Shown: piece by piece, positions 1-45,200 of the stretch | Layout of the letters: each line of letters opens with the position of its first letter | How positions within the stretch are numbered: the stretch's first letter is position 1 | Assembly: GCA_020832655.1 (NCBI GenBank) | Contig: JAFIEF010000024.1 | Coordinates: 1-45,200, forward strand | Length of the DNA stretch: 45,200 bases | Source: Paracoccaceae bacterium | GTDB lineage: Bacteria; Pseudomonadota; Alphaproteobacteria; Rhodobacterales; Rhodobacteraceae | Direction: 5' to 3' | The notes under the pieces: generated by a model | Databases searched by the model: none | What the model saw: only the letters and a program-made list of their open reading frames with translations | Told to the model about the DNA's origin: nothing | Program-made: the position numbers and the translations under genes

Positions 1-127
1 CCCTCCGTTCCGCAAGATACCTAAAATGTTCCATGGGTGCTGACGTCAGACACGCCCGCCTGCCCTCGATTGCGCAAACCACCCCGCCGCGCCCGCCATC
101 CACCCGCCACCGTTTAAACCGTTGATA

Positions 128-173
128 ACCCGCACCTATCCCGCCACATCCCACCACATCCAAGATTATCCCG
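128..173 (-). promoter_or_regulatory. Helically phased GGG pentamer repeats, MraZ-box-like
   Basis: Read on the minus strand, pentamers CGGGA, TTGGA, TGGGA, CGGGA and CGGGT start at 173, 163, 153, 143 and 132, so they recur every 10-11 bases. Known MraZ binding sites are tandem TGGGN pentamers separated by 5 bases in front of mraZ, the first gene of the division and cell-wall cluster. The array faces leftward, so the controlled gene would lie beyond base 1. This is an inference from spacing and motif only; the target gene is not in the window. Confidence 0.4.
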
Positions 174-211
174 GTCTGATCAATCTATGTGTCTGATTAC
201 ACAACAGGCGC

Positions 212-529
212 TCAGCGTCCGGCGCAGACCGCTTCCGCGTGGTCGCCAAAGGCGCGGTAGCGTGCCCAGAAGGCATTGTCGCGCTGGCTTTTCGACATGC
301 GCACATCCTGCGCAAGCTGCGGGTCGCGGAAGAACGCCGCCGCGCGGCGCTGCTCGGACCGCGTCAGCATCTGATTGGCGACCGAACCGATGCAACGGCA
401 CAGCGCGCGCGTGGCCTGCGCGCGGTCCGAACGCAGACAGGCCGATTCAATGGCGCTGGCGCTGGCTGCGGTGGGAATGACCGGCGCGACAAGCGCCACG
501 AATACTGCTGCGAACAGGCTGTGTTTCAT
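212..529 (-). CDS. Small secreted protein of unknown function
   Basis: A 105-residue protein with a clear N-terminal signal peptide: a short basic start (MKH), a hydrophobic stretch (residues about 4-18) and an Ala-Ser-Ala type cleavage site near residue 23-25. The mature part is about 80 residues and contains four cysteines (including a CRC pair), which would suit disulfide bonds in the periplasm. The ATG at 529 is chosen over one 21 bases upstream because an AGAGG ribosome-binding sequence lies 6-7 bases before it and the signal peptide then begins properly. I recognise it only as a type of short conserved exported protein common in Rhodobacteraceae; no function can be given. It stands alone between the leftward putative MraZ-box array and the end of the biosynthetic operon. 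Confidence 0.7.
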   Translation of the reverse strand: MKHSLFAAVFVALVAPVIPTAASASAIESACLRSDRAQATRALCRCIGSVANQMLTRSEQRRAAAFFRDPQLAQDVRMSKSQRDNAFWARYRAFGDHAEAVCAGR

Positions 530-818
530 GCTGCCTCTTTCATGGACCATGCTTCTGCGGCGCTGATACCCGGTGACCCGATGGCCAATCCTGCCGGATC
601 ATACCAGATCGCCGCGCTGATCGTTATCATTCTGGCGCAAGGATAGCATATTCAGGCTGGTTTTTGCCAATGGTTTCGTATGGTTGCACGGCTTCCTTCA
701 TGCGACCATCTGGCGCGGTCAGATGTTGCGACCGCGCCTCTCCCGACCACCACCCCTAGACCTGCTCAGCGCCACAAAACCGACAGCGCCATATCAGGCC
801 CACGCCGAAAGCTGCGAA

Positions 819-1505
819 TCAACCTGCTTTGTCGCGCAGCTCCACCGCGCTGATGAAGGCATTGCCCAGAATCGTGAACCGCCCCTCGATATGGGTTCCG
901 CGCGCAATCCCCTCGACCTCCTGCTGCATGACAGCGGTGAATCGGCTGGTATGCAGGTCGATCACCAACACGACGGCGTGGAAATCGATCACCGTGCGGC
1001 TGATCTGGTATTGCGCCTTGTAAACCGCCTCCTTTGCGCAGAATACCAGCTTGGCAAAATAGCCCCGCTGGGTCGGTCCCAGACTGGCCAGCCAGTGCCG
1101 GTCGGCCAGGGTGCAGACGCTGTCCCACAAATCAGGGCAAAGCGGGGTTGCCGGTTCCATATCCAGACCCAGCGCGCGGATCTCGGGGTCATCGCTGACC
1201 ACTGCCAGCGCGTCACGATCCGTATGCGTGATCGATCCGGTCAGACCGGCGGGCCAGATCGGCGCGCGGTCATCGCCCTGCAATACCGGGCGCGGGGGCT
1301 GGCCCAGCGCTTCCATCGCCTGACGCACGGCGGCGCGGCCTGCGCCGAATTCGCGCGCGCGGCTGGGCGCAACATGTTCGATGGCCAGCACCTCATCCCC
1401 CATCAGCCGCGGCATCGGCGCGGTCGGGTCGGCCCAGCCCAGCGCGACGCGGTCACTGAACAGGGGGCGGGCGAAGTCATGAAAGGCAAAGCGTTGCTGG
1501 GTCAT
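819..1505 (-). CDS. 4'-phosphopantetheinyl transferase (EntD/Sfp type)
   Basis: A 228-residue enzyme that would transfer the phosphopantetheine arm from coenzyme A to the conserved serine of carrier domains. Visible family motifs are an N-terminal RAAVRQA stretch, a substrate-binding PIWPAGLTGSITHT segment (residues about 82-95), the magnesium-binding LGLDME motif (residues about 112-117) and the FCAKEAVYKA signature (residues about 155-164) with its Glu and Lys. Length matches EntD-like members. It is the last gene of the operon; its ATG overlaps the stop of the NRPS-like gene by four bases (ATGA), so the two are translationally coupled. Its obvious partners are the carrier domains of the two megasynthases encoded just upstream (Ser1421 of the NRPS-like protein, Ser1779 of the PKS). 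Confidence 0.92.
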   Translation of the reverse strand: MTQQRFAFHDFARPLFSDRVALGWADPTAPMPRLMGDEVLAIEHVAPSRAREFGAGRAAVRQAMEALGQPPRPVLQGDDRAPIWPAGLTGSITHTDRDALAVVSDDPEIRALGLDMEPATPLCPDLWDSVCTLADRHWLASLGPTQRGYFAKLVFCAKEAVYKAQYQISRTVIDFHAVVLVIDLHTSRFTAVMQQEVEGIARGTHIEGRFTILGNAFISAVELRDKAG

Positions 1506-4500
1506 CTGCGGGACGTCCTTTCTGCGCGCATCGCACGGCGGCGCGCCATTGCCTGAAGCCGGTCGGGCGCGGCGTGCGCCTGGGCATGGGCGGGGTCGGC
1601 GGCAGCGGGGGCCGATTGGTCGGGCTTCGGTGCCGCCACTGCAAGCATCGTTGCGGGGCGCACCGGGCGCTGCTTCTGGTCCAGATGGCGGGCCAGATCG
1701 CCCAGCACCGGAAAGCGGAACAGATCGGTGATCGACAGCCCCGGCAGCTTCAGCCTTGCGCGCATTTCACGATGCGCCTGCACTGCCAGCAGCGAATGCC
1801 CGCCCAGATGGAAGAAATTATCCGCCAGCCCCACTTGCCCCACGCCCAGAACCTCGGCCCAGATGGTCGCAATCGCGCCTGCGGTATCGGATGCGGTATC
1901 AGATGCGGTGGCGGGCGCGTCCGGCGCTGTGTCAACGGGGGCCGCGCGCTGAATTGCGGGGGCAGGCAGCGCCTTGCGGTCGATCTTCCTGTTCGGCGTC
2001 AGCGGCATATCCGCCAGCGGCACCAGCACCGAGGGCAGCATATGCGCAGGCAGCCTTGCGGCCAGCGCCGCGCGCAGATCGCCTGCCGGACTGCCGGTGT
2101 AATAGCCCACCAGACGCTGATCACCGGGCTGATCCTCGCGCGCGATGACCACCGCATCGGTGATACCGGGCTGCGCGGCCAGCGCGGCCTCGATTTCCGG
2201 CAATTCGATGCGGTGGCCGCGGATCTTCACCTGATGATCGCTGCGCCCCAGAAAGGCCAGCCCCTCCGGCCCCATCCGCACCAGATCACCGGTGCGATAA
2301 AGCCGCCCCTTCCCGAACGGGTTCGGCACGAAGCGCTCGGTCGTCAGATCGGAGCGGTTCCAGTATCCGCGCGTGACCCCGTCGCCACCGATGAACAACT
2401 CGCCTTCCTGCCCGTCAGGCACGGGCGTCAGGCTGTCATCAAGGATATGGAAGCTGGTATTGGCGATCGGCGTGCCGATCCCCGCCACTGCCGCGCTGCC
2501 GCCCGCCGCCCCGGTCGAGGACCAGATCGTGGTTTCGGTCGGCCCATACATGTTCTGCACGGCGCGCCCGGTGATCTGCGCGATATCATGCGCCAGCTGC
2601 CCCGGCAGCGCCTCGCCCCCCAGCAGGATATTGGGCACATGCGCAAGCGCCGCACGGGCGTCATCATTCATCATCAGCATCCGCGCCATCGACGGCGTGC
2701 ATTGCAGATGCGTGACCTTGTGGCGCAGGATTTCGGCGGCGATGGAAAAATCATCCTCGGGCAGGTCCAGCCCGGCATTGGCGCGGCGCACCACCTCTGC
2801 CAGCGGATACAGCCCCTCCAGCACCTGATCGGCATGGATGCCGTAATCGATCAGGCAGGACAGTTCGGTCACGCCGATGGCTTTCAGCTGTTCGACGCGG
2901 GCCAGACAATCCTCGACCGTGCCGAACAGGCCCGACTCCTCGAAATAGCGGGTAAAGGCATAGTCCAGAATGCCCTCGACCTCATCCTCGCTTAATGTGG
3001 TCAGGTCGATATCCATCGGGTTCTTGGCACCTTCTGGCCGCTTGAAGGCCGGAAAGGCCCAGGCATATTGCTTGACCAGCCCGGCGGCGGCCAGCAGATA
3101 GGATTTCATCGGCCCGCGCGCCACCTCGCGCGCATGTTCGCGGTCGCGCGCCACAAAGGTGTGCAGCATCAGCGTAACCGTGAAATCCGCCGGGTCATGG
3201 CCCGCCTCGCGCAGCGCTTCGTGATAGATCCTGATCTTCCCGGCCACTTCATCGATTGACTGGCCCAGCAGATGGGTCAGCACATGCGCACCGATGCGGC
3301 CCGCATCGCGCCATGTCTCTGGGTTGCCGGCAATGGTCATCCAGATCGGCAATTCGGGGCTGACCGGGCGCGGCAGGGTCTGCACCGGCACCATGCCATC
3401 GCCCTTGTCGAATTCCACCGCCTCGCCGCGCCAGAGCTTGCGCAGCGTGTCGATCATGTCCAGCATCGCCTGCCGGTTGTGCGGCGGGCGGTTTTCGGGG
3501 CGAATCACGAAATCCACCGGATGCCAGCCAGAGGCAATGCCAAGCCCCGTGCGCCCATTGGTCAGGTTGTCGATCACTGCCCATTCCTCGGCAATGCGGA
3601 TCGGGTGGTGCAGGGGCGCCACGCAAGACCCTGCGCGCACCGCCAGATTTTTTGTCACCGCTGCCACCGCCGCGCCTGTGACCGACGGGTTGGGGAACGG
3701 CCCGCCAAAGGCGTGGAAATGACGTTCAGGCGTCCAGATCGCGCAGAAACCGTGATTATCGGCGAATTTCGCGCCTTCCAGCAGCAGGCGGTATTTCTGC
3801 GGCCCCTGCCCGTCATCATTGCCCCAATACATCAGGCTGAAATCCATATGCGCGTCCGACACGCGCACCGGTCCCCTGGCGACAAGGGCGCGGTCTTCAT
3901 CGCCCATCACCACCACCTTGAAGCCGCGCGCCAGCGTCCAGAACAGTTCCAGCACCGAGATATCGAAACTCAACGAGGTGACAGCCAGCCACACCCCGCC
4001 ATCCTCATGTTCGATGCGTTCATCCATGCCCGCAAAGAAATTGGCGACATTGCCATGTTCGACCATCACCCCCTTGGGCAGGCCGGTCGAACCGGATGTG
4101 TAGATCACATAGGCCAGATGGTCCGGCGTGACGGCAGTGTCGGGGTTGGTGTCGGGCTGGGCGGCCAGCCTTGTATCGGTATCAAGCTGCAGGGTGTCAG
4201 TGTCATGCGCGGGCAGGATATCCAGCAGATCATGCTGGGTCACAATCACCGGCGCGGCGGAATCGCGCAGATAATGCGCCAGCCGGTCGGGCGGGTAGCC
4301 TGGGTCCAGCGGCACATAGGCGCCGCCTGCCTTCAGAATGCCCAAAGCCCCCACCAGCAGGTCAGGGCCGCGCGCCGTGCACAGTGCCACAGGCGTATCG
4401 GGGGTGATGCCCATGCCGGTCAGCAGATGCGCCACGCGATTGGCGCGCGCATTCAGATCGGCATAGCTGATCGACTGGCCCTGAAAGCTGAGCGCAACCG

Positions 4501-6055
4501 CATCGGGGGTCCGCGCCACCTGTTCCTCGAACGCGGTATGGATGCAGTGGCGCGCATAGGGCCGGGCAGTGTCATTCATCTGCGCCAGTGTGGGCCGCGC
4601 GGCAGGCGGGGCTTTCATGGCCTCGGCAATCTGGCGGATCTGCGCGGCGGGCAGGGCGGCAGGGTCATGACGCAGACAGTTCGCGGCCAGATCCAGCAGC
4701 AGCGTCGCATCGCCCAGCTCTGCCCCATCCGTCACCGCGATATGCGGGCGCGTGATCAGCCCAAGCTGCGGATCGCGCGCGCTGATATCGCGAGCGAAGC
4801 CGGGGGCATGATGGGCAAGCTGCAACCGCGCGGCCACTGCGTCCAAAGGGTCAGCCCCTGACAGATCAATCCGCACCGGCACCCAGCCCGCAATATGGTC
4901 GGGGGCTGCGGATTGCGCCTGCACGACAGCGTCGTCACGATAGGCCAGATCAAACCGCGACAGCCCCAGCAGCGGGGCCAGCGCCTGCCCGAAACGCGCA
5001 ATCAGCGCCGCGCGCGACAAATGGTCCAGCCCGCTCAGCGGCACCGCGTCGCGCTGCGCGCTGCGCGCGGCCAGCCGCGCCGGGGCCATTTCACGCAGCG
5101 CATCGCGCCAGGCTTGATCACCCGAAGCGATGCGTGCGACTGCATCACTGAGCCCTGCATCGGGCGTGGCCGATATATCCCCGACCGTCGCCAGCGGCAG
5201 CGGGTTCAGCGGCAGCCCCTGCGGGCAACCCAGCCCCGAAAGCTGCACCGCCCCATCGGCGCAGGCAATCGTCACGCTGTCGGCATCGAGCGCCAGAACC
5301 GTGCCCGCGGCACCCCTGCCCGCGACCATGCGCGCCTGCCCGATCACCACGACCTGCCCGCCAAGATAGAGCTTCGGCGTGGTCAGCGGGTTCCAGTAGG
5401 GGCCATGCGTCAGCCCGCGCACCAGCCGCAGGAGTTCCGCAGCCGGGCGGGTGAAATCCAGATGCCCGCCCAAGCGCGGGCGGTCATCGCGGGCATGATA
5501 GCTGCGCTGGCCTGCATCCTGCGGCTGGCCATCCATCTGCCCGCCCTCTATCATTTCCAGCAGGCGCGGGAAGCTTTCGACCCCGGCGGCAAAGCATTTT
5601 GCGTTCAGGTCAAGCGCGGTGTCATCGGCAGCGATATCGAAGCCCTGTTGCAGCAGGATATCGCCGCGATCCACCCCTTGGGTGATCTTGTGCCAGGTGA
5701 TGGCATGGCGGCTTTCACCCTCGATCAATGCCCAGGCGGGCGCATTCAACCCGGCATGGCGCGGCAAGGGGCCGTCATGAAAATTCACAGCACCCGCGCG
5801 CGCCAGATCCAGCACCGCTTGCGGCAGGATACGCAGCCCGGCGATGTTGAAGATCCAGTCGATTTCCAGTCCGGCCAGCCGGTCCGCAAGCCCTTTGCCC
5901 GGTGCAATGACGCCCAGCCCTTCGGCCACCGCCCAGTCGCGGATCTGCGCATCATCCGTGACAACTGCTGAAATCCGGTGCCCGCGCGCGCGCAGCTGAT
6001 TGCCGCATTCCGCCAAAAGCGCCTGATCCCCGACAATCACACTGGAAAAAACCAT
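1502..6055 (-). CDS. NRPS-like protein: formyltransferase, adenylation domain interrupted by luciferase-like monooxygenase, PCP
   Basis: A 1,517-residue single-module synthetase. Residues 1-180 resemble methionyl-tRNA formyltransferase with the Asn70, His93 and Asp129 catalytic set in place; residues about 195-290 look like its C-terminal domain. Residues about 300-480 are a poorly conserved linker, possibly a decayed condensation domain. The adenylation domain starts near 505: core motifs A3 (YTSGSTGLPKG, 652-662) and A4 (FDISVLELFW, 697-706) are followed by an inserted FMN-dependent luciferase-like monooxygenase of the MupA/Atu3671 type (about 735-1095), then A5 (NMYGPTETTIW, 1168-1178), A7, A8 and A10 with Lys1357. 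A peptidyl carrier domain (LGGHSL, Ser1421) precedes an Ala/Pro-rich tail. No thioesterase, reductase or clear condensation domain is present, so its product must pass to another enzyme, probably the PKS of the same operon. Amino acid, N-formylation and hydroxylation chemistry are inferred from domain families; the substrate is unknown. Confidence 0.93.
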   Translation of the reverse strand: MVFSSVIVGDQALLAECGNQLRARGHRISAVVTDDAQIRDWAVAEGLGVIAPGKGLADRLAGLEIDWIFNIAGLRILPQAVLDLARAGAVNFHDGPLPRHAGLNAPAWALIEGESRHAITWHKITQGVDRGDILLQQGFDIAADDTALDLNAKCFAAGVESFPRLLEMIEGGQMDGQPQDAGQRSYHARDDRPRLGGHLDFTRPAAELLRLVRGLTHGPYWNPLTTPKLYLGGQVVVIGQARMVAGRGAAGTVLALDADSVTIACADGAVQLSGLGCPQGLPLNPLPLATVGDISATPDAGLSDAVARIASGDQAWRDALREMAPARLAARSAQRDAVPLSGLDHLSRAALIARFGQALAPLLGLSRFDLAYRDDAVVQAQSAAPDHIAGWVPVRIDLSGADPLDAVAARLQLAHHAPGFARDISARDPQLGLITRPHIAVTDGAELGDATLLLDLAANCLRHDPAALPAAQIRQIAEAMKAPPAARPTLAQMNDTARPYARHCIHTAFEEQVARTPDAVALSFQGQSISYADLNARANRVAHLLTGMGITPDTPVALCTARGPDLLVGALGILKAGGAYVPLDPGYPPDRLAHYLRDSAAPVIVTQHDLLDILPAHDTDTLQLDTDTRLAAQPDTNPDTAVTPDHLAYVIYTSGSTGLPKGVMVEHGNVANFFAGMDERIEHEDGGVWLAVTSLSFDISVLELFWTLARGFKVVVMGDEDRALVARGPVRVSDAHMDFSLMYWGNDDGQGPQKYRLLLEGAKFADNHGFCAIWTPERHFHAFGGPFPNPSVTGAAVAAVTKNLAVRAGSCVAPLHHPIRIAEEWAVIDNLTNGRTGLGIASGWHPVDFVIRPENRPPHNRQAMLDMIDTLRKLWRGEAVEFDKGDGMVPVQTLPRPVSPELPIWMTIAGNPETWRDAGRIGAHVLTHLLGQSIDEVAGKIRIYHEALREAGHDPADFTVTLMLHTFVARDREHAREVARGPMKSYLLAAAGLVKQYAWAFPAFKRPEGAKNPMDIDLTTLSEDEVEGILDYAFTRYFEESGLFGTVEDCLARVEQLKAIGVTELSCLIDYGIHADQVLEGLYPLAEVVRRANAGLDLPEDDFSIAAEILRHKVTHLQCTPSMARMLMMNDDARAALAHVPNILLGGEALPGQLAHDIAQITGRAVQNMYGPTETTIWSSTGAAGGSAAVAGIGTPIANTSFHILDDSLTPVPDGQEGELFIGGDGVTRGYWNRSDLTTERFVPNPFGKGRLYRTGDLVRMGPEGLAFLGRSDHQVKIRGHRIELPEIEAALAAQPGITDAVVIAREDQPGDQRLVGYYTGSPAGDLRAALAARLPAHMLPSVLVPLADMPLTPNRKIDRKALPAPAIQRAAPVDTAPDAPATASDTASDTAGAIATIWAEVLGVGQVGLADNFFHLGGHSLLAVQAHREMRARLKLPGLSITDLFRFPVLGDLARHLDQKQRPVRPATMLAVAAPKPDQSAPAAADPAHAQAHAAPDRLQAMARRRAMRAERTSRR

Positions 6056-6068
6056 ACCAAACCTCTGT

Positions 6069-7055
6069 TCAGGGCATGTCCTGCACCTGCTTTCCCGCCC
6101 GATTGGCCGCCGCGCCCGGCTTCAGGGCTTGCCATGTGTATCCCGCAAGATCGCGGAGAAAATATGGCGGAACCCGTTCCTCTTTGCGTTCCAGCACGCG
6201 GCGCAGCTTCCAGATCATCGCCCCGGCCAGATAGGCCAGTGTCACCCCCGTCAGATAGGCCCGCCCGCCAGCCCTGGTGAAATACCGCGCGCGCGAGGCA
6301 AACCAGTAGCCCGGCACCCGGTCCCAGCGTTTCATGCCGGTGCTGACAGAACCGATATGCATGACGCTGGCCTGCGGCAGATAGCCCCCCTGCCAGCCCG
6401 CAGCCCATGCCCGGCGGCACAGATCGGTTTCTTCAAAATACAGGAAGAAGCCCTGATCAAACAGCCCGATCTGGTCCAGCATCTGGTTGCGGAACATCAC
6501 ACTTGCGCCCGAACACCAATCCACCGCGCAGGGCTGGGCAGGGAAATCCATGCTGACCTGATGGCGCCGCAACAGGCGCGAAATCGGCGCGGTCTGCGCG
6601 GCGGCCTCGAATTCCGACAGCACTGACGGGAAGCGGAACGCCGAATGATGCGCCACGCCATCCGCGCCGCGTATCGCACTGCCCACAAACCCCATGCGCG
6701 GATGCGAAAGCAGATGATCGCGCAGCTTGGCGATGGTATCAGGGTCGGGAAAGGCATCAGGGTTCAGCAGATAGACGAAATCGGGCTTGCGCCCATCGGG
6801 CAACCCCGCGCGGATGGCGATGTTATTGCCAAAGCCGAACCCGCCATTGCGGCCAGAGGCGATGACCCGCACATCGGGCCAGTCAGCGGTTTCACCCGCC
6901 AGCAACTCGAATGAGCCGTCCTGGCTGTCATTATCGACAATGGTGATCGCGCCTTCCATCCCGCGCATGGCCTTGCGCGCGGCGGCAGCCGATTTCAGCG
7001 CCATATCGGCGCTTTTGTAATTCACGATCACGGTCAGGACAGAGGCACTCATCAT
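6069..7055 (-). CDS. Glycosyltransferase family 2 (rhamnosyltransferase-like)
   Basis: A protein of about 328 residues with a GT-A fold N-terminus: VLTVIVNYKS, then VDNDSQDGS and RNGGFGFGNN, and NPDAFPD as the likely nucleotide-sugar and metal site. The middle holds the WCSGASVMFR and FFLYFEETDLCRRA segments typical of WbbL-type rhamnosyltransferases. It should move a sugar from a nucleotide donor to a lipid-linked or secreted acceptor at the cytoplasmic face of the membrane. A moderately hydrophobic stretch near residue 260 (YLTGVTLAYLAGAMIW) may contact the membrane. The gene follows the PKS stop immediately; GTG at 7064 would overlap that stop, but ATG at 7055 (or 7052) sits better behind a GAGTGAGAG sequence. 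Position between the PKS and NRPS genes suggests it glycosylates their product or builds the glycan handled by the upstream Wzz/Wzy-like proteins. Confidence 0.88.
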   Translation of the reverse strand: MMSASVLTVIVNYKSADMALKSAAAARKAMRGMEGAITIVDNDSQDGSFELLAGETADWPDVRVIASGRNGGFGFGNNIAIRAGLPDGRKPDFVYLLNPDAFPDPDTIAKLRDHLLSHPRMGFVGSAIRGADGVAHHSAFRFPSVLSEFEAAAQTAPISRLLRRHQVSMDFPAQPCAVDWCSGASVMFRNQMLDQIGLFDQGFFLYFEETDLCRRAWAAGWQGGYLPQASVMHIGSVSTGMKRWDRVPGYWFASRARYFTRAGGRAYLTGVTLAYLAGAMIWKLRRVLERKEERVPPYFLRDLAGYTWQALKPGAAANRAGKQVQDMP

Positions 7056-7060
7056 CACTC

Positions 7061-10000
7061 TCACTCTGCGGCTTGTCTGAATTGGGGTGGCGTGGTTCGG
7101 GGCAGAAGCCCGCGCAGCTTCCCGGCCAGAACCCGCACATTGGGTTCCAGCACCATGCTGTCATGATCGCCCGGCACCTCGATCACGCGCAGATCGGGGG
7201 CAAAGCGGGTCCAGTCATTATCCGGGTAGACAAAATCGCGCTGGCGGTTGACCCATTGCCCGCCCGTGACCTTCCAGTGGCGTTCCAGCGGGGGGCGCAG
7301 CAGCACCAGATTGCCGCCCCAGGGCGCAAGCTGATACTGCCCCACCGCATGGCGAAACGCGGCTTCGATCGCGGTGTTGTGGAAGGCATGGTCTTGATCG
7401 GCGCGCGGGGCTTCGGCCTGATGGCGCTGCCACGCCTTGCGCGCGCGCCACCATTCCAGCAGATAGCGCGGGCCGTGGCGGCGCAACTCTGCCAGCTTGA
7501 TCATGACCTTGTCGGCGCGGCCAAGCACCGGGCGCTGCGGCAGGGGCGTATCCAGAAGCACCACAATCGCGACCTCTTCGCCTAGCCCTTCCAGTTGCCG
7601 CGCGATTTCATAGGCGGTGATGCCACCGCCTGAAAACCCGCCCAGCGCATAGGGGCCGTGGGGCTGGACCTGCCGCATCTCTGCGATGTAATCGGCCGCG
7701 GCTTCGACAATGCTGTCATGGGGCGCGTCATCGCCCAGCAGCCCGCGCGCCTGTAGCCCGTAAAATGGCCGCTCGCGCCCCAAAAGCAGCGCCAGATGGC
7801 GCAGATTAAGGACATTGCCGAACATCCCCGCAACCAGGAAAAACGGCGTCTCGGAGGTATCATCGCCCTGATGCATCGGCACCAGATAGCGAAAACGCGG
7901 GCGTGCGGCCTGGCGCGGCACGGCGCTGCCCCCGGCGTCAGCGTCGATCCCCGCCGCTTCGGCAATGCGCGCGCCAAGGGCGGCAATGGTCGGGGTCTGA
8001 AACAGTTCCGATATCGGAAAGCTGACCGCCCAATGCTTCCTGACCTGCGCAAACAGCCGCACCGCGATCAGCGAATGCCCGCCAAGATCGAAGAAATCAT
8101 CCTCGACCCCGATCTGGCTGATGCCCAGCAGATCCTGCCACATATGGGCAAGGGTCCGTTCAACGTCATTGCGCGGGGCGACATAATCGCCGCCCAGATC
8201 GGGGCGGTCGAATTTGGTGCTGCTGCCCTCGCGCGCAGCGTCGTGGGCGATGTGATCGACCAGCGCGGGCAGGCTGATGGAACTGACATGAAGCTGCGCC
8301 TGCGCGCTGCCCAAGGCGCGCATAAAGGCATCGGCCCCTTCCGCCGGGGTAATGCCCAGGCCCAGCATGTCGCGCAGCCGTTCTTCGGCAGGCGACAGGC
8401 CGGTCGCCGCAGCCGCAGGCGCATCAAATTCCAGCTCTGCCGCGCGGATGGGCGGCGCATCGGTGAAACTGCCGCCTTCCAGCCGCTTGATGGTGAAGCG
8501 GGTAATCTGGGCAATCACCACGCCTTCTTGCGTGGCCAGTGTCAGATCGAAGGCCGCAAAACCCGGCTCGGCATCATCGCGCAGCCGCGCATGGCTGACA
8601 ATCGCGGCGGGCAGATCGGCGAAGATTTGCAGCCCGTCATAGCTGACCGGCACCCACAGGCTGCGCGCCCCGTAACCGGGGATCAGCCGCATCGCCCAGC
8701 CGGTTGCCAGATCCATCAGCGCGGGGTGCAGCGCGTGGCCTGCGGCCAGATCACCGGTAAATTCGGCAGGCAGCGCCAGATGCGCCAGCCCTTCGCCCTG
8801 GCCCAGCGCCATGCGTTCCAGCACCCGCCAGCGCGGGCCGAAATCCAGATGCGCCTCTTGCGGGCTTTGCAGGCCGGTGCCACTGCTGACATCCGGGCAG
8901 CGCGCGTCAATCGCGGCCAGGTCAATCGGGTCTGGCCGCGCCATCACCCCCAGACACAGCCGCGCCTGCGCATTCAGAACATAGCCGCTGCGCCCCTGAC
9001 AGGTGACATCGCTGCGCAGGGCGAAATCATAGCCTTCCGCGCTGCGCGTCAGCGTGGTGCGCAACTGCCGCGCACCGCCATCGGGCACCGGCAGGGCACG
9101 GAAGAACCACATATCGCGGATCTCGAACGCGCCGTCATGGCCTTGGGCGCGCAGCGCCTGCGCGGCCATATCCAGATAGGCGGTGCCGGGCAAGATCGCC
9201 TGCCCATCCTTCGTGCGGTGCTCATCCACCACCCAGTCGGACGCATGCAAACGCTTCATCAGCCGCCGGTTGCCTGCGCGGTCAAAGCCCATCTCGTCAT
9301 AAAAGGGCTGCGCGCAGGGGGTGGCGGGGGCATCCACCCCCTGCCCGGTGCGCGCGGCAAAGGCATCGGCCGCCATGCCGGTTTCGGCCCAGATCCCCCA
9401 GTTCAGCGCCAGCACCCGTGTTTTCCCCGCCCGCCGCGACTGCGCGAAAGCGTTCAGATAGGCATTGGCGGCGACATAATCGACCTGCCCCACCGGCGCG
9501 GTGACGGTAGAGGAGGAGGAAAACAGCACCATCACCTTCAGCGTGCCATCGGGCAAAAGCGCGTCAATCACCTGCACCCCATGCAGCTTGGGCGCCAGAA
9601 CCTGTTCGATATCGGCCTCTGACTTGCCAAGGATCGGCGCATCGGCGATATGGCCCGCCGCATGGATCAGCCCATAAAGCTCGCCAAACGCTTCGCGCGC
9701 GCCGTCAAGCGCCGCCTGCATCTGGTCAATCGCGCAGACATCGGCGCAGGCGACATGCAGCTGTCCGCCCATCGCTTCCAGCCGCTGCACCGCCAATATC
9801 CGGCGCGACACCGAATCATGCGGCGGGTTTGCGGCCAGCCAGCGCGGCCAGTCGGCGCGCTCTGGCAGGGACGAACGCGCAATCAGCGTGATGCGCGCGC
9901 CATGATCGCGGATCAGCCTTTCGGCCAATGTCAGCCCGATGCCGCCAAAGCCGCCTGTGATGACCCAATGCGCGCCCCTGGGCATATCCGGCACGGCCTC

Positions 10001-13000
10001 GGGCAGCGGCGCGGGGCGGATGGTTTCGACATAACGCCGCGCCCCGCGCAGCAGCGCGGTGGTATTGCCCGGATTGGCGCATAGCTCTTCCAGCAGCGCC
10101 ACGCTCAACCCCTTTTCGCGCGGGTCAATATCCAGCGTGGCGCAGCTTAGCCCCGCAATCTCGCGCGGGGCCACGCGGGCCGGACCCTGGATCAGCGCCT
10201 TTTCGGGGTGCGCCAGCGCCTCATCGCCCAAAGCCTGCGCGCCCGATGTCACCACCACCATATGCAGCGGCAGCGCCAGATCCTCTGACTGGATCGCCTG
10301 GGCCAGATAGGTCAGCGCATAAAAGCCCTGTTCCAGATTGCGATGCAGGAAGCTGGAGCCGGCGCGGTAGTCTTCGCCCCGTGTCACCAGCCAGAAATGC
10401 GCAATGCGGCTGGGGCTGATGCCCTGCACGGTCAGATCCTGCAAAAGCCGCACATAACCATCCGCCCCGTGTTCGGGCGCCAGGCTGTAGCGGTCGGCCC
10501 CAAGCCGCGCGAAACTGTCGCCCGCGCGGACCTCTATCACCCGCTGGCCGCTGTCGCGCAGCGCCGCGATGACAGGGGCCGCAACCCCGCTTTCATCAGC
10601 AAAGATCAGCCATGTTTCGCGCAAGCTGGCCAGATCGCGCGTCACATCCAGATCGCAATCGGCATAGGCGGGCTTCCAATGCAACCTGTGGCCCCAGTCG
10701 CGCAGATCGGCCAGACGTTCCAGCGCGGGCGCATCGGGCTGCGCGCCTGCGCGCGGTTCAATGAAATAGCGCGCGCGCTGGAAGGGATAGCCGGGCAGGC
10801 GGACACGGTGGCGCGCCCCTTCGCCCCAAAGCTGCGCCCAGTCAAACTGCCCGCCCAAACCCCAGATGCGCCCCAGCACGCCGATATGATAAATGTCATC
10901 GGCGACCGGGTCATCGCGGTGGCGCAGCGCCGACAGCACTTGCTGGCCATTGACCGCCGGGTGCATCCGCGCCAGCGATGACAATGCGCGCCCCGGCCCC
11001 ATTTCCAGATAGATGCGGTTCGCACGCTGCGACAAAGTGGCGATGCAATCGGCGAAATGCACGGTGTTGCGCAGATGCTGGACCCAATAGTCAGGGTCCA
11101 TAGCCTGACTGTCGGTCAGGGGCTGGCCGCTGCGGTTCGAGATGATCGGAAGTTGCGGCGGGTGCAGCGCCAGCCCGGCCAGAAAGGCGCGGAACTGATC
11201 AAGGATCGGCTCCAGCATCGCGCTATGCGCGGCGATGTCGATGGCGATGCGGCTGGCCTCTACCCCGTCAGCACTCAGCCGCGCCTCCAAAGCGTCAAGT
11301 GCTGCTTGCGGACCGGACACCACCGTCAGTTCCGGCGCGTTCAGCGCGGCGATATCCAGCCCCTCTGCCAGATAGGGGGCAACTGCGTCGCGCGACAGCG
11401 GCACTGACAGCATGCCGCCCGGTGCCACGCTGTCAAACAGCCGCCCGCGCAGATGCACCAGATCGATGCAATCCTCAAACCCCATGACGCCTGCCAGCGC
11501 GGCAGCGGTGTTTTCGCCCATCGAATGGCCGACCAGCGCGGCAGGCTGCACGCCCCAGCCCATGAACATCTGCGCCAGCGCATATTCGGTGATCATGATC
11601 AGCGGCAATTGCACCGAAGGGCGCTTGAGCGCCTCGTCAGCCGCACCCTCCTGCCCCGGTTCGGGCAGCCACAGCGCGCGCAGATCATAATCAAGCTTCG
11701 GTTGCAGATGCGCCAGCCCGCGATCCATCCATTCGGCGAAATCGGGTTCGGTATTGTAAAGATCGCGCGCCATGCCGGCATATTGCGCGCCCCCGCCGGG
11801 GAACATGAAAACCAGATCGGGGTCATCCAGCGCCGTATGCGTAAAGACGCGGGCGGGGTCATCGGCGTCCAGCAATTCTGCCGCCTGCGCATGGCTTTCG
11901 GCCACCACCACGCGGCGCTGGGCAAATTCGCTGCGCCCTTGCTTCAGCGTATATGCGATATCGGCCAGCGGCTGGTCCGGGTTGTCGCGCAGATGTGCAG
12001 CCAGCCGCGTGCTGGCATCCCCCAGCGCTGCTTTCGATTTGGCCGAGAGTGTCAGCAGCTGAAACGGCCAGTCGCTTTCAGCCGACGGCGCGCGCGCGGG
12101 CGCTTCCTGCATCACCAGATGCGCATTGGTCCCGCCCACCCCCAGCGAATTCACACCTGCGCGCAGCGGGCCATCGGCCACCCAGTCGCTCAGGCGGTCA
12201 TTGACGACAAAGGGGCTGGCGTCGAAATCAATCGCGGGGTTCGGGGCTTCGAAGCCAAGGCTGGGCGGCAATTCGCGGTGATGCAGCGCCTGCGCCACCT
12301 TGATCAGCCCGGCCACGCCCGCGGCGGTGTCCAGATGGCCGATATTGGTCTTGACCGAGCCGATGCGGCAAAACCCGCGCTGGCCGGTGTTGAAACCCTG
12401 CGTCAGCGCCGCAATCTCGATCGGATCACCCAGATAAGTGCCGGTGCCGTGGCATTCGACGTAAGAAATGCTTTCTGCCGCAACACCCGCGACCAGATGC
12501 GCCTCTGCCACCGCCTGCGCCTGCCCTTCGACCGACGGGGCCAGATAGCCCGCCTTGGCGGCGCCGTCATTATTGATCGCGCTGCCCTTGATCACGGCGA
12601 GGATGTTGTCGCCATCGGCCAGCGCATCGGCCAGCCGCCGCAGCACCACAACGCCAGCACCCGAACCGAACACCGTGCCCTGCGCGCGATGGTCAAAGGC
12701 GTGGCATGCCCCGTCAGGGGAAAGGATCTCGTTTTCCTTGAACAGATAGCCGCGCCCCTGCGGCAATTCTATCGTCACGCCCCCCGCCAGCGCCATGTCG
12801 CATTCACCGGTCAGAAGCGACTGCACCGCGTAATGCACCGCCACCAGCGAAGTCGAGCACGCGGTCTGCACATTGACCGATGGCCCGTGCAGATCGAAGA
12901 TATGGCTGACGCGTGTGGACAGGAAATCCTTGTCATTGCCGGTATGGCGCAGCAGGAACAGGCCCACATCCTCGACCAGATCAGGGTGCGAGCACAGATT

Positions 13001-13408
13001 GACATGGAAATAGCTGCCCATGCCACAGCCCGCGAACACGCCCACCGGGCCGGGGAACCGCGCGGGCGGGTGGCCAGCATCCTCGAACGCTTCCCAGGCC
13101 ACTTCCAGAAACTGGCGGTGCTGGGGGTCCAGTATCGCGGCCTCCTTGGGCGAGAAGCCGAAGAAATCGGGATCAAACTCGGCAAAGCCGTCCAGCGTGG
13201 CGGCATATGGCACGTAATTGGGCTTGCGCAGATTGGCGGCAGGCTCGCCAGCTTCCAGCAACTCTGCCTCTGACAGGCGGCGGATGGCGCTGCGCCCGGC
13301 GCGCAGATTGTCCCAGAATTCAGTGACAGACCCCGCCCCCGGCAGATGCGCGGCCATGCCGATAATGGCAATGTCGGTGTCGGTATACTGGTCGGGCAAA
13401 TCGGTCAT
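7061..13408 (-). CDS. Type I polyketide synthase, KS-AT-KR-DH-ACP-TE
   Basis: A 2,115-residue single-module synthase. Domains in order: ketosynthase (about 10-435) with Cys184, His320 and His358; acyltransferase (about 530-835) with GHSMGE around Ser629 and the carboxylate-binding Arg654; ketoreductase (about 1145-1345) with the GGFGGIG nucleotide-binding loop and Tyr1311/Asn1315; dehydratase-like hot-dog domain (about 1385-1650) with His1397 and Asp1566; acyl carrier domain with Ser1779 in LGGHSL; and a C-terminal thioesterase with Ser1926 (GGFSGGG), Asp1953 and His2082. No enoylreductase or methyltransferase is visible. Two oddities: the dehydratase follows the ketoreductase, the reverse of the usual DH-KR order, and the acyltransferase has IAAHS where HAFH or YASH is usual, so the extender unit cannot be predicted. 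Start: ATG at 13408 gives the usual short lead into the KS; a GTG at 13423 is possible. It should extend a starter by one unit, reduce and dehydrate it, and release it through the thioesterase. Confidence 0.94.
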   Translation of the reverse strand: MTDLPDQYTDTDIAIIGMAAHLPGAGSVTEFWDNLRAGRSAIRRLSEAELLEAGEPAANLRKPNYVPYAATLDGFAEFDPDFFGFSPKEAAILDPQHRQFLEVAWEAFEDAGHPPARFPGPVGVFAGCGMGSYFHVNLCSHPDLVEDVGLFLLRHTGNDKDFLSTRVSHIFDLHGPSVNVQTACSTSLVAVHYAVQSLLTGECDMALAGGVTIELPQGRGYLFKENEILSPDGACHAFDHRAQGTVFGSGAGVVVLRRLADALADGDNILAVIKGSAINNDGAAKAGYLAPSVEGQAQAVAEAHLVAGVAAESISYVECHGTGTYLGDPIEIAALTQGFNTGQRGFCRIGSVKTNIGHLDTAAGVAGLIKVAQALHHRELPPSLGFEAPNPAIDFDASPFVVNDRLSDWVADGPLRAGVNSLGVGGTNAHLVMQEAPARAPSAESDWPFQLLTLSAKSKAALGDASTRLAAHLRDNPDQPLADIAYTLKQGRSEFAQRRVVVAESHAQAAELLDADDPARVFTHTALDDPDLVFMFPGGGAQYAGMARDLYNTEPDFAEWMDRGLAHLQPKLDYDLRALWLPEPGQEGAADEALKRPSVQLPLIMITEYALAQMFMGWGVQPAALVGHSMGENTAAALAGVMGFEDCIDLVHLRGRLFDSVAPGGMLSVPLSRDAVAPYLAEGLDIAALNAPELTVVSGPQAALDALEARLSADGVEASRIAIDIAAHSAMLEPILDQFRAFLAGLALHPPQLPIISNRSGQPLTDSQAMDPDYWVQHLRNTVHFADCIATLSQRANRIYLEMGPGRALSSLARMHPAVNGQQVLSALRHRDDPVADDIYHIGVLGRIWGLGGQFDWAQLWGEGARHRVRLPGYPFQRARYFIEPRAGAQPDAPALERLADLRDWGHRLHWKPAYADCDLDVTRDLASLRETWLIFADESGVAAPVIAALRDSGQRVIEVRAGDSFARLGADRYSLAPEHGADGYVRLLQDLTVQGISPSRIAHFWLVTRGEDYRAGSSFLHRNLEQGFYALTYLAQAIQSEDLALPLHMVVVTSGAQALGDEALAHPEKALIQGPARVAPREIAGLSCATLDIDPREKGLSVALLEELCANPGNTTALLRGARRYVETIRPAPLPEAVPDMPRGAHWVITGGFGGIGLTLAERLIRDHGARITLIARSSLPERADWPRWLAANPPHDSVSRRILAVQRLEAMGGQLHVACADVCAIDQMQAALDGAREAFGELYGLIHAAGHIADAPILGKSEADIEQVLAPKLHGVQVIDALLPDGTLKVMVLFSSSSTVTAPVGQVDYVAANAYLNAFAQSRRAGKTRVLALNWGIWAETGMAADAFAARTGQGVDAPATPCAQPFYDEMGFDRAGNRRLMKRLHASDWVVDEHRTKDGQAILPGTAYLDMAAQALRAQGHDGAFEIRDMWFFRALPVPDGGARQLRTTLTRSAEGYDFALRSDVTCQGRSGYVLNAQARLCLGVMARPDPIDLAAIDARCPDVSSGTGLQSPQEAHLDFGPRWRVLERMALGQGEGLAHLALPAEFTGDLAAGHALHPALMDLATGWAMRLIPGYGARSLWVPVSYDGLQIFADLPAAIVSHARLRDDAEPGFAAFDLTLATQEGVVIAQITRFTIKRLEGGSFTDAPPIRAAELEFDAPAAAATGLSPAEERLRDMLGLGITPAEGADAFMRALGSAQAQLHVSSISLPALVDHIAHDAAREGSSTKFDRPDLGGDYVAPRNDVERTLAHMWQDLLGISQIGVEDDFFDLGGHSLIAVRLFAQVRKHWAVSFPISELFQTPTIAALGARIAEAAGIDADAGGSAVPRQAARPRFRYLVPMHQGDDTSETPFFLVAGMFGNVLNLRHLALLLGRERPFYGLQARGLLGDDAPHDSIVEAAADYIAEMRQVQPHGPYALGGFSGGGITAYEIARQLEGLGEEVAIVVLLDTPLPQRPVLGRADKVMIKLAELRRHGPRYLLEWWRARKAWQRHQAEAPRADQDHAFHNTAIEAAFRHAVGQYQLAPWGGNLVLLRPPLERHWKVTGGQWVNRQRDFVYPDNDWTRFAPDLRVIEVPGDHDSMVLEPNVRVLAGKLRGLLPRTTPPQFRQAAE

Positions 13409-13425
13409 CTGGGAACATACCACAT

Positions 13426-14940
13426 CTACAGGAAACTATGCTTGAAACCGGGGGCGGCGCTGCGCGCGCCGGTCATCAGCCCGGCGCGGCTGGGCTGATC
13501 CCGCCAGCGCTGCAACCGCGCCTGTTGCGCGCGCCGGTGCTGCAATTCGGCATGCCCCAGCAGCGCCCCGGCAATCAGCCAGGTCAGCGGCACCATCGTG
13601 GCATTGGGCAGCAGATCGATCAGGCTGACGCCAAGGATCAGCGCCAGCACCCCGGCAGCGGGCGGGATATCGCGGTTCGCCACCAGCCGATAGCGCCACC
13701 ACAGCGCCAGAAGCGGCAGGCACAGCAGACCGAACAGGGCCAGATAGCCCAGCCAGCCCCATTGCCCGATGGTGATGATCCACATCCCGTCGCTGACCGA
13801 CAGCACCTCGCCGGTAACGGGGTCAAAAATCTGGTTGCGCCCCCATCCGCCCCAACCGAAAAACGGCTTTTCACTGGCGCGTTCCAGCAGCATGTCTTCA
13901 TTGTCGAACCGGAATTCCAGCGACTGCGCGCGCTCCGGGCTGCGCGCGCGCACAAAGCTGACAAGCTGCTCGGTCGGGATCAGCCCGCCGCCGCGCAGCA
14001 GCGGATAGCTTATCGCCACCCCGGCCATCGCGGCGGCAAGGCGAAACTGCATCCGCGGCGCGAACAGCAACACGCTTGCACCAGCCACCGCCATCAGCAC
14101 AAGCGGCCCCACGCTGCGGGTCAGCAGCACCATGCCAAACAGCCAGAACGCGATCAGCAGCGCGCGCGGGCGCTTATCAGGCGCGGCCTGCAAGACGAAA
14201 TGCAACGCCGCAGTGGCGGTCATGACCACGAACAGCGCCAGCCACAACCCATGCGGCATGAACACGATGGGCCGGAACCCGCCCTGCCGGATCATCTGGA
14301 TGAAATCATGCTGGAAGAAGCCATAGATCCAGGTGTGCAATTGCGGGCTGAAGCGCACCTCGATCAGGATTGGCACGGAATAGATCAGCCCGGCAATGAC
14401 CAGCGCGCGCAGCAATTCGCTCAGCGCGGCCTCGGTCGCCAGAATATGGCGCGCCAGAAAGAAGGGCAGGATCAGGATCAATTGCTGCGCCAGCGCAGAA
14501 AACGCATCATAAAGCCGCATTCCCGGCACGGAATCGGGCACTGCTGCGCCATGATCGATGCTGGATAGCGGGAATTGCTGCACGCTCAGCTGACCACTGG
14601 TCTGGATCGCGAAGGTGATCGGTTCCAGATTGTGGAACACCGAAATCACCGGCGCGGCGATCAGCATCAGCACCAGCGCCTTGCCCACAAGCCCGACAGG
14701 CAGCAGCGCGGGGCGCAGCTTCAGCACCGCGATGCAGATGAAGGCGGCGGTCAGATTGGGGATCGAGGCCTTGTCCAGCGGCGGGATCATCGGCAGGTTG
14801 AACTCTGTCAGTTCCGGCAACACCATATAGCCGCCCAGAATCGCCCAGATGAAGGCGCGCTCGACCGGCATCTTGCGAAACATCACCCAGATCGCCAACG
14901 GCCAGATCAGCAGCGCGATATAGGCTATGGGGTTGGGCAT
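13426..14940 (-). CDS. Polytopic membrane protein, O-antigen ligase/polymerase (Wzy/WaaL-like)
   Basis: A 504-residue integral membrane protein with about ten to twelve hydrophobic segments, for example residues about 5-20, 85-100, 140-160, 170-190, 225-250, 260-290, 395-420 and 440-470. A long extracytoplasmic loop lies between about residues 310 and 385 and contains EFRFDNEDMLLERASEKPFFGWG; the FGWG-type segment after a large loop is typical of the Wzy_C/O-antigen ligase family, whose members polymerise or transfer undecaprenyl-linked glycans in the periplasm. ATG at 14940 is preferred to an upstream in-frame codon because AAGGAAGGGG lies just upstream. It begins 19 bases after the Wzz gene and ends directly before the PKS, so all three are in one transcription unit. 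Exact acceptor is unknown. Confidence 0.8.
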   Translation of the reverse strand: MPNPIAYIALLIWPLAIWVMFRKMPVERAFIWAILGGYMVLPELTEFNLPMIPPLDKASIPNLTAAFICIAVLKLRPALLPVGLVGKALVLMLIAAPVISVFHNLEPITFAIQTSGQLSVQQFPLSSIDHGAAVPDSVPGMRLYDAFSALAQQLILILPFFLARHILATEAALSELLRALVIAGLIYSVPILIEVRFSPQLHTWIYGFFQHDFIQMIRQGGFRPIVFMPHGLWLALFVVMTATAALHFVLQAAPDKRPRALLIAFWLFGMVLLTRSVGPLVLMAVAGASVLLFAPRMQFRLAAAMAGVAISYPLLRGGGLIPTEQLVSFVRARSPERAQSLEFRFDNEDMLLERASEKPFFGWGGWGRNQIFDPVTGEVLSVSDGMWIITIGQWGWLGYLALFGLLCLPLLALWWRYRLVANRDIPPAAGVLALILGVSLIDLLPNATMVPLTWLIAGALLGHAELQHRRAQQARLQRWRDQPSRAGLMTGARSAAPGFKHSFL

Positions 14941-14959
14941 GGCGCGTCCCCTTCCTTGG

Positions 14960-16246
14960 CTAGGATCCGGTCCAGGTGATCGCGATCGCCAGAACCCCCA
15001 GCACGAACAACCCAAGCCCGGCCAGCCGCGCCACCATGACCTTGCGCCGTTCAGACGGCAGTACCAGCGCGGGCAGTTCCATCACCGGGCGCAACCCTGT
15101 CTCGCGTTCGATCTGCCCGGCAGAGCGCAGCGCCGGACGCAAAAGCTCATAGGCGAAACCCGCAACCAGCGCCAGCAGGCCAGAAGCGACAATGCCCATC
15201 ATCGCCGTGGCCCTGCGACTGCGCGAAACCGGGTAATCCTCTGGCGCTGCCGGTTCGACCAGTTCAAAGGCAGCGATCTGCTGACCTGTTTCCAGCCGCA
15301 AGGTGTCGCGCGCGCGGTTGATCTGCTCCCTCAATTCGCTCTGGGTCTCGCGCAGCCTTTCCTCGCGCTGGGTAAACAAGGCCCGCTCGCGCTCGATACC
15401 CGCCAGCCGCATGAAGAACGGCTCCAGCTCGGTGCGGCGCGCGCGCAGGCGCTGCAACTCTGCCTCGCGCGCACCCAGCTCTTCGCGAAGCTGGGTCAGG
15501 CGGCGCTGCGTGCTGCCCTGACGCAGCAGGGTTTCCAGCTCGGCGCTCAGCGTCGCGACATCGCCTTCGGCGGCTTGAATCGCCGCGGTCAACTGGGTCA
15601 ACTCGCTTCGGCGCATTTCGACATTGAAGGGAAGTGCCTCTGGGTGCTCGGCGTCAAAACTGCGCGCCTCTTGCTGAACATTGGCGATATCGGCCTCGAC
15701 CTGCGCCAGCCGCTCCTGCAGCACATTCAGGGTTTCACGCACGCGCGCCTCGCGCCCGGCGCCGGTTTCAACAAGGATCATCTCTGCCAGATCATTGGCG
15801 ATGGCCGCAGCCTTTTCATTGCTGTCGGCGCGCGCCTGCACCACGATCGAGGCCAGCATCCCGTCGCGCACATGACCGACGGTCACCGCCTCCTGGCTGA
15901 ACAGATTGATCGACCGGCGTGTCAGATCAACCCGCATCTGCGGGGTTTCTTTCGGGAACAGATCATATTTCTGTGCCAGCGCCAGCATGTTTTCGCGCGT
16001 GGTCAGGCGCTGCTCAACCAGTTGCAGCAAGCGGACCGGCGAAACCTGCGCCCCCGCGCCGGTTGCGAAATCCTCGGCCACGGTGTTCAGCCGAGCCGAC
16101 AGCACGGCATGCGACTGATAGGCCGGGGTTTGCAGCACCGCCAACCCCAGACTTGCCAGAACGCCCAGCCCGAACACCGCCGCAACCAGATCCTTGCGCC
16201 GTCGCAACATCGCGATCAGTTCGGCCACTGTCTGGATCGGCCCCAT
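14960..16246 (-). CDS. Wzz/GumC-type polysaccharide chain-length and export protein
   Basis: A 428-residue inner-membrane protein. An N-terminal cytoplasmic stretch and transmembrane segment (residues about 20-40) are followed by a periplasmic region that includes a long coiled coil (about 170-330, rich in Glu, Arg and Gln with repeated LREEL/EAELQRLRARR patterns), then a second transmembrane segment (about 342-362) and a third short hydrophobic helix at the extreme C-terminus. This is the layout of polysaccharide co-polymerases, which set chain length and connect the inner membrane to the export channel. It lacks a fused kinase domain; the separate kinase-like protein encoded one base upstream would be its partner. 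Together with the Wzy-like protein it shows that the operon makes or exports a glycan or glycoconjugate. Confidence 0.85.
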   Translation of the reverse strand: MGPIQTVAELIAMLRRRKDLVAAVFGLGVLASLGLAVLQTPAYQSHAVLSARLNTVAEDFATGAGAQVSPVRLLQLVEQRLTTRENMLALAQKYDLFPKETPQMRVDLTRRSINLFSQEAVTVGHVRDGMLASIVVQARADSNEKAAAIANDLAEMILVETGAGREARVRETLNVLQERLAQVEADIANVQQEARSFDAEHPEALPFNVEMRRSELTQLTAAIQAAEGDVATLSAELETLLRQGSTQRRLTQLREELGAREAELQRLRARRTELEPFFMRLAGIERERALFTQREERLRETQSELREQINRARDTLRLETGQQIAAFELVEPAAPEDYPVSRSRRATAMMGIVASGLLALVAGFAYELLRPALRSAGQIERETGLRPVMELPALVLPSERRKVMVARLAGLGLFVLGVLAIAITWTGS

Positions 16247-16247
16247 G

Positions 16248-17138
16248 CTAGCGCCCCCCTGTCGCAGAACTGCTGTGGTTCATGACCACGCCCAGAAACT
16301 CTGTCTGATCGGCAAGGTTGCGTTCGCAGGCGGCGATATCTTCGGCACGGGTCTTGCGCGCATCGACCACCAGCAGCACCGCATCCAGCGCGGGCAACAG
16401 GTTCAGCGCCGCATCACCGGCATCCAGCAGGGGTGGCATGTCACATATCACGATATCGGGGGCCAGAAAATCGGTGATATCGGCGATCATCTCTTCGAAA
16501 ACCGCGGCAGAGACCGAATTGTCATCCGCCTGGGCATTCAGCCCCAGCGCCAGATTCGGGCCAGCCAGCTGCAAATGCGATTCAACCGGCATATCGCCTT
16601 CGATCATTGGCATGATGGGCCCCGCTGGCGCAGCCTCGAAAAACCCGTGCAGGGCAGGCGCGGCCAAGTGCATGTCCAGCCCGACCACGCGCAATTCCTG
16701 CCGCCGCCCGAAACTGGCCAGCAGTCCGGCTGACGAAAAACTCGCCCCCGCGCCGCGTGCCGGGGCGGTAATACCAAGGCTGCGCAAATTGCGTTTCTGA
16801 AAGGTCGCCTCCAGCTGCGCGCGCAGCACATCGAAGCGCTTGGCCAGATCGGGCGCGCGGCCCAGCGCGTTGAAGTCGCGCTGCCGCGCCCAGGGCGCGG
16901 GATCCGCGCTGATCGGGTCCAGATTGGCCCAGGCGGCATCGATGGCGGGGTCGTTGCGCCGGGCAACGGCCCGCGACGCGCTGCCCGAACGCAGCGATGG
17001 CCCGCCGCTGAGCGCCAGCCGCCGCCCGCCGGACGGCACCAGCGCAGGCAGCGACCCGGAACCGGAACGCGCCGAGGGCTGCCCCTTCTGCTGCAAAAGC
17101 TGTTCCAGCCGCCTTGTGTCAACCATCCATGCACCCAT
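16248..17138 (-). CDS. BY-kinase-like (CpsD/CapB family) ATPase with degenerate Walker A
   Basis: A protein of about 296 residues, first gene of the biosynthetic operon. The C-terminal half resembles the P-loop kinase partner of Wzz proteins: a Walker A' strand (VVGLDMHLAAPALHGFF) and a Walker B strand (DIVICDMPP) followed by DAVLLVVDARKT are clear. Where the P-loop should read GxGKS/T, the sequence is PARGAGASFSSA, with no lysine, so ATP hydrolysis and tyrosine phosphorylation are doubtful. No tyrosine cluster is present at the C-terminus. The N-terminal 110 residues are low-complexity, rich in Ser, Gly, Arg and Ala. Start is uncertain: GTG 17153, ATG 17138 or ATG 17126, none with a strong ribosome-binding site; 17138 was chosen. 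It probably acts as a structural or regulatory subunit of the Wzz protein rather than a working kinase. Confidence 0.75.
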   Translation of the reverse strand: MGAWMVDTRRLEQLLQQKGQPSARSGSGSLPALVPSGGRRLALSGGPSLRSGSASRAVARRNDPAIDAAWANLDPISADPAPWARQRDFNALGRAPDLAKRFDVLRAQLEATFQKRNLRSLGITAPARGAGASFSSAGLLASFGRRQELRVVGLDMHLAAPALHGFFEAAPAGPIMPMIEGDMPVESHLQLAGPNLALGLNAQADDNSVSAAVFEEMIADITDFLAPDIVICDMPPLLDAGDAALNLLPALDAVLLVVDARKTRAEDIAACERNLADQTEFLGVVMNHSSSATGGR

Positions 17139-17280
17139 TACCGAAACGGTCACGAAACCGGCATTGTTTCCGATTTCGCCAATTTAATCGCTTATTGTCC
17201 GGTTTGACGACAGAAATAAGGCGATTTGGGGGCGGTTTCCGGTAACGATTGCATGTTGCCGCACCACATGGCCAAAAGGG

Positions 17281-17496
17281 CTAAGTGTTGTTCTGACGAT
17301 AGGTGCTGGCAGCAAGCTGGATCGCTTCGCGCAGCAATCCGCGCTCGCCGATATGATTGGCCAGGATCAGCAGCAGCCGTGCATTCAGCGCATCGCTTTC
17401 GGCTTTGCTCAACCCGTCATGGGCGGCCAGCAGATCGGCATAGAAGCCATCAGGGTCGGGCAGGTTCGCGGACAGGTTCAGACTGGGGCGGGGCAT
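17281..17496 (-). CDS. DUF2783 domain protein
   Basis: A 71-residue cytoplasmic protein with the pattern LNLSANLPDPDGFYADLLAAHDGLS then ARLLLILANHIG, which I recognise as the DUF2783 family. Members are short, helical and of unknown function, and in Rhodobacteraceae are found beside an aromatic-ring FAD monooxygenase, as here. AGAGGTGA lies 6 bases before the ATG at 17496. It starts 15 bases after the monooxygenase stop and is the last gene of the homogentisate operon. A role as small partner of the monooxygenase is an inference from position only. The 127 bases between this gene and the divergently placed end of region 1 hold the likely promoter of the biosynthetic operon (AT-rich around 17180-17195), but no clear -35/-10 pair could be assigned. 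Confidence 0.8.
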   Translation of the reverse strand: MPRPSLNLSANLPDPDGFYADLLAAHDGLSKAESDALNARLLLILANHIGERGLLREAIQLAASTYRQNNT

Positions 17497-17511
17497 GGCG
17501 TCACCTCTTGC

Positions 17512-19116
17512 TCAGGACTGGCCACTGGCCAGCGCCAGGGCTGACTGCACGGCGGTTTCATCAAAGCTTTTCCAGCGCGCAGCGACATGCTGATCAGGGC
17601 GGATCAGATAAAGCGCGGCCTTCTGACCGCCCAGATAGCGCGCGGCGAGAGTGTCATTTTCACCTGCATCAAGCGCCAGCCGGGTCGCGCTGACCGGCCC
17701 CGCGCTGACGCTTTCGGGGCTCTCCACCCCCAGCGACAGCAGGGTAAAACCCGCCCCAAGCTGATCAAGCAGCCAACCGCCATTCGCGGGCGCATCGCAG
17801 GCCACCGAACCGGGGCGGGTGCGCGCGGGCAGCGCGTCGCAATCAGGCCCGTTCAGCGGCCCGTCATCATAGGTGCAGGGCACGGAAAGCCGCCCTGAAT
17901 TGACCAGCGGGCGGGCAAAGTCATGATTTTCCGTCAGATCCAGCACCGCATCGCGGAACACCCGGCTGATTTCGGATTTGGGGGTGATGAAATCGGTCGA
18001 GCGGGTGGAGTTCATGATATTCTCATCCGCGCCATAGACACGTTCCCAGTCATAGCTTTCCAACAGGGTTTCAGGCGCATCGCCCGTGATCACCAGCGCC
18101 AGTTTCCAGCACAGATTGTCAGTGTCCTGAAGGCCCGAATTCGCGCCGCGCGCGCCGAACGGGCTGACCTGATGCGCGGCATCGCCTGCAAACAGCACCC
18201 TTCCATGACGGAAGCGTTCCATCCGGCGGCACTGGAAGGTGTAGATCGACACCCATTCCAGATCAAACTCGACATCCTCGCCCAGCATCGCCTTCAGCCG
18301 GGGGATGACGTTTTCGGGGCGCTTTTCGGCCTCGCGGTCGATATCCCAGCCCAGTTGCAGATCGATGCGCCAGACATCATCGGGCTGCTTGTGCAACAGC
18401 GCCGACTGGCCGCGATTGAAGGGCGGGTCGAACCAGAACCAGCGTTCGGTGGGAAAATCGGCCTTCATGATCACATCGGCAATCAGGAAGTTGTCTTCGA
18501 ATACGCGACCCACAAAATCCAGCCCCAGCATCCGCCGCGTGGGTGAATTTGCGCCGTCACAGGCAATCAGCCACTCGGCATGCAACTCATACGATCCCTC
18601 GGGGGTCTCAACCTCCAGGCGGACATGATCGGGATGGGCGCCGATGGCCTCGACACGGTTGCGCCCACGAATTTCGATCTCTTTGCCCGCTGCGGCCAGT
18701 TCCTGAATGCGCTCGAACAGAAACTGTTCGAAAAAATACTGTTGCAGATTGATGAAGGCGGGGCGCTTGTGCCCGTCTTCGGGCAGCAGGTCGAATTGAT
18801 AGATATCGCGGGTGTCAAAGAACACCCGCCCCTTGTTCCATGTCACGCCCTTCTCGACATTGGCATCGCCGCAACCCAGCCGGTCAAGGATTTCCAGCGT
18901 GCGCTTGGAAAAGCAGATCGCGCGCGATCCAAAACTGACGCGGTCATTGTCATCAAGGATCACCACCGGAATGTCGCGCTGCGCCAGATCAATCGCCGCC
19001 GCCATGCCCACTGGTCCCGCCCCGATGATCACCACCTTGCGGCGCACCGGGGTGGTGGCGTCCTGATCCTTGTGGCGCTGATACGGATATAGCGGAACTT
19101 CGAATATCTTGGTCAT
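17512..19116 (-). CDS. FAD-dependent aromatic monooxygenase (MhpA/PheA-like)
   Basis: A 534-residue flavoprotein hydroxylase. The N-terminus has the dinucleotide-binding motif GAGPVG (residues 32-37) and DDND acidic end of the second strand; the GDAAHQVSPFGARGANSG segment binds the FAD ribityl and marks the group A flavoprotein monooxygenases such as 3-(3-hydroxyphenyl)propionate hydroxylase. Such enzymes use NAD(P)H and oxygen to hydroxylate an aromatic ring. The ATG at 19116 has GGGGGAAG about 8 bases upstream; a long in-frame extension upstream lacks family similarity and was rejected. The gene lies after the MBL protein and before DUF2783, all in the direction of hmgA and fahA, so the substrate is probably a tyrosine- or homogentisate-related phenol. 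The exact substrate cannot be read from the sequence. Confidence 0.85.
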   Translation of the reverse strand: MTKIFEVPLYPYQRHKDQDATTPVRRKVVIIGAGPVGMAAAIDLAQRDIPVVILDDNDRVSFGSRAICFSKRTLEILDRLGCGDANVEKGVTWNKGRVFFDTRDIYQFDLLPEDGHKRPAFINLQQYFFEQFLFERIQELAAAGKEIEIRGRNRVEAIGAHPDHVRLEVETPEGSYELHAEWLIACDGANSPTRRMLGLDFVGRVFEDNFLIADVIMKADFPTERWFWFDPPFNRGQSALLHKQPDDVWRIDLQLGWDIDREAEKRPENVIPRLKAMLGEDVEFDLEWVSIYTFQCRRMERFRHGRVLFAGDAAHQVSPFGARGANSGLQDTDNLCWKLALVITGDAPETLLESYDWERVYGADENIMNSTRSTDFITPKSEISRVFRDAVLDLTENHDFARPLVNSGRLSVPCTYDDGPLNGPDCDALPARTRPGSVACDAPANGGWLLDQLGAGFTLLSLGVESPESVSAGPVSATRLALDAGENDTLAARYLGGQKAALYLIRPDQHVAARWKSFDETAVQSALALASGQS

Positions 19117-19204
19117 CGGCAGTCTTCCCCCCGGCATGTCGTTTGCCGCCCAATCAACCCGGACCGGGCAGGCACGGCAATGATTCAGGTCAAAGCGCGG
19201 GCAT

Positions 19205-20155
19205 TCACCCCTGAAGCGCCTGCCACATCTCCAGATCGCGCGCGGCGGTCCAGATGCGCGGCGTGTCGATGCCGCGCGCCTCGTCATAGGCGCGGGCAAC
19301 ATTGAAGGGCAGGCAGTGTTCATAGATGGCGTAATCGGCGAATTTCGGGTCACACTCGGTGCGCACCGCGTCCCAGGCTTCCTTCAGGCTGCCGCCGCGC
19401 GCCGCAACCTTCGCCACCGGCGCATAGGTCGAGGCCACGAAATCGCGGGTGTTTTCAATCGCCTTGTCGACCATCTCGCGCCCCATCAGCGCATCGCCAC
19501 GCCCCGGCGCGATGGCATCGACGCCAAAGCCCCTGATCGCATCCAGCGTGCGGCCCCAATCGGCGAAATGCCCGTCGCCGCAATAGCAGGCCGAATGGTA
19601 TTCGACGATATCGCCGGTGAACATGACATTTTCATCGGGCACATGAATGACGATATCGCCCGCCGTATGCGCGCGGCCCAGATGCATCAGATCAACCCGG
19701 CGATTGCCCAGATAGACCGACATGCGGCCCCGGAAGGTGGTGGTGGGCCAGGTCAGGCCGGGGATGTCCTCATGCCCCTGAAACAGGCGCGGGAAGCGCT
19801 GAAACTCGCTGTCCCAATCTTCCTGCCCGCGTTCGACCACCATCGCGCGGGCCGTGTCGGACATCAGGATCTGCGGGGCATGATAGGCAGACGCCCCCAG
19901 CACCCGCACCGCATGGTAATGCGTCAGCACCAGATGGCTGATCGGCTTGTCGGTGACAGTGCGGATGCAGTCGATCACCTTCTGCGCCAGGCGCGGGGTG
20001 GCCTGGGCCTCTATCACCATGACAGAGTCGTCGCCGATGATGACCCCGGAATTGGGGTCGCCTTCGGCAGTGAAGGCATAAAGCCCGCGCCCGATTTCGG
20101 TGAAGCTGGTCTGTTTCTCGCTCAGATCGCCTTGCGATGCGAATGCCTTGGCCAT
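19205..20155 (-). CDS. MBL-fold metallo-hydrolase with altered HxHxDH motif
   Basis: A 316-residue protein of the metallo-beta-lactamase fold. Beta strands around SVMVIEAQATP and the LVLTHYH segment, plus GRAHTAGDIVIHVP (His163) and FTGDIVEY (Asp182), place it in the family. The first metal motif reads HYHAVR (His79, His81) instead of HxHxDH, so the Asp and third His of the second metal site are missing; either a single metal is bound or the chemistry differs from classic hydrolases. ATG at 20155 has AAGGAAAG upstream. It sits between fahA and the FAD monooxygenase in the homogentisate operon, so an auxiliary hydrolase role in aromatic catabolism is likely, but its substrate is unknown. Confidence 0.78.
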   Translation of the reverse strand: MAKAFASQGDLSEKQTSFTEIGRGLYAFTAEGDPNSGVIIGDDSVMVIEAQATPRLAQKVIDCIRTVTDKPISHLVLTHYHAVRVLGASAYHAPQILMSDTARAMVVERGQEDWDSEFQRFPRLFQGHEDIPGLTWPTTTFRGRMSVYLGNRRVDLMHLGRAHTAGDIVIHVPDENVMFTGDIVEYHSACYCGDGHFADWGRTLDAIRGFGVDAIAPGRGDALMGREMVDKAIENTRDFVASTYAPVAKVAARGGSLKEAWDAVRTECDPKFADYAIYEHCLPFNVARAYDEARGIDTPRIWTAARDLEMWQALQG

Positions 20156-20198
20156 GTGTCTTTCCTTCCGGTGTTGCGCCGCGGGGCCGGTCGTGGGT

Positions 20199-20230
20199 GC
20201 CTCCGGCGGGAGTATTTGGGGCAAGATGAA
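20199..20230 (-). repeat. Rhodobacterales-type intergenic repeat, copy 1
   Basis: On the plus strand this reads GCCTCCGGCGGGAGTATT followed by TGGGGCAAGATGAA; the minus strand gives the TTCATCTTGCC...AAATACTC form seen again at 38743, 44148 and 44333. It lies two bases beyond the fahA stop, between fahA and the MBL gene. I recognise the sequence as a frequent short intergenic repeat of Rhodobacteraceae; its function is not known to me. Confidence 0.7.
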
Positions 20231-20231
20231 A

Positions 20232-21482
20232 TCAGCGCGCGTAAGGGTCTTCCAGCGCGGGCAGCAGCGTGCCGGTGCAGGCGCCGAAACCCACGCGGTA
20301 GCCATCGCCCAGCGCCGCCCCGCGCAGCGTGACAGTGTCGCCATCTTCAAGGAAGCTGCGCGCCTGATCACCCAGCGCAATCGGTTCCCTGGCCCCCCAG
20401 CTAAGCTCCAGCAAGCTGCCGCGGCTGTCCCTTGTGGGGCCGGAAATGGTGCCCGACCCCAGAAGATCGCCCACATTCATCGGGCAGCCGCTGGTCGAAT
20501 GATGCGCCAGTTGCTGCGCGCTGGAATAATACATCTCGCGGTAATTGGTGCGCGCAATGGTGACGGGCTGGCCACCCTCTGGCGTCAGATCGACCTGAAG
20601 CGCGATATCATAAAGCATTGGCCCGGTGTCGCGCAGATGCGGCAGAAGCGGCTTTTCGCGCGCAGGTGTGGGCACGCGGAACGGCTCAAGCGCTGCGCGC
20701 ATCACAATCCAGGGGCTGATCGTGGTCGCGGTGGCCTTGGCCTGAAACGGTCCCAGCGGCTGATACTCCCATGCCTGGATATCGCGCGCCGACCAGTCAT
20801 TAAGCAGCACATAGCCAAAGATCATCTGATCGGCTTCATCCACGCTGACCGGCCCGTCCGAGGGCTGCCCGACAATCGCGCCCATTTCCAGTTCCAGATC
20901 AAACCGGGCCGAGGGCGCAAAGCGCGGTGCATCCTCGTCCGGGGCTTTCACCTGCCCCCAGGGGCGGCGGATATCACTGCCGGATACGACAACGGAAGAG
21001 GCGCGGCCATTATACCCGATGGGGATATGCAACCAGTTGGGCGGCAGCGCGTTTTCGGCACCGCGAAACATGGTGCCGACATTGGTGGCATGGTGACGCC
21101 CGGCATAGAAATCAGTGAATTCGGCCACGGCAAGGGGCATATGCATCTCTGCCCCTGCCATCGGATGCAGGAAGGGGGCGACCTTGTCCTGCTCGGGGGA
21201 ACCCTCGCGCAGCAATTCGGTCAGCCGCGCGCGCAAGCCGTCCCAGGCCTCTGGCCCCAGCTCCATCACCTCGTTCCAGAAGGGGATGTCCAGCACCGGG
21301 GTATCGGCAAGCTGCAACAGCCCTGCTTCCTCCAGCCCGGTGGCATCCAGGATGTGCTCGCCAATCGCCACCCCGCAGCGCGGCGCGCCACCCAGCGTGA
21401 ACACGCCCAGAGGCAGGTTGTTGAGCGGGAAATCGGTCTCTGGGCTGTTGGCGCTGTCGATCCAGCTTTTCAATAGGGGCAA
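20232..21482 (-). CDS. fahA: Fumarylacetoacetase
   Basis: A 416-residue enzyme that cleaves 4-fumarylacetoacetate to fumarate and acetoacetate, the last step of homogentisate catabolism. Length and order of motifs match the family: an N-terminal SH3-like domain (GVFTLGGAPRCGVAIG), FYAGRHHATNVGTMFRG with the catalytic His region, PIGYNGRASSVVVSG, the metal-binding DLELEMGAIVG segment, LLNDWSARDIQAWEY and the C-terminal GSGTISGP part. The start codon appears to be TTG at 21482, preceded by AGGAGAG five bases upstream, with no better ATG nearby. It follows hmgA by 39 bases in the same operon. Confidence 0.95.
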   Translation of the reverse strand: MPLLKSWIDSANSPETDFPLNNLPLGVFTLGGAPRCGVAIGEHILDATGLEEAGLLQLADTPVLDIPFWNEVMELGPEAWDGLRARLTELLREGSPEQDKVAPFLHPMAGAEMHMPLAVAEFTDFYAGRHHATNVGTMFRGAENALPPNWLHIPIGYNGRASSVVVSGSDIRRPWGQVKAPDEDAPRFAPSARFDLELEMGAIVGQPSDGPVSVDEADQMIFGYVLLNDWSARDIQAWEYQPLGPFQAKATATTISPWIVMRAALEPFRVPTPAREKPLLPHLRDTGPMLYDIALQVDLTPEGGQPVTIARTNYREMYYSSAQQLAHHSTSGCPMNVGDLLGSGTISGPTRDSRGSLLELSWGAREPIALGDQARSFLEDGDTVTLRGAALGDGYRVGFGACTGTLLPALEDPYAR

Positions 21483-21521
21483 GGGGCTCTCCTGCTTGTG
21501 TTGGTGCGGCGGGGCTGGGGC

Positions 21522-22883
21522 TTATTTCAGACCCGGCGTGCCATCGAATTTCTTTTCTATCCCGTCCCAGCAATCGACATAATCATCCTGCAACGGCGCT
21601 TCGGTGGCCGCAAAACCGGTCAGATGCTGCGGAAAGCGGGTTTCGAACATGAAGGACATGGTGTTGTCCAGCTTTTCAGCCTTCAGATCGGCATTGGACG
21701 CGCCTTCAAAGGCGTTGCGGTCCGGCCCATGCGGCAGCATCATGTTGTGCAGGCTCATTCCGCCGGGAACAAAGCCCTTGGGCTTGGCATCATACTGGCC
21801 ATAGATATTGCCCATCAGCTCGGACATGATGTTCTTGTGATACCAGGGCGGGCGGAAAGTGTCTTCGGCCACCATCCAGCGTTCGCGGAACAGCACGAAA
21901 TCGATATTGGCTGTCCCCGGCACGCCCGAAGGCGCGGTCAGCACGGTAAAGATCGACGGGTCGGGGTGATCGAACAGGATCGCACCCACCGGGCAATAAG
22001 CGCGCAGATCGTATTTCACTGGCGCGTAATTGCCGTGCCACGCCACCACATCCAGCGGCGAATGGCCGATCTCGCATTGATGGAACTGGCCGCACCATTT
22101 GATCGTCAGGGAAGACGGCGTCTCGCGATCCTCATACGCCGCCACCGGGGTCTTGAAATCGCGCCGGTTGGCCATGCAGTTGGCGCCAATCGGCCCGCGG
22201 CCGGGAAGTTCGAATTTCTGGCCGTAATTTTCGCACACAAAGCCGCGGCACGGGCCTTCCAGCACCTCGACGCGGTAAACCAGCCCGCGCGGGATGATGG
22301 CGATTTCCTTGGGTTCGAGATCGATCACGCCCAGTTCGGTGCAAAAGCGCAGCCGCCCTTCCTGCGGCACCACCAGCATTTCGCTGTCGGCGGAATAGAA
22401 ATAGGCGTCGCGCATCGATTCGGTGACCAGATAGATATGGCTGGCCATGCCCACCTGCGTATTGACATCACCTGCGGTGGTCATGGTGCGCATGCCGGTC
22501 AGCCAAGTCAGCTTTTGCGCGCCATGCGGCACCGGATCCCAGCGATACTGGCCCAGGCTGATCACATCGGGGTCGATGCAGGGCGCGGATTTCCAATAGG
22601 GCAGGTCGATCTTCGCATAGCGCCCCGAATGCTTGACCGAGGGCCGAATGCGGTAACACCATGTGCGCTCATTCTGATGGCTGGGCGCGGTAAAGGCGGT
22701 GCCCGAAAGCTGTTCGCCATAAAGCCCGTAATTGCATTTCTGCGGGCTGTTCATGCCCTGGGGCAGCGCGCCGGGCAGGGCTTCGGTTTCGAAATCATTG
22801 CCGAAACCGGGCATGTAACCTTCATGCGGGCCTGCGAGCGATGGCGCGCGGATCATTCCTTGCGGCAAGTCTTGGCGGGTCAT
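21522..22883 (-). CDS. hmgA: Homogentisate 1,2-dioxygenase
   Basis: A 453-residue non-haem iron enzyme that opens the ring of homogentisate to 4-maleylacetoacetate. The N-terminal [20 protein letters not shown] signature and the iron-ligand segments [15 protein letters not shown] (His, Glu) and MMLPHGPD (His) are intact, and the length matches bacterial and animal members. AAGGAAGA precedes the ATG at 22883. It is the first gene of the minus-strand operon hmgA-fahA-MBL-FAD monooxygenase-DUF2783 and is divergent from maiA, so the three core enzymes of the pathway are together. The promoter in front carries a palindrome in its spacer, pointing to repression by a dimeric regulator. Confidence 0.97.
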
Positions 22884-22915
22884 GGCACATTCTTCCTTTC
22901 GCAGCTTCCGCGCCT

Positions 22916-22944
22916 GTTATTGGTTGCAATTGCAACAAAGTCAA
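22916..22944 (-). promoter_or_regulatory. hmgA promoter with 14-base palindromic operator
   Basis: On the minus strand TTGACT (22944-22939) and AATAAC (22921-22916) are separated by exactly 17 bases, a good sigma-70-like pair, 33 bases before the hmgA start. The spacer contains the perfect palindrome GTTGCAATTGCAAC at 22923-22936. A dimeric repressor bound there would block RNA polymerase. MarR-type regulators often use such sites, but no regulator gene is in the window. The same site could affect divergent maiA. Confidence 0.65.
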
Positions 22945-22984
22945 GGTTATCTTCTGCTCCAATACGCAGTCGGGAAGGGACAGC

Positions 22985-23611
22985 ATGATCACGCTATATG
23001 ATTACTGGCGGTCATCCTCGGCCTATCGGGTCAGGATCGGGCTGAACCTGCTGGGGCTGTCCTATACCCGTGTCAGGGTCGATCTGCTGGCAGGCGATCA
23101 GGCGGGTGCCGACAATCTGGCGCGCAACCCGCAAGGCGTTGTTCCGACACTGGAAATCGACGGGCTGCGGCTGACGCAATCGCTGGCGATTCTGGAATAT
23201 CTGAACGAAACCCGCAATGCGGGCTGGCTGCCGCCGGATGCGGCGGCGCGGGCACGGGTGCGCGCCATTGCAATGGCCGTGGCGATGGAAATCCAGCCTG
23301 TTTGCAATCTGCGCGTGGCGCGCAGCGTGGTCGAGGCCACAGGCGGCGCGATCACCATGAAGGGCTGGATGCAGCGCCATATCGCGCCGGGGCTGGCAGC
23401 GATCGAGGCGCTGCTGGATGCACCCGAAACCGGGCGCTTCTGTCATGGCGGCCATATCGGGCTGGCCGATATCTGCCTGCTGCCACAGCTTTACAATGCC
23501 CATCGCTGGCAGGTCGATCTGACCCCCTTCCCCCGCCTGCGCGCGATCGAGGCAGAGGCGCTGTTGCTGGATGCGGTGCGCGCGGCCCATCCCGACACGC
23601 TGGGGCAATAG
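22985..23611 (+). CDS. maiA: Maleylacetoacetate isomerase
   Basis: A 208-residue glutathione S-transferase of the zeta class that converts 4-maleylacetoacetate to 4-fumarylacetoacetate using glutathione. The N-terminal LYDYWRSSSAYRVRIGLNL motif with the SSSAYRVR active-site loop is diagnostic, followed by the NPQGVVPTLEIDG and LTQSLAILEYL glutathione-binding segments and a helical C-terminal domain ending with LADICLLPQLYNAHRW. The ATG at 22985 has GGGAAGGGA about 4 bases upstream. It is transcribed away from hmgA, with which it shares a 101-base control region, and supplies the step between hmgA and fahA. Confidence 0.95.
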   Translation: MITLYDYWRSSSAYRVRIGLNLLGLSYTRVRVDLLAGDQAGADNLARNPQGVVPTLEIDGLRLTQSLAILEYLNETRNAGWLPPDAAARARVRAIAMAVAMEIQPVCNLRVARSVVEATGGAITMKGWMQRHIAPGLAAIEALLDAPETGRFCHGGHIGLADICLLPQLYNAHRWQVDLTPFPRLRAIEAEALLLDAVRAAHPDTLGQ

Positions 23612-23639
23612 GCCGCCCGCCGCCTGCAGCGCGCGGCGA

Positions 23640-24539
23640 TCAGGTGCCGTCCTGCCACAGCTCCATATCCCAGATCTCGGGGCTGCCGCAGATCTGCGGA
23701 TCGGGCGGGATAAGGCTGTCATTGTCCTTGTGCGCATAGGGCAGGCGGGTCAGGATATGGCGCAGCACCGCCAGCCTTGCGCGATACTTGTCCTCGGCGC
23801 GGATCACCGTCCAGGGCGCAAAGCTGGTATGGCTGCGCTGAAAGGTCTCGGCGATGGCGCGGGTGTAGCTGTCCCATTTGCCCAGCCCCTCGACATCGAT
23901 GCGCGACAGCTTCCAGTGCCGCATCGGGTTTTGTTCGCGCGCCAGCAGGCGGCGCATCTGTTCGGCCCGCCCGACATTCAGCCACAGCTTGATCAGATGC
24001 ACCCCGTCACCCGCAAGCATGCGCTCGAATTCGGGCAGTTGGACAAAGAAGCGTTCGCGCTCATCGGGCGTGCAGAAGCCGAACACATGCTCGATCACCG
24101 CGCGGTTATACCAGCTACGGTCGAACAGCACCATTTCGCTCCCGGCGGGCAGGCGCTCGACATAGCGCTGAAAGAACCATTCGCGCGTCTGCCGGTCGGT
24201 CGGGCGCGGCAAGGCTTCGATGCGCACAACGCGTTGATTTGTCACCTCGGTGATGCGATTGATCGCGCCGGATTTGCCCGCAGTGTCGCGCCCTTCGAAG
24301 ATGACGATCACCCGCTGCCCGGTGCCTTCGATCCAGTGTTGCAGCTTGACCAGTTCGAATTGCAGCGGCTTGAGTTCGTCCAGATAGTCGGATTTCGGCA
24401 TCCAGCGCGGATAGGGGTAGCTGCCCGCCAGCGTGTCGCGCTTGCGCGCGCGCTCAACCGTTTCGCGGATGTCTGCGGGGGCGCGGGTGTTCAGATACTC
24501 CGACACCTGCCCGGCAAAGGGCATGGGGAACTCATTCAT
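23640..24539 (-). CDS. ppk2: Polyphosphate kinase 2 family protein
   Basis: A 299-residue PPK2 enzyme, which transfers phosphate between polyphosphate and nucleotides. Walker A is FEGRDTAGKSG (residues about 80-90), Walker B is VLFDRSWYNRA, and the lid region REQNPMRHWKLS is present; the C-terminus contains the WTVIRAEDKYRARL segment common to class I PPK2. The length is that of single-domain class I members, which act on diphosphates, but nucleotide preference cannot be assigned by eye. AAGGA lies 7 bases before the ATG at 24539. The gene converges on maiA and is unrelated to its neighbours; the integrated element begins 78 bases upstream. Confidence 0.92.
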   Translation of the reverse strand: MNEFPMPFAGQVSEYLNTRAPADIRETVERARKRDTLAGSYPYPRWMPKSDYLDELKPLQFELVKLQHWIEGTGQRVIVIFEGRDTAGKSGAINRITEVTNQRVVRIEALPRPTDRQTREWFFQRYVERLPAGSEMVLFDRSWYNRAVIEHVFGFCTPDERERFFVQLPEFERMLAGDGVHLIKLWLNVGRAEQMRRLLAREQNPMRHWKLSRIDVEGLGKWDSYTRAIAETFQRSHTSFAPWTVIRAEDKYRARLAVLRHILTRLPYAHKDNDSLIPPDPQICGSPEIWDMELWQDGT

Positions 24540-24616
24540 GACGCGGTCCTTGGCTGTGATCCCACCAGAAAAGGCGCAAATCGCGTCAGGCGCAAGTCTT
24601 TCGCTGTTCAGAAGGC

Positions 24617-24633
24617 TGGAGCGGGCAGCGGGA
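24617..24633. repeat. Left attachment site (attL), tRNA-Gly 3'-end fragment
   Basis: TGGAGCGGGCAGCGGGA is identical to 33327-33343, the 3' end of tRNA-Gly. The match continues with two mismatches and then CGAACC, 25 bases in all. It marks the left junction of the integrated element, 145 bases before the integrase start. Confidence 0.85.
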
Positions 24634-24727
24634 GCCGAACCGGGTTTTCAGGGCATTTCAGCATGTTGCAGAAAACCCTATAAATAACGGTATCTTGCGG
24701 TTTACCCTTGTTCATGGCCTTTCATTG

Positions 24728-24770
24728 CCTTACCTTACAGAACATGACTAAGGGCAGATACAAGGTAAGG
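24728..24770. promoter_or_regulatory. Inverted repeat upstream of integrase
   Basis: CCTTACCTT (24728-24736) and AAGGTAAGG (24762-24770) form a perfect 9-base inverted repeat with a 25-base spacer, ending 8 bases before the integrase ATG. The right arm lies where the ribosome-binding site is (AAGGTAAGGG). It could be an operator for the integrase gene, an integrase or excisionase site, or an RNA structure hiding the ribosome-binding site. Confidence 0.45.
24748..24759 (+). repeat. Terminal 12-base repeat, left copy (possible integrase arm site)
   Basis: CTAAGGGCAGAT occurs here and in the same orientation at 33249-33260, near the two ends of the element. Paired short repeats inside the attachment sites are typical of integrase arm-binding sites; this is an inference from position. 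Confidence 0.4.
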
Positions 24771-24778
24771 GTCTGGAC

Positions 24779-26134
24779 ATGCCACCGCGCGCCAAGGAAC
24801 TGACACCAGCACAGATAAAGAACCTGAAGCACCCCGGCGGGGAAAAACCCGTCAAGGTTGCCGTGGGTGGCGTGTCCGGGCTTTATGTCCAGATCACCCC
24901 GAACAATTACAAGTCATGGGTGTTGCGCACCCGTTACGGGGAATGGGCCGAAACCAAGCTGGCAGATGGCACGATCCAGCGGGGGCGCAAGAAGCGCGAA
25001 ATCGGCCTGGGGCCATATCCCGACATTCTGCCCGGTGCTGCGCGTGACAAGGCCAGAGAGGCCAAGGCCAAGCTGGAAGCGGGGATTGACCCTATAGCCG
25101 AGAGGAAGGCCACACAGGCGGCGCTAATCGCGGCGGCGCGCAGGGGCATGACCTTTGCCGAGGCTTGGGAAAAATTCGCAGCGGAAAAGATCAAGGAATT
25201 TTCGACAGATCGTTACCGGGAACAATGGCAGCGCACAGTTGAGATTTACGCCTTGCCCGATCTGGGCCGCATGGCAGTGCAGGACATAGACTTGCAAGAC
25301 GTGTTGCGCGTGCTGAAACCGCTATGGGATGAAAAGACCGTCACGGCGGTAAAGGTGCGCGAGAGGCTGGAAAAGGTGCTGGCCTATGCCACAGTGCAGG
25401 GCTACCGCACAGGCGACAATCCCGCGCGCTGGCGTGGCAATCTTGACATGGTGTTGCCAGCGCCGGGGAAGGTTAGCGGCGCTGAGAATTATCCAGCGTT
25501 GCAGCTTGATGACGTGGCGCGCTGGTGGCAGGCGCTACAGGGGCGCGATGGCATGGGGGCCAAGGCGCTGGCCTTCCAAGCCCTGACCGCGACACGATCC
25601 GGCGCGATCCGCTTTGCATCATGGGATGAAATCGACCTAGCCGCGAAGGTCTGGACGATCCAGCCGGGGCGGCAATCGAGCAAGATACCTGCCAATGAGA
25701 GCGCAAAACGCATTCCCCTGACAGAACCCATGATTGCCCTGCTGGAAAGCCTGCCAAGGCTGGACGGATCGAACCTTGTTTTCTGGGCCGCACGCGGCGG
25801 GGCGCTTTCCGATGCGACTATGGGCAAGGTCATGCGCATGATCCATCAAGCCGATCTGAAAGCAGGCGGGAAAGGATATGTTGACGCCAAGACAGGGGAA
25901 CAGGCTGTTCCGCATGGGCTTAGATCATCATTCCGAACATGGGTAGCAGAGCGCACCAGCTTTGACGGGGATATGGCCGAGGTTGCCTTGTTCCACAAAG
26001 TTGGCAGCAAGGTTGCGCAGGCATACAATCGCGCGGATCAGGTAGAAAAGCGGCGTCACATGATGGCCGCATGGGGCGATTTTCTGCAAGGGAAAGAGCC
26101 TGCCAAGGTGGTGCAGATGGGGGCGCGGGCATGA
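24779..26134 (+). CDS. int: Tyrosine recombinase, P4-type integrase
   Basis: A 451-residue site-specific recombinase. An N-terminal arm-binding domain of the DUF4102 kind (GLYVQITPNNYKSWVLR, GLGPYPDILPGAARDKA) is followed by a core-binding domain (about 120-220) and a catalytic domain with Arg273 (TATRSGAIR), His379 and Arg382 (PHGLRSSFR), His406 and nucleophile Tyr416 (QAYNR). It should insert and excise the element at the tRNA-Gly 3' end. It reads rightward from just inside attL. The stop overlaps the next start (ATGA), so integrase and the 187-residue protein are co-translated. Confidence 0.95.
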   Translation: MPPRAKELTPAQIKNLKHPGGEKPVKVAVGGVSGLYVQITPNNYKSWVLRTRYGEWAETKLADGTIQRGRKKREIGLGPYPDILPGAARDKAREAKAKLEAGIDPIAERKATQAALIAAARRGMTFAEAWEKFAAEKIKEFSTDRYREQWQRTVEIYALPDLGRMAVQDIDLQDVLRVLKPLWDEKTVTAVKVRERLEKVLAYATVQGYRTGDNPARWRGNLDMVLPAPGKVSGAENYPALQLDDVARWWQALQGRDGMGAKALAFQALTATRSGAIRFASWDEIDLAAKVWTIQPGRQSSKIPANESAKRIPLTEPMIALLESLPRLDGSNLVFWAARGGALSDATMGKVMRMIHQADLKAGGKGYVDAKTGEQAVPHGLRSSFRTWVAERTSFDGDMAEVALFHKVGSKVAQAYNRADQVEKRRHMMAAWGDFLQGKEPAKVVQMGARA

Positions 26135-26694
26135 GTGAACTTGTAGAAATTGCGACAGTGTTTAAGGTGATATTTGAAAAGCGGCCATTGCCACAATTAC
26201 CGCAGTATGATGACCAGCCGCCACTCGATTGGATGGCGGAGTGTGCCAAGCGCGAAAACCACGTTCTAGCCGTTATATGTGATGAGTTGCAGGCCACGGG
26301 AAAAGCGGCTGTTTTAATTTCAGGCGGGCAGCGTGTTGACTTACCTGCAAGTGATCTGCGCCAAGCACCTGCACACCACTTGGCCAGATATAGTATTTTG
26401 ATGACCGCGCCTTGGGCATTGCGGGAATATGCCAAGTATGAGCGGGCCGTGGTTTTCATTCCACAGACGGTAAAAGATCGTGCAATAAGGACTGCGACTG
26501 AGGAACTGGGGGCAGCGGCGGGGCGGGGCAGACCGGGCAAGATTGAGGCCACACAGGCAGCATACTATGCACGCTTCCCCGATGGTCACGAAGCCGCAGG
26601 GATACCACTTAAAGCCGTCCCTAGTGCGCTTGGCATGAAGGTTAGTGCGCGGACAATTTCGCGGGCCATTAACGGGATAAAGCGACAAAAATAG
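26131..26694 (+). CDS. Element protein of unknown function with possible C-terminal DNA-binding helix
   Basis: A 187-residue protein coupled to integrase by an ATGA overlap. I do not recognise the family. The N-terminal 60 residues are acidic and mixed; the last 60 contain GRGRPGKIEATQAAYYARF followed by a region ending VSARTISRAINGIKRQK, which resembles the recognition part of a helix-turn-helix and has a strongly basic end. The central part VDLPASDLRQAPAHHLARYSI may be structured. A role in regulation or excision is possible from position only. The following 103 bases hold a plausible promoter for the next gene, TTGCAA and TTAATG with 17 bases between them. Confidence 0.7.
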   Translation: MSELVEIATVFKVIFEKRPLPQLPQYDDQPPLDWMAECAKRENHVLAVICDELQATGKAAVLISGGQRVDLPASDLRQAPAHHLARYSILMTAPWALREYAKYERAVVFIPQTVKDRAIRTATEELGAAAGRGRPGKIEATQAAYYARFPDGHEAAGIPLKAVPSALGMKVSARTISRAINGIKRQK

Positions 26695-26797
26695 CGGCAA
26701 AATACATTTTCGTTTCTGCCTTTCTGTCATTTTGCAAAGGCGCGCAAGATGCTCTTAATGGGTTGCTATCACCTTGTTTCATGAAAGGCCGATAGCA

Positions 26798-27037
26798 ATG
26801 CAGACACAACCCGAACTATCCCGCGCGGCATATGAGATCACACATTCTGCGCAAACATTCCTGACAGGGCCACAGGTTCAAGCCCGTTACCAGAAATCAC
26901 ACGTCACGATCTGGCGATGGGTGCGCGATCCGGCCCTTGCTTTTCCGCAACCTATCCAGATTAACCGCCTGAATTATTGGCGCTTGTCCGATCTGGAAGC
27001 GTGGGAAGCCGCGCAGGCCGAGAAAACCGCAGCATAA
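26798..27037 (+). CDS. AlpA-like helix-turn-helix regulator
   Basis: A 79-residue DNA-binding protein. FLTGPQVQARYQKSHVTIWRWVRD is a MerR/excisionase-type helix-turn-helix, followed by FPQPIQINRLNYWRLSDLEAWE, the wing and second helix seen in AlpA family proteins. These regulators switch on integrase and excision in P4-like elements and many phage satellites. The ATG at 26798 is preferred to a TTG at 26774 because GAAAGG is placed 9 bases before it. A terminator directly after the stop makes it a separate short transcript. Confidence 0.85.
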   Translation: MQTQPELSRAAYEITHSAQTFLTGPQVQARYQKSHVTIWRWVRDPALAFPQPIQINRLNYWRLSDLEAWEAAQAEKTAA

Positions 27038-27042
27038 AGAAA

Positions 27043-27071
27043 CCCGCCCGCAGGCAGCGCGGACGGGCTTT
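27043..27071 (+). terminator. Rho-independent terminator after the AlpA-like gene
   Basis: CCCGCCCGC (27043-27051) pairs with GCGGACGGG (27059-27067) with one mismatch and a 7-base loop; CTTTTG follows. It begins 5 bases after the stop codon and separates the regulator from the replication genes. Confidence 0.8.
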
Positions 27072-27148
27072 TGTATTCATCGAGCGGGCAACTTGATGAC
27101 GCAAAGATAGCACGTTGCAGCGCCTTGGGCAAATTCCGAGGCTATCAG

Positions 27149-27541
27149 ATGCAGCACCAAACAAACTTCAAAACGCATGAAATGCGAATGCGGGCCGAAT
27201 GGGCGCAGGCGCTATGCTACGCAATTTCAGAATGTCACCCCGATGATGCAAAGCAGATCATAACGGTTGCGCTTGACGAGATGGCGGCAGGCTATCCGCC
27301 GATGCGTGATCCTTTCTGCAATATCCGCGATGACGCGGAATGGTGGTCAGATTGCGCGCACCCGGCGGAACTTGAATGCTATTTCTCCAGCGCCTTGAAG
27401 CGCTTGGGCAATCGCGCACTTGGGATAAAGGCACGCAAGCGCCTGTTTGTTGCCTTGTGGCAGTCATTCCCTATCGCAGATCGACAGGCTTTCTTGAGCC
27501 GCGTAGATGCGCAGGGGCAGTTTTGCAAGGGGGGCGAATAA
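27149..27541 (+). CDS. Element protein of unknown function
   Basis: A 130-residue soluble protein, helical by appearance, with several Trp and Cys residues (WWSDCAHPAELECYF). I do not recognise it. ATG at 27149 has GAGG 8 bases upstream; an in-frame extension back to 27071 would run into the preceding terminator and was rejected. Its TAA overlaps the ATG of the Spo11-like gene by one base (TAATG), so the two proteins are likely made in fixed proportion and may act together. Confidence 0.65.
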   Translation: MQHQTNFKTHEMRMRAEWAQALCYAISECHPDDAKQIITVALDEMAAGYPPMRDPFCNIRDDAEWWSDCAHPAELECYFSSALKRLGNRALGIKARKRLFVALWQSFPIADRQAFLSRVDAQGQFCKGGE

Positions 27542-28410
27542 TGGTTTATCAGGCCAGCCCTATAAAACGAAACCGCGCCACAAAAGCCGAAATGGAGACG
27601 CGCGCGCAATTCCTGATCGAGTATGCGCGGGATCAAAGCCCTGTCACTGTCCGGCAGCTTTTCTATGCCGCAACCGTCCGAGACCTAATCGAGAAATCAG
27701 AAAGCGGATATAACAAGGTTCAAGCGCAGGTGCTGGCCTTGAGGCGCGAGGGCCGCTTGCCATATCGCTGCATTGCAGACGCCACCAGATACATGCGCAA
27801 GCCTCAGACCTATGACGGATGGCAGGCGGCGCTACAGGATACCGCGCTGCTATACCGCAAAGCCCTTTGGGCGGATACCGGCCTTGAGGTGCAGGTATGG
27901 GTTGAAAAAAGCGCATTGGCTGGCGTGATCTATCCCGTCACTTCTGAATATGATGTGCCGCTAATGCCGACAGGGGGCTACACATCCGAGACCTTCGCTT
28001 ATGGTGCTGTTGCCGATCTTCAAGGCACTGGCCGCAAGCTGGTGGTGCATTCCCTTTACGACTTTGACCGTAGCGGCAGGGACGCCACCGAATCCTTGCG
28101 CGAAAAGGTGCACAGATTTGGCCGTGAATTGCGCGTTCAAGTCGAATTCAATGTTCTGGGCCTGACCGCAAAGCAGGTTGACGACTTGGCGCTACCTACG
28201 CGACCGCCCAAGCGCAACACCACAGCCGATAGGGCCTGGCCTTATCCCTTCGCTGCTGAATTGGACGCTATCCCGCCGGATACGCTGCGCAGCATGGTGC
28301 GCGATGCAATCGAGCGTCACTTGCCAGATGGGCAGTTGCAACACCTGAAAACAGTTGAGGAGGCCGAGCGCGATCTTCTGATGCGATTTATTGAGGAGAC
28401 ATCGGCATGA
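27541..28410 (+). CDS. Spo11/topoisomerase VI subunit A-like protein (winged helix plus TOPRIM)
   Basis: A 289-residue protein. The N-terminal part has VTVRQLFY (residues 35-42), which lines up with the catalytic R-E-[IL]-[FY]-Y region of Spo11 and TopoVI-A, making Tyr42 the candidate DNA-cleaving residue; RREGRLPYRCIADATR follows, as in that family. The second part has TOPRIM hallmarks: VEKSALAG (Glu122) and SLYDFDRSGRDA (Asp174, Asp176), matching the metal-binding E and DxD. It is shorter than full TopoVI-A (about 360-390 residues) and no B subunit (GHKL ATPase) is encoded nearby. It lies directly before the helicase gene with an ATGA overlap, suggesting a role in replication or resolution of element DNA. 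Identification is by motif only. Confidence 0.7.
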   Translation: MVYQASPIKRNRATKAEMETRAQFLIEYARDQSPVTVRQLFYAATVRDLIEKSESGYNKVQAQVLALRREGRLPYRCIADATRYMRKPQTYDGWQAALQDTALLYRKALWADTGLEVQVWVEKSALAGVIYPVTSEYDVPLMPTGGYTSETFAYGAVADLQGTGRKLVVHSLYDFDRSGRDATESLREKVHRFGRELRVQVEFNVLGLTAKQVDDLALPTRPPKRNTTADRAWPYPFAAELDAIPPDTLRSMVRDAIERHLPDGQLQHLKTVEEAERDLLMRFIEETSA

Positions 28411-29540
28411 ATGCACATGACCCTTTTGACAGCCTGCCACCCTTGACACCCGATGACGCATATCAAGAGGAATTCAGCGCACCGCAAAGGTCATCGGTTT
28501 TCTTTGCCGCGTCCGATCTTGAAGGCCAGCCGATACCCGCGCGGCAATGGCTTGTTGATGGCCTTATTCCTTCTGGCACCGTCACACTTTTGGGCGGGGA
28601 TGGTGGCACAGGCAAAAGCCTGCTGGCCTTGCAGCTTGCCGCTTCCACAGCATTGGCGCGCGCATGGCTTGGATTGCCCACGGCATCGGGCAGGGCGATG
28701 TATATCAGCGCCGAGGATGACCGCGACGAACTGCATAGGCGCATTGCCGATATATGCCGCGCAGAGGGCGCTACACCCGCCGACCTTGACCGCCTGACCC
28801 TTCGCAGCCTTGCGGGCGAGGACGCGCTACTAGCTACGCAGAACGGGCGCGCAGGCGCATTGCAGGCATCGGCGCTATACCGTGAACTTGACGCCAAGCT
28901 ACGCGAGGATGCGCCCGCGCTGGTGGTGCTGGATACCCTGGCCGATCTTTTCCCCGGCAATGAAAATGACAGAACGCAGGCGCGGCAATTCATCGGCATG
29001 TTGCGGGGCTTGGCGATCAAGCATGAATGCGCAGTCGTGATGCTGGCGCACCCGTCTTTGTCCGGTCTGAATAGTGGCAGCGGAACAAGCGGTTCAACGG
29101 GCTGGAACAATTCAGTGCGAAGCCGCCTGTATTTGGAGCGCGTCAAAGATGAAGGATATGAAGCCGACCCGGATGCACGCATTCTGCGCACCATGAAAGC
29201 AAACTATGGCCGCACAGGGGGCGAAATATCCCTCAAGTGGCGGGAAGGTGTTTTCGTGGCAGATGCACCAGTCACAGGGCTGGACAGGATGGCCGCAACC
29301 GCCAAAGCCGAGCGCGTCTTTCTCAAGCTGATGCGCACGTTCACCGATGAAGGCCGCACCGTAAACCATGCAGGCGGGGCAACCTATGCGCCCACAGTCT
29401 TTGCAAAACACCCCGATGCAGAGAAATGCACAAAACAGGCATTGCGCGGCGCTATGGATAAGCTGCTATCCGATGGGAAAATAGGCATTGAAAAGCAAGG
29501 TTCACCGTCAAAGCAACGTCAATTTCTGGTGCTGAAATGA
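28407..29540 (+). CDS. RepA-type replicative helicase (RecA-fold AAA_25 ATPase)
   Basis: A 377-residue ATPase. Walker A is GGDGGTGKS (residues 63-71), the Walker B strand is ALVVLDT (171-177, Asp176), and VVMLAHPS holds the sensor His215; ISAEDDRDELHRRI is typical of the RepA/RSF1010-like hexameric helicase group. After residue 260 comes a C-terminal region that resembles the winged-helix tail seen in such proteins (ALRGAMDKLLSDGKIGIEKQG). It should unwind DNA during element replication. The ATGA overlap with the Spo11-like gene upstream and with the iteron-like region at its end places it at the heart of a replication module. Confidence 0.85.
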   Translation: MNAHDPFDSLPPLTPDDAYQEEFSAPQRSSVFFAASDLEGQPIPARQWLVDGLIPSGTVTLLGGDGGTGKSLLALQLAASTALARAWLGLPTASGRAMYISAEDDRDELHRRIADICRAEGATPADLDRLTLRSLAGEDALLATQNGRAGALQASALYRELDAKLREDAPALVVLDTLADLFPGNENDRTQARQFIGMLRGLAIKHECAVVMLAHPSLSGLNSGSGTSGSTGWNNSVRSRLYLERVKDEGYEADPDARILRTMKANYGRTGGEISLKWREGVFVADAPVTGLDRMAATAKAERVFLKLMRTFTDEGRTVNHAGGATYAPTVFAKHPDAEKCTKQALRGAMDKLLSDGKIGIEKQGSPSKQRQFLVLK

Positions 29541-29854
29541 CCTTCCAAAGTCCCTTCCAACCCCTTTCGAAAGTGGGTTCCAAAGTCCCTTCCAACCCCC
29601 TGCCATACCCCCTTCCAACCCCTGTGCTCTATTATCCCCATACCCCTATGCGCTGCGCACCCCCTTGGAAGGGAGCGCGCGCAATGGATTGCAGGCCAGA
29701 TGACGCTTGCACGGCGATTATATCAGGCCAGCCCGTTAAACAGTTTCAGGCTTTCGGATGGTGGTTTTTGTCGGCGTTATATCCAGCCGCGAAAATCGAC
29801 CCTTTGACCGTGGTTTTCTGCGCAGATCGAGAGAAACGGCGGTTCGGTTCCTGA
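29537..29854 (+). CDS. Doubtful open frame covering the repeat region
   Basis: A 105-codon frame whose ATG overlaps the helicase stop. The first 40 residues are Pro- and Ser-rich simply because they translate the iteron-like repeats, and the rest has no recognisable domain. The amino acid make-up is unlike its neighbours. It may be a translated accident of an origin region rather than a gene; it is listed because the ATGA overlap is the same kind used by the real genes before it. Confidence 0.2.
   Translation: MTFQSPFQPLSKVGSKVPSNPLPYPLPTPVLYYPHTPMRCAPPWKGARAMDCRPDDACTAIISGQPVKQFQAFGWWFLSALYPAAKIDPLTVVFCADREKRRFGS
29543..29622 (+). repeat. Iteron-like direct repeats, candidate replication origin
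   Basis: A 22-base sequence beginning TTCCAAAG and ending CAACCCC is perfectly repeated at 29543-29564 and 29578-29599. Its core CCCTTCCAACCCC recurs a third time at 29610-29622, and the inverted form TTGGAAGGG lies at 29665-29673. The array sits immediately after the helicase gene and is followed by about 280 bases with no convincing gene, including an AT-rich stretch near 29866-29890. Repeats beside a RepA-like gene are the classic arrangement of an iteron origin. Function is inferred from this arrangement. Confidence 0.6.
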
Positions 29855-29952
29855 TGTGGCAACCGATTTAACAAAATGAAATAAAGAATACAGGCGCTTA
29901 TCCTGTTATCCTTAGCCATACTGCCCTAAAACCTGCCCTTATTTGGTTCAAC

Positions 29953-30339
29953 ATGCCCAAAGCAAGCCCAAACCTATCCAAGCCAAAGCCGCAAGGTGCA
30001 ACCCGTATGGGGACGCAAGGCACGATCCTGCAAGGTGTGGACATGCGCACACATGGGGGGCGGCGGTTCAAGGAACTATGCGCCGATCTGGTGGGCCACC
30101 TATGCGACAGCCCGACAGCGCCACAGTTGGCAATCATCCGGCGCGCGGCGGCGCTGGCAGTCTGGTGCGAACAGGCCGAGGCCGAACAGGCGCAAGGCGG
30201 GGATTTTGACGTTGCCAGCTACACCACGGCGGCAAACACAATGCGGCGCTTGCTTTCCGATCTGGGGCTTGAACGCAAAGCGCGTGACGTGACACCCGAT
30301 CTGCAATCCTACATCCGGGGGCGCGCGGCCAATGGTTGA
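29953..30339 (+). CDS. Terminase-small-subunit-like protein (tentative)
   Basis: A 128-residue protein with a Pro/Lys-rich start (MPKASPNLSKPKPQG), a helical middle and a conserved-looking end MRRLLSDLGLERKARDVTPDLQSYIRG. Proteins of this look often precede the terminase large subunit in alphaproteobacterial phages; I infer a small terminase or packaging adaptor from that position, not from a proven DNA-binding motif. It ends inside the start of the next gene (8-base overlap). No good ribosome-binding site is visible before the ATG at 29953; an internal ATG at codon 19 is an alternative start. Confidence 0.55.
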   Translation: MPKASPNLSKPKPQGATRMGTQGTILQGVDMRTHGGRRFKELCADLVGHLCDSPTAPQLAIIRRAAALAVWCEQAEAEQAQGGDFDVASYTTAANTMRRLLSDLGLERKARDVTPDLQSYIRGRAANG

Positions 30340-30634
30340 TTGCATCGCGCCACCACAAGCCCGGATCACGGTTGCGCCTGCTGGTCATCATCTCGCCTTG
30401 ACGATTGCCAGCGTCCGGCCAGCCATATGCACCTTGTCGCCTTCTCAGGCTCAGGCATTGGCGCGCGATCTGCTGGACGTTGCAGGCGGATCACCGGGCG
30501 ATCTTGTGACACTTCGCGGGATGACCTTGCACCTATGGCGTAGCGGGATCGAGACAGGCCGCGTGACCCTGACCACAGGCGCGGCGCTTGCCCTGCTGGC
30601 CGATCTTGCAACGGCGATCAGGGGGGCGGCATGA
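30332..30634 (+). CDS. Element protein of unknown function
   Basis: A 100-residue protein between the small terminase-like gene and the terminase gene, overlapping both (8 and 4 bases). Sequence such as APAGHHLALTIASVRPAICTLSPSQAQALARDLLDVA followed by a beta-rich middle looks like a compact alpha/beta fold, but I do not recognise it. Tight packing with the terminase gene suggests a role in packaging or its control. Confidence 0.6.
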   Translation: MVDCIAPPQARITVAPAGHHLALTIASVRPAICTLSPSQAQALARDLLDVAGGSPGDLVTLRGMTLHLWRSGIETGRVTLTTGAALALLADLATAIRGAA

Positions 30635-32016
30635 TCGACATACGCCAAGCCATGACAGACCCGGCATTGTTCGGGCCGATCTTCGGGGGCGATACCTTCA
30701 CAAGCTGGCGGGCCTTGCTTTCGGGCTTCACCGGGCTGGAACTGGACGCCACCGAACTGGACACGTTCAAAGCACTGACAGGACGCCAGAGCGCACCACA
30801 GGGGGCCTTTGCAGAACTTTGGCTAGCCATAGGGCGGCGGGGCGGCAAGAGCCATGCAGCGGCGTTTCTGGCCGTGTATCTGGGCTGTTTCTTTGACTAC
30901 AGCGACAGGCTTGCACCGGGCGAGGTTGCCACCGTGATGGTCATCGCGGCGGATCGAAAGCAAGCGCGCGCGGCAATGCGTTATGCGTCCGGGCTGGTGA
31001 ATTCTAACCCGATGTTGCGGCGCATGGTGCAGCGCGAGAATTCGGAACAGATCGAACTGACTAACCGTTGCGTCATCGAGATCACCACGGCGTCACATCG
31101 CAGCGTCCGGGGCTATACGCTGGCCGCGTGTATCTGCGATGAAATCGCCTTCTGGACAGTTGACGGGGCATCGCCTGACAAGGAAATCATCGCGGCGATC
31201 CGGCCAGCTTTGGCGACCTTGGGGGGCAAGCTGATTGCGTTATCCAGCCCATACGCCAAGCGGGGCGTTTTGTGGAATACGTTCAAGCGCGCTTATGCGG
31301 ATGACGGGGAAAGCCGCGTTCTGGTGGCGCGTGCACCTTCGCGGATGATGAACCCGACATTGCCGCAACGTGTCATTGATGACGCCATGCGCGACGATCC
31401 AGAGGCGGCGCGGGCCGAGTATCTGGCAGAGTTTCGCAGCGACATATCCAGCTTTGTTGACCCTGAATTGATAGCCGATTGCACCCGTCCGAAGCCGCGC
31501 GAATTGCCGCGTGTTGCGGGCGTTCAATACCTGGCCTTTGTGGATCCTGCTGGTGGTGGTGCTGATGAATTCACATTGGCAATCGGCCACCGGGAAGGTG
31601 ACGCGGCTGTTATTGATTTGGTGCAGGGGCGCAAGGGATCACCCGCCGGGATCGTTGCAGAATATGTGGACGTATTGAGCCGCTACGGTATCAAGCGCGT
31701 GATGGGCGACCGATACGCGGGCCGATGGCCGGGGGATGAATTCCGCAAGCATGGCATCGCCTATGACGTGTCGGAACTGGACCGCAGCGCGCTTTATCTT
31801 GAAACGCTGGCGGCGCTGAATTCGGGGCGTGTTGAATTGCCACCTTGCGAGATCGTGGCGAGGCAGTTTGCGGGGCTGGAACGGCGCACCAGTCGCAGCG
31901 GCAAAGACCAGATCGACCATGCACCCGGCGGGCATGATGACCGTGCAAACGCTGTTGCGGGCGTTGTGGCGATGGCATCGAAAAAGAGCGGCTATGATCT
32001 GACTGGCGCGCTTTAA
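30631..32016 (+). CDS. terL: Phage terminase large subunit
   Basis: A 461-residue DNA-packaging motor. The ATPase domain has Walker A GRRGGKS (residues 68-74) and Walker B ACICDE (166-171) followed by the LIALSSPYAKRG coupling motif (201-212). The nuclease domain has the expected acidic residues: Asp305 (AFVDPAGGG), Asp360 (MGDRYAG) and Asp436/437 (GGHDDRANA). All catalytic positions are present, so it looks functional. Length is normal. No portal, protease or capsid gene follows it, unlike in phages; the next genes are small unknowns. This is the main reason for regarding the element as a satellite that would need a helper phage's particles. Confidence 0.93.
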   Translation: MIDIRQAMTDPALFGPIFGGDTFTSWRALLSGFTGLELDATELDTFKALTGRQSAPQGAFAELWLAIGRRGGKSHAAAFLAVYLGCFFDYSDRLAPGEVATVMVIAADRKQARAAMRYASGLVNSNPMLRRMVQRENSEQIELTNRCVIEITTASHRSVRGYTLAACICDEIAFWTVDGASPDKEIIAAIRPALATLGGKLIALSSPYAKRGVLWNTFKRAYADDGESRVLVARAPSRMMNPTLPQRVIDDAMRDDPEAARAEYLAEFRSDISSFVDPELIADCTRPKPRELPRVAGVQYLAFVDPAGGGADEFTLAIGHREGDAAVIDLVQGRKGSPAGIVAEYVDVLSRYGIKRVMGDRYAGRWPGDEFRKHGIAYDVSELDRSALYLETLAALNSGRVELPPCEIVARQFAGLERRTSRSGKDQIDHAPGGHDDRANAVAGVVAMASKKSGYDLTGAL

Positions 32017-32041
32017 CCTTAGAACGAAAGGAAACTGACAC

Positions 32042-32641
32042 ATGGCAAAAATTGGCATACGAGCGGCGCTATCCAGCGACAGCCGCGACACAGTGCGGGC
32101 CGCTATCGAGGCCGCGACACAGGCCGCGCCTGATCTGGAAGCCCGCGCAAAGGCACTTGAAGCGGAAAGCCTGAACCCGGCCTTGTCGGATGCACAGGCC
32201 GCTAAGGCACGCGCTGACCACGATGCAGCGCGCTTTCAAGCCGAACGCATGGCGGCGGCCCTGACAGCCCTGCAAGAGCGCGACGCGGCCTTGGCGGCGG
32301 CAGAGTCCGAGGCGGCCCGACAAGCCCGCTACAGCGCCGCACAGGCAACGCTACAGGCCGCACTTGCCCGGCACGCGGCGGAATGGGACGCGCACGCGAT
32401 GGCACTGGCCGGGCTGGTGCTGGAAATCGAGCGGGCCAAGGCCGCCGCCGATGCGGCGAACGCTGATTTACCCGCCGATGCGCTGCGCCTGACATTGCCC
32501 GCCGCGCTGGTGGAAATCCGCACGCAAGCCCGCCGCCTTCGCACGGCGGACGGGGCGCGCGTTCTGGCCGATTGGCCGCAACATGACGGCGGCGCGGGAT
32601 GCGTGCCACTGACTGCAATCAACGGAGGTAAAGCGGCATGA
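32042..32641 (+). CDS. Alanine-rich coiled-coil protein of unknown function
   Basis: A 199-residue protein composed mostly of Ala, Arg, Glu and Asp in heptad-like order (residues about 20-140), so a long coiled coil is likely. A signal peptide or membrane segment is not visible. It starts 25 bases after the terminase stop with GAAAGGAAA upstream of the ATG. Head or scaffold-like roles are possible in principle, but nothing identifies it as such. Confidence 0.65.
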   Translation: MAKIGIRAALSSDSRDTVRAAIEAATQAAPDLEARAKALEAESLNPALSDAQAAKARADHDAARFQAERMAAALTALQERDAALAAAESEAARQARYSAAQATLQAALARHAAEWDAHAMALAGLVLEIERAKAAADAANADLPADALRLTLPAALVEIRTQARRLRTADGARVLADWPQHDGGAGCVPLTAINGGKAA

Positions 32642-32958
32642 AACATGAAGCCGACGACACAATCTTGAAGGATGGCGAAGCGCTGCGCGTGTCCGTTTAT
32701 ATGATGGACGCGGCGGCCCGACGCGAACCACACCCCGACGCCCGGCAAGTGCTGGACGATTCCAGCCCGGCAATGGCCGACGCCCGCGAGCGCACCCGCT
32801 TGTCGCTGGCATGGCGCGGCGATGCGACGGGGGCGGAAATTCAAGCCGAGGCCCGCCGCCGCTTGCAGACACGACAGGCCGACGCCGCCGCATTGGCCCG
32901 GCATGAAGCGGCGCACGATGCTTATAGCGATGCGTTGCAACGGGCTTGGCAGCGATAA
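32638..32958 (+). CDS. Element protein of unknown function
   Basis: A 106-residue protein translated from an ATGA overlap with the coiled-coil gene; GGAGG lies upstream. It is rich in Ala, Asp and Arg with regular spacing (ARRRLQTRQADAAALARHEAAHDAY), again suggesting helices. I do not recognise it. A hairpin follows the stop codon. Confidence 0.6.
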   Translation: MKHEADDTILKDGEALRVSVYMMDAAARREPHPDARQVLDDSSPAMADARERTRLSLAWRGDATGAEIQAEARRRLQTRQADAAALARHEAAHDAYSDALQRAWQR

Positions 32959-32964
32959 GAGGTT

Positions 32965-32992
32965 GCCACGGGCTTTCCTTTCGGCCCGTGGC
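32965..32992 (+). terminator. Hairpin after the 106-residue gene
   Basis: GCCACGGGC (32965-32973) and GCCCGTGGC (32984-32992) form a perfect 9-base stem with a 10-base loop, 6 bases after the stop codon. No T-run follows, so it may stabilise the transcript end or work together with the true terminator next to it. Confidence 0.5.
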
Positions 32993-32995
32993 ATA

Positions 32996-33032
32996 GGCGG
33001 CGCGATTCTTGCACCCCGCGCCGCCGCTTTTT
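32996..33032 (+). terminator. Rho-independent terminator
   Basis: GGCGGCGCG (32996-33004) pairs perfectly with CGCGCCGCC (33017-33025); a 12-base loop separates them and GCTTTTT follows. It ends the long packaging transcript. Confidence 0.8.
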
Positions 33033-33048
33033 CAGGTGAGAAACCCGG

Positions 33049-33234
33049 ATGCAGAACCCGGAACTAGCCTTGTGGCGCACAGTGCTGGCCTTGGCCTTGC
33101 GCGATGATGACGCGGCGCGATGGATCAGGACACAGGACGCGGCCACCGTTTGCGCGCTGGCAGGTGTAGAGCGTGACGCGGTTGCACGGGCCTTGCGGGC
33201 TGGATTGCCACGATTCGGCAAGCGCGCGGCGTGA
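33049..33234 (+). CDS. Small element protein, possible helix-turn-helix
   Basis: A 61-residue protein with AGGTGAG 8-9 bases before the ATG. The middle DAATVCALAGVERDAVARALRAGL has the spacing of a helix-turn-helix, similar to short DNA-binding proteins of phages, but the match is weak. It is the last gene before the right attachment site and lies after a terminator, so it would need its own promoter or read-through. Confidence 0.5.
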   Translation: MQNPELALWRTVLALALRDDDAARWIRTQDAATVCALAGVERDAVARALRAGLPRFGKRAA

Positions 33235-33248
33235 TTTTAGACATTTTT

Positions 33249-33260
33249 CTAAGGGCAGAT
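33249..33260 (+). repeat. Terminal 12-base repeat, right copy (possible integrase arm site)
   Basis: CTAAGGGCAGAT matches 24748-24759. Nearby AAGGGCAG (33262-33269) and the inverted TGCCCTTG (33281-33288) add further partial copies, as expected for arm-type integrase sites near an attachment core. Confidence 0.4.
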
Positions 33261-33326
33261 TGAAGGGCAGTGTCGAATTATGCCCTTGTAAATTTCCCTT
33301 TATATTCAACGCATTAATGGAAAATT

Positions 33327-33343
33327 TGGAGCGGGCAGCGGGA
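33327..33343. repeat. Right attachment site (attR)
   Basis: The 17-base TGGAGCGGGCAGCGGGA shared with attL forms the 3' end, with CCA, of the intact tRNA-Gly gene. The tRNA stays functional because the element restores this end. Confidence 0.85.
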
Positions 33344-33400
33344 ATCGAACCCGCACCAAGAGCTTGGAAGGCTCGTGTGATACCATTTCACCATGCCCGC
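33327..33400 (-). tRNA. tRNA-Gly (anticodon UCC)
   Basis: A 74-base tRNA with encoded CCA. The acceptor stem GCGGGCA pairs with TGCCCGC, the anticodon stem-loop is GAGC-CTTCCAA-GCTC giving anticodon TCC, and the T arm is GCGGG-TTCGATT-CCCGC. Discriminator base is U. It is the integration target of the element to its left. Confidence 0.95.
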
Positions 33401-33450
33401 GCTGTGCCCAAGCGTTAGCCCAAGGGGCAGGGCGGGTCAAGCGGCTGCGC

Positions 33451-34740
33451 CTAGACCTGCACCGGCAGCACCGGCTGATCACCCACGCCGAAGACACGCT
33501 TGTAGCGCGCGATCTGCTCGGGCGGACCCATCGCCTTGGCGGGGTTGTCCGACAGCTTGACGGTGGGGCGCCCATTCGCCGCCGCTGCCTTGCACACCAG
33601 ACTGAAGGGCGCCAGCCCGTCATCGGGCGCGAAACCGCGGAAATCATTGGTCAGCAGCGTCCCCCAGCCGAAGCTCAGCTTCACCTGCCCTGCAAATCGC
33701 GCATGCAGCGCGCAGATCTGGTCCACATCCAGCCCATCGGAAAAGATGATCAGCTTGTCGCGCGGGTCTTGCCCGCGCGCGCGCCACCAGTCGATCACCT
33801 GCTCGCCCATCGCGAACGGGTCGCCCGAATCGATGCGCACGCCGGTCCAGCCATCCAGCCAGTCGGGTGCATGGGCCAGCAGCCCCGCCGTGCCGAATGT
33901 GTCGGGCAGGATGATGCGCAGATTGCCCGAATGCTCGGCCTGCCAGTCTTCCAGCACGCGGTAGGGGGCTTGCGCCAGCGCGGCATCATCCTCGGCCAGG
34001 GCAGCATAGACCATCGGCAGTTCATGCGCGTTGGTGCCAATCGCCTCGACCTCGCGGCGCATGGCGATCAGACAGTTCGAGGTGCCGACAAACCCCTCCC
34101 CCAGCCCTTCGATCATGGCCTGAACGCACCAGTCCTGCCACAGGAAGCTGTGACGCCGCCTTGTGCCGAAATCGGCAATCCGCACCCCCGAAAGCCCCTG
34201 AAGCGTCTTGATCTTGCCCCATAGCCGGGTCATCGCGCGGGCATAAAGCACCTGCAATTCAAACCGCTTCATCTGATCCAGCACCGCACGCGAGCGCAGC
34301 TCCATCAGCACGGCCAGCGCCGGGATTTCCCACAGCATCGCCTCGCACCAGCGCCCTTCAAAGGTCAGCTCATACTGATCGCCCACGCGCTCCAGATGAT
34401 AGGGCGGCAGGCGAAAGCCCTCGAACCATTTCATGAAATCGGGGCGGAACATCTGGCGCTTGCCATAGAATGTGTTGCCGCGCAGAAAGGTCGATTCGCC
34501 GCGCGACAGCGACAGGGCGCGGATATGGTCAAGCTGGGCGCGCAACTCGCCCTCATCAATCAGCTTTGCCAGCGGAACATCCTGCGCACGGTTGATCAGT
34601 TGAAACGTCACCCGCGTGTCGAAATGACTGGTAAAGACCGACTGGCACATCAGCAGCTTGTAGAAATCGGTATCGATCAGGGATCGCACGATCGGATCAA
34701 GCTTCCAGCGGTGGTTATAGACGCGTGTGGCAATATCCAT
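33451..34740 (-). CDS. pncB: Nicotinate phosphoribosyltransferase
   Basis: A 429-residue enzyme that joins nicotinate to phosphoribosyl pyrophosphate to form nicotinate mononucleotide in NAD salvage. SLIDTDFYKLLMCQSVF near the N-terminus, FGTRRRHSFLWQDW with the phosphorylated His region, the VRIDSGDPF motif and TNDFRG near the C-terminus are family signatures, and the length is right. The start at 34740 is chosen because the family begins close to the DTDFYK motif; AGAGG lies somewhat far upstream (about 12 bases). It follows pncA in the same direction, with a long hairpin between them. Confidence 0.93.
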   Translation of the reverse strand: MDIATRVYNHRWKLDPIVRSLIDTDFYKLLMCQSVFTSHFDTRVTFQLINRAQDVPLAKLIDEGELRAQLDHIRALSLSRGESTFLRGNTFYGKRQMFRPDFMKWFEGFRLPPYHLERVGDQYELTFEGRWCEAMLWEIPALAVLMELRSRAVLDQMKRFELQVLYARAMTRLWGKIKTLQGLSGVRIADFGTRRRHSFLWQDWCVQAMIEGLGEGFVGTSNCLIAMRREVEAIGTNAHELPMVYAALAEDDAALAQAPYRVLEDWQAEHSGNLRIILPDTFGTAGLLAHAPDWLDGWTGVRIDSGDPFAMGEQVIDWWRARGQDPRDKLIIFSDGLDVDQICALHARFAGQVKLSFGWGTLLTNDFRGFAPDDGLAPFSLVCKAAAANGRPTVKLSDNPAKAMGPPEQIARYKRVFGVGDQPVLPVQV

Positions 34741-34774
34741 CCGCCCGGACCTCTTCTCTCTATCTGTGCCCCAA

Positions 34775-34844
34775 GCCCGCGCCCCCGCTGGAACGGCGCG
34801 CAAGGGTGGGTGGGTGGGCGCGCCGTTCCAGCGGGGGCGCGGGC
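34775..34844. repeat. 26-base-pair perfect inverted repeat with G-quadruplex loop (element A)
   Basis: Bases 34775-34800 are the exact reverse complement of 34819-34844, a 26-base-pair stem containing CGCTGGAACGGCGCG. The 18-base loop is CAA followed by GGGTGGGTGGGTGGG (34804-34818), the ideal four-run parallel G-quadruplex motif with single-base loops. It lies between pncA, whose stop is at 34847, and pncB. No T-run is present. The G-rich strand is the template for pncA and pncB. Confidence 0.85.
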
Positions 34845-34846
34845 GC

Positions 34847-35443
34847 CTATATGATCACGACACCCGCATCGCGCATCGCCTGCATCTGCGCCGCCATCGA
34901 CCCGTCCAGATCGATGCCGCGGCATAATTCGCTCAGCACCCGCACCTCAAAGCCCAGCCGCACCGCATCCAGCGCCGACCAGGCCACGCAGAAATCCGTG
35001 GCCAGCCCGACAAGATCAAGCGCCGTCAGATCGCGGCTGCGCAGATAGCCCTCCAGCCCGGTGGGGGTGCGCTGGTCATTTTCGAAAAACGCCGAATAGC
35101 TGTCGATATCACGCCGAAACCCCTTGCGCAGGATCAGATCGGCGCGGGTGGTGTCCAGATCGGTGTGAAACGCCGCGCCGCTGCTGCCCTGCACGCAATG
35201 ATCGGGCCACAGCACTTGCCGCCCATAGGGCATGTCGACGCTGTCAAAAGGCGCGCGCCCCGGATGCTGGCTGGCAAAGCTCGAATGCCCCGCCGGGTGC
35301 CAGTCCTGCGTCACGATCACGGCCTCTGCCTCATGCATCCGCGCATTGATGCCAGGGGCGATCTGGTCGCCTTCGGCCACGGCCAGCGCGCCGCCGGGGC
35401 AGAAATCATTCTGCATATCGATGACGATCAAGGCGCGTGTCAT
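34847..35443 (-). CDS. pncA: Nicotinamidase
   Basis: A 198-residue amidase that converts nicotinamide to nicotinate, feeding pncB. The triad positions can be seen: Asp in VIDMQNDFCPGG (residue 9), Lys in LILRKGF and Cys in GLATDFCVAWSA; metal-binding Asp/His appear in TQDWHPAGHSSF. GGAGG stands before the ATG at 35443, and the family starts at this Met. It is the first gene of a pncA-pncB unit; both steps of nicotinamide-to-NaMN salvage are thus linked. Confidence 0.94.
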   Translation of the reverse strand: MTRALIVIDMQNDFCPGGALAVAEGDQIAPGINARMHEAEAVIVTQDWHPAGHSSFASQHPGRAPFDSVDMPYGRQVLWPDHCVQGSSGAAFHTDLDTTRADLILRKGFRRDIDSYSAFFENDQRTPTGLEGYLRSRDLTALDLVGLATDFCVAWSALDAVRLGFEVRVLSELCRGIDLDGSMAAQMQAMRDAGVVII

Positions 35444-35547
35444 GCCGCTCCTCCGTTGCTGCACGCATAAGGGCTAGGCCGCAAGGGCGCGCACGTCAAT
35501 GCCCGCGTGCTCTTGCGAAAGCGCCCCTCGCGCCCTAAACGAAGCCC

Positions 35548-36453
35548 ATGCTGACCGTTGCCGCACTCTATCATTTCACCCGATTCGATGACCCCGCCGC
35601 TTTGCGCGCACCCCTGCTGGCGCTGGCGCAGCGCCACGGGGTGAAAGGCTCGCTGCTGCTGGCGCGCGAAGGCATCAACGGCACCATCGCCGGCAGCCGC
35701 GCGGGCATTGACGCGGTGCTGGCGCATATCCGCACCCTGCCCGGCTGCGCCGATCTGGACTGGAAGGAAAGCCCTGCCCCCGAAATGCCCTTTGGCCGCA
35801 TGAAGGTGCGCCTGAAACGCGAGATCGTGACAATGGGCCAGCCCGATATCGATCCGCGCGCGCAGGTGGGCCATTATGTCGCCCCCGCCGACTGGAACGC
35901 GTTGATCAGCGCCCCCGATGTCGCGGTGATCGACACGCGCAATGATTATGAGATTGCCATCGGCACATTCCAGGGCGCAATCGACCCCGGCACGCGCAGC
36001 TTTCGCGAATTTCCGCAATGGTGGCAGGAAAACCGCCACCGCTTTCACAACAAGCGCATCGCGATGTTCTGCACTGGCGGCATACGCTGCGAAAAATCAA
36101 CCAATTACCTGCTGGGTCAGGGGGTAGAGGATGTCTATCACCTCAAAGGCGGCATCCTGAAATATCTTGAAGAAGTGCCGCATGATCAAAGCCTGTGGCA
36201 CGGGGCGTGCTTCGTGTTCGATCAGCGCGTTTCCGTGGAACACGGGCTGAAACCGGGGCCGCATGTGATGTGCCATGCCTGCCGCCGCCCGCTCTGGCCC
36301 GAAGACAAGACGCGCGCGGAATATGAAGAAGGCGTGCAATGCCATCATTGCGTCGATGAATTCACGCCAGAGCGCCGCGCCGCCTTTCGCGAACGCCAGC
36401 GCCAGATCGCACTGGCCGAAGCCCGCGGCACCCGCCATCTGGGCGCAAGCTGA
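35548..36453 (+). CDS. trhO: tRNA uridine(34) hydroxylase, rhodanese-like
   Basis: A 301-residue protein of the YceA/TrhO family, which hydroxylates uridine 34 of some tRNAs to form ho5U. An N-terminal ferredoxin-like domain ([20 protein letters not shown]) is followed by a rhodanese domain with the active-site loop [11 protein letters not shown] (Cys near residue 180) and [10 protein letters not shown], then a zinc-binding-like C-terminus with CHACRRP and CHHC. This arrangement is diagnostic. Divergent from pncA across a short gap. No strong ribosome-binding site is visible before the ATG at 35548. Confidence 0.93.
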
Positions 36454-36522
36454 CAGGGGCGCGGGCGGGCGGCGCGTGATTTTGCCGCTTGAGCGCGCCG
36501 CTGGCCCAATCGCGCCCTGATA

Positions 36523-36582
36523 GCAAAATTTTGCAAGGACATCGGCGGCTTGACCGGCTAGGCTGGCCGATATTGGCAATAT
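36523..36582. promoter_or_regulatory. Two palindromes in front of the AsmA gene
   Basis: GCAAAATTTTGC (36523-36534) is a perfect 12-base palindrome. ATATTG-G-CAATAT (36570-36582) is a perfect inverted repeat with a one-base centre. They lie 72 and 24 bases before the AsmA start; TTGACC at 36550 between them could be a -35 box. These look like operator sites, but no -10 box at normal spacing is evident. Confidence 0.4.
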
Positions 36583-36605
36583 GGAAATCAGGGTTGGGTG
36601 TGGTG

Positions 36606-38612
36606 ATGCGATTGATCAAGGCGCTTGTGGCTGTGGTGTCGGGGCTGGCCCTGCTGGTGATCCTTGCGCTGTTTCTGATCCCCACCCAGCGCATTGCCCA
36701 GATCGCCGCGCAACAGTTTGAGGCCGCCACCGGGCGCAGCCTGACCATTGCCGGCGATGTCAGCCCCAGCTTCTACCCGGTGATCGGGGCCAGCGCCGAA
36801 CAGATCAGCATCAGCAATGCGCCCTGGGCCGGGGATGACCCGCTTCTGCACGCCGCGCGCATGGAGGTCGGGCTTGATCTGGCCGCGCTGATCCGCGGCG
36901 ATATCCAGATCGAGCGGGTAATCCTGCAAGCGCCGACGCTGGATCTGCGCCGCAATGCGCAAGGTCAGGGCAATTGGGAATTCGACCGCGCCCGCGCAGC
37001 AACCGCCAGCCCTGCCCCGGATCAGGGCACGCCACCGGATACACCCGCGCGCCAGGTCTCGCTGGCGCTGGCGCAGATCGAAAATGGCCGCCTGCGCTTT
37101 CGCGATGATGGCGCGCAGACCGATCTGACGCTGGACGCGCTGGCAGCCGAGTTGCGCCTGCCCGCGCTGGCTGGCCCCGCCACGCTGTCGGGCACGGCGC
37201 GCATCAATGGCCAGCCGCTGGCGCTGTCGGCGCAGGTGGCGAATGCGCAAGGCTTCCTGTCGGGCGCCGTCACCGCGCTGACGCTGGAGGGCCGGATTGC
37301 CGGGGCGGAATTTGCCTTTGACGGCCGCGCCGGTCTGGAAAACCTGACCGCCGAAGGCCGCGCCCGCGCCGATATCCCCGCGCTTCGCCCGCTGATGCAG
37401 GCGCTTGGCACATCTGGCGACGAACTGGACGCGATCTATCTGCCGCTGGGCTTTCAGGGACAGGTGACACGCACGGGCGATGGCGCGCTTTACGCCCGCG
37501 AAGCCAGCCTGCGCGCCGGGGGGCTGCGGCTGAACGGGGCCGCGGATCTGACCCAAGGCAGCGCGCGCCCCATGCTGCGCGGGCAGTTTTCCGGCGATGT
37601 GATCGATCTGCGCAGCGCCAATGGCAGCAGCGGGGCCGGGGCGGCGGGGGCTGGCAGCACCGGGCCACAAGGCTGGCCGCGCGAACGCATCGATGCCGAC
37701 GCGCTGGGGCTGGTCGATGCCGATATCGGCCTGACGCTGGCCGGGGTGCGAATGGATGGCGTGACCCTGGGCGCAACCCGGCTGGGCGTCAGCATCGACA
37801 ATGCCCGCGCGGTGGTCGATATCCAGGATGCCGCACTGTTCGGCGGCAGGCTTTCGGGGCAATTCGTGGCCAATAACCGAGCGGGCCTGTCGGTACGCGC
37901 CGATCTGCGCGCGCGCAATATCGCGCTGCTGCCGCTGCTGACCGAACTTGCCGATTACCGCCGCCTGCAAGGCAATGCCAATATCGACATCAATCTCTTA
38001 GGTGTAGGCAATTCGGTTCATGCGATCATGAACAGCCTGCGCGGCGATGGCGCGATCCGTTTCGATCAGGGCGAAATCATCGGCCTCGATCTGGCGGGCA
38101 TGCTGCGCAATCTTGACCTCTCTTATATGGGCGAGGGCACGCGCACCGTCTATGACAGCATCACCGGCAGTTTCGCAGTGCAGGACGGCGTTTTGCGCAA
38201 TGACGATCTGCGCCTGACCGCGTCGCGGCTGTCGGTGACAGGGCGCGGCAACGTGGGCATCGGCGCGCGCAACCTAGATTACCGCATCGTTCCTGTGGCG
38301 CTGCGCGGCGCGGATGAAGAATTGCTGCGCGTGCCGCTGATGATCACCGGCCCCTGGGAAGAACCCCGCTTCCGGCTGGATATGGAAGCGCTGGCGCGCG
38401 AACAGCTGCGCATCGAACAGGAACGGCTCGAAGACATCGCCCGCGAGGAAGCCCAGCGCCTCGAAGAACGCGCGCGGCGCGAAGCCGCCGACCGGCTGGA
38501 ACGCGAATTGGGCGTCGAACGCGAAGAGGGTGAACGCATCGAGGACACGCTGCGCCGCGGGGTCGAAGAAGAGCTGGGCCGCCGATTGCGCGGCTTTCTG
38601 GGCGGGGATTGA
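36606..38612 (+). CDS. AsmA family protein
   Basis: A 668-residue envelope protein. An N-terminal membrane anchor (residues about 4-24, VAVVSGLALLVILALFLI) precedes a long periplasmic region of beta-rich repeats with the usual AsmA start (QFEAATGRSLTIAGDVSPSFYPVIGASAEQISISNAPWA). The conserved AsmA C-terminal region follows (NANIDINLLGVGNSVHAIMNSLRGDGAIRFDQGEIIGLDLAGMLR, about 455-500), then a charged coiled-coil tail rich in Glu and Arg (about 590-668). Family members bridge the periplasm and are thought to move phospholipids to the outer membrane. The ATG at 36606 places the anchor at the N-terminus; an upstream extension has no support. It is preceded by two palindromes. Confidence 0.9.
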   Translation: MRLIKALVAVVSGLALLVILALFLIPTQRIAQIAAQQFEAATGRSLTIAGDVSPSFYPVIGASAEQISISNAPWAGDDPLLHAARMEVGLDLAALIRGDIQIERVILQAPTLDLRRNAQGQGNWEFDRARAATASPAPDQGTPPDTPARQVSLALAQIENGRLRFRDDGAQTDLTLDALAAELRLPALAGPATLSGTARINGQPLALSAQVANAQGFLSGAVTALTLEGRIAGAEFAFDGRAGLENLTAEGRARADIPALRPLMQALGTSGDELDAIYLPLGFQGQVTRTGDGALYAREASLRAGGLRLNGAADLTQGSARPMLRGQFSGDVIDLRSANGSSGAGAAGAGSTGPQGWPRERIDADALGLVDADIGLTLAGVRMDGVTLGATRLGVSIDNARAVVDIQDAALFGGRLSGQFVANNRAGLSVRADLRARNIALLPLLTELADYRRLQGNANIDINLLGVGNSVHAIMNSLRGDGAIRFDQGEIIGLDLAGMLRNLDLSYMGEGTRTVYDSITGSFAVQDGVLRNDDLRLTASRLSVTGRGNVGIGARNLDYRIVPVALRGADEELLRVPLMITGPWEEPRFRLDMEALAREQLRIEQERLEDIAREEAQRLEERARREAADRLERELGVEREEGERIEDTLRRGVEEELGRRLRGFLGGD

Positions 38613-38742
38613 GAGGCACGCCTGCGCGCGCCGCAGAGCCGCCCGACCGCCCCCAGGGGCAGGCACGCCTCATGCTTCGGCACCCTTGCCAAGGTCATCC
38701 CTGATCAGCTTGCGCCAGATGAAACCTTTCCTCCGCCCTGAC

Positions 38743-38774
38743 TTCATCTTGCCAGAAATACTCTCGCCGAAGGC
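38743..38774 (+). repeat. Rhodobacterales-type intergenic repeat, copy 2
   Basis: Reads TTCATCTTGCCAGAAATACT then CTCGCCGAAGGC; nearly identical to 44148-44179 and related to 44333-44364 and 20199-20230. It is preceded 17 bases upstream by CAGCTTGCGCCAGATGAAAC (38706-38725), which also precedes the copy at 44333, so the two form a longer composite repeat of about 70 bases. Confidence 0.7.
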
Positions 38775-38785
38775 AGGGCAAGGGC

Positions 38786-38836
38786 GATGCAGGCAGGGCG
38801 TGCAGGGGCGGGCGGGTGGGCACGGCCTGCGGGCGC
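38786..38836. repeat. Degenerate hairpin with G-quadruplex motif (element C)
   Basis: The G-quadruplex motif GGGGCGGGCGGGTGGG (38805-38820) is flanked by imperfect arms (GCAGGC and GTG left; CAC and GCCTGC right). The stretch GCGTGCAGGGGCGGGCGG and the following GCGGGCGCTTCT are shared with element B at 41417. It lies in the 284-base gap between the AsmA and UbiH-type genes, both plus-strand, so here the transcript itself would carry the G-rich motif. Confidence 0.6.
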
Positions 38837-38896
38837 TTCTCCTCTTTGGCGCAATGACGCATGGACAAGTGCTGTAATCGTGGCATATCTGAACCC

Positions 38897-40123
38897 ATGA
38901 CGCAGGATGCAGATATCATCATTGTGGGCGGCGGGCTGAACGGCCCGGTGCTGGGCCTGGCCTTGGCGCAGGGCGGGTTGCGGGTGGTGGTGGTCGATGC
39001 CCTGGCGCGCGCGCCGCGCGAAGCCGACAGCTTCGATGGCCGCGCCTATGCGCTGGCGCTTGCCTCGGTGCGGGTGCTGGCGGGCGTCGGGTTATGGGCC
39101 GATATCGCCGATGACGCGCAGCCCATCCTTGAAATCAAGGCCAGCGATGGCCGCCCCGGCGAAGGCGCCGCGCCGTTTTTTCTGCATTTCGATCATGCCG
39201 AGATCGAGGAAGGCCCGATGGGCCATATGCTCGAAGACCGCTATCTGCGCCGCGCGCTGCTGCACGCAATGGACGCCAGCCCCGGTATCACCCAGATTTC
39301 AGGCGATGCGGTGGTCGCGCAGGATGTGGATGACACCGGCATCAGCGTGACGCTGGCCAGCGGCACGCGCTTGCGCGCGCGCCTTCTGGCAGGCTGTGAC
39401 GGGCGCGACAGCCCCACCGCGCAGCGCGCGGGCATTGCCCGCAGCGGCTGGGAATATGGCCAGACCGGGCTGGTCTGCGCGGTGGCGCATGCGCTGCCCC
39501 ATCATGGCTGCGCGCATCAGTTCTTCATGCCCTCCGGCCCGCTGGCGATCTTGCCGCTTCCCGGCAACCGCTCCAGCATTGTCTGGAGCGAGCGGACCGA
39601 GGAGGCCGCGCGCATCCACGCCCTTGATGACGCCGCCTATCTGGACAAGTTGCGCCCCCGTTTTGGCGATTTTCTGGGGCCGATCACGCTTGAAGGCAAG
39701 CGCTTCGCCTATCCGCTGCGGCTGACACTTGCCAACAGCTTCATCGGTCCCCGGCTGGTGCTGGTGGGCGACGCCGCGCATGGCATGCACCCGATTGCCG
39801 GGCAGGGCTTCAATTTCGGGCTGCGCGATATCGCCGCGCTGGCGGAAGTTCTGATTCATTCCGCCCGGCGCGGCGAGGATATCGCCAGCCCGCTGGTGCT
39901 GGCGCGCTATCAGCAATGGCGCCGCTTCGACACAATGATGATGGCCGTGGGCACCGACAGCGTGAACCGGCTCTTTTCCAATGATAATTCCGCGCTGCGG
40001 CTGATCCGCGATCTGGGCATGGGGGTGGTCTCGGCGCTGCCCGCACTGCGCCGCGCCTGTATTCGTGAAGCCGCGGGGCTGAGCGGCGATCTGCCCCGGC
40101 TGATGCGCGGCCTGCCGATCTGA
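38897..40123 (+). CDS. UbiH/UbiF/COQ6-family FAD monooxygenase
   Basis: A 408-residue flavoprotein that probably hydroxylates the ring of a ubiquinone precursor. FAD-binding motifs: IIIVGGGLNGPVLGLALA (residues about 7-24), the DGRDS segment (residues about 170-175) and LVGDAAHGMHPIAGQGFNFGLRD (about 290-312), the last being the UbiH family signature. ATG at 38897 is at the correct distance before the first motif. Which ring position it hydroxylates cannot be decided from the sequence. It converges with the aminotransferase; stops are only 6 bases apart. Confidence 0.9.
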   Translation: MTQDADIIIVGGGLNGPVLGLALAQGGLRVVVVDALARAPREADSFDGRAYALALASVRVLAGVGLWADIADDAQPILEIKASDGRPGEGAAPFFLHFDHAEIEEGPMGHMLEDRYLRRALLHAMDASPGITQISGDAVVAQDVDDTGISVTLASGTRLRARLLAGCDGRDSPTAQRAGIARSGWEYGQTGLVCAVAHALPHHGCAHQFFMPSGPLAILPLPGNRSSIVWSERTEEAARIHALDDAAYLDKLRPRFGDFLGPITLEGKRFAYPLRLTLANSFIGPRLVLVGDAAHGMHPIAGQGFNFGLRDIAALAEVLIHSARRGEDIASPLVLARYQQWRRFDTMMMAVGTDSVNRLFSNDNSALRLIRDLGMGVVSALPALRRACIREAAGLSGDLPRLMRGLPI

Positions 40124-40129
40124 ATTGCG

Positions 40130-41308
40130 CTACACCGTCTTCGCAATCGCTTCGGCCAGAACCGCCACGGTCTGGTCATTCAGCCCGGCCATATTCACCC
40201 GCCCGTCCCCCAGCATATAGATGCCATGATCGGCGCGCAGCCGTTCGATCTGCGTTCCGGGCAAGGGCAGCAGCGAAAACATGCCCCGCTGCGCGGCGAT
40301 GAAGCCGAACCGGTCGGTGCCCAGCGCTGCGCGCAGCGCGCGGGCCAGATCGGCGCGGTTCTGCACCACGCGCCGGCGCATCGCCTCCAGCTCGGCCTGC
40401 CAGTTATGGCGCAGCGCCGGGTCGTTCAGAATGGTGCTGACCACGCGCCCGCCATGATCGGGCGGGAAGGCAAAGCTCTTGCGGTTCAGCCCGGCCAGAT
40501 TGGCCGCCATGATGTCGCGCCTTGCCTCTGGCGTGATCGTCATCGCCAGCCCCACCCGGTCGCGGTAAAGGCCGAAATTCTTCGAACAACTGGCCGCAAC
40601 CAGAATTTCGGGCAGCCGCGCGGCCAGATGGCGCAAGCCCCCCGCATCCGCGTCCAGCCCCTCGCCCAGCCCCTGATAGGCCATGTCGATGAAGGGCACC
40701 GCGCCCGCGCGCTCCAGCATTCCCGCCAGTTCGGCCCAGTCGCCCTCGGCCAGGTCAACCCCGGTGGGGTTGTGGCAGCAGCCATGCAGCAACACCACAT
40801 CGCCCGCCCCCGCCTGCCCCAGATCGGCGAACAGCCCCGCGCGGTCAAGCGCGCCGCTCTCGGCCTCCAGATAGCGATATTGCCGCATCTCCAGCCCCGC
40901 AGCCGCAATCAGCGGCGCATGGTTGGGCCAGGTCTGGGCGCTGACCCAGATCACGGCATCCGGGCGCGCCAGCCGGATCAATTCGCAGATCTGGCGCACC
41001 GCCGCCGTGCCGCCCGGCGTGCCCACTGCCGCCACCCGCCCCGAAGGCACCGCACCACCCAGCAGCAGCCGTTCCATCACCTCCAGAAAGGCGCTGTCAC
41101 CGGCCAGCGACAGATAGCTCTTGCTGTTCTGGGTCTCGATGATATGCGCCTCGGCCTGCTTGACGGCCTGCATCACCGGGGTGCGGCCCGCCGCATCGCG
41201 ATAGACCCCCACGCCAAGGTCGATCTTGCCCATGCGCGGATCCGCGGCATAGGCCTGCATCAGGGCAATAATGCCATCGGGCCGGGGTTTGGGCAGGGTT
41301 TCGAACAT
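40130..41308 (-). CDS. Aromatic-amino-acid/aspartate aminotransferase (class I)
   Basis: A 392-residue PLP enzyme of the aspartate/aromatic aminotransferase branch. Features: KIDLGVGVYRD at the N-terminus, LHGCCHNPTGVD in the cofactor site, MAYQGLGEG and SCSKNFGLYRDRVG with the PLP lysine (residue about 243). It would move the amino group between aspartate or an aromatic amino acid and 2-oxoglutarate. If it accepts tyrosine, it would supply 4-hydroxyphenylpyruvate upstream of the homogentisate genes at 17-24 kb, but the two loci are 18 kb apart, so this is only a possible link. Substrate cannot be fixed by eye. Confidence 0.9.
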   Translation of the reverse strand: MFETLPKPRPDGIIALMQAYAADPRMGKIDLGVGVYRDAAGRTPVMQAVKQAEAHIIETQNSKSYLSLAGDSAFLEVMERLLLGGAVPSGRVAAVGTPGGTAAVRQICELIRLARPDAVIWVSAQTWPNHAPLIAAAGLEMRQYRYLEAESGALDRAGLFADLGQAGAGDVVLLHGCCHNPTGVDLAEGDWAELAGMLERAGAVPFIDMAYQGLGEGLDADAGGLRHLAARLPEILVAASCSKNFGLYRDRVGLAMTITPEARRDIMAANLAGLNRKSFAFPPDHGGRVVSTILNDPALRHNWQAELEAMRRRVVQNRADLARALRAALGTDRFGFIAAQRGMFSLLPLPGTQIERLRADHGIYMLGDGRVNMAGLNDQTVAVLAEAIAKTV

Positions 41309-41363
41309 CGGATTTACCGCCTTGTTGTGTCGTTTATGTCATCTGATCAGAATCACGCGCGCG

Positions 41364-41391
41364 CCTGCATGTGAAACCCTGCATGTGAAAC
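41364..41391. repeat. Two perfect tandem copies of a 14-base unit
   Basis: CCTGCATGTGAAAC at 41364-41377 is directly repeated at 41378-41391, upstream of the aminotransferase gene and just before element B. GCATGTG-type units could be protein-binding sites, or the repeat may be a replication slip. Confidence 0.7.
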
Positions 41392-41394
41392 CCC

Positions 41395-41466
41395 GGCCCG
41401 CTGCGCGCAGCGGGCCGCGCCCGCAAGGCGTGCAGGGGCGGGCGGGTGGGTGCGCCTTGCGGGCGC
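41395..41466. repeat. Palindrome plus G-quadruplex hairpin (element B)
   Basis: Stem I is a perfect 22-base palindrome (41395-41416) with half-site GGCCCGCTGCG. It abuts stem II, GCGCCCGCAAGGCG (41417-41430) pairing perfectly with CGCCTTGCGGGCGC (41453-41466). The 22-base loop of stem II contains GGGGCGGGCGGGTGGG (41435-41450). It ends 7 bases before the stop of the GNAT gene. The same two-stem layout occurs in element D at 44511. Confidence 0.85.
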
Positions 41467-41473
41467 TTCTGCC

Positions 41474-42034
41474 CTAGCACGGGGCCGCCTGCCAGTCGCG
41501 CGCCAGCACGCGGCGGCGCTTTTCCTGCCCCACCGGCACGAAACCCTGTTGCTGATACTTGATCAGCGCGCGCGGATGATCCAGCGTGCAGGTATTGACG
41601 CCCATCTTCTGCACCCCCTCGCGCGCCCAGCCGGTCAGGATCGCCGTGCGCAGCATCCATGTGCCCAGCCCGCGCCCCACCATCTCCGGCACCAGCCCGA
41701 ACAGATCCAGCTCGCACTGCCCCGGCATCCGCCAGTCAAGGATGAAGAACCCCTGCGGCCAGCCCTGATTGATCAGCGAATAAAGTGCCACATCAGAATC
41801 GGACAGCCACGCTGCCAGATCATCATCCGCGCGGGCGTGCAGATCGGTCCAGGCATAATCACGCCCCACCGCATCATAAAGCGCGCGGAAATACCACACT
41901 GGCGGCGCCTCTGCCCTGATCAGCGCACCGCTCAGCCCCGTCGGGCTGTGCGGCCAGTCATAGCCGGGGTGTTCGGTCATTTCCAGAAAGGTGACCGTAT
42001 AGCTGACGCTTGCCCCTGCACTGTGCCGTGTCAT
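41474..42034 (-). CDS. GNAT family N-acetyltransferase
   Basis: A 186-residue protein with the acetyl-CoA-binding region LDLFGLVPEMVGRGLGTWMLRTAI (residues about 112-135; the V-P-E-M-V-G-R-G-L-G pattern is the R/QxxGxG/A-like motif) and a C-terminal HPRALIKYQQQGFVPV segment typical of the fold. The acceptor of the acetyl group is unknown. Start: ATG at 42034 overlaps the stop of the sulfurtransferase gene (ATGA), giving a two-gene unit; an upstream in-frame ATG would lie deep in sseA. Confidence 0.88.
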   Translation of the reverse strand: MTRHSAGASVSYTVTFLEMTEHPGYDWPHSPTGLSGALIRAEAPPVWYFRALYDAVGRDYAWTDLHARADDDLAAWLSDSDVALYSLINQGWPQGFFILDWRMPGQCELDLFGLVPEMVGRGLGTWMLRTAILTGWAREGVQKMGVNTCTLDHPRALIKYQQQGFVPVGQEKRRRVLARDWQAAPC

Positions 42035-42879
42035 CCGGTTTCGACCTGCAATTCCGGGAACATCCCCCATTCCGCCCATGATCCGTCATAAAGCGCATGA
42101 TCGCGATGGCCCAGCACCTCCAGCGCAAGGCTCAGCACTGCCGCGGTCACGCCCGAGCCACAGCTTGTGATCACCGGGCGGCCCAGATCGACCCCGGCCA
42201 CTTCAAACGCCGCGCGCAGCGCCGCACCGCGCAGCATGGTGCCATCGGCCTGCAAAAGCCGCGCATAATGCAGGTTGATCGACCCCGGAATATGGCCCGC
42301 CCGCAGCCCCTCGCGCGGCTCTGGCGCATCGCCGCGAAAGCGTTCGGGGCTGCGCGCATCGACGATCTGCCAGTCGCGCAGCTTGACCGCAGCCGCCACC
42401 TGGCTGACATCGCGCACCAGATGCGCCTGTCGCTGCACCGTGATGTGACGCTCGCGCAGGACGGGGGGCATATCCTCGACCGCGCGCCCTTCGGCCAGCC
42501 ATTTCGGCAAGCCGCCATCCAGCACCGCCACATCGCTCTTGCCCATCAGCCGAAACAGCCACCAGACCCGCGCGGCGGAAAACAGCCCTGCCCCGTCATA
42601 GATCACCACCTGATGTCCGTCGCCCACGCCCGTGGCGCGCATCCGCGACATGAATTTTTCCACTGGCGGGGCCATATGCGGCAGGCTGGATCGGTGATCG
42701 CTGATTTCCTCGATATCGAAGAAACGCGCATTGGGGATATGCGCGGCCTCATATTCGGCGCGCGCATCGCGTCCGGCATCGGGCATGTACCAGCTTGCAT
42801 CCAGAATGCGCAGATCGGGGTCGTTCAGATGGGCGGCCAGCCATTCGGTCGAAACCAGCGTCTTCGGATCATCAGCCAT
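42031..42879 (-). CDS. sseA: 3-mercaptopyruvate sulfurtransferase
   Basis: A 282-residue enzyme of two rhodanese domains that takes sulfur from 3-mercaptopyruvate to thiol acceptors. The second domain holds the active-site loop CGSGVTA (Cys near residue 240), which is the mercaptopyruvate-type loop, and LYDGSWAEWG follows as usual. The first domain starts VSTEWLAAHL and includes LRILDASWYMP. ATG at 42879 has AGGGGAA upstream; a possible ATG 15 bases earlier lacks this. It is co-transcribed with the GNAT gene and divergent from zapE. Confidence 0.93.
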   Translation of the reverse strand: MADDPKTLVSTEWLAAHLNDPDLRILDASWYMPDAGRDARAEYEAAHIPNARFFDIEEISDHRSSLPHMAPPVEKFMSRMRATGVGDGHQVVIYDGAGLFSAARVWWLFRLMGKSDVAVLDGGLPKWLAEGRAVEDMPPVLRERHITVQRQAHLVRDVSQVAAAVKLRDWQIVDARSPERFRGDAPEPREGLRAGHIPGSINLHYARLLQADGTMLRGAALRAAFEVAGVDLGRPVITSCGSGVTAAVLSLALEVLGHRDHALYDGSWAEWGMFPELQVETG

Positions 42880-43003
42880 GACATTCCCCTGCAATCGATG
42901 CTTTCAAAACACCTAACGAGGCCAGCCCATCCTTGCAAGCATGATGCGGGCAGAATGATCCGGGGGCTTTCCCTGTGCGCATCTGTGGCGTATTCAGCCG
43001 CCC

Positions 43004-44098
43004 ATGACCGACGAGTTGACCCGCCTTTATGACAGCAAGGTCGAACAGGGGCAGTTGCGCCCCGATGCCGCGCAGCGCGGCGCGCTGCCGCTGTTTCAGC
43101 CGATTCTTGATCATCTGCGGCGCCCTGCCCCCAAACCGGGGCTGATGGGGCTTCTGGGCCGGCGCAAGCCCGACCCGCCGCCGGGGCTTTACCTGTGGGG
43201 CGGGGTCGGGCGCGGCAAATCCATGCTGATGGATCTGTTTGTCGCCCATCTGGGCGATCTGCCCAACCGCCGCGTGCATTTCCACGCCTTCATGCAGGAA
43301 ATCCATCACGGCATGCACAAGGCCCGCGCCAGCGGGGTCGAGGATGCGCTGACCCCGGTGGCCGAAGCCGTCGCCGCCGATCTGCGCCTGCTGGCCTTTG
43401 ACGAGATTCAGATCACCGACATTACCGACGCCATGATCGTGGGGCGGCTGTTTGAAAAGCTGATGGCGGCAGGGGTGGCGATTGTCACCACCTCGAACCG
43501 CCCGCCCGATGATCTCTACAAGGACGGGCTGAACCGGGCGCTGTTTCTGCCCTTCATCGAGATGCTCAAGACCCGCATGGTGGTGCATGAGATAGAATCC
43601 GAAACCGATTACCGCCAGCACCGGCTGGCAGGCGCGCAGGTCTGGTTCAGCCCGGTCGATGCCGAGGCGCGCAACCAGATGGCGCGCATCTGGGATGAAC
43701 TGACCGGCCATGACCCCGGCCAGCCTTTGCGGCTGCAACTGAAGGGGCGCGAGGTGGTGGTGCCGCGCAGCCATGCCGGGGTCGGGCGCGCGGGGTTCTG
43801 GGATCTCTGCGGCCAGCCGCTGGGACCGGGCGATTATCTGGCCATTGCTGACGCGCTGCGGGTGCTGATGATCGATGACATCCCCTATCTGACGGCGTCG
43901 AATTACAACGAGGCCAGGCGCTTCGTCACGCTGATTGATGCGCTCTATGAGGCCCGCCTGCGGCTGATCGCCTCTGCCGCCGCCGCACCCGAACGGCTCT
44001 ATACCGAAGGCGAGGGCAGCTTCGAGTTCCAGCGCACCGCCAGCCGCCTGCGCGAGATGCAGGGCGCGGATTGGGGCAGCCAGGGCGCAGACCTATAA
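43004..44098 (+). CDS. zapE: Cell division ATPase ZapE (AFG1 family)
   Basis: A 364-residue AAA-type ATPase. Walker A is GLYLWGGVGRGKSMLMDLF (residues about 61-79), Walker B LLAFDEIQITD (about 129-139), then TSNRPPDDLYKDGLNR (sensor and substrate region) and the C-terminal SNYNEARRFVTLIDALYE. The RVHFHAFMQEIHHGMH motif (about 93-108) is characteristic of AFG1/ZapE. In bacteria it binds the cell-division ring under stress; the mitochondrial relatives help turn over membrane proteins. The window's left edge may carry a division-cluster regulatory site, but the two are far apart. Confidence 0.93.
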   Translation: MTDELTRLYDSKVEQGQLRPDAAQRGALPLFQPILDHLRRPAPKPGLMGLLGRRKPDPPPGLYLWGGVGRGKSMLMDLFVAHLGDLPNRRVHFHAFMQEIHHGMHKARASGVEDALTPVAEAVAADLRLLAFDEIQITDITDAMIVGRLFEKLMAAGVAIVTTSNRPPDDLYKDGLNRALFLPFIEMLKTRMVVHEIESETDYRQHRLAGAQVWFSPVDAEARNQMARIWDELTGHDPGQPLRLQLKGREVVVPRSHAGVGRAGFWDLCGQPLGPGDYLAIADALRVLMIDDIPYLTASNYNEARRFVTLIDALYEARLRLIASAAAAPERLYTEGEGSFEFQRTASRLREMQGADWGSQGADL

Positions 44099-44147
44099 CC
44101 CATTCCCCGCCAGCCCGACCCAAACGAAAACCCGTTTATGGCCCCGC

Positions 44148-44179
44148 TTCATCTTGCCAGAAATACTCTCGCCAAAGGC
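44148..44179 (+). repeat. Rhodobacterales-type intergenic repeat, copy 3
   Basis: Reads TTCATCTTGCCAGAAATACT then CTCGCCAAAGGC, one base different from copy 2 at 38743. It begins 49 bases after the zapE stop. Confidence 0.7.
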
Positions 44180-44332
44180 ACGGGCCGCAAGGCCCGTCCA
44201 GCTGTCAGACCGGGCCGATGCAATGCAGGCAGTGCCCTTTCCAGCCTATAGGCCATGGCCCTGCCAGAACCTGGTCAGAGTTGTCCCCGTTCAGCTTGCG
44301 CCAGATGAAACCCATCATCCGCGCGCCCCGAC

Positions 44333-44364
44333 TTCATCTTGCGCCAAATACTCTCACCGAAGGT
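44333..44364 (+). repeat. Rhodobacterales-type intergenic repeat, copy 4
   Basis: Reads TTCATCTTGCGCCAAATACT then CTCACCGAAGGT, a diverged copy. Like copy 2 it is preceded by CAGCTTGCGCCAGATGAAAC (44292-44311), so the composite arrangement has been copied as a block. Confidence 0.65.
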
Positions 44365-44510
44365 AGCGGGCCGGAAGGCCCGCATCCCCGCGCAGACCGG
44401 GCCAAGGCGCTGCAGCCAGCGTCCTGCCCAAGCTGCAATGCAGACAACTGCTCAAGCCTGGTCGAGACACATTACAGGAATGATATCATGACCTTGTCGC
44501 CGGACCATCC

Positions 44511-44585
44511 GGCCTGTTGCGGCCAGCAACAGGCCGCGCCCGCAAGGGGTGCGGGGTCGGGTGGGTGGGTGCCCCTTGCGGGCGC
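44511..44585. repeat. Hairpin plus G-quadruplex hairpin (element D)
   Basis: Stem I: GGCCTGTTGC (44511-44520) pairs with GCAACAGGCC (44526-44535), loop of 5. It abuts stem II: GCGCCCGCAAGGGG (44536-44549) with CCCCTTGCGGGCGC (44572-44585), both perfect. The 22-base loop holds GGGGTCGGGTGGGTGGG (44553-44569), a four-run G-quadruplex motif. The hydrolase stop follows 26 bases later. Confidence 0.85.
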
Positions 44586-44610
44586 CTTGTCACAGCGCCG
44601 CAGGTTTCGC

Positions 44611-45200
44611 CTAAGGTCGGCCCGCGAAATCCCGGATTTCTGCGACAAAGCGATCCGCTTCGCTCAGGAAGAGCGCATGGCCCGAGCGCGCGAAGATTGC
44701 GTGCCGCTTGCCTTCGGGCGCCTCGACCGCGTCAACCCATTCGACCACCAGTTCCACCGGGGTATTCAGATCCCGCGCGCCAGAGATCAGCAGCATCGGC
44801 ACCGGCATCAGCGCCACCTCTTCCAACAGATCGCGGGCGCGATAATCGGGCCACATCGGCCCGCTGCCCCGCCCTGCCCCGTCAAGCCAGCGCCACAGAT
44901 CGCCCAGGCTGTATTCCGGCGCAAGGGCCAGCATCGCCGCCAGCCGCCATGACGGCACATTCATGCCGCCCTGATAGCCCTCCAGCATTTGCATCATCTG
45001 CACATAGGCGGCATGTTCCAGCAGCGCCTGCGGCGTTGCCTGCTCCAGCCAGCGCAGATGCGCCGCGCGCCCCTGCGCGGCAATCAGCGGGGCCAGCCGC
45101 GCAAGCGTCACCTCGATGCCGCGCGCCGTGCTGACCTGCTGGCCAACCCCGATATAGCCCGCATAATCTTCCGGCCAGCGCGCCACCAGCCGCGCGCCCA
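44611..45200 (-). CDS. Alpha/beta hydrolase, N-terminus beyond window
   Basis: The C-terminal 195 or so residues of an alpha/beta hydrolase; the reading frame stays open through the window end, so the start lies outside. ARLVARWPEDYAGYIGVGQQV is the segment just after the nucleophile elbow in this subgroup. LISGARDLNTPVELVVEWVDAV contains the likely catalytic Asp and ARSGHALFLSEADRFVAEIRDF the catalytic His. The serine elbow is not in the window. Substrate unknown; proline iminopeptidase-like and ester hydrolases share this form. Confidence 0.82.
   Translation of the reverse strand, partial: GARLVARWPEDYAGYIGVGQQVSTARGIEVTLARLAPLIAAQGRAAHLRWLEQATPQALLEHAAYVQMMQMLEGYQGGMNVPSWRLAAMLALAPEYSLGDLWRWLDGAGRGSGPMWPDYRARDLLEEVALMPVPMLLISGARDLNTPVELVVEWVDAVEAPEGKRHAIFARSGHALFLSEADRFVAEIRDFAGRP

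Follow-up and report, generated by a model that had tools for sequence, protein, structure and literature searches.

Why should genes for exopolysaccharide (EPS) assembly share an operon with a polyketide synthase (PKS) and a non-ribosomal peptide synthetase (NRPS)? We addressed this question in a Paracoccaceae bacterium, for a window of 45,200 nucleotides (the whole stretch of DNA that was analysed) in which a predicted operon of seven genes extends from 17153 to 819 on the minus strand. The seven open reading frames (ORFs) are all present in the order given by the first-pass annotation, and the near-gapless layout with short overlaps that it described is borne out by the six junctions. Gaps of 1 nt separate the kinase-like gene from the Wzz gene, 19 nt Wzz from Wzy (given a Wzy start at ATG 14940), 2 nt (GTG 13423) or 17 nt (ATG 13408) Wzy from the PKS, and 13 nt the glycosyltransferase from the NRPS; the PKS and glycosyltransferase genes overlap by 4 nt (GTGA), as do the NRPS and phosphopantetheinyl transferase (PPT) genes (ATGA). 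From a reading of the sequence, the upstream intergenic stretch (17154..17280, no strand assigned) is a candidate promoter region. Neither a sigma-70-like promoter (16900-17700) nor a terminator-like site (PPT stop codon to position 500) turned up in simple scans. Window position 1 is the contig end, where the view of the locus stops.

Polysaccharide genes of the operon

The gene identities proposed in the first pass are firm for the PPT, NRPS, family-2 glycosyltransferase (GT2) and PKS, which score above the Pfam cut-offs, but less so for Wzy and Wzz, which fall below curated cut-offs. The first gene (16248..17153, minus strand; possible start ATG 17138) encodes a pseudo-ATPase resembling BY-kinases (CpsD/CapB). 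Its earlier label, kinase-like, is backed by weak matches to TIGR03018 (41 bits) and TIGR01007 (40 bits), both under the cut-off, but the Walker A lysine has been lost: the position that we take to be this lysine in bacterial tyrosine kinases (CpsD/Wzc C-domain) is A, T or N in 33/33 alignment rows. The Walker A' and B aspartates are kept in all 33. Here and below, orthologues shorter than 70% of the window protein or below set bit scores were dropped from the alignments.

The second gene (14960..16246, minus strand) encodes a putative Wzz/XrtA-type chain-length determinant, assigned from TIGR03007 (54 of 279 bits), PF02706 (21.6 of 25.5 bits) and homologues in polysaccharide loci, with hydrophobic segments close to both termini. 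The third (13426..14940, minus strand; ORF open to 15015) encodes a putative Wzy/WaaL-type polysaccharide polymerase or ligase, which matches PF04932 at 22.9 bits (cut-off 31.7). The top PDB match of its AlphaFold model (pLDDT 82) is the WaaL O-antigen ligase 7tpg (E 8.7e-4, prob 1.00), followed by a match at E 0.48, and the protein is thus predicted to be a membrane protein of the Wzy/WaaL fold.

A predicted glycine-activating NRPS and a single-module PKS

The PKS (7061..13423, minus strand; possible start ATG 13408) is a single-module type I enzyme with the domain order KS-AT-KR-DH-ACP-TE and no enoylreductase among its Pfam domains. The residues that presumably form its active sites are intact and kept in 40-42 rows. 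The GT2 gene (6069..7064, minus strand) follows, with PF13641 at 48 bits and PF00535 at 34 bits, both above cut-off, and acidic motifs mostly kept across 45 rows. The last gene (819..1505, minus strand) encodes a 4'-phosphopantetheinyl transferase, with PF17837 (81.6 bits) and PF01648 (44 bits) above cut-off.

The NRPS (1502..6055, minus strand; PF00551, PF02911, PF00501, PF00296 and PF00550) looks like an initiation-type module. It comprises a formyltransferase (residues ~1-290), a linker (~300-480), an adenylation (A) domain split by a monooxygenase, and a peptidyl carrier protein (PCP), and it scores 474 bits against TIGR04020 (cut-off 244). AMP-binding sequence at 509-722 is interrupted by a MupA-type LLM monooxygenase at 748-1063, and the A domain resumes at ~1103. 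No condensation domain (PF00668) matched at E 0.001, and no thioesterase (TE) is among its Pfam domains; the TE of the operon sits on the PKS. N91 and H93 are found in 48/48 rows and D129 in 47/48, and we take these to be the Asn/His/Asp functional residues of formyltransferases. The model of residues 1-480 (pLDDT 93.6) has the Fmt/ArnA fold, and on our reading the linker is C-lobe-like; a PDB sequence search with the linker (residues ~296-505) gave no match. The A-domain code DILQ[L/M/V]G[M/L]IWK is found in 48/49 rows, and the 49th lacks only the last letter. Comparison with DILQLGLIWK, the Gly code published in PMC4831472 (section 11), suggests that the NRPS selects glycine. The NRPS tree included 40 of the 49 rows.

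The two gene sets belong together across Rhodobacterales

The search for the same seven-gene order, proposed in the first pass, recovered all seven genes in the same order and on the same strand in nine of the 77 loci kept among the best 80 matches (L011, L012, L013, L015, L016, L017, L018, L027 and L031); among the remaining 68 are loci with a different gene order, truncated contigs and NRPSs that are less closely related. An EPS-machinery label is found in 40 of the 54 closest named loci (L011-L064) and in none of the 23 whose NRPS is more distant (L065-L087), in a comparison of loci of unequal length; many of the 14 close loci without a label are short contigs. GT2 and PPT labels are undercounted in this table because overlapping weaker labels were dropped.

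We also surveyed 20-kb stretches from 40 of the 64 genera that carry the NRPS, one genome per genus, taking genera in table order and the first genome with a match, and leaving out the window's genus and g88. Except for PKS and NRPS, tblastn hits covering less than 35% of the reference were dropped. The PKS adjoins the NRPS in 40/40 genera, with the GT2 between them in 39 and a PPT in 36. At least one of the labels Wzy, Wzx, PHPT, Wzz, Wza and CpsD occurs in 36/40, and the genomes of the four others encode the Wzy family. The 20 control stretches, placed by hand elsewhere on the same contigs of 20 of these genomes, carry no machinery label and no glycosyltransferase; an NRPS label occurs in three, and PKS, PPT and sugar-nucleotide labels in one each.

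Among 390 genomes at least 90% complete, from an order identified as Rhodobacterales by its named relatives, 159 encode the NRPS, 199 the operon's Wzy family and 158 both. The Wzy family is thus present in 158/159 NRPS-positive and 41/231 NRPS-negative genomes, counts that ignore shared ancestry. Since at most four NRPS candidates were scored per genome, entries of 'one match' may be undercounts. In the window's genus, four of five sampled genomes carry the NRPS, Wzy and an SGNH-like protein, and the fifth carries none of them. The partnership of the PKS/NRPS pair with EPS machinery is well supported.

Other EPS genes reside elsewhere in the genome

Further components of a Wzx/Wzy-type system lie outside the operon: a Wzx (PF13440 match on contig C66, sharing 42% identity with Wzx from a roseobacter locus), three initiating sugar transferases (PF02397) on other contigs, two Wza-type genes and a WecG/GT satellite operon. 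In relatives, Wzx, Wzz and sugar transferases are close to the locus. The suggestion in the first pass that Wzz and Wzy stand in for a small-molecule exporter is therefore less likely.

A 329-aa protein, encoded on another contig and unlinked to the operon, occurs in 99/159 NRPS-positive and 1/231 NRPS-negative genomes; its distance from the locus was checked in 40 hand-chosen genomes, not a random draw. We call it SGNH-like from GHSL and DxxH, presumably SGNH motifs, which were picked by eye without a family match. It and its Ruegeria homologue matched no Pfam or NCBIfam family, and a PDB sequence search with the homologue gave a chance-level hit only. No family was matched by an 845-aa neighbouring protein in Ruegeria.

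Similar pairs in other lineages

Similar PKS/NRPS pairs lie within polysaccharide loci of Hyphomicrobiales (for example Aminobacter and Shinella), Myxococcota, Planctomycetota and Deinococcota. In Myxococcota, genes for a sugar transferase and a Wza-type protein separate the PKS from the NRPS; in Planctomycetota, a Wza-type gene follows the PKS; and the Deinococcus pair belongs to a capsule-type locus. The planctomycete locus L056 has an AlgX-like and a weakly DltB-like gene beside its copy. A lipid pathway may account for the planctomycete set of ACP, ligase and acyl-CoA dehydrogenase genes, and the best model for the ACP is the ornithine-lipid ACP. Elsewhere the machinery is not evident: Aliiroseovarius (L092) lacks labels for EPS machinery within 20 kb, though glycosyltransferases are annotated at a distance of 15-20 kb and xrtD on the opposite side; a Gemmatimonadota locus (L064) shows none on its 12.7-kb contig; and Methylobacterium (L098) has sugar-nucleotide and PKS labels only.

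A model for polysaccharide decoration

A partnership found in many related and a few distant bacteria suggests a chemically decorated polysaccharide. We consider it probable, with reservations, that the operon belongs to an EPS system of the Wzx/Wzy type with its own acyl-group factory, the PKS/NRPS pair, which supplies a small acyl group derived from glycine. PPTs activate carrier domains, and the operon's PPT would first arm those of the pair. Glycine would then be activated, formylated and oxidised on the NRPS carrier by the A domain, the formyltransferase and the FMN monooxygenase. Since the NRPS lacks a condensation domain, its product would be handed to the PKS ketosynthase for extension with malonate (one round if the PKS is non-iterative), reduced and dehydrated by KR and DH, and released or transferred by the TE. 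The acyl group would next be moved to a sugar of the GT2-assisted repeat unit or to the polymer; candidates for the transfer enzyme are the TE of the PKS and the SGNH-like protein encoded elsewhere. Finally, Wzx would flip the unit, Wzy would polymerise it, and Wzz and the pseudo-kinase would set chain length. We infer the enzyme types and the glycine substrate from sequence; the exact acyl product, its attachment point and the order of the steps from PKS extension onwards are guesses.

Of the two readings offered by the first-pass annotation, a polyketide-peptide unit undergoing glycosylation and polymerisation is a poorer fit than an acyl or aminoacyl decoration of the polysaccharide. The decoration is favoured because 41 of the 199 genomes with the Wzy family lack the NRPS, as expected of an accessory modification. 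More tentatively, it is conceivable that such pairs define an EPS class across phyla, in which a formylated, alpha-oxidised glycine starter plus one malonate is attached to the repeat units, where it could serve to cross-link the matrix or hold it together. The starter would then be N-formyl-alpha-hydroxyglycyl, or glyoxylyl via loss of formamide, and the product a short enamide or a four-carbon aldehyde acid.

Alternative explanations

The pair could instead make a free small molecule (a signal, siderophore or antibiotic, maybe glycosylated by GT2), linked to EPS by co-regulation, for example in biofilms. FT-A-PCP, PKS and TE form a normal natural-product layout, and the passages of genome papers that treat such roseobacter genes file them under secondary metabolism and draw no EPS link (PMC4062626, PMC8273931, PMC10221251). 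We nevertheless judge this explanation unlikely: as the first pass had noted of a dedicated exporter, none is recognised among the seven genes, nor is a regulator or resistance gene; the Wzy family accompanies all but one of the NRPS-positive genomes; and other phyla and orders place similar pairs beside Wza-type, sugar-transferase or flippase genes.

RkpA and WcbR have a lipid-like anchor or primer role in capsular loci, whose export type appears to differ from that of the operon. A comparable role here is doubtful, and more so than a free product. A TE-bearing PKS could be iterative, but an NRPS that starts from glycine and contains an FMN oxygenase, together with a PKS without enoylreductase, is better suited to a short functionalised unit than to a saturated lipid, and Wzy-type loci are not known to require a lipid anchor. 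By gene context, the likeness is that type I PKS genes (wcbR, rkpA) also lie in capsule clusters of rhizobia and Burkholderia, and the pertinent passages of PMC3908369 mention no NRPS partner such as this operon has.

An EPS anchor for exosortase-sorted proteins was suggested by annotated XrtD or VPLPA-CTERM genes in the neighbourhood of the L088, L089 and L092 loci. For the XrtD type this is very improbable and was dropped, as TIGR04152 found no match in the window's genome (the one genome searched) while the positive control, the L089 record, matched. That two unrelated gene sets adjoin by chance or recent insertion in this strain is hardly credible and was ruled out by the order kept in nine named loci, the 36/40 genera against 0/20 controls and the genome profile.

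Relation to known systems

The best PDB sequence match of the operon NRPS is the F-A-PCP module of LgrA (linear gramicidin synthetase), from which it differs in its glycine code, its monooxygenase-split A domain, its FT-A linker of ~200 residues, its PKS partner and its EPS operon. Dlt/AlgX-type and O-antigen acylation systems move acyl or aminoacyl groups to a surface polymer; the operon differs in that its acyl group would be built by an NRPS and a PKS, and no separate acyltransferase is encoded among the seven genes. The myxothiazol and melithiazol counterparts are presumably MtaG and MelG. These glycine modules likewise have a monooxygenase inside the A domain, as described in the relevant part of PMC11342130, but are late modules with TE release, whereas the operon NRPS, as a first module, carries a formyltransferase and lacks a TE.

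If our model is true, a pair present in 159/390 sampled genomes of the order and filed as secondary metabolism serves surface-polymer synthesis, which could explain why the literature consulted, at the level of the passages concerned, names no product. NRPS-PKS chemistry would then extend the known routes of polysaccharide acylation, and a modified matrix or adhesin would be suggested for common marine bacteria. Titles, abstract beginnings and word searches of the open-access papers covered returned no paper tying the pair to EPS. The model is directly testable in tractable laboratory roseobacters. Judged by layout as given in the published excerpts, not by sequence, Phaeobacter inhibens Inhi_1972 (PKS) and Inhi_1974 (NRPS) and P. 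daeponensis Daep_00048/_00050 are likely the same genes. Locus L095 lies on Paracoccus marcusii pCP157_02, for which the corresponding section of the literature reports a hybrid PKS-NRPS cluster ('T1PKS-NRPS-like hybrid' type).

Operon layout and conservation

The near-gapless minus-strand block that the first-pass annotation described is borne out (17153-819; neighbouring genes are 1-19 nt apart, except at two junctions where they overlap by 4 nt); starting upstream, its genes are kinase-like, Wzz, Wzy/WaaL, PKS, GT2, NRPS and 4'-phosphopantetheinyl transferase (PPT). We interpret this operon as a probable system for carrier-based acylation of a surface polysaccharide, in which the new part is the NRPS-PKS pair as acyl source. 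Because the window begins at the start of its contig (it is the initial 45.2 kb of C76, in a genome of 3.24 Mb), just 818 bases lie past the PPT gene, while upstream of the operon come a short ORF and then unrelated functions. A short way upstream, genes for a FAD hydroxylase, a metallo-beta-lactamase-fold hydrolase, a fumarylacetoacetase and a homogentisate dioxygenase are clustered on the minus strand (window 17512-22883). Farther on, window 24779-33400 has the appearance of a possible integrated element, bounded by a plus-strand tyrosine-integrase gene (24779-26134) and a minus-strand tRNA-Gly (tcc; 33327-33400), and part of it has a lower GC of about 0.55-0.60.

The suggestion that the same seven-gene order could be sought in other genomes proved fruitful: a genome-contig scan, in which 77 loci were retained out of the best 80 matches, contained at least nine loci with all seven genes in identical order and strand, from Natronohydrobacter, Roseibaca, Roseinatronobacter and relatives. 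These genera and relatives, together with the window, make up a single group of 13 rows (SH-aLRT 100) in an NRPS tree that took in 40 of the 49 aligned rows. Many broader roseobacter loci retain Wzy-PKS-GT-NRPS-PPT, with Wzx, more glycosyltransferases, Wzz and the kinase-like gene located farther along, the last two matching at only ~27-37% identity. Comparison with labelled references assigned a Wzy, Wzx, PHPT, Wzz, Wza or CpsD label to 40 of the 54 closest loci among the matches listed, and to 0 of 23 more distant NRPS loci, likewise among the matches listed. The 14 unlabelled close loci are in many cases short contigs, and one of them (L021) does display Wzz and Wzy in the gene-order comparison.

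Partnership with exopolysaccharide machinery

Across 390 order-level genomes of at least 90% completeness, the NRPS N-terminus (match at E 1e-40 or better, a single match per genome listed) was present in 159 genomes and in 64 of 139 genera. Neighbourhoods of 20 kb (one of 18.9 kb), inspected in one genome each from 40 of the 64 positive genera, contained PKS in 40/40, GT2 in 39/40, PPT in 36/40 and exopolysaccharide (EPS) machinery in 36/40. Neither EPS machinery nor glycosyltransferases turned up in 20 control stretches taken from 20 of the same genomes; an NRPS label occurred in three, and PKS, PPT and a sugar-nucleotide enzyme in one each. The Wzy family was found in 199 genomes, 158 of them NRPS-positive, counts that, like the neighbourhood figures above, ignore shared ancestry. 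Wzy is thus almost always found alongside the NRPS and the converse is untrue, since it accompanies 158 of 159 NRPS genomes (the sole exception being G318) whereas only 158 of 199 Wzy genomes carry the NRPS. Pairwise-distance correlations, which likewise ignore shared ancestry, were high among the core genes, at 0.95 for PKS-NRPS and 0.94 for PKS-GT, and somewhat lower, at 0.87, for PKS-Wzy.

The NRPS-PKS pair and its likely product

The PKS has the domain order KS-AT-KR-DH-ACP-TE, and its active-site residues, which we take to be catalytic, are conserved in all covering rows (40 to 42). The NRPS begins with a formyltransferase domain (PF00551/PF02911), followed by a linker of ~200 residues and an AMP-binding domain into which a luciferase-like monooxygenase is inserted after residue 722 (PF00296; TIGR04020 at 474 bits, cut-off 244); a carrier follows, and the domain search gave no match to a condensation domain. 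The AlphaFold model of residues 1-480 (mean pLDDT 93.6) matched methionyl-tRNA formyltransferases and ArnA best in the PDB, over alignments of ~300-320 columns. The specificity residues in the window, DILQLGMIWK, belong to a code, DILQ[L/M/V]G[M/L]IWK, that holds across 49 rows including the window (final letter absent in one); for kalimantacin Bat2, the glycine code has been published as DILQLGLIWK (PMC4831472). Glycine adenylation domains with an internal monooxygenase are known from myxothiazol and melithiazol, where the alpha carbon is hydroxylated and the amine lost to leave carrier-bound glyoxylate (PMC11342130).

Sequence comparison shows these enzyme families, the conserved residues and the genomic partnership. 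Most likely, the pair builds a small acyl unit that derives from glycine and is destined for an EPS. The NRPS would load glycine, which would be formylated and then oxidised; a single PKS extension would follow, and the TE would release the product.

Membrane-side proteins

The AlphaFold model of Wzy (pLDDT 82) matched the O-antigen ligase WaaL first (E 8.7e-4, probability 1.00) and FtsW second (E 0.48), and Wzz gave a weak match to chain-length proteins. In 33 of 33 rows the kinase-like protein retains the Walker A' and B aspartates but has no lysine at the Walker A position, and it is therefore probably no working kinase. The window gene (16248-17153) and its 32 homologues appear to make up a conserved CpsD-like pseudo-kinase family, adjoining or near Wzz.

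Parts elsewhere in the genome

Other contigs of the window's genome carry a Wzx (42% identity to a roseobacter-locus Wzx), three sugar transferases and two Poly_export (Wza-type) genes. Midway along contig C20 runs WecG, an SGNH-like gene, a gene for a 573-aa protein that matches no known family (L177:10571-12292) and GT2. Ruegeria-type loci carry homologues of both the SGNH-like and the 573-aa protein after the PPT gene, followed by a GT2, and have a WecG-type gene adjoining Wzy. The SGNH-like family (L033:15305-16252 in Ruegeria; G000:C20:31584-32570, or L177:9585-10574, in the window's genome) had no match in Pfam or NCBIfam. An 845-aa Ruegeria protein, likewise outside the known families (L033:16249-18786), matches the SGNH-like gene on C20 over its N-terminal part and the separate 573-aa gene there over its last part.

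The SGNH-like protein occurs in 99 of 159 NRPS-positive genomes vs 1 of 231 negative ones, so that 99 of its 100 holders carry the NRPS; in the lone exception (G203) the gene lies at a contig end. Among 40 genomes compared, it lay within 12 kb of the NRPS in 29, farther along the same contig in five and on another contig in six. Within the window's genus, it is on a separate contig in four NRPS-bearing genomes and absent from one NRPS-free genome. This distribution is the best sign that the protein may function with the NRPS-PKS pathway, and any activity assigned to it would be a guess.

Related loci and earlier assignments

The PKS/NRPS pair adjoins O-antigen ligase, polysaccharide export, flippase and glycosyltransferase genes in Aminobacter, and flippase, WecG-type, sugar-transferase and glycosyltransferase genes in Shinella; reference matches indicate a similar layout in unannotated Neorhizobium, Rhizobium and Shinella records. 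A more distant pair lies within a capsule-type locus of Deinococcus actinosclerus. On a myxobacterial contig, the stretch between PKS and NRPS encodes a sugar transferase (PF02397) together with Poly_export, and a sugar transferase is present on a Sandaracinus contig as well. On a planctomycete contig, Poly_export comes immediately after the PKS, and the upstream genes (AlgX-like, weakly DltB-like, ACP and acyl-ligase) may in part belong to a lipid pathway. Exceptions to the polysaccharide context are loci of Aliiroseovarius (L092), Methylobacterium (L098; labels limited to sugar-nucleotide and PKS) and Gemmatimonadota (L064; a short contig).

In the available text of earlier roseobacter genome papers, PKS and NRPS genes are filed under secondary metabolism: Phaeobacter inhibens PKS Inhi_1972 and NRPS Inhi_1974 (PMC4062626), P. 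daeponensis Daep_00048 and _00050 (PMC3910554), a Sulfitobacter 'T1PKS-NRPS-like hybrid' (PMC10221251) and a Tritonibacter T1PKS/NRPS (PMC11225332). Paracoccus marcusii CP157 is described, again in the available text, as having a hybrid cluster on plasmid pCP157_02 (PMC8273931), on which our record L095 also sits. From layout or plasmid, we infer that these are probably the same genes as those analysed here; the available text of these Phaeobacter, Sulfitobacter, Tritonibacter and Paracoccus papers contained no link between them and EPS. A polysaccharide locus of P. marcusii also encodes an additional adenylation-domain protein of 1292 aa (L091:653-4531), beside WecG and GT genes.
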